A stretch of DNA of 64,000 bases from Siphonodentalium dalli. Lineage: Eukaryota > Mollusca > Scaphopoda > Gadilida > Siphonodentaliidae. This document shows positions 1-64,000 of this stretch, in pieces. The stretch covers positions 249,769,827-249,833,826 of the forward strand of contig CP136064.1 in assembly GCA_032622095.1 (NCBI GenBank), given 5' to 3'. The translations under genes were made by a program, and so were the position numbers. Below the pieces are notes generated by a model. The model searched no databases. It was not told the DNA's origin and saw only the letters and a program-made list of their open reading frames with translations. Position 1 is the first letter of the stretch, and every line of letters starts with the position of its first letter.

Positions 1-122
1 TTTGCAAATCAATCGTTTTCAAAACGGTAAAATGTTGATTCCATTATAAACCAGGTTGACGATTTATTTAACAAAATTACCTGTATTTACCCAATATATA
101 AATATATACTCGCTATACTCAC
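1..122 (-). other. Intron downstream of EGF exon 1 (partial)
   Basis: This is the beginning of the long intron that follows EGF exon 1 in transcript direction. It holds the same 13-nt palindrome (14-26) found beside every EGF exon and is cut by the window edge. Confidence 0.7.
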
Positions 123-230
123 ATCTGTTTCCGGTCCATCCAGTGTAGCAATTGCAGGTGTAGTTTCCCATACCGTTATCATAACAAGAGCCGTGATATC
201 CACAAGGGTTATACACGCATGGTGACGTGT
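123..230 (-). CDS. EGF exon 1, type A/B chimera
   Basis: 108 nt. The body is type A (YHGSCYDNGMGNYTCNC), but the last residues are GNR and the donor is the strong GTGAGT of type B, so the 3' part of the exon looks converted by a B copy. Confidence 0.82.
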
Positions 231-3200
231 CTGTTGAAAACAAGGAACCCGGCTTTAAAGTGTGGTTAGTAGATCACAATCTGTACAAGCCTTAATGTTC
301 TTAATAATTCGAATATTAATGTGTTATTGGAAATGTGTGACATTATTGCCATGCGTTTGCTGAATTTGAAGTTCGCCATCAACAGTGATTATTGATATTT
401 AGACGAAAAAGAGTTATGATTCGAAAACAATACATCAAACAATATACCAATAAAGGAAGACGTACCTAATAAGATACACATATAGCTAAAGACTCAGAAA
501 CGCAAACACAACATTGTAGTAATCGTTTCCGCTAAAGTAAATGCAATTTCCAACTTTTATTTTGTTCGGTAGGGAACAGTGATTGCATGTAGGAAATGAT
601 ACTCACAGTTGTTCGTTTGGTTACCTGCAATGTTAGATTGATAGCAAGTGAGTGGTCATCTATGAGTCTGTTGGTGATGTGGACTCATCATATACATTGG
701 TGAAATAAGTAACTAGGCATTATCTCACATGATACTTTAGCGCCCAGTGTGGATGGGTTGATGTATACTATAAATTGATATCCAACTACTGAGGAATCTT
801 AAAACATTATATTAGGAGATTCATGCTGCTGAAAATTAATAGAGTATGGTTAGTGTTAATGCCTAAAACGAGACGCATGACTATAATATAATATTCTTCA
901 CAAAAGCTGTAAGGTCTAAATTCAAAGTGCACAACGAGAACGGAACATACATGTATAACTACCTATAACGGGACATAACCACATTCACGTGATTACATGG
1001 TGTGTATTGTGATTTCAATCACACCATTATCACGAACTATACATATAAATTTTCTTACATGGACGATTTGGTTGAGAATTGGTAATTTTTACTTTTGAGT
1101 ACTTCTGTGATTATCAGCTGACGATATATGGTTATCAGAGTTACATCAATGCTCACAATACATATGATGATTAATTGTTTATTTTAATTTACCTTGCACA
1201 CAGCTTATCTGGGGATGCTTCAGTTTGCCGCAAATCAATCGTTTTCAAAACGGTAAAATGTTGATTCCATTATAAACCAGGTTGACGATTTATTTAACAA
1301 AATGACTTGTATTTTCGCAATATATAAATATATACTCGCCATATTCACAGCTGTGTCCTGTCCATCCAGTGTAGCAATTGCAGGTGTAGTTTCCCATACC
1401 GTTATCATAACAAGAGCCGTGATATCCACAAGGGTTATACACGCATGGTGACGTGTCTGTTGAAAACAAGGAACCCGTCTTTAAAGTGTGGTTAGTAGAT
1501 CACAATCTGTACAAGTCTTAATGTTCTTAATAATTCGAATATTAATGTGTTATTGGAAATGTGTGACATCCTTGCCATGCGTTTGCTGAATTTGAAGTTC
1601 GCCATCAACAGTGATTATTGATATTTAGACGAAAAAGAGTTATGATTCGAAAACAATACATCAAACAATATACCAATAAAGGAAGACGTACCTAATAAGA
1701 TACACATATAGCTAAAGACTCAGAAACGCAAACAAAACATTGTAGTAATCGTTTCCGCTAAAGTAAATGCAATTTCCAACATTTATTTTGTTCGGTAGGG
1801 AACAGTGATTGCATGTAGGAAATGATACTCACAGTTGTTCGTTTGGTTACCTGCAATGGTAGATTGATAGCAAGTGAGTGGTCATCTATGAGTCTGTTGG
1901 TGATGTGGACTCATCGTATAAATTGGTGAAATAAGTAACTAGGCATTATCTCACATGATGGTTTAGCGCCCCGTGTGGATGGGTTGGTGTATACTATAAA
2001 TTGAGATCCAACTACTGAGGAATCTTAAAACATTATATTAGGAGAGTCATGCTGCTGAAAATTAATAGAGTATGGTCAGTGTTAATGCCTAAAACGAGAC
2101 GCATGACTATAATATAATATTCTTAACAAAAGTTGTAAGGACTAAATTCGAAACAATGAACACGTTTAAGCTTATGCGGGGTGTCTCTGTTTGCAAATAA
2201 ATAGTGCCCAAAAAGGTAATTGTGTCATCATTGTTGTCAAAGCGGTCATCTTTAAACGAACAGACTCAAACAAGAAAGAAAATCAAACTCAGTTTTGGAC
2301 ATTTAGTTTTCCAAACCATGCTCCATAATTCCGGGGGGGGGGGTAAATTGCATCGGAATTCTCCAAATATAATTAGATTTAGTTTATGTTGAAACAGGTC
2401 AGTATTCTTGAGAAGTAACACGGTTGTAAAACAATCTGAAATCTTTTCGTTCAGCCCATGCCGATATTCTATGGTATGGCCTACATACATTTCCAATAAT
2501 ATGTGTTTGTAGATTCCAAATTGTGCTAGTTATTAAAACTAGAAAGATAATCTTTCAACTACGAATTGTACTCGTAGTTTGTGAGCATTATGTCATATTA
2601 CGTAATCCCAGTGGCTGCAGACTGGCCGTCATCAGCCAATTAATTAATGCATGTATTTATATAACACGATATCTACGCTCCATGTCCATTGATACTGACA
2701 TGACTTAATATCGTGCCAAATTGACGACGAGAATATTTTATCTAATTACTTCAAATTAGGCTCCTTTTGGTGCTGAAATTCGCTTCTTTGAAAAAATGCA
2801 CACCGAGAACGGAACATACATGTATAACTACCTATAACGGGACATAACCGCATTCAAGTGATTATATAGTGTGTATTGTGATTTCAACCACTCCATTGTC
2901 ACGAACTATAAATATAAATTTTCTTAAATGGACGATTTGGTTGAGAATTGGTAATTTTTACGCTTGAGTACTTCTGTGGTTATCAGCTATCGATATATGG
3001 TTATCAGAGTTACATCAATGCTCACAATACATATGATGAATAATTGTTTATTTTAATTTACCTTGCACACAGGTTATCTGGGGATGCTTCAGTTTGCAAA
3101 TCAATCGTTTTCAAAACGGTAAAATGTTGATTCCATTATAAACCAGGTTGACGATTTATTTAACAAAATGACTTGTATTTTCGCAATATATAAATATATA

Positions 3201-6200
3201 CTCGCCATATTCACAGCTGTGTCCTGTCCATCCAGTGTAGCAATTGCAGGTGTAGTTTCCCATACCGTTATCATAACAAGAGCCGTGATATCCACAAGGG
3301 TTATACACGCATGGTGACGTGTCTGTTGAAAACAAGGAACCCGGCTTTAAAGTGTGGTTAGTAGATCACAATCTGTACAAGCCTTAATGTTCTTAATAAT
3401 TCGAATATTAATGTGTTATTGGAAATGTGTGACATTATTGCCATGCGTTTGCTGAATTTGAAGTTCGCCATCAACAGTGATTATTGATATTTAGACGAAA
3501 AAGAGTTATGATTCGAAAACAATACATCAAACAATATACCAATAAAGGAAGACGTACCTAATAAGATACACATATAGCTAAAGACTCAGAAACGCAAACA
3601 CAACATTGTAGTAATCGTTTCCGCTAAAGTAAATGCAATTTCCAACTTTTATTTTGTTCGGTAGGGAACAGTGATTGCATGTAGGAAATGATACTCACAG
3701 TTGTTCGTTTGGTTACCTGCAATGGTAGATTGATAGCAAGTGAGTGGTCATCTATGAGTCTGTTGGTGATGTGGACTCATCGTATAAATTGGTGAAATAA
3801 GTAACTAGGCATTATCTCACATGATGGTTTAGCGCCCCGTGTGGATGGGTTGGTGTATACTATAAATTGAGATCCAACTACTGAGGAATCTTAAAACATA
3901 TTAGGAGATTCATGCTGCTGAAAATTAATAGAGCATGGTCAGTTTTAATGCCTAATACGAGACGCATGACTATAATATAATATTCTTCACAAAAGCTGTA
4001 AGGACTAAATTCGAAACAATGAACACGTTTAAGGTTATGCGGGGTGTCTCTGTTTGCGAATAAATCGTGCTCAAAAAGGTAATTGTGTCAACATTGTTGT
4101 CAAAGCGGTAATCTTTAAAGGCGCGTGCGGCCTTAATTATCGAAAATATTCATATTTGTTCCAAACACCGTAAACAGAAAAACATTAAAACGCATACAGT
4201 TCCGTTCATATATACCATGACCATCGCGTAAACAGCATGTTATCACAAAGACCTACTATATTTTACCTAAGCAAGAGCCTGATTGTGTTACAGAAGACAA
4301 CACAATGCTACTGGCTAATCACACATAAATGGCATAAACGCTCTTTATTAGTTCCATATCAGGTATTCACCAACAAAGAACGCTCTTTATGTTTACCATC
4401 ATAATATAAACAAACACCAGAAAAGTTACTTTTTATGCTTTTGTTTACATAACAATGGTCAAACATATGACCATAACATACTGTTTATGCGATTTTACTT
4501 ATTTGTATACGGACAAAGTCTATCTACATTTTTATGTTCTTTCTGTTTGTGGCGGTTTTTGACGGGTGGAGATATTTTCACAGGATACCCACCGCCAAGG
4601 CCAACCGTGTCTTTAAACGAACAGACTCAAACAAGAAAGAAAATCAAACTCAGTTTTGGACATTTAGTTTTCCAAACCATGCTCCATAATTCCGGGGGGG
4701 GGGGGGGTAAATTGCATCGGAATTCTCCAAAAATAATTAGATTTAGTTTATGTTCAAAGAGGTCAGTATTCTTGAAAAGTAACACGGTTGTGAAACAATC
4801 TGAAATCTGTTCGTTCAGCCATGCCGATATTCTATGGTATGGCCTACATACATTTACAAATATTTAAAGATACGTAGATACGTGGATAGACAACTTTTTA
4901 CTCCAAACTGGGTGTTCGCACCATTAATATGTGTTTGTATATTCCATATTGTGCTAGTTATTAAAACTGGAAAGATAATCTTTCAACTACGAATTGTACT
5001 CGTAGTTTGTGAGCATTATGTCATATTACGTAATCCCAGTGGCTGCAGTCTGGCCGCCATCAGCCAATTAAGTAATGCATGTATTTATGTAACAACACGA
5101 TATCTACGCTCCATGCCCATTGATACTGACATGACTTAATATCCGGCCAAATTGACCACGTGAATATATTATATAATTACTTCAACATAGGCTCCTTTTT
5201 GTGCTGAAATTCGCTGCTATGAAAAAATGCACACCGAGAACGGAACATACATGTATAACTACCTATAACGAGACGTAACGGCATTCACGCACGTGATTAC
5301 ATAGTGTGTATTGTGATTTCAATCACACCATCGTCACGAACTATAAATATTAATTTTCTTACATGGACGATTTGGTTGAGAATTGGTAATTTTTACTTTT
5401 GAGTACTTCTGTGATTATCAGCTATCGATATATGGTTATCAGAGTTACATCAATGCTCACAATACATATGATGAATAATTGTTTATTTTAATTTACCTTG
5501 CACACAGCTTATCTGGGGATGCTTCAGTTTGCAAATCAATCGTTTTCAAAACGGTAAAATGTTGATTCCATTATAAACCAGGTTGACGATTTATTTAACA
5601 AAATGACCTGTATTTACCCAATATATAAATATATACTCGCTATACTCACATCTGTTTCCGGTCCATCCAGTGTAGCAATAGCAGGTGTAGTTTCCGTCCA
5701 TACTGTTATCACCGCAAGAGCCGTGATCTCCACAAGGGTTATACACGCATGGTGACGTGTCTGTTGAAAACAAGGAACCCGGCTTTAAAGTGTGGTTAAT
5801 TGATCACAATCTGTTCAAGTCTTAATGTTCTTAATAACTCGAATATTGATGTGTTATTGGAAATGTGTGACATTCTTACCATGCGTTTGCTGAATTTGAC
5901 GTTCGCGTCAACAGTGATTATTGATATTTAGACTAAAACGAGTTATGATTCGAAAACAATCCATCAAACAATATACTAATAAAGGAACACATCCCTAATA
6001 AGATACCCATATAGCTAAAGACTCAGAAACGCAAACAAAACATTGTAGTAATCGTTTCCGCTAAAGTAAATGCAATTTCCAACTTTTATTTTGTTCGGTA
6101 GGGAACAGTGATTGCATGTAGGAAATGATACTCACAGTTGTTCGTTTGGTTACCTGCAATGTTAGATTGATAGCAAGTGAGTGGTCATCTATGAGTCTGT

Positions 6201-9200
6201 TGGTGATGTGGACTCATCGTATAAATTGGTGAAATAAGTAACTAGGCATTATCTCACATGATGGTTTAGCGCCCCGTGTGGATGGGTTGGTGTATACTAT
6301 AAATTGAGATCCAACTACTGAGGAATCTTAAAACATTATATTAGGAGAGTCATGCTGCTGAAAATTAATAGAGTATGGTCAGTGTTAATGCCTAAAACGA
6401 GACGCATGACTATAATATAATATTCTTAACAAAAGTTGTAAGGACTAAATTCGAAACAATGAACACGTTTAAGCTTATGCGGGGTGTCTCTGTTTGCAAA
6501 TAAATAGTGCCCAAAAAGGTAATTGTGTCATCATTGTTGTCAAAGCGGTCATCTTTAAACGAACAGACTCAAACAAGAAAGAAAATCAAACTCAGTTTTG
6601 GACATTTAGTTTTCCAAACCATGCGCCATAATTCCGGGGGGGGGGAGGTAAATTGCATCGGAATTCTCCAAATATAATTAGATTTAGTTTATGTTGAAAC
6701 AGGTCAGTATTCTTGAGAAGTAACACGGTTGTAAAACAATCTGAAATCTTTTCGTTCAGCCCATGCCGATATTCTATGGTATGGCCTACATACATTTCCA
6801 ATAATATGTGTTTGTAGATTCCATATTGTGCTAGTTATTAAAACTAGAAAGATAATCTTTCAACTACGAATTGTACTCGTAGTTTGTGAGCATTATGTCA
6901 TATTACGTAATCCCAGTGGCTGCAGACTGGCCGTCATCAGCCAATTAATTAATGCATGTATTTATATAACACGATATCTACGCTCCATGCCCATTGATAC
7001 TGACATGACTTAATATCGTGCCAAATTGACGACGAGAATATTTTATCTAATTACTTCAAATTAGGCTCCTTTTGGTGCTGAAATTCGCTTCTTTGAAAAA
7101 ATGCACACCGAGAACGGAACATACATGTATAACTACCTATAACGGGACATAACCGCATTCAAGTGATTATATAGTGTGTATTGTGATTTCAACCACACCA
7201 TTGTCACGAACTATAAATATAAATTTTCTTACATGGACGATTTGGTTGAGAATTGGTAATTTTTACGCTTGAGTACTTATGTGGTTATCAGCTATCGATA
7301 TATGGTTATCAGAGTTACATCAATGCTCACAATACATATGATGAATAATTTTTTATTTTAATTTACCTTGCACACAGCTTATCTTGGGATGCTTCAGTTT
7401 GCAAATCAATCGTTTTCAAAACGGTAAAATGTTGATTCCATTATAAACAAGGTTGACGTTTCATTTAACAAAATGATTTATACTCGCCATACTCACATCT
7501 GTTTCCGGTCCATCCAGTGTAGCAATAGCAGGTGTAGTTTCCGTCCATACCGTTATCACCACAAGAGCCGTGATCTCCACAAGGGTTATACACGCATGGT
7601 GACGTGTCTGTTGAAAACAAGGAACCCGGCTTTAAAGTGTGGTTAATTGATCACAATCTGTACAAGTCTTAATGTTCTTAATAACTCGAATATTAATGTG
7701 TTATTGGAAATGTGTGACATTCTTACCATGCGTTTGCTGAATTTGAAGTTCGCGTCAACAGTGATTATTGATATTTAGACTAAAATGAGTTATGATTCGT
7801 CACAATACATCAAACAATATACTAATAAAGGAAGACGTACCTAATAAGATACCCACATAGCTAAAGGCTCAGAAACTTAAACAACACATTTTAGTAACCG
7901 TTTCCGCTAAAGTAAATGCAATTTCCAACTTTTATTTTGTTCGGTAGGGAATAGTGATTGCATGTAGGAAATGATACTCACAGTTGTTCGTTTGGTTACC
8001 TGCAATGTTAGATTGATAGCAAGTGAGTGGTCATCTATGAGTCTGTTGGTGATGTGGACTCATCATATAAATTGGTGAAATAAGTAACTAGGCATTATCT
8101 CACATGATAGTTTAGCGCCCAGTGTGGATGGGTTGGTGTATACTATAAATTGAGATCCAACTACTGAGGAATCTTAAATCATATTAGGAGATTCATGCTG
8201 CTGAAAATTAATAGAGTATGGTCAGTTTTAATGCCTATTACGAGACGCATGACTATAATATAATATTCTTCACAAAAGCTGTAAGGACTAAATTCGAAAC
8301 AATGAACACGTTTAAGCTTATGTGGGGTGTCTCTGTTTGCGAATAAATCGTGCTCAAAAAGGTAATTGTGTCAACATTGTTGTCAAAGCGGTAATCTTTA
8401 AACGAACAGACTCAAACAAGAAAGAAAATCAAACTCAGTTTTGGACATTTAGTTTTCCAAACCATGCTCCATAATTCCGGGGGGGGGGGTAAATTGCATC
8501 GGAATTCTCCAAAAATAATTAGATTTAGTTTATGTTCAAACAGGTCAGTATTCTTGAAAAGTAACACGGTTGTGAAACAATCTGAAATCTTTTCGTTCAG
8601 CCAATGCCGATATTCTATGGTATGGCCTACATACATTTACAAATATTTAAAGATACGTAGATACGTGGATAGACAACTTTTTACTCCAAACTGGGTGTTC
8701 GCACCATTAATATTTGTTTGTATATTCCATATTGTGCTAGTTATTAAAACTGGAAAGATAATCTTTCAACTACGAATTGTACTCGTAGTTTGTGAGCATT
8801 ATGTCATATTACGTAATCCCAGTGGCTGCAGTCTGGCCGTCATCAGCCAATTAATTAATGCATGTATTTATGTAACAACACGATATCTACGCTCCATGCC
8901 CATTGATACTGACATGACTTAATATCCGGCCAAATTGACCACGTGAATATATTATATAATTACTTCAACATAGGCTCCTTTTTGTGCTGAAATTCGCTGC
9001 TATGAAAAAATGCACACCGAGAACGGAACATACATGTATAACTACCTATAACGAGACGTAACGGCATTCACGTGATTACATAGTGTGTATTGTGATTTCA
9101 ATCACACCATCGTCACGAACTATAAATATTAATTTTCTTACATGGACGATTTGGTTGAGAATTGGTAATTTTTACTTTTGAGTACTTCTGTGATTATCAG

Positions 9201-12200
9201 CTATCGATATATGGTTATCAGAGTTACATCAATGCTCACAATACATATGATGAATAATTGTTTATTTTAATTTACCTTGCACACAGCTTATCTGGGGATG
9301 CTTCAGTTTGCAAATCAATCGTTTTCAAAACGGTAAAATGTTGATTCCATTATAAACCAGGTTGACGATTTATTTAACAAAATGACCTGTATTTACCCAA
9401 TATATAAATATATACTCGCTATACTCACATCTGTTTCCGGTCCATCCAGTGTAGCAATAGCAGGTGTAGTTTCCGTCCATACTGTTATCACCGCAAGAGC
9501 CGTGATCTCCACAAGGGTTATTCACGCATGGTGACGTGTCTGTTGAAAACAAGGAACCCGGCTTTAAAGTGTGGTTAATTGATCACAATCTGTACAAGTC
9601 TTAATGTTCTTAATAACTCGAATATTAATGTGTTATTGGAAATGTGTGACATTCTTACCATGCGTTTGCTGAATTTGACGTTCGCGTCAACAGTGATTAT
9701 TGATATTTAGACTAAAAAGAGTTATGATTCGAAAACAATCCATCAAACAATATACTAATAAAGGAACACATTCCTAATAAGATACCCATATAGCTAAAGA
9801 CTCAGAAACGCAAACAAAACATTGTAGTAATCGTTTCCGCTAAAGTAAATGCAATTTCCAACTTTTATTTTGTTCGGTAGGGAACAGTGATTGCATGTAG
9901 GAAATGATACTCACAGATGTTCGTTTGGTTACCTGCAATGTTAGATTGATAGCAAGTGAGTGGTCATCTATGAGTCTGTTGGTGATGTGGACTCATCATA
10001 TAAATTGGTGAAATAAGTAACTAGGCATTATCTCACATGATACTTTAGCACCCAGTGTGGATGGGTTGATGTATACTATAAATTGATATCCAACTACTGA
10101 GGAATCTTAAAACATTATATTAGGAGATTCATGCTGCTGAAAATTAATAGAGTATGGTTAGTGTTAATGCCTAAAACGAGACGCATGACTATAATATAAT
10201 ATTCTTCACAAAAGCTGTAAGGTCTAAATTCAAAGTGCACAACGAGAACGGAACATACATGTATAACTACCTATAACGGGACATAACCACATTCACGTGA
10301 TTACATGGTGTGTATTGTGATTTCAATCACACCATTATCACGAACTATAAATATAAATTTTCTTACATGGACGATTTGGTTGAGAATTGGTAATTTTTAC
10401 TTTTGAGTACTTCTGTGATTATCAGCTGACGATATATGGTTATCAGAGTTACACCAATTCTCACAATACATATGATGATTAATTGTTTATTTTAATTTAC
10501 CTTGCACACAGCTTATCTGGGGATGCTTCAGTTTGCCGCAAATCAATCGTTTTCAAAACGGTAAAATGTTGATTCCATTATAAACCAGGTTGACGATTTA
10601 TTTAACAAAATGACTTGTATTTTCGCAATATATAAATATATACTCGCCATATTCACAGCTGTGTCCTGTCCATCCAGTGTAGCAATTGCAGGTGTAGTTT
10701 CCCATACCGTTATCATAACAAGAGCCGTGATATCCACAAGGGTTATACACGCATGGTGACGTGTCTGTTGAAAACAAGGAACCCGGCTTTAAAGTGTGGT
10801 TAGTAGATCACAATCTGTACAAGCCTTAATGTTCTTAATAATTCGAATATTAATGTGTTATTGGAAATGTGTGACATTATTGCCATGCGTTTGCTGAATT
10901 TGAAGTTCGCCATCAACAGTGATTATTGATATTTAGACGAAAAAGAGTTATGATTCGAAAACAATACATCAAACAATATACCAATAAAGGAAGACGTACC
11001 TAATAAGATACACATATAGCTAAAGACTCAGAAACGCAAACAAAACATTGTAGTAATCGTTTCCGCTAAAGTAAATGCAATTTCCAACATTTATTTTGTT
11101 CGGTAGGGAACAGTGATTGCATGTAGGAAATGATACTCACAGTTGTTCGTTTGGTTACCTGCAATGGTAGATTGATAGCAAGTGAGTGGTCATCTATGAG
11201 TCTGTTGGTGATGTGGACTCATCGTATAAATTGGTGAAATAAGTAACTAGGCATTATCTCACATGATGGTTTAGCGCCCCGTGTGGATGGGTTGGTGTAT
11301 ACTATAAATTGAGATCCAACTACTGAGGAATCTTAAAACATTATATTAGGAGAGTCATGCTGCTGAAAATTAATAGAGTATGGTCAGTGTTAATGCCTAA
11401 AACGAGACGCATGACTATAATATAATATTCTTAACAAAAGTTGTAAGGACTAAATTCGAAACAATGAACACGTTTAAGCTTATGCGGGGTGTCTCTGTTT
11501 GCAAATAAATCGTGCCCAAAAAGGTAATTGTGTCATCATTGTTGTCAAAGCGGTCATCTTTAAACGAACAGACTCAAACAAGAAAGAAAATCAAACTCAG
11601 TTTTGGACATTTAGTTTTCCAAACCATGCGCCATAATTCCGGAGGGGGGGGGGGGGGTAAGTTGCATCGGAATTCTCCAAATATAATTAGATTTAGTTTA
11701 TGTTGAAACAGGTCAGTATTCTTGAGAAGTAACACGGTTGTAAAACAATCTGAAATCTTTTCGTTCAGCCCATGCCGATATTCTATGGTATGGCCTACAT
11801 ACATTTCCAATAATATGTGTTTGTAGATTCCATATTGTGCTAGTTATTAAAACTAGAAAGATAATCTTTCAACTACGAATTGTACTCGTAGTTTGTGAGC
11901 ATTATGTCATATTACGTAATCCCAGTGGCTGCAGACTGGCCGTCATCAGCCAATTAATTAATGCATGTATTTATATAACACGATATCTACGCTCCATGCC
12001 CATTGATACTGCCATGACATAATATCGTGCCAAATTGACGACGAGAATATTTTATCTAATTACTTCAAATTAGGCTCCTTTTGGTGCTGAAATTCGCTTC
12101 TTTGAAAAAATGCACACCGAGAACGGAACATACATGTATAACTACCTATAACGGGACATAACCGCATTCAAGTGATTATATAGTGTGTATTGTGATTTCA

Positions 12201-15200
12201 ACCACACCATTGTCACGAACTATAAATATAAATTTTCTTACATGGACGATTTGGTTGAGAATTGGTAATTTTTACGCTTGAGTACTTCTGTGGTTATCAG
12301 CTATCGATATATGGTTATCAGAGTTACATCAATGCTCACAATACATATGATGAATAATTGTTTATTTTAATTTACCTTGCACACAGCTTATCTGGGGATG
12401 ATTCAGTTTGCAAATCAATCGTTTTCAAAACGGTAAAATGTTGATTCCATTATAAACAAGGTTGACGATTTATTTAACAAAATGACCTGTATTTACCCAA
12501 TATATAAATATATACTCGCCATACTCACATCTGTTTCCGGTCCATCCAGTGTAGCAATAGCAGATGTAGTTTTCGTCCATACCGTTATCACCGCAAGAGC
12601 CGTGATCTCCACAAGGGTTATACACGCATGGTGACGTGTCTGTTGAAAACAAGGAACCCGGCTTTAAAGTGTGGTTAATTGATCACAATCTCTACAAGTC
12701 TTAATGTTCTTAATAACTCGAATATTAATGTGTTATTGGAAATGTGTGACATTCTTACCATGCGTTTGCTGAATTTGAAGTTCGCGTCAACAGTGATTAT
12801 TGATATTTAGACTAAAATGAGTTATGATTCGTCAGAATACATCAAACAATATACCAATAAAGGAAGACGTACCTAATAAGATACCCACATAGCTAAAGGC
12901 TCAGAAACTTAAACAACACATTTTAGTAACCGTTTCCGCTAAAGTAGATGCAATTTCAAACTTATATTTTGTTCGGTAGGGAATAGTGATTGCATGTAGG
13001 AAATGATACTCACAGTTGTTTCGTTTGGTTACCTGCAATGTTAGATTGATAGCAAGTGAGTGGTCATCTATGAGTCTGTTGGTGATGTGGACTCATCATA
13101 TAAATTGGTGAAATAACTAACTAGGGCATTATCTCACATGATAGTTTAGCGCCCAGTGTGGATGGGTTGGTGTATACTATAAATTGAGATCCAACTACTG
13201 AGGAATCTTAAAACATATTAGGAGATTCATGCTGCTTGAAAATTAATAGAGTATGATCAGTTTTAATGCCTAATACGAGACGCATGACTATAATATAATA
13301 TTCTTCACAAAAGCTGTAAGGAATAAATTCGAAACAATGAACACGTTTAAGCTTATGCGGGGTGTCTCTGTTTGCGAATAAATCGTGCTCAAATAGGTAA
13401 TTGTGTCAACATTGTTGTCAACAGCGGTAATCTTTAAACGAACAGACTCAAACAAGAAAGAAAATCAAACTCAGTTTTGGACATTTAGTTTTCCAAACCA
13501 TGCTCCATAATTCCGGGGGGGGGGGGGTAAATTGCATCGGAATTCTCCAAAAATAATTAGATTTAGTTTATGTTCAAACAGGTCAGTATTCTTGAAAAGT
13601 AACAACGGTTGTGAAACAATCTGAAATCTTTTCGTTCAGCCCAATGCCGATATTCTATGGTATGGCCTACATACATTTACAAATATTTAAAGATACGTAG
13701 ATACGTGGATAGACAACTTTTTACTCCAAACTGGGTGTTCGCACCATTAATATTTGTTTGTATATTCCATATTGTGCTAGTTATTAAAACTGGAAAGATA
13801 ATCTTTCAACTACGAATTTTACTCGTAGTTTGTGAGCATTATGTCATATTACGTAATCCCAGTGGCTGCAGTCTGGCCGTCGTCAGCCAATTAATTAATG
13901 CATGTATTTATGTAACAACACGATATCTACGCTCCATGCCCATTGATACTGACATGACTTAATATCCGGCCAAATTGACCACGTGATATATTATATAATT
14001 ACTTCAACATAGGCTCCTTTTTGTGCTGAAATTCGCTGCTAATGAAAAAATGCACACCGAGAACGGAACATACACGTATAACTACCTATAACGAGACGTA
14101 ACGGCATTCACGTGATTACATAGTGTGTATTGTGATTTCAATCACACCATCGTCACGAACTATAAATATTAATTTTCTTACATGGACGATTTGGTGAGAA
14201 TTGGTAATTTTTACTTTTGAGTACTTCTGTGATTATCAGCTATCGATATATGGTTATCAGAGTTACATCAATGCTCACAATACATATGATGAATAATTGT
14301 TTATTTTAATTTACCTTGCACACAGCTTATCTGGGGATGCTTCAGTTTGCAAATCAATCGTTTTCAAAACGGTAAAATGTTGATTCCATTATAAACCAGG
14401 TTGACGATTTATTTAACAAAATGACCTGTATTTACCCAATATATAAATATATACTCGCTATACTCACATCTGTTTCCGGTCCATCCAGTGTAGCAATAGC
14501 AGGTGTAGTTTCCGTCCATACTGTTATCACCGCAAGAGCCGTGATCTCCACAAGGGTTATACACGCATGGTGACGTGTCTGTTGAAAACAAGGAACCCGG
14601 CTTTAAAAGTGTGGTTAATTGATCACAATCTGTACAAGTCTTAATGTTCTTAATAACTCGAATATTAATGTGTTATTGGAAATATGTGACATTCTTACCA
14701 TGCGTTTGCTGAATTTGACGTTCGCGTCAACAGTGATTATTGATATTTAGACTAAAAAGAGTTATGATTCGAAAACAATCCATCAAACAATATACTAATA
14801 AAGGAACACATCCCTAATAAGATACCCATATAGCTAAAGACTCAGAAACGCAAACAAAACATGTAGTAATCGTTTCCGCTAAAGTAAATGCAATTTCCAA
14901 CTTTTATTTTGTTCGGTAGGGAACAGTGATTGCATGTAGGAAATGATACTCACAGTTGTTCGTTTGGTTACCTGCAATGTTAGATTGATAGCAAGTGAGT
15001 GGTCATCTATGAGTCTGTTGGTGATGTGGACTCATCATATAAATTGGTGAAATAAGTAACTAGGCATTATCTCACATGATACTTTAGCGCCCAGTGTGGA
15101 TGGGTTGATGTATACTATAAATTGATATCCAACTACTGAGGAATCTTAAAACATTATATTAGGAGATTCATGCTGCTGAAAATTAATAGAGTATGGTTAG

Positions 15201-18200
15201 TGTTAATGCCTAAAACGAGACGCATGACTATAATATAATATTCTTCACAAAAGCTGTAAGGTCTAAATTCAAAGTGCACAACGAGAACGGAACATACTTG
15301 TATAACTACCTATAACGGGACATAACCACATTCACGTGATTACATGGTGTGTATTGTGATTTCAATCACACCATTATCACGAACTATAAATATAAATTTT
15401 CTTACAAGGACGATTTGGTTGAGAATTGGTCATTTTTACTTTTGAGTACTTCTGTGATTATCAGCTGACGATATATGGTTATCAGAGTTACATCAATGCT
15501 CACAATACATATGATGATTAATTGTTTATTTTAATTTACCTTGCACACAGCTTATCTGGGGATGCTTCAGTTTGCCGCAAAATCAATCGTTTTCAAAACG
15601 GTAAAATGTTGATTCCATTATAAACCAGGTTGGACGATTTATTTAACAAAATGACTTGTATTTTCGCAATATATAAAATATATACTCGCCATATTCACAT
15701 CTGTGTCCTGTCCATCCAGTGTAGCAATTGCAGGTGTAGTTTCCCATACCGTTATCATAACAAGAGCCGTGATATCCACAAAGGGTTATACACGCATGGT
15801 GACGTGTCTGTTGAAAACAAGGAACCCGGCTTTAAAGTGTGGTTAGTAGATCACAATCTGTACAAGCCTTAATGTTCTTAATAATTCGAATATTAATGTG
15901 TTATTGGAAATGTGTGACATTATTGCCATGCGTTTGCTGAATTTGAAGTTCGCCATCAACAGTGATTATTGATATTTAGACGAAAAAGAGTTATGATTCG
16001 AACACAATACATCAAACAATATACCAATAAAGGAAGACGTACCTAATAAGATACACATATAGCTAAAGACTCAGAAACGCAAACAAAACATTGTAGTAAT
16101 CGTTTCCGCTAAAGTAAATGCAATTTCCAACATTTATTTTGTTCGGTAGGGAACAGTGATTGCATGTAGGAAATGATACTCACAGTTGTTCGTTTGGTTA
16201 CCTGCAATGTTAGATTGATAGCAAGTGAGTGGTCATCTATGAGTCTGTTGGTGATGTGGACTCATCGTATAAATTGGTGAAATAAGTAACTAGGCATTAT
16301 CTCACATGATGGTTTAGCGCCCCGTGTGGATGGGTTGGTGTATACTATAAATTGAGATCCAACTACTGAGGAATCTTAAAACATTATATTAGGAGAGTCA
16401 TGCTGCTGAAAATTAATAGAGTATGGTCAGTGTTAATGCCTAAAACGAGACGCATGACTATAATATAATATTCTTAACAAAAGTTGTAAGGACTAAATTC
16501 GAAACAATGAACACGTTTAAGCTTATGCGGGGTGTCTCTGTTTGCAAATAAATCGTGCCCAAAAAGGTAATTGTGTCATCATTGTTGTCAGAAGCGGTCA
16601 TCTTTAAACGAACAGACTCAAACAAGAACGAAAATCAAACTCAGTTTTTGGACATTTAGTTTTCCAAACCATGCGCCATAATTCCGGGGGGGGGGGGGGT
16701 AAATTGCAATCGGAATTCTCCAAATATAATTAGATTTAGTTTATGTTGAAACAGGTCAGTATTCTTGAGAAGTAACACGGTTGTAAAACAATCTGAAATC
16801 TTTTCGTTCAGCCCATGCCGATATTCTATGGTATGGCCTACATTACATTTCCAATAATATGTGTTTGTAGATTCCATATTGTGCTAGTTATTAAAAACTA
16901 GAAAGATAATCTTTCAAACTACGAATTGTACTCGTAGTTTGTGAGCATTAATTATGTCATATTACGTAATCCCAGTGGCTGCAGACTGGCCGTCATCAGC
17001 CAATTAATTAATGCATGTATTTATATAACACGAATATCTACGCTCCATGCCCATTGATACTGACATGACTTAATATCGTTGCCAAATTGACGACGAGAAT
17101 ATTTTATCTAATTACTTCAAATTAGGCTCCTTTTGGTGCTGAAATTCGCTCTTTGAAAAAATTGCACACCGAGAACGGAACATACATGTATAACTACCTA
17201 TAACGGGACATAACCGCATTCAAGTGATTATATAGTGTGTATTGTGATTTCAACCACACCATTGTCACGAACTATAAATATTAATTTTCTTACATGGACG
17301 ATTTGGTTGAGAATTGGTAATTTTTACTTTTGAGTACTTCTGTGATTATCAGCTATCGATATATGGTTATCAGAGTTACATCAATGCTCACAATACATAT
17401 GATGAATAATTGTTTATTTTAATTTACCTTGCACACAGCTTATCTGGGGATGCTTCAGTTTGCAAATCAATCGTTTTCAAAACGGTAAAATGTTGATTCC
17501 ATTATAAACCAGGTTGACGATTTATTTAACAAAATGACCTGTATTTACCCAATATATAAATATATACTCGCCATACTCACATCTGTTTCCGGTCCATCCA
17601 GTGTAGCAATAGCAGATGTAGTTTTCGTCCATACCGTTATCACCGCAAGAGCCGTGATCTCCACAAGGGTTATACACGCATGGTGACGTGTCTGTTGAAA
17701 ACAAGGAACCCGGCTTTAAAGTGTGGTTAATTGATCACAATCTGTACAAGTCTTAATGTTCTTAATAACTCGAATATTAATGTGTTATTGGAAATGTGTG
17801 ACATTCTTACCATGCGTTTGCTGAATTTGAAGTTCGCGTCAACAGTGATTATTGATATTTAGACTAAAATGAGTTATGATTCGTCACAATACATCAAACA
17901 ATATACCAATAAAGGAAGACGTACCTAATAAGATACCCACATAGCTAAAGGCTCAGAAACTTAAACAACACATTGTAGTAACCGTTTCCGCTAAAGTAGA
18001 TGCAATTTCCAACTTTTATTTTGTTCGGTAGGGAATAGTGATTGCATGTAGGAAATGATACTCACAGTTGTTCGTTTGGTTACCTGCAATGTTAGATTGA
18101 TAGCAAGTGAGTGGTCATCTATGAGTCTGTTGGTGATGTGGACTCATCATATAAATTGGTGAAATAAGTAACTAGGCATTATCTCACATGATAGTTTAGC

Positions 18201-21200
18201 GCCCAGTGTGGATGGGTTGGTGTATACTATAAATTGAGATCCAACTACTGAGGAATCTTAAAACATATTAGGAGATTCCTGCTGCTGAAAATTAATAGAG
18301 TATGGTCAGTTTTAATGCCTAATACGAGACGCATGACTATAATATAATATTCTTCACAAAAGCTGTAAGGACAAAATTCGAAACAATGAACACGTTTAAG
18401 CTTATGCGGGGTGTCTCTGTTTGCGAATAAATCGTGCTCAAAAAGGTAATTGTGTCAACATTGTTGTCAAAGCGGTAATCTTTAAACGAACAGACTCAAA
18501 CAAGAAAGAAAATCAAACTCAGTTTTGGACATTTAGTTTTCCAAACCATGCTCCATAATTCCGGGGGGGGGGGGGTAAATTGCATCGGAATTCTCCATAA
18601 ATAATGAGATTTAGTTTATGTTCAAACAGGTCAGTATTCTTGAAAAGTAACACGGTTGTGAAACAATCTGAAATCTTTTCGTTCAGCCAATGCCGATATT
18701 CTATGGTATGGCCTACATACATTTACAAATATTTAAAGATACGTAGATACGTGGATAGACAACTTTTTACTCCAAACTGGGTGTTCGCACCATTAATATT
18801 TGTTTGTATATTCCATATTGTGCTAGTTATTAAAACTGGAAAGATAATCTTTCAACTACGAATTGTACTCGTTGTTTGTGAGCATTATGTCATATTACGT
18901 AATCCCAGTGGCTGAAGTCTGGCCGTCATCAGCCAATTAATTAATGCATGTATTTATGTAACAACACGATATCTACGCTCCATGCCCATTGATACTGACC
19001 TGACTTAATATCCGGCCAAATTGACCACGTGAATATATTATATAATTACTTCAACATAGGCTCCTTTTTGTGCTGAAATTCGCTGCTATGAAAAAATGCA
19101 CACCGAGAACGGAACATACATGTATAACTACCTATAACGAGACGTAACGGCATTCACGTGATTACATAGTGTGTATTGTGATTTCAATCACACCATCGTC
19201 ACGAACTATAAATATTAATTTTCTTACATGGACGATTTGGTTGAGAATTGGTAATTTTTACTTTTGAGTACTTCTGTGATTATCAGCTATCGATATATGG
19301 TTATCAGAGTTACATCAATGCTCACAATACATATGATGAATAATTGTTTATTTTAATTTACCTTGCACACAGCTTATCTGGGGATGCTTCAGTTTGCAAA
19401 TCAATCGTTTTCAAAACGGTAAAATGTTGATTCCATTATAAACCAGGTTGACACTTTATTTAACAAAATGACCTGTATTTACCCAATATATAAATATATA
19501 CTCGCTATACTCACATCTGTTTCCGGTCCATCCAGTGTAGCAATAGCAGGTGTAGTTTCCGTCCATACTGTTATCACCGCAAGAGCCGTGATCTCCACAA
19601 GGGTTATACACGCATGGTGACGTGTCTGTTGAAAACAAGGAACCCGGCTTTAAAGTGTGGTTAATTGATCACAATCTGTTCAAGTCTTAATGTTCTTAAT
19701 AACTCGAATATTAATGTGTTATTGGAAATGTGTGACATTCTTACCATGCGTTTGCTGAATTTGACGTTCGCGTCAACAGTGATAATTGATATTTAGACTA
19801 AAAAGAGTTATGATTCGAAAACAATCCATCAAACAATATACTAATAAAGGAACACATCCCTAATAAGATACCCATATAGCTAAAGACTCAGAAACGCAAA
19901 CAAAACATTGTAGTAATCGTTTCCGCTTAAGTAAATGCAATTTCCAACTTTTATTTTGTTCGGCAGGGAACAGTGATTGCATGTAGGAAATGATACTCAC
20001 AGTTGTTCGTTTGGTTACCTGCAATGTTAGATTGATAGCAAGTGAGTGGTCATCTATGAGTCTGTTGGTGATGTGGACTCATCATATACATTGGTGAAAT
20101 AAGTAACTAGGCATTATCTCACATGATACTTTAGCGCCCAGTGTGGATGGGTTGATGTATACTATAAATTGATATCCAACTACTGAGGAATCTTAAAACA
20201 TTATATTAGGAGATTCAACCTGCTGAAAATTAATAGAGTATGGTTAGTGTTAATGCCTAAAACGAGACGCATGACTATAATATAATATTCTTCACAAAAG
20301 CTGTAAGGTCTAAATTCAAAGTGCACAACGAGAACGGAACATACATGTATAACTACCTATAACGGGACATAACCACATTCACGTGATTACATGGTGTGTA
20401 TTGTGATTTCAATCACACCATTATCACGAACTATAAATATAAATTTTCTTACATGGACGATTTGGTTGAGAATTGGTAATTTTTACTTTTGAGTACTTCT
20501 GTGATTATCAGCTGACGATATATGGTTATCAGAGTTACATCAATGCTCACAATACATATGATGATTAATTGTTTATTTTAATTTACCTTGCACACAGCTT
20601 ATCTGGGTATGCTTCAGTTTGCCGCAAATCAATCGTTTTCAAAACGGTAAAATGTTGATTCCATTATAAACCAGGTTGACGATTTATTTAACAAAATGAC
20701 TTGTATTTTCGCAGTATATAAATATTTACTCGCCATATTCACAGCTGTGTCCTGTCCATCCAGTGTAGCAATTGCACGTGTAGTTTCCCATACCGTTATC
20801 ATAACAAGAGCCGTGATATCCACAAGGGTTATACACGCATGGTGACGTGTCTGTTGAAAACAAGGAACCCGGCTTTAAAGTGTGGTTAGTAGATCACAAT
20901 CTGTACAAGCCTTAATGTTCTTAATAATTCGAATATTAATGTGTTATTGGAAATGTGTGACATTATTGCCATGCGTTTGCTGAATTTGAAGTTCGCCATC
21001 AACAGTGATTATTGATATTTAGACGAAAAAGAGTTATGATTCGAAAACAATACATCAAACAATATACCAATAAAGGAAGACGTACCTAATAAGATACACA
21101 TATAGCTAAAGACTCAGAAACGCAAACAAAACATTGTAGTAATCGTTTCCGCTAAAGTAAATGCAATTTCCAACATTTATTTTGTTCGGTAGGGAACAGT

Positions 21201-24200
21201 GATTGCATGTAGGAAATGATACTCACAGTTGTTCGTTTGGTTACCTGCAATGTTAGATTGATAGCAAGTGAGTGGTCATCTATGAGTCTGTTGGTGATGT
21301 GGACTCATCGTATAAATTGGTGAAATAAGTAACTAGGCATTATCTCACATGATGGTTTAGCGCCCCGTGTGGATGGGTTGGTGTATACTATAAATTGAGA
21401 TCCAACTACTGAGGAATCTTAAAACATTATATTAGGAGAGTCATGCTGCTGAAAATTAATAGAGTATGGTCAGTGTTAATGCCTAAAACGAGACGCATGA
21501 CTATAATATAATATTCTTAACAAAAGTTGTAAGGACTAAATTCGAAACAATGAACACGTTCAAGCTTATGCGGGGTGTCTCTGTTTGCGAATAAATCGTG
21601 CCCAAAAAGGTAATTGTGTCATCATTGTTGTCAAAGCGGTCATCTTTAAACGAACAGACTCAAACAAGAAAGAAAATCAAACTCAGTTTTGGACATTTAG
21701 TTTTCCAAACCATGCGCCATAATTCCGGGAGGGGGGGGGTAAATTGCATCGGAATTCACCAAATATAATTAGATTTAGTTTATGTTGAAACAGGTCAGTA
21801 TTCTTGAGAAGTAACACGGTTGTAAAACAATCTGAAATCTTTTCGTTCAGCCCATGCCGATATTCTATGGTATGGCCTACATACATTTCCAATAATATGT
21901 GTTTGTAGATTCCATATTGTGCTAGTTATTAAAACTAGAAAGATAATCTTTCAACTACGAATTGTTACTCGTAGTTTGTGAGTATTATGTCATATTACGT
22001 AATCCCAGTGGCTGCAGACTGGCCGTCATCAGCCAATTAATTAATGCATGTATTTATATAACACGATATCTACGCTCCATGCCCATTGATACTGACATGA
22101 CTTAATATCGTGCCAAATTGACGACGAGAATATTTTATCTAATTACTTCAAATTAGGCTCCTTTTGGTGCTGAAATTCGCTTCTTTGAAAAAATGCACAC
22201 CGAGAACGGAACATACATGTATAACTACCTATAACGGGACATAACCGCATTCAAGTGATTATATAGTGTGTATTGTGATTTCAACCACACCATCGTCACG
22301 AACTATAAATATTAATTTTCTTACATGGACGATTTGGTTGAGAATTGGTAATTTTTACGCTTGAGTACTTCTGTGGTTATCAGCTATCGATATATGGTTA
22401 TCAGAGTTACATCAATGCTCACAATACATATGATGAATAATTGTTTATTTTAATTTACCTTGCACACAGCTTATCTGGGGATGCTTCAGTTTGCAAATCA
22501 ATCGTTTTCAAAACGGTAAAATGTTGATTCCATTATAAACCAGGTTGACGATTTATTTAACAAAATGACCTGTATTTACCCAATATATATATATACTCGC
22601 TATACTCACATCTGTTTCCGGTCCATCCAGTGTAGCAATAGCAGGTGTAGTTTCCGTCCATACCGTTATCACCGCAAGAGCCGTGATCTCCACAAGGGTT
22701 ATACACGCATGGTGACGTGTCTGTTGAAAACAAGGAACCCGGCTTTAAAGTGTGGTTAATTGATCACAATCTGTACAAGTCTTAATGTTCTTAATAACTC
22801 GAATATTAATGTGTTATTGGAAATGTGTGACATTCTTACCATGCGTTTGCTGAATTTGACGTTCGCGTCAACAGTGATTATTGATATTTAGACTAAAAAG
22901 AGTTATGATTCGAAAACAATCCATCAAACAATATACTAATAAAGGAACACATCCCTAATAAGATACCCATATAGCTAAAGACTCAGAAACGCAAACAAAA
23001 CATTGTAGTAATCGTTTCCGCTAAAGTAAATGCAATTTCCAACTTTTATTTTGTTCGGTAGGGAACAGTGATTGCATGTAGGAAATGATACTCACAGTTG
23101 TTCGTTTGGTTACCTGCAATGTTAGATTGATAGCAAGTGAGTGGTCATCTATGAGTCTGTTGGTGATGTGGACTCATCATATAAATTGGTGAAATAAGTA
23201 ACTAGGCATTATCTCACATGATAGTTTAGCGCCCAGTGTGGATGGGTTGGTGTATACTATAAATTGAGATCCAACTACTGAGGAATCTTAAAACATATTA
23301 GGAGATTCATGCTGCTGAAAATTAATAGAGTATGGTCAGTTTTAATGCCTAATACGAGACGCATGACTATAATATAATATTCTTCACAAAAGCTGTAAGG
23401 ACTAAATTCGAAACAATGAACACGTTTAAGGTTATGCGGGGTGTCTCTGTTTGCGAATAAATCGTGCTCAAAAAGGTAATTGTGTCAACATTGTTGTCAA
23501 AGCGGTAATCTTTAAACGAACAGACTCAAACAAGAAAGAAAATCAAACTCAGTTTTGGACATTTAGTTTTCCAAACCATGCGCCATAATTCCGGGGGGGG
23601 GGGGGGGTAAATTACATCGGAATTCTCCAAATATAATTAGATTTAGTTTATGTTGAAACAGGTCAGTATTCTTGAGAAGTAACACGGTTGTAAAACAATC
23701 TGAAATCTTTTCGTTCAGCCCATGCCGATATTCTATGGTATGGCCTACATACATTTCCAATAATATGTGTTTGTAGATTCCATATTGTGCTAGTTATTAA
23801 AACTAGAAAGATAATCTTTCAACTACGAATTGTACTCGTAGTTTGTGAGCATTATGTCATATTACGTAATCCCAGTGGCTGCAGACTGGCCGTCATCAGC
23901 CAATTAATTAATGCATGTATTTATATAACACGATATCTACGCTCCATGCCCATTGATACTGACATGACTTAATATCGTGCCAAATTGACGACGAGAATAT
24001 TTGATCTAATTACTTCAAATTAGGCTCCTTTTGGTGCTGAAATTCGCTTCTTTGAAAAAATGCACACCGAGAACGGAACATACATGTATAACTACCTATA
24101 ACGGGACATAACCGCATTCAAGTGATTATATAGTGTGTATTGTGATTTCAACCACACCATCGTCACGAACTATAAATATTAATTTTCTTACATGGACGAT

Positions 24201-27200
24201 TTGGTTGAGAATTGGTAATTTTTACGCTTGAGTACTTCTGTGGTTATCAGCTATCGATATATGGTTATCAGAGTTACATCAATGCTCACAATACATATGA
24301 TGAATAATTGTTTATTTTAATTTACCTTGCACACAGCTTATCTGGGGATGCTTCAGTTTGCAAATCAATCGTTTTCAAAACGGTAAAATGTTGATTCCAT
24401 TATAAACCAGGTTGACGATTTATTTAACAAAATGACCTGTATTTACCCAATATATAAATATATACTCGCTATACTCACATCTGTTTCCGGTCCATCCAGT
24501 GTAGCAATAGCAGGTGTAGTTTCCGTCCATACCGTTATCACCGCAAGAGCCGTGATCTCCACAAGGGTTATACACGCATGGTGACGTGTCTGTTGAAAAC
24601 AAGGAACCCGGCTTTAAAGTGTGGTTAATTGATCACAATCTGTACAAGTCTTAATGTTCTTAATAACTCGAATATTAATGTGTTATTGGAAATGTGTGAC
24701 ATTCTTACCATGCGTTTGCTGAATTTGACGTTCGCGTCAACAGTGATTATTGATATTTAGACTAAAAAGAGTTATGATTCGAAAACAATCCATCAAACAA
24801 TATACTAATAAAGGAACACATCCCTAATAAGATACCCATATAGCTAAAGACTCAGAAACGCAAACAAAACATTGTAGTAATCGTTTCCGCTAAAGTAAAT
24901 GCAATTTCCAACTTTTATTTTGTTCGGTAGGGAACAGTGATTGCATGTAGGAAATGATACTCACAGTTGTTCGTTTGGTTACCTGCAATGTTAGATTGAT
25001 AGCAAGTGAGTGGTCATCTATGAGTCTGTTGGTGATGTGGACTCATCATATAAATTGGTGAAATAAGTAACTAGGCATTATCTCACATGATAGTTTAGCG
25101 CCCAGTGTGGATGGGTTGGTGTATACTATAAATTGAGATCCAACTACTGAGGAATCTTAAAACATATTAGGAGATTCATGCTGCTGAAAATTAATAGAGT
25201 ATGGTCAGTTTTAATGCCTAATACGAGACGCATGACTATAATATAATATTCTTCACAAAAGCTGTAAGGACTAAATTCGAAACAATGAACACGTTTAAGG
25301 TTATGCGGGGTGTCTCTGTTTGCGAATAAATCGTGCTCAAAAAGGTAATTGTGTCAACATTGTTGTCAAAGCGGTAATCTTTAAACGAACAGACTCAAAC
25401 AAGAAAGAAAATCAAACTCAGTTTTGGACATTTAGTTTTCCAAACCATGCGCCATAATTCCGGGGGGGGGGGGGGGTAAATTACATCGGAATTCTCCAAA
25501 TATAATTAGATTTAGTTTATGTTGAAACAGGTCAGTATTCTTGAGAAGTAACACGGTTGTAAAACAATCTGAAATCTTTTCGTTCAGCCCATGCCGATAT
25601 TCTATGGTATGGCCTACATACATTTCCAATAATATGTGTTTGTAGATTCCATATTGTGCTAGTTATTAAAACTAGAAAGATAATCTTTCAACTACGAATT
25701 GTACTCGTAGTTTGTGAGCATTATGTCATATTACGTAATCCCAGTGGCTGCAGACTGGCCGTCATCAGCCAATTAATTAATGCATGTATTTATATAACAC
25801 GATATCTACGCTCCATGCCCATTGATACTGACATGACTTAATATCGTGCCAAATTGACGACGAGAATATTTTATCTAATTACTTCAAATTAGGCTCCTTT
25901 TGGTGCTGAAATTCGCTTCTTTGAAAAAATGCACACCGAGAACGGAACATACATGTATAACTACCTATAACGGGACATAACCGCATTCAAGTGATTATAT
26001 AGTGTGTATTGTGATTTCAACCACACCATTGTCACGAACTATAAATATAAATTTTCTTACATGGACGATTTGGTTGAGAATTGCTAATTTTTACGCTTGA
26101 GTACTTCTGTGGTTATCAGCTATCGATATATGGTTATCACATCAATGCTCACAATATATATGATGAATAATTGTTTATTTTAATTTACCTTGCACACAGC
26201 TTATCTGGGGATGCTTCAGTTTGCAAATCAATCGTTTTCAAAACGGTAAAATGTTGATTCCATTATAAACAAGGTTGACGATTTATTTAACAAAATGACC
26301 TGTATTTACCCAATATATAAATATATACTCGCCATACTCACATCTGTTTCCGGTCCATCCAGTGTAGCAATAGCAGATGTAGTTTTCGTCCATACCGTTA
26401 TCACCGCAAGAGCCGTGATCTCCACAAGGGTTATACACGCATGGTGACGTGTCTGTTGAAAACAAGGAACCCGGCTTTAAAGTGTGGTTAATTGATCACA
26501 ATCTGTACAAGTCTTAATGTTCTTAATAACTCGAATATTAATGTTGTTATTGGAAATGTGTGACATTCTTACCATGCGTTTGCTGAATTTGAAGTTCGCG
26601 TCAACAGTGATTATTGATATTTAGACTAAAATGAGTTATGATTCGTCACAATACATCAAACAATATACCAATAAAGGAAGACGTACCTAATAAGATACCC
26701 ACATAGCTAAAGGCTCAGAAACTTAAACAACACATTGTAGTAACCGTTTCCGCTAAAGTAGATGCAATTTCCAACTTTTATTTTGTTCGGTAGGGAATAG
26801 TGATTGCATGTAGGAAATGATACTCACAGTTGTTCGTTTGGTTACCTGCAATGTTAGATTGATAGCAAGTGAGTGGTCATCTATGAGTCTGTTGGTGATG
26901 TGGACTCATCATATAAATTGGTGAAATAAGTAACTAGGCATTATCTCACATGATAGTTTAGCGCCCAGTGTGGATGGGTTGGTGTATACTATAAATTGAG
27001 ATCCAACTACTGAGGAATCTTAAAACATATTAGGAGATTCCTGCTGCTGAAAATTAATAGAGTATGGTCAGTTTTAATGCCTAATACGAGACGCATGACT
27101 ATAATATAATATTCTTCACAAAAGCTGTAAGGACAAAATTCGAAACAATGAACACGTTTAAGCTTATGCGGGGTGTCTCTGTTTGCGAATAAATCGTGCT

Positions 27201-30200
27201 CAAAAAGGTAATTGTGTCAACATTGTTGTCAAAGCGGTAATCTTTAAACGAACAGACTCAAACAAGAAAGAAAATCAAACTCAGTTTTGGACATTTAGTT
27301 TTCCAAACCATGCTCCATAATTCCGGGGGGGGGGGGGGTAAATTGCATCGGAATTCTCCATAAATAATGAGATTTAGTTTATGTTCAAACAGGTCAGTAT
27401 TCTTGAAAAGTAACACGGTTGTGAAACAATCTGAAATCTTTTCGTTCAGCCAATGCCGATATTCTATGGTATGGCCTACATACATTTACAAATATTTAAA
27501 GATACGTAGATACGTGGATAGACAACTTTTTACTCCAAACTGGGTGTTCGCACCATTAATATTTGTTTGTATATTCCATATTGTGCTAGTTATTAAAACT
27601 GGAAAGATAATCTTTCAACTACGAATTGTACTCGTTGTTTGTGAGCATTATGTCATATTACGTAATCCCAGTGGCTGCAGTCTGGCCGTCATCAGCCAAT
27701 TAATTAATGCATGTATTTATGTAACAACACGATATCTACGCTCCATGCCCATTGATACTGACCTGACTTAATATCCGGCCAAATTGACCACGTGAATATA
27801 TTATATAATTACTTCAACATAGGCTCCTTTTTGTGCTGAAATTCGCTGCTATGAAAAAATGCACACCGAGAACGGAACATACATGTATAACTACCTATAA
27901 CGAGACGTAACGGCATTCACGTGATTACATAGTGTGTATTGTGATTTCAATCACACCATCGTCACGAACTATAAATATTAATTTTCTTACATGGACGATT
28001 TGGTTGAGAATTGGTAATTTTTACTTTTGAGTACTTCTGTGATTATCAGCTATCGATATATGGTTATCAGAGTTACATCAATGCTCACAATACATATGAT
28101 GAATAATTGTTTATTTTAATTTACCTTGCACACAGCTTATCTGGGGATGCTTCAGTTTGCAAATCAATCGTTTTCAAAACGGTAAAATGTTGATTCCATT
28201 ATAAACCAGGTTGACACTTTATTTAACAAAATGACCTGTATTTACCCAATATATAAATATATACTCGCTATACTCACATCTGTTTCCGGTCCATCCAGTG
28301 TAGCAATAGCAGGTGTAGTTTCCGTCCATACTGTTATCACCGCAAGAGCCGTGATCTCCACAAGGGTTATACACGCATGGTGACGTGTCTGTTGAAAACA
28401 AGGAACCCGGCTTTAAAGTGTGGTTAATTGATCACAATCTGTTCAAGTCTTAATGTTCTTAATAACTCGAATATTAATGTGTTATTGGAAATGTGTGACA
28501 TTCTTACCATGCGTTTGCTGAATTTGACGTTCGCGTCAACAGTGATAATTGATATTTAGACTAAAAAGAGTTATGATTCGAAAACAATCCATCAAACAAT
28601 ATACTAATAAAGGAACACATCCCTAATAAGATACCCATATAGCTAAAGACTCAGAAACGCAAACAAAACATTGTAGTAATCGTTTCCGCTTAAGTAAATG
28701 CAATTTCCAACTTTTATTTTGTTCGGCAGGGAACAGTGATTGCATGTAGGAAATGATACTCACAGTTGTTCGTTTGGTTACCTGCAATGTTAGATTGATA
28801 GCAAGTGAGTGGTCATCTATGAGTCTGTTGGTGATGTGGACTCATCATATACATTGGTGAAATAAGTAACTAGGCATTATCTCACATGATACTTTAGCGC
28901 CCAGTGTGGATGGGTTGATGTATACTATAAATTGATATCCAACTACTGAGGAATCTTAAAACATTATATTAGGAGATTCAACCTGCTGAAAATTAATAGA
29001 GTATGGTTAGTGTTAATGCCTAAAACGAGACGCATGACTATAATATAATATTCTTCACAAAAGCTGTAAGGTCTAAATTCAAAGTGCACAACGAGAACGG
29101 AACATACATGTATAACTACCTATAACGGGACATAACCACATTCACGTGATTACATGGTGTGTATTGTGATTTCAATCACACCATTATCACGAACTATAAA
29201 TATAAATTTTCTTACATGGACGATTTGGTTGAGAATTGGTAATTTTTACTTTTGAGTACTTCTGTGATTATCAGCTGACGATATATGGTTATCAGAGTTA
29301 CATCAATGCTCACAATACATATGATGATTAATTGTTTATTTTAATTTACCTTGCACACAGCTTATCTGGGTATGCTTCAGTTTGCCGCAAATCAATCGTT
29401 TTCAAAACGGTAAAATGTTGATTCCATTATAAACCAGGTTGACGATTTATTTAACAAAATGACTTGTATTTTCGCAGTATATAAATATTTACTCGCCATA
29501 TTCACAGCTGTGTCCTGTCCATCCAGTGTAGCAATTGCACGTGTAGTTTCCCATACCGTTATCATAACAAGAGCCGTGATATCCACAAGGGTTATACACG
29601 CATGGTGACGTGTCTGTTGAAAACAAGGAACCCGGCTTTAAAGTGTGGTTAGTAGATCACAATCTGTACAAGCCTTAATGTTCTTAATAATTCGAATATT
29701 AATGTGTTATTGGAAATGTGTGACATTATTGCCATGCGTTTGCTGAATTTGAAGTTCGCCATCAACAGTGATTATTGATATTTAGACGAAAAAGAGTTAT
29801 GATTCGAAAACAATACATCAAACAATATACCAATAAAGGAAGACGTACCTAATAAGATACACATATAGCTAAAGACTCAGAAACGCAAACAAAACATTGT
29901 AGTAATCGTTTCCGCTAAAGTAAATGCAATTTCCAACATTTATTTTGTTCGGTAGGGAACAGTGATTGCATGTAGGAAATGATACTCACAGTTGTTCGTT
30001 TGGTTACCTGCAATGTTAGATTGATAGCAAGTGAGTGGTCATCTATGAGTCTGTTGGTGATGTGGACTCATCGTATAAATTGGTGAAATAAGTAACTAGG
30101 CATTATCTCACATGATGGTTTAGCGCCCCGTGTGGATGGGTTGGTGTATACTATAAATTGAGATCCAACTACTGAGGAATCTTAAAACATTATATTAGGA

Positions 30201-33200
30201 GAGTCATGCTGCTGAAAATTAATAGAGTATGGTCAGTGTTAATGCCTAAAACGAGACGCATGACTATAATATAATATTCTTAACAAAAGTTGTAAGGACT
30301 AAATTCGAAACAATGAACACGTTCAAGCTTATGCGGGGTGTCTCTGTTTGCGAATAAATCGTGCCCAAAAAGGTAATTGTGTCATCATTGTTGTCAAAGC
30401 GGTCATCTTTAAACGAACAGACTCAAACAAGAAAGAAAATCAAACTCAGTTTTGGACATTTAGTTTTCCAAACCATGCGCCATAATTCCGGGAGGGGGGG
30501 GGGTAAATTGCATCGGAATTCACCAAATATAATTAGATTTAGTTTATGTTGAAACAGGTCAGTATTCTTGAGAAGTAACACGGTTGTAAAACAATCTGAA
30601 ATCTTTTCGTTCAGCCCATGCCGATATTCTATGGTATGGCCTACATACATTTCCAATAATATGTGTTTGTAGATTCCATATTGTGCTAGTTATTAAAACT
30701 AGAAAGATAATCTTTCAACTACGAATTGTTACTCGTAGTTTGTGAGTATTATGTCATATTACGTAATCCCAGTGGCTGCAGACTGGCCGTCATCAGCCAA
30801 TTAATTAATGCATGTATTTATATAACACGATATCTACGCTCCATGCCCATTGATACTGACATGACTTAATATCGTGCCAAATTGACGACGAGAATATTTT
30901 ATCTAATTACTTCAAATTAGGCTCCTTTTGGTGCTGAAATTCGCTTCTTTGAAAAAATGCACACCGAGAACGGAACATACATGTATAACTACCTATAACG
31001 GGACATAACCGCATTCAAGTGATTATATAGTGTGTATTGTGATTTCAACCACACCATCGTCACGAACTATAAATATTAATTTTCTTACATGGACGATTTG
31101 GTTGAGAATTGGTAATTTTTACGCTTGAGTACTTCTGTGGTTATCAGCTATCGATATATGGTTATCAGAGTTACATCAATGCTCACAATACATATGATGA
31201 ATAATTGTTTATTTTAATTTACCTTGCACACAGCTTATCTGGGGATGCTTCAGTTTGCAAATCAATCGTTTTCAAAACGGTAAAATGTTGATTCCATTAT
31301 AAACCAGGTTGACGATTTATTTAACAAAATGACCTGTATTTACCCAATATATATATATACTCGCTATACTCACATCTGTTTCCGGTCCATCTAGTGTAGC
31401 AATAGCAGGTGTAGTTTCCGTCCATACCGTTATCACCGCAAGAGCCGTGATCTCCACAAGGGTTATACACGCATGGTGACGTGTCTGTTGAAAACAAGGA
31501 ACCCGGCTTTAAAGTGTGGTTAATTGATCACAATCTGTACAAGTCTTAATGTTCTTAATAACTCGAATATTAATGTGTTATTGGAAATGTGTGACATTCT
31601 TACCATGCGTTTGCTGAATTTGACGTTCGCGTCAACAGTGATTATTGATATTTAGACTAAAAAGAGTTATGATTCGAAAACAATCCATCAAACAATATAC
31701 TAATAAAGGAACACATCCCTAATAAGATACCCATATAGCTAAAGACTCAGAAACGCAAACAAAACATTGTAGTAATCGTTTCCGCTAAAGTAAATGCAAT
31801 TTCCAACTTTTATTTTGTTCGGTAGGGAACAGTGATTGCATGTAGGAAATGATACTCACAGTTGTTCGTTTGGTTACCTGCAATGTTAGATTGATAGCAA
31901 GTGAGTGGTCATCTATGAGTCTGTTGGTGATGTGGACTCATCATATAAATTGGTGAAATAAGTAACTAGGCATTATCTCACATGATAGTTTAGCGCCCAG
32001 TGTGGATGGGTTGGTGTATACTATAAATTGAGATCCAACTACTGAGGAATCTTAAAACATATTAGGAGATTCATGCTGCTGAAAATTAATAGAGTATGGT
32101 CAGTTTTAATGCCTAATACGAGACGCATGACTATAATATAATATTCTTCACAAAAGCTGTAAGGACTAAATTCGAAACAATGAACACGTTTAAGGTTATG
32201 CGGGGTGTCTCTGTTTGCGAATAAATCGTGCTCAAAAAGGTAATTGTGTCAACATTGTTGTCAAAGCGGTAATCTTTAAACGAACAGACTCAAACAAGAA
32301 AGAAAATCAAACTCAGTTTTGGACATTTAGTTTTCCAAACCATGCGCCATAATTCCGGGGGGGGGGGGGTAAATTACATCGGAATTCTCCAAATATAATT
32401 AGATTTAGTTTATGTTGAAACAGGTCAGTATTCTTGAGAAGTAACACGGTTGTAAAACAATCTGAAATCTTTTCGTTCAGCCCATGCCGATATTCTATGG
32501 TATGGCCTACATACATTTCCAATAATATGTGTTTGTAGATTCCATATTGTGCTAGTTATTAAAACTAGAAAGATAATCTTTCAACTACGAATTGTACTCG
32601 TAGTTTGTGAGCATTATGTCATATTACGTAATCCCAGTGGCTGCAGACTGGCCGTCATCAGCCAATTAATTAATGCATGTATTTATATAACACGATATCT
32701 ACGCTCCATGCCCATTGATACTGACATGACTTAATATCGTGCCAAATTGACGACGAGAATATTTTATCTAATTACTTCAAATTAGGCTCCTTTTGGTGCT
32801 GAAATTCGCTTCTTTGAAAAAATGCACACCGAGAACGGAACATACATGTATAACTACCTATAACGGGACATAACCGCATTCAAGTGATTATATAGTGTGT
32901 ATTGTGATTTCAACCACACCATCGTCACGAACTATAAATATTAATTTTCTTACATGGACGATTTGGTTGAGAATTGGTAATTTTTACGCTTGAGTACTTC
33001 TGTGGTTATCAGCTATCGATATATGGTTATCAGAGTTACATCAATGCTCACAATACATATGATGAATAATTGTTTATTTTAATTTACCTTGCACACAGCT
33101 TATCTGGGGATGCTTCAGTTTGCAAATCAATCGTTTTCAAAACGGTAAAATGTTGATTCCATTATAAACCAGGTTGACGATTTATTTAACAAAATGACCT

Positions 33201-36200
33201 GTATTTACCCAATATATAAATATATACTCGCTATACTCACATCTGTTTCCGGTCCATCCAGTGTAGCAATAGCAGGTGTAGTTTCCGTCCATACCGTTAT
33301 CACCGCAAGAGCCGTGATCTCCACAAGGGTTATACACGCATGGTGACGTGTCTGTTGAAAACAAGGAACCCGGCTTTAAAGTGTGGTTAATTGATCACAA
33401 TCTGTACAAGTCTTAATGTTCTTAATAACTCGAATATTAATGTGTTATTGGAAATGTGTGACATTCTTACCATGCGTTTGCTGAATTTGACGTTCGCGTC
33501 AACAGTGATTATTGATATTTAGACTAAAAAGAGTTATGATTCGAAAACAATCCATCAAACAATATACTAATAAAGGAACACATCCCTAATAAGATACCCA
33601 TATAGCTAAAGACTCAGAAACGCAAACAAAACATTGTAGTAATCGTTTCCGCTAAAGTAAATGCAATTTCCAACTTTTATTTTGTTCGGTAGGGAACAGT
33701 GATTGCATGTAGGAAATGATACTCACAGTTGTTCGTTTGGTTACCTGCAATGTTAGATTGATAGCAAGTGAGTGGTCATCTATGAGTCTGTTGGTGATGT
33801 GGACTCATCATATAAATTGGTGAAATAAGTAACTAGGCATTATCTCACATGATAGTTTAGCGCCCAGTGTGGATGGGTTGGTGTATACTATAAATTGAGA
33901 TCCAACTACTGAGGAATCTTAAAACATATTAGGAGATTCATGCTGCTGAAAATTAATAGAGTATGGTCAGTTTTAATGCCTAATACGAGACGCATGACTA
34001 TAATATAATATTCTTCACAAAAGCTGTAAGGACTAAATTCGAAACAATGAACACGTTTAAGGTTATGCGGGGTGTCTCTGTTTGCGAATAAATCGTGCTC
34101 AAAAAGGTAATTGTGTCAACATTGTTGTCAAAGCGGTAATCTTTAAACGAACAGACTCAAACAAGAAAGAAAATCAAACTCAGTTTTGGACATTTAGTTT
34201 TCCAAACCATGCGCCATAATTCCGGGGGGGGGGGGGTAAATTACATCGGAATTCTCCAAATATAATTAGATTTAGTTTATGTTGAAACAGGTCAGTATTC
34301 TTGAGAAGTAACACGGTTGTAAAACAATCTGAAATCTTTTCGTTCAGCCCATGCCGATATTCTATGGTATGGCCTACATACATTTCCAATAATATGTGTT
34401 TGTAGATTCCATATTGTGCTAGTTATTAAAACTAGAAAGATAATCTTTCAACTACGAATTGTACTCGTAGTTTGTGAGCATTATGTCATATTACGTAATC
34501 CCAGTGGCTGCAGACTGGCCGTCATCAGCCAATTAATTAATGCATGTATTTATATAACACGATATCTACGCTCCATGCCCATTGATACTGACATGACTTA
34601 ATATCGTGCCAAATTGACGACGAGAATATTTTATCTAATTACTTCAAATTAGGCTCCTTTTGGTGCTGAAATTCGCTTCTTTGAAAAAATGCACACCGAG
34701 AACGGAACATACATGTATAACTACCTATAACGGGACATAACCGCATTCAAGTGATTATATAGTGTGTATTGTGATTTCAACCACACCATTGTCACGAACT
34801 ATAAATATAAATTTTCTTACATGGACGATTTGGTTGAGAATTGCTAATTTTTACGCTTGAGTACTTCTGTGGTTATCAGCTATCGATATATGGTTATCAC
34901 ATCAATGCTCACAATATATATGATGAATAATTGTTTATTTTAATTTACCTTGCACACAGCTTATCTGGGGATGCTTCAGTTTGCAAATCAATCGTTTTCA
35001 AAACGGTAAAATGTTGATTCCATTATAAACAAGGTTGACGATTTATTTAACAAAATGACCTGTATTTACCCAATATATAAATATATACTCGCCATACTCA
35101 CATCTGTTTCCGGTCCATCCAGTGTAGCAATAGCAGATGTAGTTTTCGTCCATACCGTTATCACCGCAAGAGCCGTGATCTCCACAAGGGTTATACACGC
35201 ATGGTGACGTGTCTGTTGAAAACAAGGAACCCGGCTTTAAAGTGTGGTTAATTGATCACAATCTGTACAAGTCTTAATGTTCTTAATAACTCGAATATTA
35301 ATGTTGTTATTGGAAATGTGTGACATTCTTACCATGCGTTTGCTGAATTTGAAGTTCGCGTCAACAGTGATTATTGATATTTAGACTAAAAAGAGTTATG
35401 ATTCGTCACAATACATCAAACAATATACAAATAAAGGAAGACGTACCTAATAAGATACCCACATAGCTAAAGGCTCAGAAACGCAAACAAAACAATTTAC
35501 TAACCGTTTCCGCTAAAGTAGATGCAGTTTCCAACTTTTATTTTGTTCGGTAGGGAACAGTGATTGCATGTAGGAAATGATACTCACAGTTGTTCGTTTG
35601 GTTACCTGCAATGTTAGATTGATAGCAAGTGAGTGGTCATCTATGAGTCTGTTGGTGATGTGGACTCATCATATAAATTGGTGAAATAAGTAACTAGGCA
35701 TTATCTCACATGATAGTTTAGCGCCCAGTGTGGATGGGTTTGGAGTATACTATAAATTGAGATCCAACTACTGAGGAATCTTAAAACATATTAGGAGATT
35801 CATGCTGCTGAAAATTAATAGAGTATGGTCAGTTTTAATGCCTAATACGAGACGCATGACTATAATATAATATTCTTCACAAAAGCTGTAAGGACTAAAT
35901 TCGAAACAATGAACACGTTTAAGCTTATGCGGGGTGTCTCTGTTTGCGAATAAATCGTGCTCAAAAAGGTAATTGTGTCAACATTGTTGTCAAAGCGGTA
36001 ATCTTTAAACGAACAGACTCAAACAAGAAAGAAAATCAAACTCAGTTTTGGACATTTAGTTTTCCAAACCATGCTCCATAATTCCGGGGGGGGGGGGTAA
36101 ATTTCATCGGAATTCTCCAAAAATAATTAGATTTAGTTTATGTTCAAACAGGTCAGTATTCTTGAAAAGTAACACGGTTGTGAAACAATCTGAAATCTTT

Positions 36201-39200
36201 TCGTTCAGCCAATGCCGATATTCTATGGTATGGCCTACATACATTTACAAATATTTAAAGATACGTAGATACGTGGATAGACAACTTTTTACTCCAAACT
36301 GGGTGTTCGCACCATTAATATTTGTTTGTATATTCCATATTGTGCTAGTTATTAAAACTGGAAAGATAATCTTTCAACTACGAATTGTACTCGTAGTTTG
36401 TGAGCATTATGTCATATTACGTAATCCCAGTGGCTGCAGTCTGGCCGTCGTCAGCCAATTAATTAATGCATGTATTTATGTAACAACACGATATCTACGC
36501 TCCATGCCCATTGATACTGACATGACTTAATATCCGGCCAAATTGACCACGTGAATATATTATATAATTACTTCAACATAGGCTCCTTTTTGTTCTGAAA
36601 TTCGCTGCTATGAAAAAATGCACACCGAGAACGGAACATACATGTATAACTACCTATAACGAGACGTAACGGCATTCACGTGATTACATAGTGTGTATTG
36701 TGATTTCAATCACACCATCGTCACGAACTATAAATATTAATTTTCTTACATGGACGATTTGGTTGAGAATTGGTAATTTTTACTTTTGAGTACTTCTGTG
36801 ATTATCAGCTATCGATATATGGTTATCAGAGTTACACCAATGCTCACAATACATATGATGAATAATTGTTTATTTTAATTTACCTTGCACACAGCTTATC
36901 TGGGGATGCTTCAGTTTGCAAATCAATCGTTTTCAAAACGGTAAAATGTTGATTCCATTATAAACCAGGTTGACGATTTATTTAACAAAATGACATGTAT
37001 TTACCCAATATATAAATATATACTCGCTATACTCACATCTGTTTCCGGTCCATCCAGTGTAGCAATAGCAGGTGTAGTTTCCGTCCATACTGTTATCACC
37101 GCAAGAGCCGTGATCTCCACAAGGGTTATACACGCATGGTGACGTGTCTGTTGAAAACAAGGAACCCGGCTTTAAAGTGTGGTTAATTGATCATAATCTG
37201 TTCAAGTCTTAATGTTCTTAATAACTCGAATATTAATGTGTTATTGGAAATGTGTGACATTCTTACCATGCGTTTGCTGAATTTGACGTTCGCGTCAACA
37301 GTGATTATTGATATTTAGACTAAAAAGAGTTATGATTCGAAAACAATCCATCAAACAATATACTAATAAAGGAACACATCCCTAATAAGAAACCCATATA
37401 GCTAAAGACTCAGAAACGCAAACAAAACATTGTAGTAATCGTTTCCGCTAAAGTAAATGCAATTTCCAACTTTTATTTTGTTCGGTAGGGAACAGTGATT
37501 GCATGTAGGAAATGATACTCACAGTTGTTCGTTTGGTTACCTGCAATGTTAGATTGATAGCAAGTGAGTGGTCATCTATGAGTCTGTTGGTGATGTGGAC
37601 TCATCATATACATTGGTGAAATAAGTAACTAGGCATTATCTCACATGATAGTTTAGCGCCCAGTGTGGATGGGTTGATGTATACTATAAATTGATATCCA
37701 ACTACTGAGGAATCTTAAAACATTATATTAGGAGATTCATGCTGCTGAAAATTAATAGAGTATGGTCAGTTTTAATGCCTAATACGAGACGCATGACTAT
37801 AATATAATATTCTTCACAAAAGCTGTAAGGACTAAATTCGAAACAATGAACACGTTTAAGGTTATGCGGGGTGTCTCTGTTTGCAAATAAATCGTGCTCA
37901 AAAAGGTAATTGTGTCAACATTGTTGTCAAAGCGGTAATCTTTAAACGAACAGACTCAAACAAGAAAGAAAATCAAACTCAGTTTTGGACATTTAGTTTT
38001 CCAAACCATGCGCCATAATTCCGGGGGGGGGGGGGTAAATTACATCGGAATTCTCCAAATATAATTAGATTTAGTTTATGTTGAAACAGGTCAGTATTCT
38101 TGAGAAGTAACACGGTTGTAAAACAATCTGAAATCTTTTCGTTCAGCCCATGCCGATATTCTATGGTATGGCCTACATACATTTCCAATAATATGTGTTT
38201 GTAGATTCCATATTGTGTTAGTTATTAAAACTAGAAAGATAATCTTTCAACTACGAATTGTACTCGTAGTTTGTGAGCATTATGTCATATTACGTAATCC
38301 CAGTGGCTGCAGACTGGCCGTCATCAGCCAATTAATTAATGCATGTATTTATATAACACGATATCTACGCTCCATGCCCATTGATACTGACATGACTTAA
38401 TATCGTGCCAAATTGACGACGAGAATATTTTATCTAATTACTTCAAATTAGGCTCCTTTTGGTGCTGAAATTCGCTTCTTTGAAAAAATGCACACCGAGA
38501 ACGGAACATACATGTATAACTACCTATAACGGGACATAACCGCATTCAAGTGATTATATAGTGTGTATTGTGATTTCAACCACACCATCGTCACGAACTA
38601 TAAATATTAATTTTCTTACATGGACGATTTGGTTGAGAATTGGTAATTTTTACGCTTGAGTACTTCTGTGGTTATCAGCTATCGATATATGGTTATCAGA
38701 GTTACATCAATGCTCACAATACATATGATGAATAATTGTTTATTTTAATTTACCTTGCACACAGCTTATCTGGGGATGCTTCAGTTTGCAAATCAATCGT
38801 TTTCAAAACGGTAAAATGTTGATTCCATTATAAACCAGGTTGACGATTTATTTAACAAAATGACCTGTATTTACCCAATATATAAATATATACTCGCTAT
38901 ACTCACATCTGTTTCCGGTCCATCCAGTGTAGCAATAGCAGGTGTAGTTTCCGTCCATACCGTTATCACCGCAAGAGCCGTGATCTCCACAAGGGTTATA
39001 CACGCATGGTGACGTGTCTGTTGAAAACAAGGAACCCGGCTTTAAAGTGTGGTTAATTGATCACAATCTGTACAAGTCTTAATGTTCTTAATAACTCGAA
39101 TATTAATGTGTTATTGGAAATGTGTGACATTCTTACCATGCGTTTGCTGAATTTGACGTTCGCGTCAACAGTGATTATTGATATTTAGACTAAAAAGAGT

Positions 39201-42200
39201 TATGATTCGAAAACAATCCATCAAACAATATACTAATAAAGGAACACATCCCTAATAAGATACCCATATAGCTAAAGACTCAGAAACGCAAACAAAACAT
39301 TGTAGTAATCGTTTCCGCTAAAGTAAATGCAATTTCCAACTTTTATTTTGTTCGGTAGGGAACAGTGATTGCATGTAGGAAATGATACTCACAGTTGTTC
39401 GTTTGGTTACCTGCAATGTTAGATTGATAGCAAGTGAGTGGTCATCTATGAGTCTGTTGGTGATGTGGACTCATCATATAAATTGGTGAAATAAGTAACT
39501 AGGCATTATCTCACATGATAGTTTAGCGCCCAGTGTGGATGGGTTGGTGTATACTATAAATTGAGATCCAACTACTGAGGAATCTTAAAACATATTAGGA
39601 GATTCATGCTGCTGAAAATTAATAGAGTATGGTCAGTTTTAATGCCTAATACGAGACGCATGACTATAATATAATATTCTTCACAAAAGCTGTAAGGACT
39701 AAATTCGAAACAATGAACACGTTTAAGGTTATGCGGGGTGTCTCTGTTTGCGAATAAATCGTGCTCAAAAAGGTAATTGTGTCAACATTGTTGTCAAAGC
39801 GGTAATCTTTAAATGAACAGACTCAAACAAGAAAGAAAATCAAACTCAGTTTTGGACATTTAGTTTTCCAAACCATGCGCCATAATTCCGGGGGGGGGGG
39901 TAAATTACATCCGAATTCTCCAAATATAATTAGATTTAGTTTATGTTGAAACAGGTCAGTATTCTTGAGAAGTAACACGGTTGTAAAACAATCTGAAATC
40001 TTTTCGTTCAGCCCATGCCGATATTCTATGGTATGGCCTACATACATTTCCAATAATATGTGTTTGTAGATTCCATATTGTGCTAGTTATTAAAACTAGA
40101 AAGATAATCTTTCAACTACGAATTGTACTCGTAGTTTGTGAGCATTATGTCATATTACGTAATCCCAGTGGCTGCAGACTGGCCGTCATCAGCCAATTAA
40201 TTAATGCATGTATTTATATAACACGATATCTACGCTCCATGCCCATTGATACTGACATGACTTAATATCGTGCCAAATTGACGACGAGAATATTTTATCT
40301 AATTACTTCAAATTAGGCTCCTTTTGGTGCTGAAATTCGCTTCTTTGAAAAAATGCACACCGAGAACGGAACATACATGTATAACTACCTATAACGGGAC
40401 ATAACCGCATTCAAGTGATTATATAGTGTGTATTGTGATTTCAACCACACCATCGTCACGAACTATAAATATTAATTTTCTTACATGGACGATTTGGTTG
40501 AGAATTGGTAATTTTTACGCTTGAGTACTTCTGTGGTTATCAGCTATCGATATATGGTTATCAGAGTTACATCAATGCTCACAATACATATGATGAATAA
40601 TTGTTTATTTTAATTTACCTTGCACACAGCTTATCTGGGGATGCTTCAGTTTGCAAATCAATCGTTTTCAAAACGGTAAAATGTTGATTCCATTATAAAC
40701 CAGGTTGACGATTTATTTAACAAAATGACCTGTATTTACCCAATATATAAATATATACTCGCTATACTCACATCTGTTTCCGGTCCATCCAGTGTAGCAA
40801 TAGCAGGTGTAGTTTCCGTCCATACCGTTATCACCGCAAGAGCCGTGATCTCCACAAGGGTTATACACGCATGGTGACGTGTCTGTTGAAAACAAGGAAC
40901 CCGGCTTTAAAGTGTGGTTAATTGATCACAATCTGTACAAGTCTTAATGTTCTTAATAACTCGAATATTAATGTGTTATTGGAAATGTGTGACATTCTTA
41001 CCATGCGTTTGCTGAATTTGACGTTCGCGTCAACAGTGATTATTGATATTTAGACTAAAAAGAGTTATGATTCGAAAACAATCCATCAAACAATATACTA
41101 ATAAAGGAACACATCCCTAATAAGATACCCATATAGCTAAAGACTCAGAAACGCAAACAAAACATTGTAGTAATCGTTTCCGCTAAAGTAAATGCAATTT
41201 CCAACTTTTATTTTGTTCGGTAGGGAACAGTGATTGCATGTAGGAAATGATACTCACAGTTGTTCGTTTGGTTACCTGCAATGTTAGATTGATAGCAAGT
41301 GAGTGGTCATCTATGAGTCTGTTGGTGATGTGGACTCATCATATAAATTGGTGAAATAAGTAACTAGGCATTATCTCACATGATAGTTTAGCGCCCAGTG
41401 TGGATGGGTTGGTGTATACTATAAATTGAGATCCAACTACTGAGGAATCTTAAAACATATTAGGAGATTCATGCTGCTGAAAATTAATAGAGTATGGTCA
41501 GTTTTAATGCCTAATACGAGACGCATGACTATAATATAATATTCTTCACAAAAGCTGTAAGGACTAAATTCGAAACAATGAACACGTTTAAGGTTATGCG
41601 GGGGTGTCTCTGTTTGCGAATAAATCGTGCTCAAAAAGGTAATTGTGTCAACATTGTTGTCAAAGCGGTAATCTTTAAATGAACAGACTCAAACAAGAAA
41701 GAAAATCAAACTCAGTTTTGGACATTTAGTTTTCCAAACCATGCGCCATAATTCCGGGGGGGGGGGGGGTAAATTACATCCGAATTCTCCAAATATAATT
41801 AGATTTAGTTTATGTTGAAACAGGTCAGTATTCTTGAGAAGTAACACGGTTGTAAAACAATCTGAAATCTTTTCGTTCAGCCCATGCCGATATTCTATGG
41901 TATGGCCTACATACATTTCCAATAATATGTGTTTGTAGATTCCATATTGTGCTAGTTATTAAAACTAGAAAGATAATCTTTCAACTACGAATTGTACTCG
42001 TAGTTTGTGAGCATTATGTCATATTACGTAATCCCAGTGGCTGCAGACTGGCCGTCATCAGCCAATTAATTAATGCATGTATTTATATAACACGATATCT
42101 ACGCTCCATGCCCATTGATACTGACATGACTTAATATCGTGCCAAATTGACGACGAGAATATTTTATCTAATTACTTCAAATTAGGCTCCTTTTGGTGCT

Positions 42201-45200
42201 GAAATTCGCTTCTTTGAAAAAATGCACACCGAGAACGGAACATACATGTATAACTACCTATAACGGGACATAACCGCATTCAAGTGATTATATAGTGTGT
42301 ATTGTGATTTCAACCACACCATTGTCACGAACTATAAATATAAATTTTCTTACATGGACGATTTGGTTGAGAATTGGTAATTTTTACGCTTGAGTACTTC
42401 TGTGGTTATCAGCTATCGATATATGGTTATCAGAGTTACATCAATGCTCACAATATATATGATGAATAATTGTTTATTTTAATTTACCTTGCACACAGCT
42501 TATCTGGGGATGCTTCAGTTTGCAAATCAATCGTTTTCAAAACGGTAAAATGTTGATTCCATTATAAACAAGGTTGACGATTTATTTAACAAAATGACCT
42601 GTATTTACCCAATATATAAATATATACTCGCCATACTCACATCTGTTTCCGGTCCATCCAGTGTAGCAATAGCAGATGTAGTTTTCGTCCATACCGTTAT
42701 CACCGCAAGAGCCGTGATCTCCACAAGGGTTATACACGCATGGTGACGTGTCTGTTGAAAACAAGGAACCCGGCTTTAAAGTGTGGTTAATTGATCACAA
42801 TCTGTACAAGTCTTAATGTTCTTAATAACTCGAATATTAATGTTGTTATTGGAAATGTGTGACATTCTTACCATGCGTTTGCTGAATTTGAAGTTCGCGT
42901 CAACAGTGATTATTGATATTTAGACTAAAAAGAGTTATGATTCGTCACAATACATCAAACAATATACAAATAAAGGAAGACGTACCTAATAAGATACCCA
43001 CATAGCTAAAGGCTCAGAAACGCAAACAAAACAATTTACTAACCGTTTCCGCTAAAGTAGATGCAGTTTCCAACTTTTATTTTGTTCGGTAGGGAACAGT
43101 GATTGCATGTAGGAAATGATACTCACAGTTGTTCGTTTGGTTACCTGCAATGTTAGATTGATAGCAAGTGAGTGGTCATCTATGAGTCTGTTGGTGATGT
43201 GGACTCATCATATAAATTGGTGAAATAAGTAACTAGGCATTATCTCACATGATAGTTTAGCGCCCAGTGTGGATGGGTTTGGAGTATACTATAAATTGAG
43301 ATCCAACTACTGAGGAATCTTAAAACATATTAGGAGATTCATGCTGCTGAAAATTAATAGAGTATGGTCAGTTTTAATGCCTAATACGAGACGCATGACT
43401 ATAATATAATATTCTTCACAAAAGCTGTAAGGACTAAATTCGAAACAATGAACACGTTTAAGCTTATGCGGGGTGTCTCTGTTTGCGAATAAATCGTGCT
43501 CAAAAAGGTAATTGTGTCAACATTGTTGTCAAAGCGGTAATCTTTAAACGAACAGACTCAAACAAGAAAGAAAATCAAACTCAGTTTTGGACATTTAGTT
43601 TTCCAAACCATGCTCCATAATTCCGGGGGGGGGGGGTAAATTTCATCGGAATTCTCCAAAAATAATTAGATTTAGTTTATGTTCAAACAGGTCAGTATTC
43701 TTGAAAAGTAACACGGTTGTGAAACAATCTGAAATCTTTTCGTTCAGCCAATGCCGATATTCTATGGTATGGCCTACATACATTTACAAATATTTAAAGA
43801 TACGTAGATACGTGGATAGACAACTTTTTACTCCAAACTGGGTGTTCGCACCATTAATATTTGTTTGTATATTCCATATTGTGCTAGTTATTAAAACTGG
43901 AAAGATAATCTTTCAACTACGAATTGTACTCGTAGTTTGTGAGCATTATGTCATATTACGTAATCCCAGTGGCTGCAGTCTGGCCGTCGTCAGCCAATTA
44001 ATTAATGCATGTATTTATGTAACAACACGATATCTACGCTCCATGCCCATTGATACTGACATGACTTAATATCCGGCCAAATTGACCACGTGAATATATT
44101 ATATAATTACTTCAACATAGGCTCCTTTTTGTGCTGAAATTCGCTGCTATGAAAAAATGCACACCGAGAACGGAACATACTTGTATAACTACCTATAACG
44201 AGACGTAACGGCATTCACGTGATTACATAGTGTGTATTGTGATTTCAATCACACCATCGTCACGAACTATAAATATTAATTTTCTTACATGGACGATTTG
44301 GTTGAGAATTGGTAATTTTTACTTTTGAGTACTTCTGTGATTATCAGCTATCGATATATGGTTATCAGAGTTACACCAATGCTCACAATACATATGATGA
44401 ATAATTGTTTATTTTAATTTACCTTGCACACAGCTTATCTGGGGATGCTTCAGTTTGCAAATCAATCGTTTTCAAAACGGTAAAATGTTGATTCCATTAT
44501 AAACCAGGTTGACGATTTATTTAACAAAATGACATGTATTTACCCAATATATAAAATATATACTCGCTATACTCACATCTGTTTCCGGTCCATCCAGTGT
44601 AGCAATAGCAGGTGTAGTTTCCGTCCATACTGTTATCACCGCAAGAGCCGTGATCTCCACAAGGGTTATACACGCATGGTGACGTGTCTGTTGAAAACAA
44701 GGAACCCGGCTTTAAAGTGTGGTTAATTGATCATAATCTGTTCAAGTCTTAATGTTCTTAATAACTCGAATATTAATGTGTTATTGGAAATGTGTGACAT
44801 TCTTACCATGCGTTTGCTGAATTTGACGTTCGCGTCAACAGTGATTATTGATATTTAGACTAAAAAGAGTTATGATTCGAAAACAATCCATCAAACAATA
44901 TACTAATAAAGGAACACATCCCTAATAAGATACCCATATAGCTAAAGACTCAGAAACGCAAACAAAACATTGTAGTAATCGTTTCCGCTAAAGTAAATGC
45001 AATTTCCAACTTTTATTTTGTTCGGTAGGGAACAGTGATTGCATGTAGGAAATGATACTCACAGTTGTTCGTTTGGTTACCTGCAATGTTAGATTGATAG
45101 CAAGTGAGTGGTCATCTATGAGTCTGTTGGTGATGTGGACTCATCATATACATTGGTGAAATAAGTAACTAGGCATTATCTCACATGATAGTTTAGCGCC

Positions 45201-48200
45201 CAGTGTGGATGGGTTGATGTATACTATAAATTGATATCCAACTACTGAGGAATCTTAAAACATTATATTAGGAGATTCATGCTGCTGAAAATTAATAGAG
45301 TATGGTCAGTTTTAATGCCTAATACGAGACGCATGACTATAATATAATATTCTTCACAAAAGCTGTAAGGACTAAATTCGAAACAATGAACACGTTTAAG
45401 GTTATGCGGGGTGTCTCTGTTTGCGAATAAATCGTGCTCAAAAAGGTAATTGTGTCAACATTGTTGTCAAAGCGGTAATCTTTAAACGAACAGACTCAAA
45501 CAAGAAAGAAAATCAAACTCAGTTTTGGACATTTAGTTTTCCAAACCATGCGCCATAATTCCGGGGGGGGGGGGTAAATTACATCGGAATTCTCCAAATA
45601 TAATTAGATTTAGTTTATGTTGAAACAGGTCAGTATTCTTGAGAAGTAACACGGTTGTAAAACAATCTGAAATCTTTTCGTTCAGCCCATGCCGATATTC
45701 TATGGTATGGCCTACATACATTTCCAATAATATGTGTTTGTAGATTCCATATTGTGCTAGTTATTAAAACTAGAAAGATAATCTTTCAACTACGAATTGT
45801 ACTCGTAGTTTGTGAGCATTATGTCATATTACGTAATCCCAGTGGCTGCAGACTGGCCGTCATCAGCCAATTAATTAATGCATGTATTTATATAACACGA
45901 TATCTACGCTCCATGCCCATTGATACTGACATGACTTAATATCGTGCCAAATTGACGACGAGAATATTTTATCTAATTACTTCAAATTAGGCTCCTTTTG
46001 GTGCTGAAATTCGCTTCTTTGAAAAAATGCACACCGAGAACGGAACATACATGTATAACTACCTATAACGGGACATAACCGCATTCAAGTGATTATATAG
46101 TGTGTATTGTGATTTCAACCACACCATCGTCACGAACTATAAATATTAATTTTCTTACATGGACGATTTGGTTGAGAATTGGTAATTTTTACGCTTGAGT
46201 ACTTCTGTGGTTATCAGCTATCGATATATGGTTATCAGAGTTACATCAATGCTCACAATACATATGATGAATAATTGTTTATTTTAATTTACCTTGCACA
46301 CAGCTTATCTGGGGATGCTTCAGTTTGCAAATCAATCGTTTTCAAAACGGTAAAATGTTGATTCCATTATAAACCAGGTTGACGATTTATTTAACAAAAT
46401 GACCTGTATTTACCCAATATATAAATATATACTCGCTATACTCACATCTGTTTCCGGTCCATCCAGTGTAGCAATAGCAGGTGTAGTTTCCGTCCATACC
46501 GTTATCACCGCAAGAGCCGTGACCTCCACAAGGGTTATACACGCATGGTGACGTGTCTGTTGAAAACAAGGAACCCGGCTTTAAAGTGTGGTTAATTGAT
46601 CACAATCTGTACAAGTCTTAATGTTCTTAATAACTCGAATATTAATGTGTTATTGGAAATGTGTGACATTCTTACCATGCGTTTGCTGAATTTGACGTTC
46701 GCGTCAACAGTGATTATTGATATTTAGACTAAAAAGAGTTATGATTCGAAAACAATCCATCAAACAATATACTAATAAAGGAACACATCCCTAATAAGAT
46801 ACCCATATAGCTAAAGACTCAGAAACGCAAACAAAACATTGTAGTAATCGTTTCCGCTAAAGTAAATGCAATTTCCAACTTTTATTTTGTTCGGTAGGGA
46901 ACAGTGATTGCATGTAGGAAATGATACTCACAGTTGTTCGTTTGGTTACCTGCAATGTTAGATTGATAGCAAGTGAGTGGTCATCTATGAGTCTGTTGGT
47001 GATGTGGACTCATCATATAAATTGGTGAAATAAGTAACTAGGCATTATCTCACATGATAGTTTAGCGCCCAGTGTGGATGGGTTGGTGTATACTATAAAT
47101 TGAGATCCAACTACTGAGGAATCTTAAAACATATTAGGAGATTCATGCTGCTGAAAATTAATAGAGTATGGTCAGTTTTAATGCCTAATACGAGACGCAT
47201 GACTATAATATAATATTCTTCACAAAAGCTGTAAGGACTAAATTCGAAACAATGAACACGTTTAAGGTTATGCGGGGTGTCTCTGTTTGCGAATAAATCG
47301 TGCTCAAAAAGGTAATTGTGTCAACATTGTTGTCAAAGCGGTAATCTTTAAACGAACAGACTCAAACAAGAAAGAAAATCAAACTCAGTTTTGGACATTT
47401 AGTTTTCCAAACCATGCGCCATAATTCCGGGGGGGGGGTAAATTACATCGGAATTCTCCAAATATAATTAGATTTAGTTTATGTTGAAACAGGTCAGTAT
47501 TCTTGAGAAGTAACACGGTTGTAAAACAATCTGAAATCTTTTCGTTCAGCCCATGCCGATATTCTATGGTATGGCCTACATACATTTCCAATAATATGTG
47601 TTTGTAGATTCCATATTGTGCTAGTTATTAAAACTAGAAAGATAATCTTTCAACTACGAATTGTACTCGTAGTTTGTGAGCATTATGTCATATTACGTAA
47701 TCCCAGTGGCTGCAGACTGGCCGTCATCAGCCAATTAATTAATGCATGTATTTATATAACACGATATCTACGCTCCATGCCCATTGATACTGACATGACT
47801 TAATATCGTGCCAAATTGACGACGAGAATATTTTATCTAATTACTTCAAATTAGGCTCCTTTTGGTGCTGAAATTCGCTTCTTTGAAAAAATGCACACCG
47901 AGAACGGAACATACATGTATAACTACCTATAACGGGACATAACCGCATTCAAGTGATTATATAGTGTGTATTGTGATTTCAACCACACCATTGTCACGAA
48001 CTATAAATATAAATTTTCTTACATGGACGATTTGGTTGAGAATTGGTAATTTTTACGCTTGAGTACTTCTGTGGTTATCAGCTATCGATATATGGTTATC
48101 AGAGTTACATCAATGCTCACAATATATATGATGAATAATTGTTTATTTTAATTTACCTTGCACACAGCTTATCTGGGGATGCTTCAGTTTGCAAATCAAT

Positions 48201-51200
48201 CGTTTTCAAAACGGTAAAATGTTGATTCCATTATAAACAAGGTTGACGATTTATTTAACAAAATGACCTGTATTTACCCAATATATAAATATATACTCGC
48301 CATACTCACATCTGTTTCCGGTCCATCCAGTGTAGCAATAGCAGATGTAGTTTTCGTCCATACCGTTATCACCGCAAGAGCCGTGCTCTCCACAAGGGTT
48401 ATACACGCATGGTGACGTGTCTGTTGAAAACAAGGAACCCGGCTTTAAAGTGTGGTTAATTGATCACAATCTGTACAAGTCTTAATGTTCTCAATAACTC
48501 GAATATTAATGTGTTATTGGAAATGTGTGACATTCTTACCATGCGTTTGCTGAATTTGAAGTTCGCGTCAACAGTGATTATTGATATTTAGACTAAAAAG
48601 AGTTATGATTCGTCACAATACATCAAACAATATACAAATAAAGGAAGACGTACCTAATAAGATACCCACATAGCTAAAGGCTCAGAAACGCAAACAAAAC
48701 AATTTACTAACCGTTTCCGCTAAAGTAGATGCAGTTTCCAACTTTTATTTTGTTCGGTAGGGAACAGTGATTGCATGTAGGAAATGATACTCACAGTTGT
48801 TCGTTTCGTTACCTGCAATGTTAGATTGATAGCAAGTGAGTGGTCATCTATGAGTCTGTTGGTGATGTGGACTCATCATATAAATTGGTGAAATAAGTAA
48901 CTAGGCATTATCTCACATGATAGTTTAGCGCCCAGTGTGGATGGGTTTGGAGTATACTATAAATTGAGATCCAACTACTGAGGAATCTTAAAACATATTA
49001 GGAGATTCATGCTGCTGAAAATTAATAGAGTATGGTCAGTTTTAATGCCTAATACGAGACGCATGACTATAATATAATATTCTTCACAAAAGCTGTAAGG
49101 ACTAAATTCGAAACAATGAACACGTTTAAGCTTATGCGGGGTGTCTCTGTTTGCGAATAAATCGTGCTCAAAAAGGTAATTGTGTCAACATTGTTGTCAA
49201 AGCGGTAATCTTTAAACGAACAGACTCAAACAAGAAAGAAAATCAAACTCAGTTTTGGACATTTAGTTTTCCAAACCTTGCTCCATAATTCCGGGGGGGG
49301 GGGTAAATTTCATCGGAATTCTCCAAAAATAATTAGATTTAGTTTATGTTCAAACAGGTCAGTATTCTTGAAAAGTAACACGGTTGTGAAACAATCTGAA
49401 ATCTTTTCGTTCAGCCAATGCCGATATTCTATGGTATGGCCTACATACATTTACAAATATTTAAAGATACGTAGATACGTGGATAGACAACTTTTTACTC
49501 CAAACTGGGTGTTCGCACCATTAATATTTGTTTGTATATTCCATATTGTGCTAGTTATTAAAACTGGAAAGATAATCTTTCAACTACGAATTGTACTCGT
49601 AGTTTGTGAGCATTATGTCATATTACGTAATCCCAGTGGCTGCAGTCTGGCCGTCGTCAGCCAATTAATTAATGCATGTATTTATGTAACAACACGATAT
49701 CTACGCTCCATGCCCATTGATACTGACATGACTTAATATCCGGCCAAATTGACCACGTGAATATATTATATAATTACTTCAACATAGGCTCCTTTTTGTG
49801 CTGAAATTCGCTGCTATGAAAAAATGCACACCGAGAACGGAACATACATGTATAACTACCTATAACGAGACGTAACGGCATTCACGTGATTACATAGTGT
49901 GTATTGTGATTTCAATCACACCATCGTCACGAACTATAAATATTAATTTTCTTACATGGACGATTTGGTTGAGAATTGGTAATTTTTACTTTTGAGTACT
50001 TCTGTGATTATCAGCTATCGATATATGGTTATCAGAGTTACACCAATGCTCACAATACATATGATGAATAATTGTTTATTTTAATTTACCTTGCACACAG
50101 CTTATCTGGGGATGCTTCAGTTTGCAAATCAATCGTTTTCAAAACGGTAAAATGTTGATTCCATTATAAACCAGGTTGACGATTTATTTAACAAAATGAC
50201 ATGTATTTACCCAATATATAAATATATACTCGCTATACTCACATCTGTTTCCGGTCCATCCAGTGTAGCAATAGCAGGTGTAGTTTCCGTCCATACTGTT
50301 ATCACCGCAAGAGCCGTGATCTCCACAAGGGTTATACACGCATGGTGACGTGTCTGTTGAAAACAAGGAACCCGGCTTTAAAGTGTGGTTAATTGATCAT
50401 AATCTGTTCAAGTCTTAATGTTCTTAATAACTCGAATATTAATGTGTTATTGGAAATGTGTGACATTCTTACCATGCGTTTGCTGAATTTGACGTTCGCG
50501 TCAACAGTGATTATTGATATTTAGACTAAAAAGAGTTATGATTCGAAAACAATCCATCAAACAATATACTAATAAAGGAACACATCCCTAATAAGACACC
50601 CATATAGCTAAAGACTCAGAAACGCAAACAAAACATTGTAGTAATCGTTTCCGCTAAAGTAAATGCAATTTCCAACTTTTATTTTGTTCGGTAGGGAACA
50701 GTGATTGCATGTAGGAAATGATACTCACAGTTGTTCGTTTGGTTACCTGCAATGTTAGATTGATAGCAAGTGAGTGGTCATCTATGAGTCTGTTGGTGAT
50801 GTGGACTCATCATATACATTGGTGAAATAAGTAACTAGGCATTATCTCACATGATAGTTTAGCGCCCAGTGTGGATGGGTTGATGTATACTATAAATTGA
50901 TATCCAACTACTGAGGAATCTTAAAACATTATATTAGGAGATTCATGCTGCTGAAAATTAATAGAGTATGGTCAGTTTTAATGCCTAATACGAGACGCAT
51001 GACTATAATATAATATTCTTCACAAAAGCTGTAAGGACTAAATTCGAAACAATGAACACGTTTAAGGTTATGCGGGGTGTCTCTGTTTGCGAATAAATCG
51101 TGCTCAAAAAGGTAATTGTGTCAACATTGTTGTCAAAGCGGTAATCTTTAAACGAACAGACTCAAACAAGAAAGAAAATCAAACTCAGTTTTGGACATTT

Positions 51201-54200
51201 AGTTTTCCAAACCATGCGCCATAATTCCGGGGGGGGGGGGTAAATTACATCGGAATTCTCCAAATATAATTAGATTTAGTTTATGTTGAAACAGGTCAGT
51301 ATTCTTGAGAAGTAACACGGTTGTAAAACAATCTGAAATCTTTTCGTTCAGCCCATGCCGATATTCTATGGTATGGCCTACATACATTTCCAATAATATG
51401 TGTTTGTAGATTCCATATTGTGCTAGTTATTAAAACTAGAAAGATAATCTTTCAACTACGAATTGTACTCGTAGTTTGTGAGCATTATGTCATATTACGT
51501 AATCCCAGTGGCTGCAGACTGGCCGTCATCAGCCAATTAATTAATGCATGTATTTATATAACACGATATCTACGCTCCATGCCCATTGATACTGACATGA
51601 CTTAATATCGTGCCAAATTGACGACGAGAATATTTTATCTAATTACTTCAAATTAGGCTCCTTTTGGTGCTGAAATTCGCTTCTTTGAAAAAATGCACAC
51701 CGAGAACGGAACATACATGTATAACTACCTATAACGGGACATAACCGCATTCAAGTGATTATATAGTGTGTATTGTGATTTCAACCACACCATCGTCACG
51801 AACTATAAATATTAATTTTCTTACATGGACGATTTGGTTGAGAATTGGTAATTTTTACGCTTGAGTACTTCTGTGGTTATCAGCTATCGATATATGGTTA
51901 TCAGAGTTACATCAATGCTCACAATACATATGATGAATAATTGTTTATTTTAATTTACCTTGCACACAGCTTATCTGGGGATGCTTCAGTTTGCAAATCA
52001 ATCGTTTTCAAAACGGTAAAATGTTGATTCCATTATAAACCAGGTTGACGATTTATTTAACAAAATGACCTGTATTTACCCAATATATAAATATATACTC
52101 GCTATACTCACATCTGTTTCCGGTCCATCCAGTGTAGCAATAGCAGGTGTAGTTTCCGTCCATACCGTTATCACCGCAAGAGCCGTGATCTCCACAAGGG
52201 TTATACACGCATGGTGACGTGTCTGTTGAAAACAAGGAACCCGGCTTTAAAGTGTGGTTAATTGATCACAATCTGTACAAGTCTTAATGTTCTTAATAAC
52301 TCGAATATTAATGTGTTATTGGAAATGTGTGACATTCTTACCATGCGTTTGCTGAATTTGACGTTCGCGTCAACAGTGATTATTGATATTTAGACTAAAA
52401 AGAGTTATGATTCGAAAACAATCCATCAAACAATATACTAATAAAGGAACACATCCCTAATAAGATACCCATATAGCTAAGACTCAGAAACGCAAACAAA
52501 ACATTGTAGTAATCGTTTCCGCTAAAGTAAATGCAATTTCCAACTTTTATTTTGTTCGGTAGGGAACAGTGATTGCATGTAGGAAATGATACTCACAGTT
52601 GTTCGTTTGGTTACCTGCAATGTTAGATTGATAGCAAGTGAGTGGTCATCTATGAGTCTGTTGGTGATGTGGACTCATCATATAAATTGGTGAAATAAGT
52701 AACTAGGCATTATCTCACATGATAGTTTAGCGCCCAGTGTGGATGGGTTGGTGTATACTATAAATTGAGATCCAACTACTGAGGAATCTTAAAACATATT
52801 AGGAGATTCATGCTGCTGAAAATTAATAGAGTATGGTCAGTTTTAATGCCTAATACGAGACGCATGACTATAATATAATATTCTTCACAAAAGCTGTAAG
52901 GACTAAATTCGAAACAATGAACACGTTTAAGGTTATGCGGGGTGTCTCTGTTTGCGAATAAATCGTGCTCAAAAAGGTAATTGTGTCAACATTGTTGTCA
53001 AAGCGGTAATCTTTAAACGAACAGACTCAAACAAGAAAGAAAATCAAACTCAGTTTTGGACATTTAGTTTTCCAAACCATGCGCCATAATTCTGGGGTGG
53101 GGGTAAATTACATCGGAATTCTCCAAATATAATTAGATTTAGTTTATGTTGAAACAGGTCAGTATTCTTGAGAAGTAACACGGTTGTAAAACAATCTGAA
53201 ATCTTTTCGTTCAGCCCATGCCGATATTCTATGGTATGGCCTACATACATTTCCAATAATATGTGTTTGTAGATTCCATATTGTGCTAGTTATTAAAACT
53301 AGAAAGATAATCTTTCAACTACGAATTGTACTCGTAGTTTGTGAGCATTATGTCATATTACGTAATCCCAGTGGCTGCAGACTGGCCGTCATCAGCCAAT
53401 TAATTAATGCATGTATTTATATAACACGATATCTACGCTCCATGCCCATTGATACTGACATGACTTAATATCGTGCCAAATTGACGACGAGAATATTTTA
53501 TCTAATTACTTCAAATTAGGCTCCTTTTGGTGCTGAAATTCGCTTCTTTGAAAAAATGCACACCGAGAACGGAACATACATGTATAACTACCTATAACGG
53601 GACATAACCGCATTCAAGTGATTATATAGTGTGTATTGTGATTTCAACCACACCATTGTCACGAACTATAAATATAAATTTTCTTACATGGACGATTTGG
53701 TTGAGAATTGGTAATTTTTACGCTTGAGTACTTCTGTGGTTATCAGCTATCGATATATGGTTATCAGAGTTACATCAATGCTCACAATATATATGATGAA
53801 TAATTGTTTATTTTAATTTACCTTGCACACAGCTTATCTGGGGATGCTTCAGTTTGCAAATCAATCGTTTTCAAAACGGTAAAATGTTGATTCCATTATA
53901 AACAAGGTTGACGATTTATTTAACAAAATGACCTGTATTTACCCAATATATAAATATATACTCGCCATACTCACATCTGTTTCCGGTCCATCCAGTGTAG
54001 CAATAGCAGATGTAGTTTTCGTCCATACCGTTATCACCGCAAGAGCCGTGATCTCCACAAGGGTTATACACGCATGGTGACGTGTCTGTTGAAAACAAGG
54101 AACCCGGCTTTAAAGTGTGGTTAATTGATCACAATCTGTACAAGTCTTAATGTTCTTAATAACTCGAATATTAATGTTGTTATTGGAAATGTGTGACATT

Positions 54201-57200
54201 CTTACCATGCGTTTGCTGAATTTGAAGTTCGCGTCAACAGTGATTATTGATATTTAGACTAAAAAGAGTTATGATTCGTCACAATACATCAAACAATATA
54301 CAAATAAAGGAAGACGTACCTAATAAGATACCCACATAGCTAAAGGCTCAGAAACGCAAACAAAACAATTTACTAACCGTTTCCGCTAAAGTAGATGCAG
54401 TTTCCAACTTTTATTTTGTTCGGTAGGGAACAGTGATTGCATGTAGGAAATGATACTCACAGTTGTTCGTTTGGTTACCTGCAATGTTAGATTGATAGCA
54501 AGTGAGTGGTCATCTATGAGTCTGTTGGTGATGTGGACTCATCATATAAATTGGTGAAATAAGTAACTAGGCATTATCTCACATGATAGTTTAGCGCCCA
54601 GTGTGGATGGGTTTGGAGTATACTATAAATTGAGATCCAACTACTGAGGAATCTTAAAATATATTAGGAGATTCATGCTGCTGAAAATTAATAGAGTATG
54701 GTCAGTTTTAATGCCTAATACGAGACGCATGACTATAATATAATATTCTTCACAAAAGCTGTAAGGACTAAATTCGAAACAATGAACACGTTTAAGCTTA
54801 TGCGGGGTGTCTCTGTTTGCGAATAAATCGTGCTCAAAAAGGTAATTGTGTCAACATTGTTGTCAAAGCGGTAATCTTTAAACGAACAGACTCAAACAAG
54901 AAAGAAAATCAAACTCAGTTTTGGACATTTAGTTTTCCAAACCATGCTCCATAATTCCGGGGGGGGGGGTAAATTTCATCGGAATTCTCCAAAAATAATT
55001 AGATTTAGTTTATGTTCAAACAGGTCAGTATTCTTGAAAAGTAACACGGTTGTGAAACAATCTGAAATCTTTTCGTTCAGCCAATGCCGATATTCTATGG
55101 TATGGCCTACATACATTTACAAATATTTAAAGATACGTAGATACGTGGATAGACAACTTTTTACTCCAAACTGGGTGTTCGCACCATTAATATTTGTTTG
55201 TATATTCCATATTGTGCTAGTTATTAAAACTGGAAAGATAATCTTTCAACTACGAATTGTACTCGTAGTTTGTGAGCATTATGTCATATTACGTAATCCC
55301 AGTGGCTGCAGTCTGGCCGTCGTCAGCCAATTAATTAATGCATGTATTTATGTAACAACACGATATCTACGCTCCATGCCCATTGATACTGACATGACTT
55401 AATATCCGGCCAAATTGACCACGTGAATATATTATATAATTACTTCAACATAGGCTCCTTTTTGTGCTGAAATTCGCTGCTATGAAAAAATGCACACCGA
55501 GAACGGAACATACATGTATAACTACCTATAACGAGACGTAACGGCATTCACGTGATTACATAGTGTGTATTGTGATTTCAATCACACCATCGTCACGAAC
55601 TATAAATATTAATTTTCTTACATGGACGATTTGGTTGAGAATTGGTAATTTTTACTTTTGAGTACTTCTGTGATTATCAGCTATCGATATATGGTTATCA
55701 GAGTTACACCAATGCTCACAATACATATGATGAATAATTGTTTATTTTAATTTACCTTGCACACAGCTTATCTGGGGATGCTTCAGTTTGCAAATCAATC
55801 GTTTTCAAAACGGTAAAATGTTGATTCCATTATAAACCAGGTTGACGATTTATTTAACAAAATGACATGTATTTACCCAATATATAAATATATACTCGCT
55901 ATACTCACATCTGTTTCCGGTCCATCCAGTGTAGCAATAGCAGGTGTAGTTTCCGTCCATACTGTTATCACCGCAAGAGCCGTGATCTCCACAAGGGTTA
56001 TACACGCATGGTGACGTGTCTGTTGAAAACAAGGAACCCGGCTTTAAAGTGTGGTTAATTGATCATAATCTGTTCAAGTCTTAATGTTCTTAATAACTCG
56101 AATATTAATGTGTTATTGGAAATGTGTGACATTCTTACCATGCGTTTGCTGAATTTGACGTTCGCGTCAACAGTGATTATTGATATTTAGACTAAAAAGA
56201 GTTATGATTCGAAAACAATCCATCAAACAATATACTAATAAAGGAACACATCCCTAATAAGATACCCATATAGCTAAAGACTCAGAAACGCAAACAAAAC
56301 ATTGTAGTAATCGTTTCCGCTAAAGTAAATGCAATTTCCAACTTTTATTTTGTTCGGTAGGGAACAGTGATTGCATGTAGGAAATGATACTCACAGTTGT
56401 TCGTTTGGTTACCTGCAATGTTAGATTGATAGCAAGTGAGTGGTCATCTATGAGTCTGTTGGTGATGTGGACTCATCATATACATTGGTGAAATAAGTAA
56501 CTAGGCATTATCTCACATGATAGTTTAGCGCCCAGTGTGGATGGGTTGATGTATACTATAAATTGATATCCAACTACTGAGGAATCTTAAAACATTATAT
56601 TAGGAGATTCATGCTGCTGAAAATTAATAGAGTATGGTTAGTGTTAATGCCTAAAACGAGTCGCATGACTATAATATAATATTCTTCACAAAAGCTGTAA
56701 GGTCTAAATTCAAAGTGCACAACGAGAACCGAACATAATTGTATAACTACCTATAACGGGACATAACCACATTCACGTGATTACATGGTGTGTATTGTGA
56801 TTTCAATCACACCATTATCACGAACTATAAATATAAATTTTCTTACATGGACGATTTGGTTGAGAATTGGTAATTTTTACTTTTGAGTACTTCTGTGATT
56901 ATCAGCTGACGATATATGGTTATCAGAGTTACATCAATGCTCACAATACATATGATGATTAATTGTTTATTTTAATTTACCTTACACACAGCTTATCTGG
57001 GGATGCTTCAGTTTGCCGCAAATCAATCGTTTTCAAAACGGTAAAATGTTGATTCCATTATAAACCAGGTTGACGATTTATTTAACAAAATGACTTGTAT
57101 TTTCGCAATATATAAATATATACTCGCCATATTCACAGCTGTGTCCTGTCCATCCAGTGTAGCAATTGCAGGTGTAGTTTCCCATACCGTTATCATAACA

Positions 57201-60200
57201 AGAGCCGTGATATCCACAAGGGTTATACACGCATGGTGACGTGTCTGTTGAAAACAAGGAACCCGGCTTTAAAGTGTGGTTAGTAGATCACAATCTGTAC
57301 AAGCCTTAATGTTCTTAATAATTCGAATATTAATGTGTTATTGGAAATGTGTGACATTATTGCCATGCGTTTGCTGAATTTGAAGTTCGCCATCAACAGT
57401 GATTATTGATATTTAGACGAAAAAGAGTTATGATTCGAAAACAATACATCAAACAATATACCAATAAAGGAAGACGTACCTAATAAGATACACATATAGC
57501 TAAAGACTCAGAAACGCAAACAAAACATTGTAGTAATCGTTTCCGCTAAAGTAAATGCAATTTCCAACATTTATTTTGTTCGGTAGGGAACAGTGATTGC
57601 ATGTAGGAAATGATACTCACAGTTGTTCGTTTGGTTACCTGCAATGGCAGATTGATAGCAAGTGAGTGGTCATCTATGAGTCTGTTGGTGATGTGGACTC
57701 ATCGTATAAATTGGTGAAATAAGTAACTAGGCATTATCTCACATGATGGTTTAGCGCCCCGTGTGGATGGGTTGGTGTATACTATAAATTGAGATCCAAC
57801 TACTGAGGAATCTTAAAACATTATATTAGGAGAGTCATGCTGCTGAAAATTAATAGAGTATGGTCAGTGTTAATGCCTAAAGCGAGACGCATGACTATAA
57901 TATAATATTCTTAACAAAAGTTGTAAGGACTAAATTCGAAACAATGAACACGTTTAAGCTTATGCGGGGTGTCTCTGTTTGCAAATAAATCGTGCCCAAA
58001 AAGGTAATTGTGTCATCATTGTTGTCAAAGCGGTCATCTTTAAACGAACAGACTCAAACAAGAAAGAAAATCAAACTCAGTTTTGGACATTTAGTTTTCC
58101 AAACCATGCGCCATAATTCCGGGGGGGGGTAAATTGCATCGGAATTCTCCAAATATAATTAGATTTAGTTTATGTTGAAACAGGTCAGTATTCTTGAGAA
58201 GTAACACGGTTGTAAAACAATCTGAAATCTTTTCGTTCAGCCCATGCCGATATTCTATGGTATGGCCTACATACATTTCCAATAATATGTGTTTGTAGAT
58301 TCCATATTGTGCTAGTTATTAAAACTAGAAAGATAATCTTTCAACTACGAATTGTACTCGTAGTTTGTGAGCATTATGTCATATTACGTAATCCCAGTGG
58401 CTGCAGACTGGCCGTCATCAGCCAATTAATTAATGCATGTATTTATATAACACGATATCTACGCTCCATGCCCATTGATACTGACATGACTTAATATCGT
58501 GCCAAATTGACGACGAGAATATTTTATCTAATTACTTCAAATTAGGCTCCTTTTGGTGCTGAAATTCGCTTCTTTGAAAAAATGCACACCGAGAACGGAA
58601 CATACATGTATAACTACCTAAAACGGGACATAACCGCATTCAAGTGATTATATAGTGTGTATTGTGATTTAAACCACACCAATGTCACGAACTATAAATA
58701 TAAATTTTCTTACATGGACGATTTGGTTGAGAATTGGTAATTTTTACGCTTGAGTACTTCTGTTGTTATCAGCTATCGATATATGGTTATCAGAGTTACA
58801 TCAATTCTCACAATACATATGATGAATAATTGTTTATTTTAATTTACCTTGCACACAGCTTATCTGGGGATGCTTCAGTTTGCAAATCAATCGTTTTCAA
58901 AACGGTAAAATGTTGATTCCATTATAAACAAGGTTGACGATTTATTTAACAAAATGACCTGTATTTACCCAATATATAAATATATACTCGCCATACTCAC
59001 ATCTGTTTCCGGTCCATCCAGTGTAGCAATAGCAGATGTAGTTTTCGTCCATACCGTTATCACCGCAAGAGCCGTGATCTCCACAAGGGTTATACACGCA
59101 TGGTGACGTGTCTGTTGAAAACAAGGAACCCGGCTTTAAAGTGTGGTTAATTGATCACAATCTGTACAAGTCTTAATGTTCTTAATAACTCGAATATTAA
59201 TGTGTTATTGGAAATGTGTGACATTCTTACCATGCGTTTGCTGAATTTGAAGTTCGCGTCAACAGTGATTATTGATATTTAGACTAAAAAGAGTTATGAT
59301 TCGTCACAATACATCTAACAATATACAAATAAAGGAAGACGTACCTAATAAGATACCCACATAGCTAAAGGCTCAGAAACGCAAACAAAACAATTTACTA
59401 ACCGTTTCCGCTAAAGTAGATGCAGTTTCCAACTTTTATTTTGTTCGGTAGGGAACAGTGATTGCATGTAGGAAATGATACTCACAGTTGTTCGTTTGGT
59501 TACCTGCAATGTTAGATTGATAGCAAGTGAGTGGTCATCTATGAGTCTGTTGGTGATGTGGACTCATCATATAAATTGGTGAAATAAGTAACTAGGCATT
59601 AACTCACATGATAGTTTAGCGCCCAGTGTGGATGGGTTTGGAGTATACTATAAATTGAGATCCAACTACTGAGGAATCTTAAAACATATTAGGAGATTCA
59701 TGCTGCTGAAAATTAATAGAGTATGGTCAGTTTTAATGCCTAATACGAGACGCATGACTATAATATAATATTCTTCACAAAAGCTGTAAGGACTAAATTC
59801 GAAACAATGAACACGTTTAAGCTTATGCGGGGTGTCTCTGTTTGCGAATAAATCGTGCTCAAAAAGGTAATTGTGTCAACATTGTTGTCAAAGCGGTAAT
59901 CTTTAAACGAACAGACTCAAACAAGAAAGAAAATCAAACTCAGTTTTGGACATTTAGTTTTCCAAACCATGCTCCATAATTCCGGGGGGGGGGGTAAATT
60001 TCATCGGAATTCTCCAAAAATAATTAGATTTAGTTTATGTTCAAACAGGTCAGTATTCTTGAAAAGTAACACGGTTGTGAAACAATCTGAAATCTTTTCG
60101 TTCAGCCAATGCCGATATTCTATGGTATGGCCTACATACATTTACAAATATTTAAAGATACGTAGATACGTGGATAGACAACTTTTTACTCCAAACTGGG

Positions 60201-63200
60201 TGTTCGCACCATTAATATTTGTTTGTATATTCCATATTGTGCTAGTTATTAAAACTGGAAAGATAATCTTTCAACTACGAATTGTACTCGTAGTTTGTGA
60301 GCATTATGTCATATTACGTAATCCCAGTGGCTGCAGTCTGGCCGTCGTCAGCCAATTAATTAATGCATGTATTTATGTAACAACACGATATCTACGCTCC
60401 ATGCCCATTGATACTGACATGACTTAATATCCGGCCAAATTGACCACGTGAATATATTATATAATTACTTCAACATAGGCTCCTTTTTGTGCTGAAATTC
60501 GCTGCTATGAAAAAATGCACACCGAGAACGGAACATACATGTATAACTACCTATAACGAGACGTAACGGCATTCACGTGATTACATAGTGTGTATTGTGA
60601 TTTAAACCACACCAATGTCACGAACTATAAATATTAATTTTCTTACATGGACGATTTGGTTGAGAATTGGTAATTTTTACTTTTGAGTACTTCTGTGATT
60701 ATCAGCTATCGATATATGGTTATCAGAGTTACACCAATGCTCACAATACATATGATGAATAATTGTTTATTTTAATTTACCTTGCACACAGCTTATCTGG
60801 GGATGCTTCAGTTTGCAAATCAATCGTTTTCAAAACGGTAAAATGTTGATTCCATTATAAACCAGGTTGACGATTTATTTAACAAAATGACCTGTATTTA
60901 CCCAATATATAAATATATACTCGCCATACTCACATCTGTTTCCGGTCCATCCAGTGTAGCAATAGCAGATGTAGTTTTCGTCCATACCGTTATCACCGCA
61001 AGAGCCGTGATCTCCACAAGGGTTATACACGCATGGTGACGTGTCTGTTGAAAACAAGGAACCCGGCTTTAAAGTGTGGTTAATTGATCACAATCTCTAC
61101 AAGTCTTAATGTTCTTAATAACTCGAATATTAATGTGTTATTGAAATGTGTGACATTCTTACCATGCGTTTGCTGAATTTGAAGTTCGCGTCAACATTGA
61201 TTATTGATATTTAGACTAAAATGAGTTATGATTCGTCACAATACATCAAACAATATACCAATAAAGGAAGACGTACCTAATAAGATACCCACATAGCTAA
61301 ATCCTCAGAAACTTAAACACATTTTAGTAACCGTTTCCGCTAAAGTAGATGCAATTTCAAACTTTTATTTTGTTCGGTAGGGAATAGTGATTGCATGTAG
61401 GAAATGATACTCACAGTTGTTCGTTTGGTTACCTGCAATGTTAGATTGATAGCAAGTGAGTGGTCATCTATGAGTCTGTTGGTGATGTGGACTCATCATA
61501 TAAATTGGTGAAATAAGTAACTAGGCATTATCTCACATGATAGTTTAGCGCCCAGTGTGGATGGGTTGGTGTATACTATAAATTGAGATCCAACTACTGA
61601 GGAATCTTAAATCATATTAGGAGATTCATGCTGCTGAAAATTAATAGAGTATGGTCAGTTTTAATGCCTAATACGAGACGCATGACTATAATATAATATT
61701 CTTCACAAAAGCTGTAAGGACTAAATTCGAAACAATGAACACGTTTAAGCTTATGTGGGGTGTCTCTGTTTGCGAATAAATCGTGCTCAAAAAGGTAATT
61801 GTGTCAACATTGTTGTCAAAGCGGTAATCTTTAAACGAACAGACTCAAACAAGAAAGAAAATCAAACTCAGTTTTGGACATTTAGTTTTCCAAACCATGC
61901 TCCATAATTCCGGGGGGGGGGGGGGTAAATTGCATCGGAATTCTCCAAAAATAATTAGATTTAGTTTATGTTCAAACAGGTCAGTATTCTTGAAAAGTAA
62001 CACGGTTGTGAAACAATCTGAAATCTTTTCGTTCAGCCAATGCCGATATTCTATGGTATGGCCTACATACATTTACAAATATTTAAAGATACGTAGATAC
62101 GTGGATAGACAACTTTTTACTCCAAACTGGGTGTTCGCACCATTAATATTTGTTTGTATATTCCATATTGTGCTAGTTATTAAAACTGGAAAGATAATCT
62201 TTCAACTACGAATTGTACTCGTAGTTTGTGAGCATTATGTCATATTACGTAATCCCAGTGGCTGCAGTCTGGCCGTCATCAGCCAATTAATTAATGCATG
62301 TATTTATGTAACAACACGATATCTACGCTCCATGCCCATTGATACTGACATGATTTAATATCCGGCCAAATTGACCACGTGAATATATTATATAATTACT
62401 TCAACATAGGCTCCTTTTTGTGCTGAAATTCGCTGCTATGAAAAAATGCACACCGAGAACGGAACATACATGTATAACTACCTATAACGAGACGTAACGG
62501 CATTCACGTGATTACATAGTGTGTATTGTGATTTCAATCACACCATCGTCACGAACTATAAATATTAATTTTCTTACATGGACGATTTGGTTGAGAATTG
62601 GTAATTTTTACTTTTGAGTACTTCTGTGATTATCAGCTATCGATATATGGTTATCAGAGTTACATCAATGCTCACAATACATATGATGAATAATTGTTTA
62701 TTTTAATTTACCTTGCACACAGCTTATCTGGGGATGCTTCAGTTTGCAAATCAATCGTTTTCAAAACGGTAAAATGTTGATTCCATTATAAACCAGGTTG
62801 ACGATTTATTTAACAAAATGACCTGTATTTACCCAATATATAAATATATACTCGCTATACTCACATCTGTTTCCGGTCCATCCAGTGTAGCAATAGCAGG
62901 TGTAGTTTCCGTCCATACTGTTATCACCGCAAGAGCCGTGATCTCCACAAGGGTTATTCACGCATGGTGACGTGTCTGTTGAAAACAAGGAACCCGGCTT
63001 TAAAGTGTGGTTAATTGATCACAATCTGTACAAGTCTTAATGTTCTTAATAACTCGAATATTAATGTGTTATTGGAAATGTGTGACATTCTTACCATGCG
63101 TTTGCTGAATTTGACGTTCGCGTCAACAGTGATTATTGATATTTAGACTAAAAAGAGTTATGATTCGAAAACAATCCATCAAACAATATACTAATAAAGG

Positions 63201-63368
63201 AACACATTCCTAATAAGATACCCATATAGCTAAAGACTCAGAAACGCAAACAAAACATTGTAGTAATCGTTTCCGCTAAAGTAAATGCAATTTCCAACTT
63301 TTATTTTGTTCGGTAGGGAACAGTGATTGCATGTAGGAAATGATACTCACAGATGTTCGTTTGGTTAC
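123..63368 (-). CDS. Internal part of a giant EGF-repeat protein gene (36 exon pairs)
   Basis: Transcription runs from high to low coordinates. Each of 36 units gives an 18-nt microexon, a 375-376-nt intron, then a 108-111-nt EGF exon; a 0.7-1.4 kb intron (1.9 kb where the MITE lies) leads to the next unit. EGF exons start after TTTTCAACAG and end in T before GTGAGT or GTGAAT; microexons start after ATTGCAG and end in T before GTGAGT. All junctions are phase 1, so the pieces alternate in frame. The product is a string of modules with spacing C-x4-C-x5-C-x9/10-C-x-C-x8-C and a nine-residue linker, about 1,540 residues here. EGF repeats are known from secreted and cell-surface proteins (Notch/Delta, fibropellin, matrix proteins); I cannot name the family. 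No calcium-binding D-x-D/N-E motif precedes the first cysteine. Signal peptide, membrane segment and both gene ends lie outside the window. Exon structure is inferred from sequence only. Confidence 0.85.
607..624 (-). CDS. Microexon 1 (18 nt)
   Basis: Reads GTAACCAAACGAACAACT between ATTGCAG and GTGAGTAT. With the T ending the upstream EGF exon it gives Cys-Asn-Gln-Thr-Asn-Asn, then Tyr across the next junction. Confidence 0.75.
1349..1456 (-). CDS. EGF exon 2, type A
   Basis: 108 nt, ending GHS before the T of the sixth Cys codon. Donor is the weaker GTGAAT. Confidence 0.83.
1833..1850 (-). CDS. Microexon 2 (18 nt)
   Basis: Standard 18-nt sequence; the acceptor here has CTACCATTGCAG instead of CTAACATTGCAG. 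Confidence 0.75.
2526..2578. other. Cluster of three adjacent hairpins in the long intron (representative copy)
   Basis: Three perfect inverted repeats lie within 53 bp: CTAGTT/AACTAG (2526-2542), AAAGAT-A-ATCTTT (2543-2555) and ACTACGA/TCGTAGT with a 7-nt loop (2558-2578). The cluster recurs in M and L units and is absent from S units. L units read AACTGG in the first stem; units 13 and 18 have one extra T in the last loop. Function unknown. Confidence 0.6.
3215..3322 (-). CDS. EGF exon 3, type A
   Basis: 108 nt, same as exon 2, but its donor leads into an M intron rather than an S intron. Confidence 0.83.
3699..3716 (-). CDS. Microexon 3 (18 nt)
   Basis: Standard sequence with the CTACCATTGCAG acceptor. 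Confidence 0.75.
4112..4119. repeat. Left target-site duplication of the MITE
   Basis: TCTTTAAA, identical to 4610-4617; single in the uninterrupted units. Confidence 0.8.
4120..4609. mobile_element. MITE-like nonautonomous DNA transposon, hAT-like by target duplication
   Basis: A 490-bp segment interrupts TCTTTAAA, which is present once in every other M or L unit and flanks this insert on both sides, an 8-bp target-site duplication. The ends are imperfect inverted repeats: the left end has GGCCTT ten bases in, and the reverse complement of the right end has GGCCTT eight bases in. Further shared blocks follow (GAAAATAT, then AAACAGAAA and ACATTAAAA-like), so the inverted termini are degenerate but about 80 bp long. 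AACGCTCTTTAT occurs twice inside. No transposase frame is present. An 8-bp duplication fits hAT, but P and Merlin elements also make 8 bp, so the superfamily is tentative. Confidence 0.7.
4610..4617. repeat. Right target-site duplication of the MITE
   Basis: TCTTTAAA, followed by the normal unit sequence CGAACAGACTC. Confidence 0.8.
5650..5760 (-). CDS. EGF exon 4, type B-S
   Basis: 111 nt. Module DHGSCGDNSMDGNYTCYC, ending YTGWTGNR; donor GTGAGT. Confidence 0.87.
6136..6153 (-). CDS. Microexon 4 (18 nt)
   Basis: Standard sequence after CTAACATTGCAG. Confidence 0.77.
7497..7607 (-). CDS. EGF exon 5, type B-G
   Basis: 111 nt. GDNGMDGNYT version with a silent TGT for the third cysteine. The intron just past its donor carries the local deletion. 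Confidence 0.86.
7982..7999 (-). CDS. Microexon 5 (18 nt)
   Basis: Standard sequence. Confidence 0.77.
9429..9539 (-). CDS. EGF exon 6, type B-S with CVNNPC
   Basis: 111 nt. Tyr of CVYNPC is replaced by Asn, a change shared only with exon 36. Confidence 0.86.
9915..9932 (-). CDS. Microexon 6, N-to-I variant
   Basis: Reads ...ACATCT, so the linker is CNQTNI-Y; the second sequon (N-Y-T) of the linker is lost. Shared only with microexon 36. Confidence 0.75.
10657..10764 (-). CDS. EGF exon 7, type A
   Basis: 108 nt with GTGAAT donor into the short S intron. Confidence 0.83.
11141..11158 (-). CDS. Microexon 7 (18 nt)
   Basis: Standard sequence, CTACCATTGCAG acceptor. Confidence 0.75.
12529..12639 (-). 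CDS. EGF exon 8, type C
   Basis: 111 nt. GMDENYICYC: Gly-to-Glu and Thr-to-Ile relative to B-G; the N-Y-T sequon inside the module is lost. Confidence 0.86.
13014..13032 (-). CDS. Microexon 8, 19 nt as assembled
   Basis: One extra base in the GTTGTTTCG run makes it 19 nt and would break the frame. It lies in a patch dense in one-base indels, so a consensus error is more likely than a real change. Confidence 0.6.
14468..14578 (-). CDS. EGF exon 9, type B-S
   Basis: 111 nt, intact despite the surrounding indel-rich intron. Confidence 0.86.
14954..14971 (-). CDS. Microexon 9 (18 nt)
   Basis: Standard sequence. Confidence 0.76.
15699..15807 (-). CDS. EGF exon 10, type A, 109 nt as assembled
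   Basis: CCACAAAGGG near 15777-15784 has one A more than all other copies, shifting the frame after the second cysteine in transcript direction. It sits in the indel-rich patch and may be an error. Ends GHR rather than GHS. Confidence 0.65.
16184..16201 (-). CDS. Microexon 10 (18 nt)
   Basis: Standard sequence. Confidence 0.75.
17581..17691 (-). CDS. EGF exon 11, type C
   Basis: 111 nt, MDENYICYC. Confidence 0.86.
18066..18083 (-). CDS. Microexon 11 (18 nt)
   Basis: Standard sequence. Confidence 0.77.
19515..19625 (-). CDS. EGF exon 12, type B-S
   Basis: 111 nt; donor GTGAGT. Confidence 0.87.
20001..20018 (-). CDS. Microexon 12 (18 nt)
   Basis: Standard sequence. Confidence 0.77.
20743..20850 (-). 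CDS. EGF exon 13, type A
   Basis: 108 nt with a silent ACG for the Thr before the fourth cysteine, shared only with exon 18. Donor GTGAAT. Confidence 0.83.
21227..21244 (-). CDS. Microexon 13 (18 nt)
   Basis: Standard sequence. Confidence 0.77.
22610..22720 (-). CDS. EGF exon 14, type B-G
   Basis: 111 nt. The intron beside it has a pure TATATATATA tract (22584-22595) in place of ATATAAATATAT. Confidence 0.87.
23096..23113 (-). CDS. Microexon 14 (18 nt)
   Basis: Standard sequence. Confidence 0.77.
23593..23607 (+). repeat. Longest pure G tract (15 nt), representative
   Basis: The tract follows CCATAATTCC and precedes TAAATT in all 29 M and L units, with pure runs of about 9-15 G. In transcript sense it is a C tract inside the long intron. 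Confidence 0.85.
24479..24589 (-). CDS. EGF exon 15, type B-G
   Basis: 111 nt, identical in sense to exon 14. Confidence 0.87.
24965..24982 (-). CDS. Microexon 15 (18 nt)
   Basis: Standard sequence. Confidence 0.77.
26342..26452 (-). CDS. EGF exon 16, type C
   Basis: 111 nt, MDENYICYC. Confidence 0.86.
26828..26845 (-). CDS. Microexon 16 (18 nt)
   Basis: Standard sequence. The junction of the 8.76 kb duplication lies in the intron just below it. Confidence 0.77.
28278..28388 (-). CDS. EGF exon 17, type B-S
   Basis: 111 nt, copy of exon 12. Confidence 0.87.
28764..28781 (-). CDS. Microexon 17 (18 nt)
   Basis: Standard sequence. Confidence 0.77.
29506..29613 (-). CDS. EGF exon 18, type A
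   Basis: 108 nt, copy of exon 13 including its silent ACG. Confidence 0.83.
29990..30007 (-). CDS. Microexon 18 (18 nt)
   Basis: Standard sequence. Confidence 0.77.
31374..31484 (-). CDS. EGF exon 19, type B-G with Gly-to-Arg
   Basis: 111 nt. A T at 31392 turns YTGWTGNR into YTRWTGNR, removing the glycine of the conserved C5-xxGx(S/T)G motif. Its duplicate exon 14 keeps Gly, so this arose after the 8.76 kb duplication (or is an error). Confidence 0.84.
31860..31877 (-). CDS. Microexon 19 (18 nt)
   Basis: Standard sequence. Confidence 0.77.
33241..33351 (-). CDS. EGF exon 20, type B-G
   Basis: 111 nt, copy of exon 15. Confidence 0.87.
33727..33744 (-). CDS. Microexon 20 (18 nt)
   Basis: Standard sequence. 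Confidence 0.77.
35102..35212 (-). CDS. EGF exon 21, type C
   Basis: 111 nt, MDENYICYC. Confidence 0.86.
35588..35605 (-). CDS. Microexon 21 (18 nt)
   Basis: Standard sequence. Confidence 0.77.
37037..37147 (-). CDS. EGF exon 22, type B-S
   Basis: 111 nt. Beyond the donor the intron has GACATGTATTT in place of GACCTGTATTT, shared with exons 26, 29 and 32. Confidence 0.87.
37523..37540 (-). CDS. Microexon 22 (18 nt)
   Basis: Standard sequence. Confidence 0.77.
38907..39017 (-). CDS. EGF exon 23, type B-G
   Basis: 111 nt. Confidence 0.87.
39393..39410 (-). CDS. Microexon 23 (18 nt)
   Basis: Standard sequence. Confidence 0.77.
40772..40882 (-). CDS. EGF exon 24, type B-G
   Basis: 111 nt. 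Confidence 0.87.
41258..41275 (-). CDS. Microexon 24 (18 nt)
   Basis: Standard sequence. Confidence 0.77.
42641..42751 (-). CDS. EGF exon 25, type C
   Basis: 111 nt, MDENYICYC. Confidence 0.86.
43127..43144 (-). CDS. Microexon 25 (18 nt)
   Basis: Standard sequence. Confidence 0.77.
44577..44687 (-). CDS. EGF exon 26, type B-S
   Basis: 111 nt. One extra A beside the donor-side intron (ATATAAAATATATAC). Confidence 0.87.
45063..45080 (-). CDS. Microexon 26 (18 nt)
   Basis: Standard sequence. Confidence 0.77.
46446..46556 (-). CDS. EGF exon 27, type B-G with Asp-to-Gly
   Basis: 111 nt. PCGGHGSC instead of PCGDHGSC (private). Confidence 0.86.
46932..46949 (-). CDS. Microexon 27 (18 nt)
   Basis: Standard sequence. 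Confidence 0.77.
48310..48420 (-). CDS. EGF exon 28, type C with Asp-to-Glu
   Basis: 111 nt. PCGEHGSC (private) with MDENYICYC. Confidence 0.86.
48795..48812 (-). CDS. Microexon 28, Q-to-E variant
   Basis: Reads GTAACGAAACG..., giving CNETNN; the N-x-T sequon survives. Confidence 0.76.
50243..50353 (-). CDS. EGF exon 29, type B-S
   Basis: 111 nt. Confidence 0.87.
50729..50746 (-). CDS. Microexon 29 (18 nt)
   Basis: Standard sequence. Confidence 0.77.
52112..52222 (-). CDS. EGF exon 30, type B-G
   Basis: 111 nt. Confidence 0.87.
52597..52614 (-). CDS. Microexon 30 (18 nt)
   Basis: Standard sequence. Confidence 0.77.
53975..54085 (-). CDS. EGF exon 31, type C
   Basis: 111 nt, MDENYICYC. 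Confidence 0.86.
54461..54478 (-). CDS. Microexon 31 (18 nt)
   Basis: Standard sequence. Confidence 0.77.
55909..56019 (-). CDS. EGF exon 32, type B-S
   Basis: 111 nt; same subgroup as exons 22, 26 and 29. Confidence 0.87.
56395..56412 (-). CDS. Microexon 32 (18 nt)
   Basis: Standard sequence. Confidence 0.77.
57137..57244 (-). CDS. EGF exon 33, type A
   Basis: 108 nt, GTGAAT donor into the short S intron. Confidence 0.83.
57621..57638 (-). CDS. Microexon 33 (18 nt)
   Basis: Standard sequence; acceptor here reads CTGCCATTGCAG. Confidence 0.75.
59001..59111 (-). CDS. EGF exon 34, type C
   Basis: 111 nt, MDENYICYC. Confidence 0.86.
59486..59503 (-). CDS. Microexon 34 (18 nt)
   Basis: Standard sequence. 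Confidence 0.77.
60934..61044 (-). CDS. EGF exon 35, type C
   Basis: 111 nt. The only type C exon whose donor leads into an L intron; elsewhere that intron follows B-S exons. Confidence 0.86.
61415..61432 (-). CDS. Microexon 35 (18 nt)
   Basis: Standard sequence. Confidence 0.77.
62865..62975 (-). CDS. EGF exon 36, type B-S with CVNNPC
   Basis: 111 nt, same Tyr-to-Asn change as exon 6. Confidence 0.86.
63351..63368 (-). CDS. Microexon 36, N-to-I variant
   Basis: Reads ...ACATCT as in microexon 6, removing one linker sequon. Confidence 0.75.
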
Positions 63369-64000
63369 CTGCAATGTTAGATTGATAGCAAGTGAGTGGT
63401 CATCTATGAGTCTGTTGGTGATGTGGACTCATCATATAAATTGGTGAAATAAGTAACTAGGCATTATCTCACATGATACTTTAGCGCCCAGTGTGGATGG
63501 GTTGATGTATACTATAAATTGATATCCAACTACTGAGGAATCTTAAAATATTATATTAGGAGATTCATGCTGCTGAAAATTAATAGAGTATGGTTAGTGT
63601 TAATGCCTAAAACGAGACGCATGACTATAATATAATATTCTTCACAAAAGCTGTAAGGTCTAAATTCAAAGTGCACAACGAGAACGGAACATACATGTAT
63701 AACTACCTATAACGGGACATAACTACATTCACGTGATTACATGGTGTGTATTGTGATTTCAATCACACCATTATCACGAACTATAAATATAAATTTTCTT
63801 ACATGGACGATTTGGTTGAGAATTGGTAATTTTTACTTTTGAGTACTTCTGTGATTATCAGCTGACGATATATGGTTATCAGAGTTACACCAATGCTCAC
63901 AATACATATGATGATTAATTGTTTATTTTAATTTACCTTGCACACAGCTTATCTGGGGATGCTTCAGTTTGCCGCAAATCAATCGTTTTCAAAACGGTAA

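Follow-up and report, generated by a model that had tools for sequence, protein, structure and literature searches.

Is the sixth cysteine (Cys6) of each EGF module at this locus encoded within its own exon, or supplied by a very short exon next to it? The 64,000-nucleotide stretch analysed (the window) belongs to contig C4 in a 2.23-Gb genome of 9 contigs and is occupied by a tandem array of near-identical EGF exons. A sequence-only reading of the window had claimed that an 18-nt microexon in every unit completes Cys6, and that skipping it would leave an odd cysteine.

The array of EGF exons and 18-nt segments

The window contains 36 EGF exons, all on the minus strand and spanning positions 123..62975 (Table 1). 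Measured up to the proximal of two candidate donors, they are 111 or 108 nt long (109 nt in the frameshifted one) and carry five cysteines, the sixth being available through the distal donor or the microexon. Against PF00008 (curated cut-off 21.5 bits), two joined translations, one including the microexon and one omitting it, scored 36.2 and 36.4 bits. A whole-window pattern count of GTAACCAAACGAACAACT gave 32 exact matches and 3 with one mismatch, on the minus strand throughout, against a chance expectation of 0.07 matches with up to 3 mismatches. A copy was present upstream of all 36 EGF exons (32 exact, 3 with one mismatch and 1 with a one-base insertion), and the flanks described earlier, ATTGCAG on the 5' side and GTGAGT on the 3' side, were present at all 36 copies. 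The claimed length of 18 nt applied to 35 of the 36 units, the thirty-sixth having a 19-nt segment, GTAACCAAACGAAACAACT, with both flanks kept; the spacing upstream of each EGF exon, given as 375-376 nt, was in fact 370-376 nt, mostly 374-376 nt. The phases T|GT and T|AC agreed with the earlier description, and the segment reads T|GT AAC CAA ACG AAC AAC T|AC (C-N-Q-T-N-N-Y). Microexons are about 27 nt or less in size, and this short in-frame segment with AG and GT flanks has the sequence characters of one. The two one-base insertions, one in a microexon copy and one in an EGF exon, are in nearby units and in short homopolymers, and represent genuine lesions or assembly errors.

The whole array covers ~91 kb and comprises 52 EGF exons and 53 microexon copies, with a microexon at both ends. 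An inverted copy ~107 kb away from the near end of the array consists of a single EGF exon between two microexons, and the sequence directly around it agrees with the array flanks at 96-97%. A large broken inverted repeat is centred at ~249.89 Mb, with an identity of mostly 94-99% in the longer matched pieces, and its arms contain 52 EGF units and the single unit, respectively. A candidate last exon is located downstream of the array; its acceptor is in phase 1, and it encodes a stalk rich in Thr and Ser and a C-terminus that is hydrophobic. A search for the sequence at its start gave one match in the array arm and three in the mirror arm, where this exon is embedded in direct repeats of ~1.9 kb. 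Amplification therefore seems to have affected different exons in the two arms.

Relatives of a candidate upstream exon were sought in the genome, and only its mirror copy was found (91% amino-acid identity). Pfam queries from the flanks (one clean open frame and two peptides from listed open frames) gave no match for the candidate upstream exon and, for the candidate last exon, only a match at E = 0.27, far short of the cut-off. A crude composition scan for further upstream exons yielded nothing convincing beyond the 165-nt candidate, and no signal-peptide exon was found. Searching 264 kb beyond the array and mirror with a five-cysteine EGF core pattern returned no more EGF exons; three or four other matches there were chance-like. 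Nine related open frames of 135-176 amino acids, on the plus strand and antisense within array introns, are probably chance or a mobile-element remnant.

Table 1. Features of the array and its surroundings (window positions unless contig C4 is given)
Feature	Position	Strand	Remark
Microexon copies, part 1 of 3 (36 in all)	607-624, 1833-1850, 3699-3716, 6136-6153, 7982-7999, 9915-9932, 11141-11158, 13014-13032 (19 nt), 14954-14971, 16184-16201, 18066-18083, 20001-20018	-	
Microexon copies, part 2 of 3	21227-21244, 23096-23113, 24965-24982, 26828-26845, 28764-28781, 29990-30007, 31860-31877, 33727-33744, 35588-35605, 37523-37540, 39393-39410, 41258-41275	-	
Microexon copies, part 3 of 3	43127-43144, 45063-45080, 46932-46949, 48795-48812, 50729-50746, 52597-52614, 54461-54478, 56395-56412, 57621-57638, 59486-59503, 61415-61432, 63351-63368	-	
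19-nt microexon copy (one-base insertion)	13014..13032	-	frame broken if included
EGF exons, first bases in transcript sense, part 1 of 3	230, 1456, 3322, 5760, 7607, 9539, 10764, 12639, 14578, 15807, 17691, 19625	-	
EGF exons, first bases, part 2 of 3	20850, 22720, 24589, 26452, 28388, 29613, 31484, 33351, 35212, 37147, 39017, 40882	-	
EGF exons, first bases, part 3 of 3	42751, 44687, 46556, 48420, 50353, 52222, 54085, 56019, 57244, 59111, 61044, 62975	-	
Type A EGF exon, example, 111 nt	40772..40882	-	phase 1-1 given proximal donor T|GTGAGT
Type B EGF exon, example, 108 nt	1349..1456	-	weak proximal T|GTGAAT, distal G|GCGAGT retained
EGF exon with one-base insertion, 109 nt	15699..15807	-	frame broken
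9 nt between donors, GTGAGTATA (other types GTGAGTATG or GTGAATATG)	40763..40771	-	via distal donor: rest of Cys6, Glu, Tyr, one base
GCGAGT, candidate GC-type donor	40757..40762	-	Cys6 + 7 nt, where EGF exons of this genome usually end
Candidate upstream exon, 165 nt	contig C4 249843408-249843572	-	phase 1/phase 1, ends in G
Antisense open frames (nine)	4352-4867, 8395-8922, 27364-27771, 36060-36530, 43599-44069, 49209-49736, 54875-55402, 59900-60427, 61828-62358	+	
Large broken inverted repeat	contig C4 ~249728000-249864000 and 249917000-249970000		
Mirror-arm Thr/Ser-rich last exon within direct repeats	contig C4 249949002-249956266		

Low variability of the microexon region

A scan of a single 1754-nt intron gave 63 open segments of 3-120 nt in phase 1 at both ends, 7 of them Cys-first, and the microexon ranked third among the 63 and first among the 7. 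Since 370 of 400 shuffled introns offered some open Cys-first AG...GT segment of 3-60 nt, and 14 of 400 one scoring at least as high as the microexon, the restoration of Cys6 is weak evidence alone. The low variability of the segment and its splice sites together is better evidence. Over the 53 aligned rows, a 66-nt alignment window (40 nt before the microexon, the microexon itself and 8 nt after it) had 4 variable columns, whereas pure-intron windows averaged 11.2, never had fewer than 6 and in no case (0/531) reached 4 or fewer; as the intron windows overlap, this corresponds to roughly a dozen independent tests. Beyond the microexon region, the only 66-nt windows that were equally low covered the EGF acceptor. 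With 52 nt over the microexon region, 0/573 intron windows were as low, whereas 44 nt (26 nt plus the microexon, without the donor) and 26 nt (the microexon plus 8 nt of the donor) were less exceptional (40/597 and 77/651 intron windows as low, respectively). A symmetric microexon is likely because the 66-nt region was less variable than all 531 intron windows, and judging by phase, splice signals and low variability the 18-nt symmetric microexon is probably real.

The candidate with the best raw splice score, a 60-nt segment (5.1, compared with 3.7), was set aside, as it lies in a stretch (columns 0-80) without special conservation. An origin of the microexon as a decayed copy of the 3' end of the EGF exon was likewise rejected: the alignment score of 34 was equalled in 19 of 500 shuffles, and some intron windows also reached a local alignment score of 34.

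Two candidate donors around the Cys6 codon

The sequence-only reading had the EGF exons ending in GNR plus T. This end, before GTGAGT, was found in 29 of the 36 exons of the window, but the remaining 7 end in H-S (6) or H-R (1) plus T|GTGAAT. That the exon lacks Cys6, as was also claimed, would be correct only if the proximal donor is used; however, in the DNA every array EGF exon continues with TGT and, 7 nt on, GCGAG or GCGAGT. The proximal T|GTGAGT and the distal (A/G)|GCGAGT are thus 9 nt apart and in a common phase, with the Cys6 codon between them. Among 53 rows (the 52 array EGF exons and the mirror copy) three exon types were distinguished: type A, with T|GTGAGTATA then GCGAGT (26/53 rows, 19/36 in the window); type A', with T|GTGAGTATG then GCGAG(T) (13/53 and 10/36); and type B, with T|GTGAATATG then GCGAGT (14/53 and 7/36). 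Phase-2 donors after Cys6 (GA|GTATAG, GA|GTATAT) were discarded, being mismatched with the phase-1 acceptors.

Splice sites were scored with position weight matrices (PWM) of generic donor and acceptor values. The proximal donor scored 5.3 in types A and A' and -0.2 in type B, and the distal donor -2.0 bits in type A and 1.9 in types A' and B. The microexon donor scored 3.9, and 26 other EGF donors of the genome had a median of 6.4 (range -0.4 to 10.6). The microexon acceptor (1.4) was within the range of the other EGF acceptors, 9 of 26 of which scored lower. The proximal donor was the higher-scoring one in 39 of 53 exons and the distal donor in the 14 with GTGAAT. When the distal site was checked against the GC-donor consensus, the base before GC was G in 27 of 53 rows and A in 26. 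No row (0/53) had both donors weakened (GTGAAT at the proximal site and A before the distal GC), which carries little weight and is only suggestive, because the exon types are few lineages.

Because both donors and the microexon have one phase in common, four products are possible. Three of them would keep six cysteines, and only proximal splicing without the microexon would lose one. The microexon, which had been thought to complete Cys6 everywhere, is therefore one of two possible routes to it, its need for Cys6 being supported only in part, and the predicted cost of skipping would apply after proximal splicing only. Direct joining by the distal route gives C-E-Y-D/N-T-S-P-C, with six residues from Cys6 to the next Cys1. 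The 'C-E-Y' is no proof of coding, since any T|GTGAGT donor automatically yields TGT GAG.

We tentatively favour, from the sequence features described, an arrangement of two tandem donors around Cys6 and an in-frame cassette microexon that would restore Cys6 after proximal splicing only. From the observed sequences, phases, low variability and site scores we infer transcription, exon use, the extent of the gene and its protein as follows. The window would be part of an animal gene on the minus strand that encodes a surface or secreted protein with EGF repeats. In this gene, an EGF exon and an 18-nt phase-1/phase-1 microexon would have been amplified to ~52 copies, followed by the Thr/Ser-rich last exon. 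Use of the distal donor would leave Cys6 in the exon, with the microexon in or out, while use of the proximal donor would remove Cys6 and the T|GT of the microexon would bring it back. By donor strength, type A exons (26/53) would be spliced by the proximal donor plus microexon, type B (14/53) by the distal donor and type A' (13/53) by either. A mixture by exon type would be expected because the distal donor fits the usual EGF plan while most exons have a stronger proximal donor. Against this arrangement, GC donors are rare, the distal donor scores poorly in type A, the site weights are generic, the smaller alignment windows are less striking, the EGF exon varies as much as its preceding intron, and there are two frame-breaking insertions. 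The likelihoods we attach to the different explanations are not mutually exclusive. More specifically, the Cys6 codon may be shared with the microexon in most units, so that inclusion and skipping would switch modules of a ~52-module protein between six and five cysteines, the other types keeping Cys6 via the GC donor; we regard this stronger version as doubtful.

The exon plan usual in this genome was obtained from EGF matches outside the array and mirror, 40 of 74 of which were read, mostly in short open frames, so that the sample favours single-EGF exons. A six-cysteine module was recognised by script in 36 of the 40 loci; of the other four, L037 and L057 stop before Cys6, L046 appears broken, and L063, missed by the pattern, has the usual end by eye. 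At Cys6 + 7 nt, 26 of the 36 parsed loci had GT, 2 had GC and 8 something else, the usual exon end thus being two codons plus one base beyond Cys6. One of the two GC loci, L062, has an open reading that runs beyond this point; the other, L065, has G|GCGAGT, whereas its relatives L048, L049, L066 and L068 have G|GTGAGT. For 27 loci with usual ends entered into an acceptor scan (1 without a usable acceptor, 26 answered), six residues were predicted between Cys6 and the next Cys1 in 23 of 26 exons. EGF exon queries matched only the array and the inverted copy at high identity, the next matches being at 58% identity or less among the best candidates scored, and no retrocopies with spliced junctions were found in this search.

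That all EGF exons end at T|GTGAGT, the microexon always supplying Cys6 and its skipping leaving an odd cysteine, is possible but unlikely. Such an obligatory role agrees with the stronger proximal donor in 39 of 53 exons, the intact microexon sites in an unusually invariant stretch, the fitting phases and the rank of the microexon as best Cys-first candidate in the scanned intron. It has parallels in L037 and L057, where the exon stops before Cys6, after ...GFTG or ...GWTG, and Cys6 must therefore come from a later exon. However, 14 of 53 exons (7/36 in the window) have GTGAAT, and every array unit has GCGAG(T) at the very position where 26 of 36 other loci have GT. In 4 of 36 other loci (L040, L045, L051 and L062, none followed by T) TGTGAG simply encodes Cys6 and Glu, and in two of these (L045 and L051) the usual position has a GT donor. 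The six-cysteine pattern also counts a Cys6 that is only read through, so a split codon is possible at other loci. Moreover, because the candidate upstream exon ends in G, the first array microexon would give Gly, not Cys, if that exon is real.

Conversely, Cys6 may always be encoded within the exon, with GC donors, direct joins and an unused microexon-like segment, or one serving as an optional linker, which we consider improbable. The exon end, phase and six-residue linker would then agree with most other EGF exons read, L065 has the same GC where its relatives have GT, and the change from GTGAGT to GTGAAT would be silent as Glu. GC-AG introns make up under 1% of introns in model organisms (PMC7072748); they may derive from GT donors, and conversion of GT to GC donors is described for mammals (PMC2490688). 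Against exclusive use of GC stand the very weak distal donor of the 26 type A exons (-2.0 bits), the strong proximal site overlapping Cys6, and a microexon region that is unusually invariant for unused intron.

A decaying or non-functional tandem duplication, with no selection on either segment, is less probable again and is compatible with the splicing models. The two frame-breaking insertions point in this direction, as does the EGF exon itself, in which no purifying signal was seen: π was 0.044, similar to the 0.041 of the preceding intron, and 15 of 19 variable columns tallied from the aligned rows were amino-acid-changing and 4 silent. On the other hand, 51 of the 52 array EGF exons are open with their cysteines in place, variability is lowest in the splice regions and the flanking exon candidates are phase-compatible.

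Re-spliced microexons are known from Drosophila Ubx. The microexon starts with GTAACC, so its joining would recreate a donor-like site (AG|GTAACC, an adjoining acceptor and donor-like site) by which it might be removed in a second step, but the regenerated site scores low behind either donor (distal 2.6, proximal 0.3), with positions +5 and +6 off consensus, making such recursive splicing highly improbable.

Known systems and implications

In their PF00008 match and phase-1 symmetric exons the array units resemble Notch-like tandem EGF repeats, and Notch1 EGF modules were the best solved-structure matches of a two-module chain joined by the distal route; unlike those repeats, the array has ~52 near-identical exons, 18-nt segments between them and two candidate donors at Cys6. 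The end of an EGF module is supplied by another exon in Jagged-1 (exon 5/6), but there EGF1 is completed by a full exon that in most cases follows a phase-2 intron (PMC2725086), whereas the candidate in the array is an 18-nt phase-1 segment holding Cys6 and linker only. Schistosoma MEGs have short symmetric exons that can be skipped in frame; these genes are built largely from symmetric exons no longer than 36 bp (PMC8293314), whereas the array alternates one microexon with an EGF exon, and 52 of its 105 exons are EGF exons of 108-111 nt. In camel WAP, a cysteine-rich secreted protein whose gene has a GC-AG intron, a small in-frame difference at one splice junction, a few residues long, distinguishes the isoforms; it results from extension of exon 3 upstream by 12 nt (PMC6350295), in contrast to the two donors 9 nt apart in the array. 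No published case of a microexon completing an EGF Cys6 was among the matches listed, going by titles and the start of abstracts, from which absence from print is unproven.

If proximal splicing with inclusion of the microexon is true, a structural disulfide would hang on an exon of a kind readily missed in gene prediction, and the EGF modules of such genes would therefore be broken in database models. If instead splicing occurs at the GC donor, the locus would show how Cys-Glu codons (TGT GAG T) can mimic a strong donor and mislead annotation. In both cases, dozens of nearly identical exons with differences at single donor positions make the locus a small natural experiment on the choice of donor.
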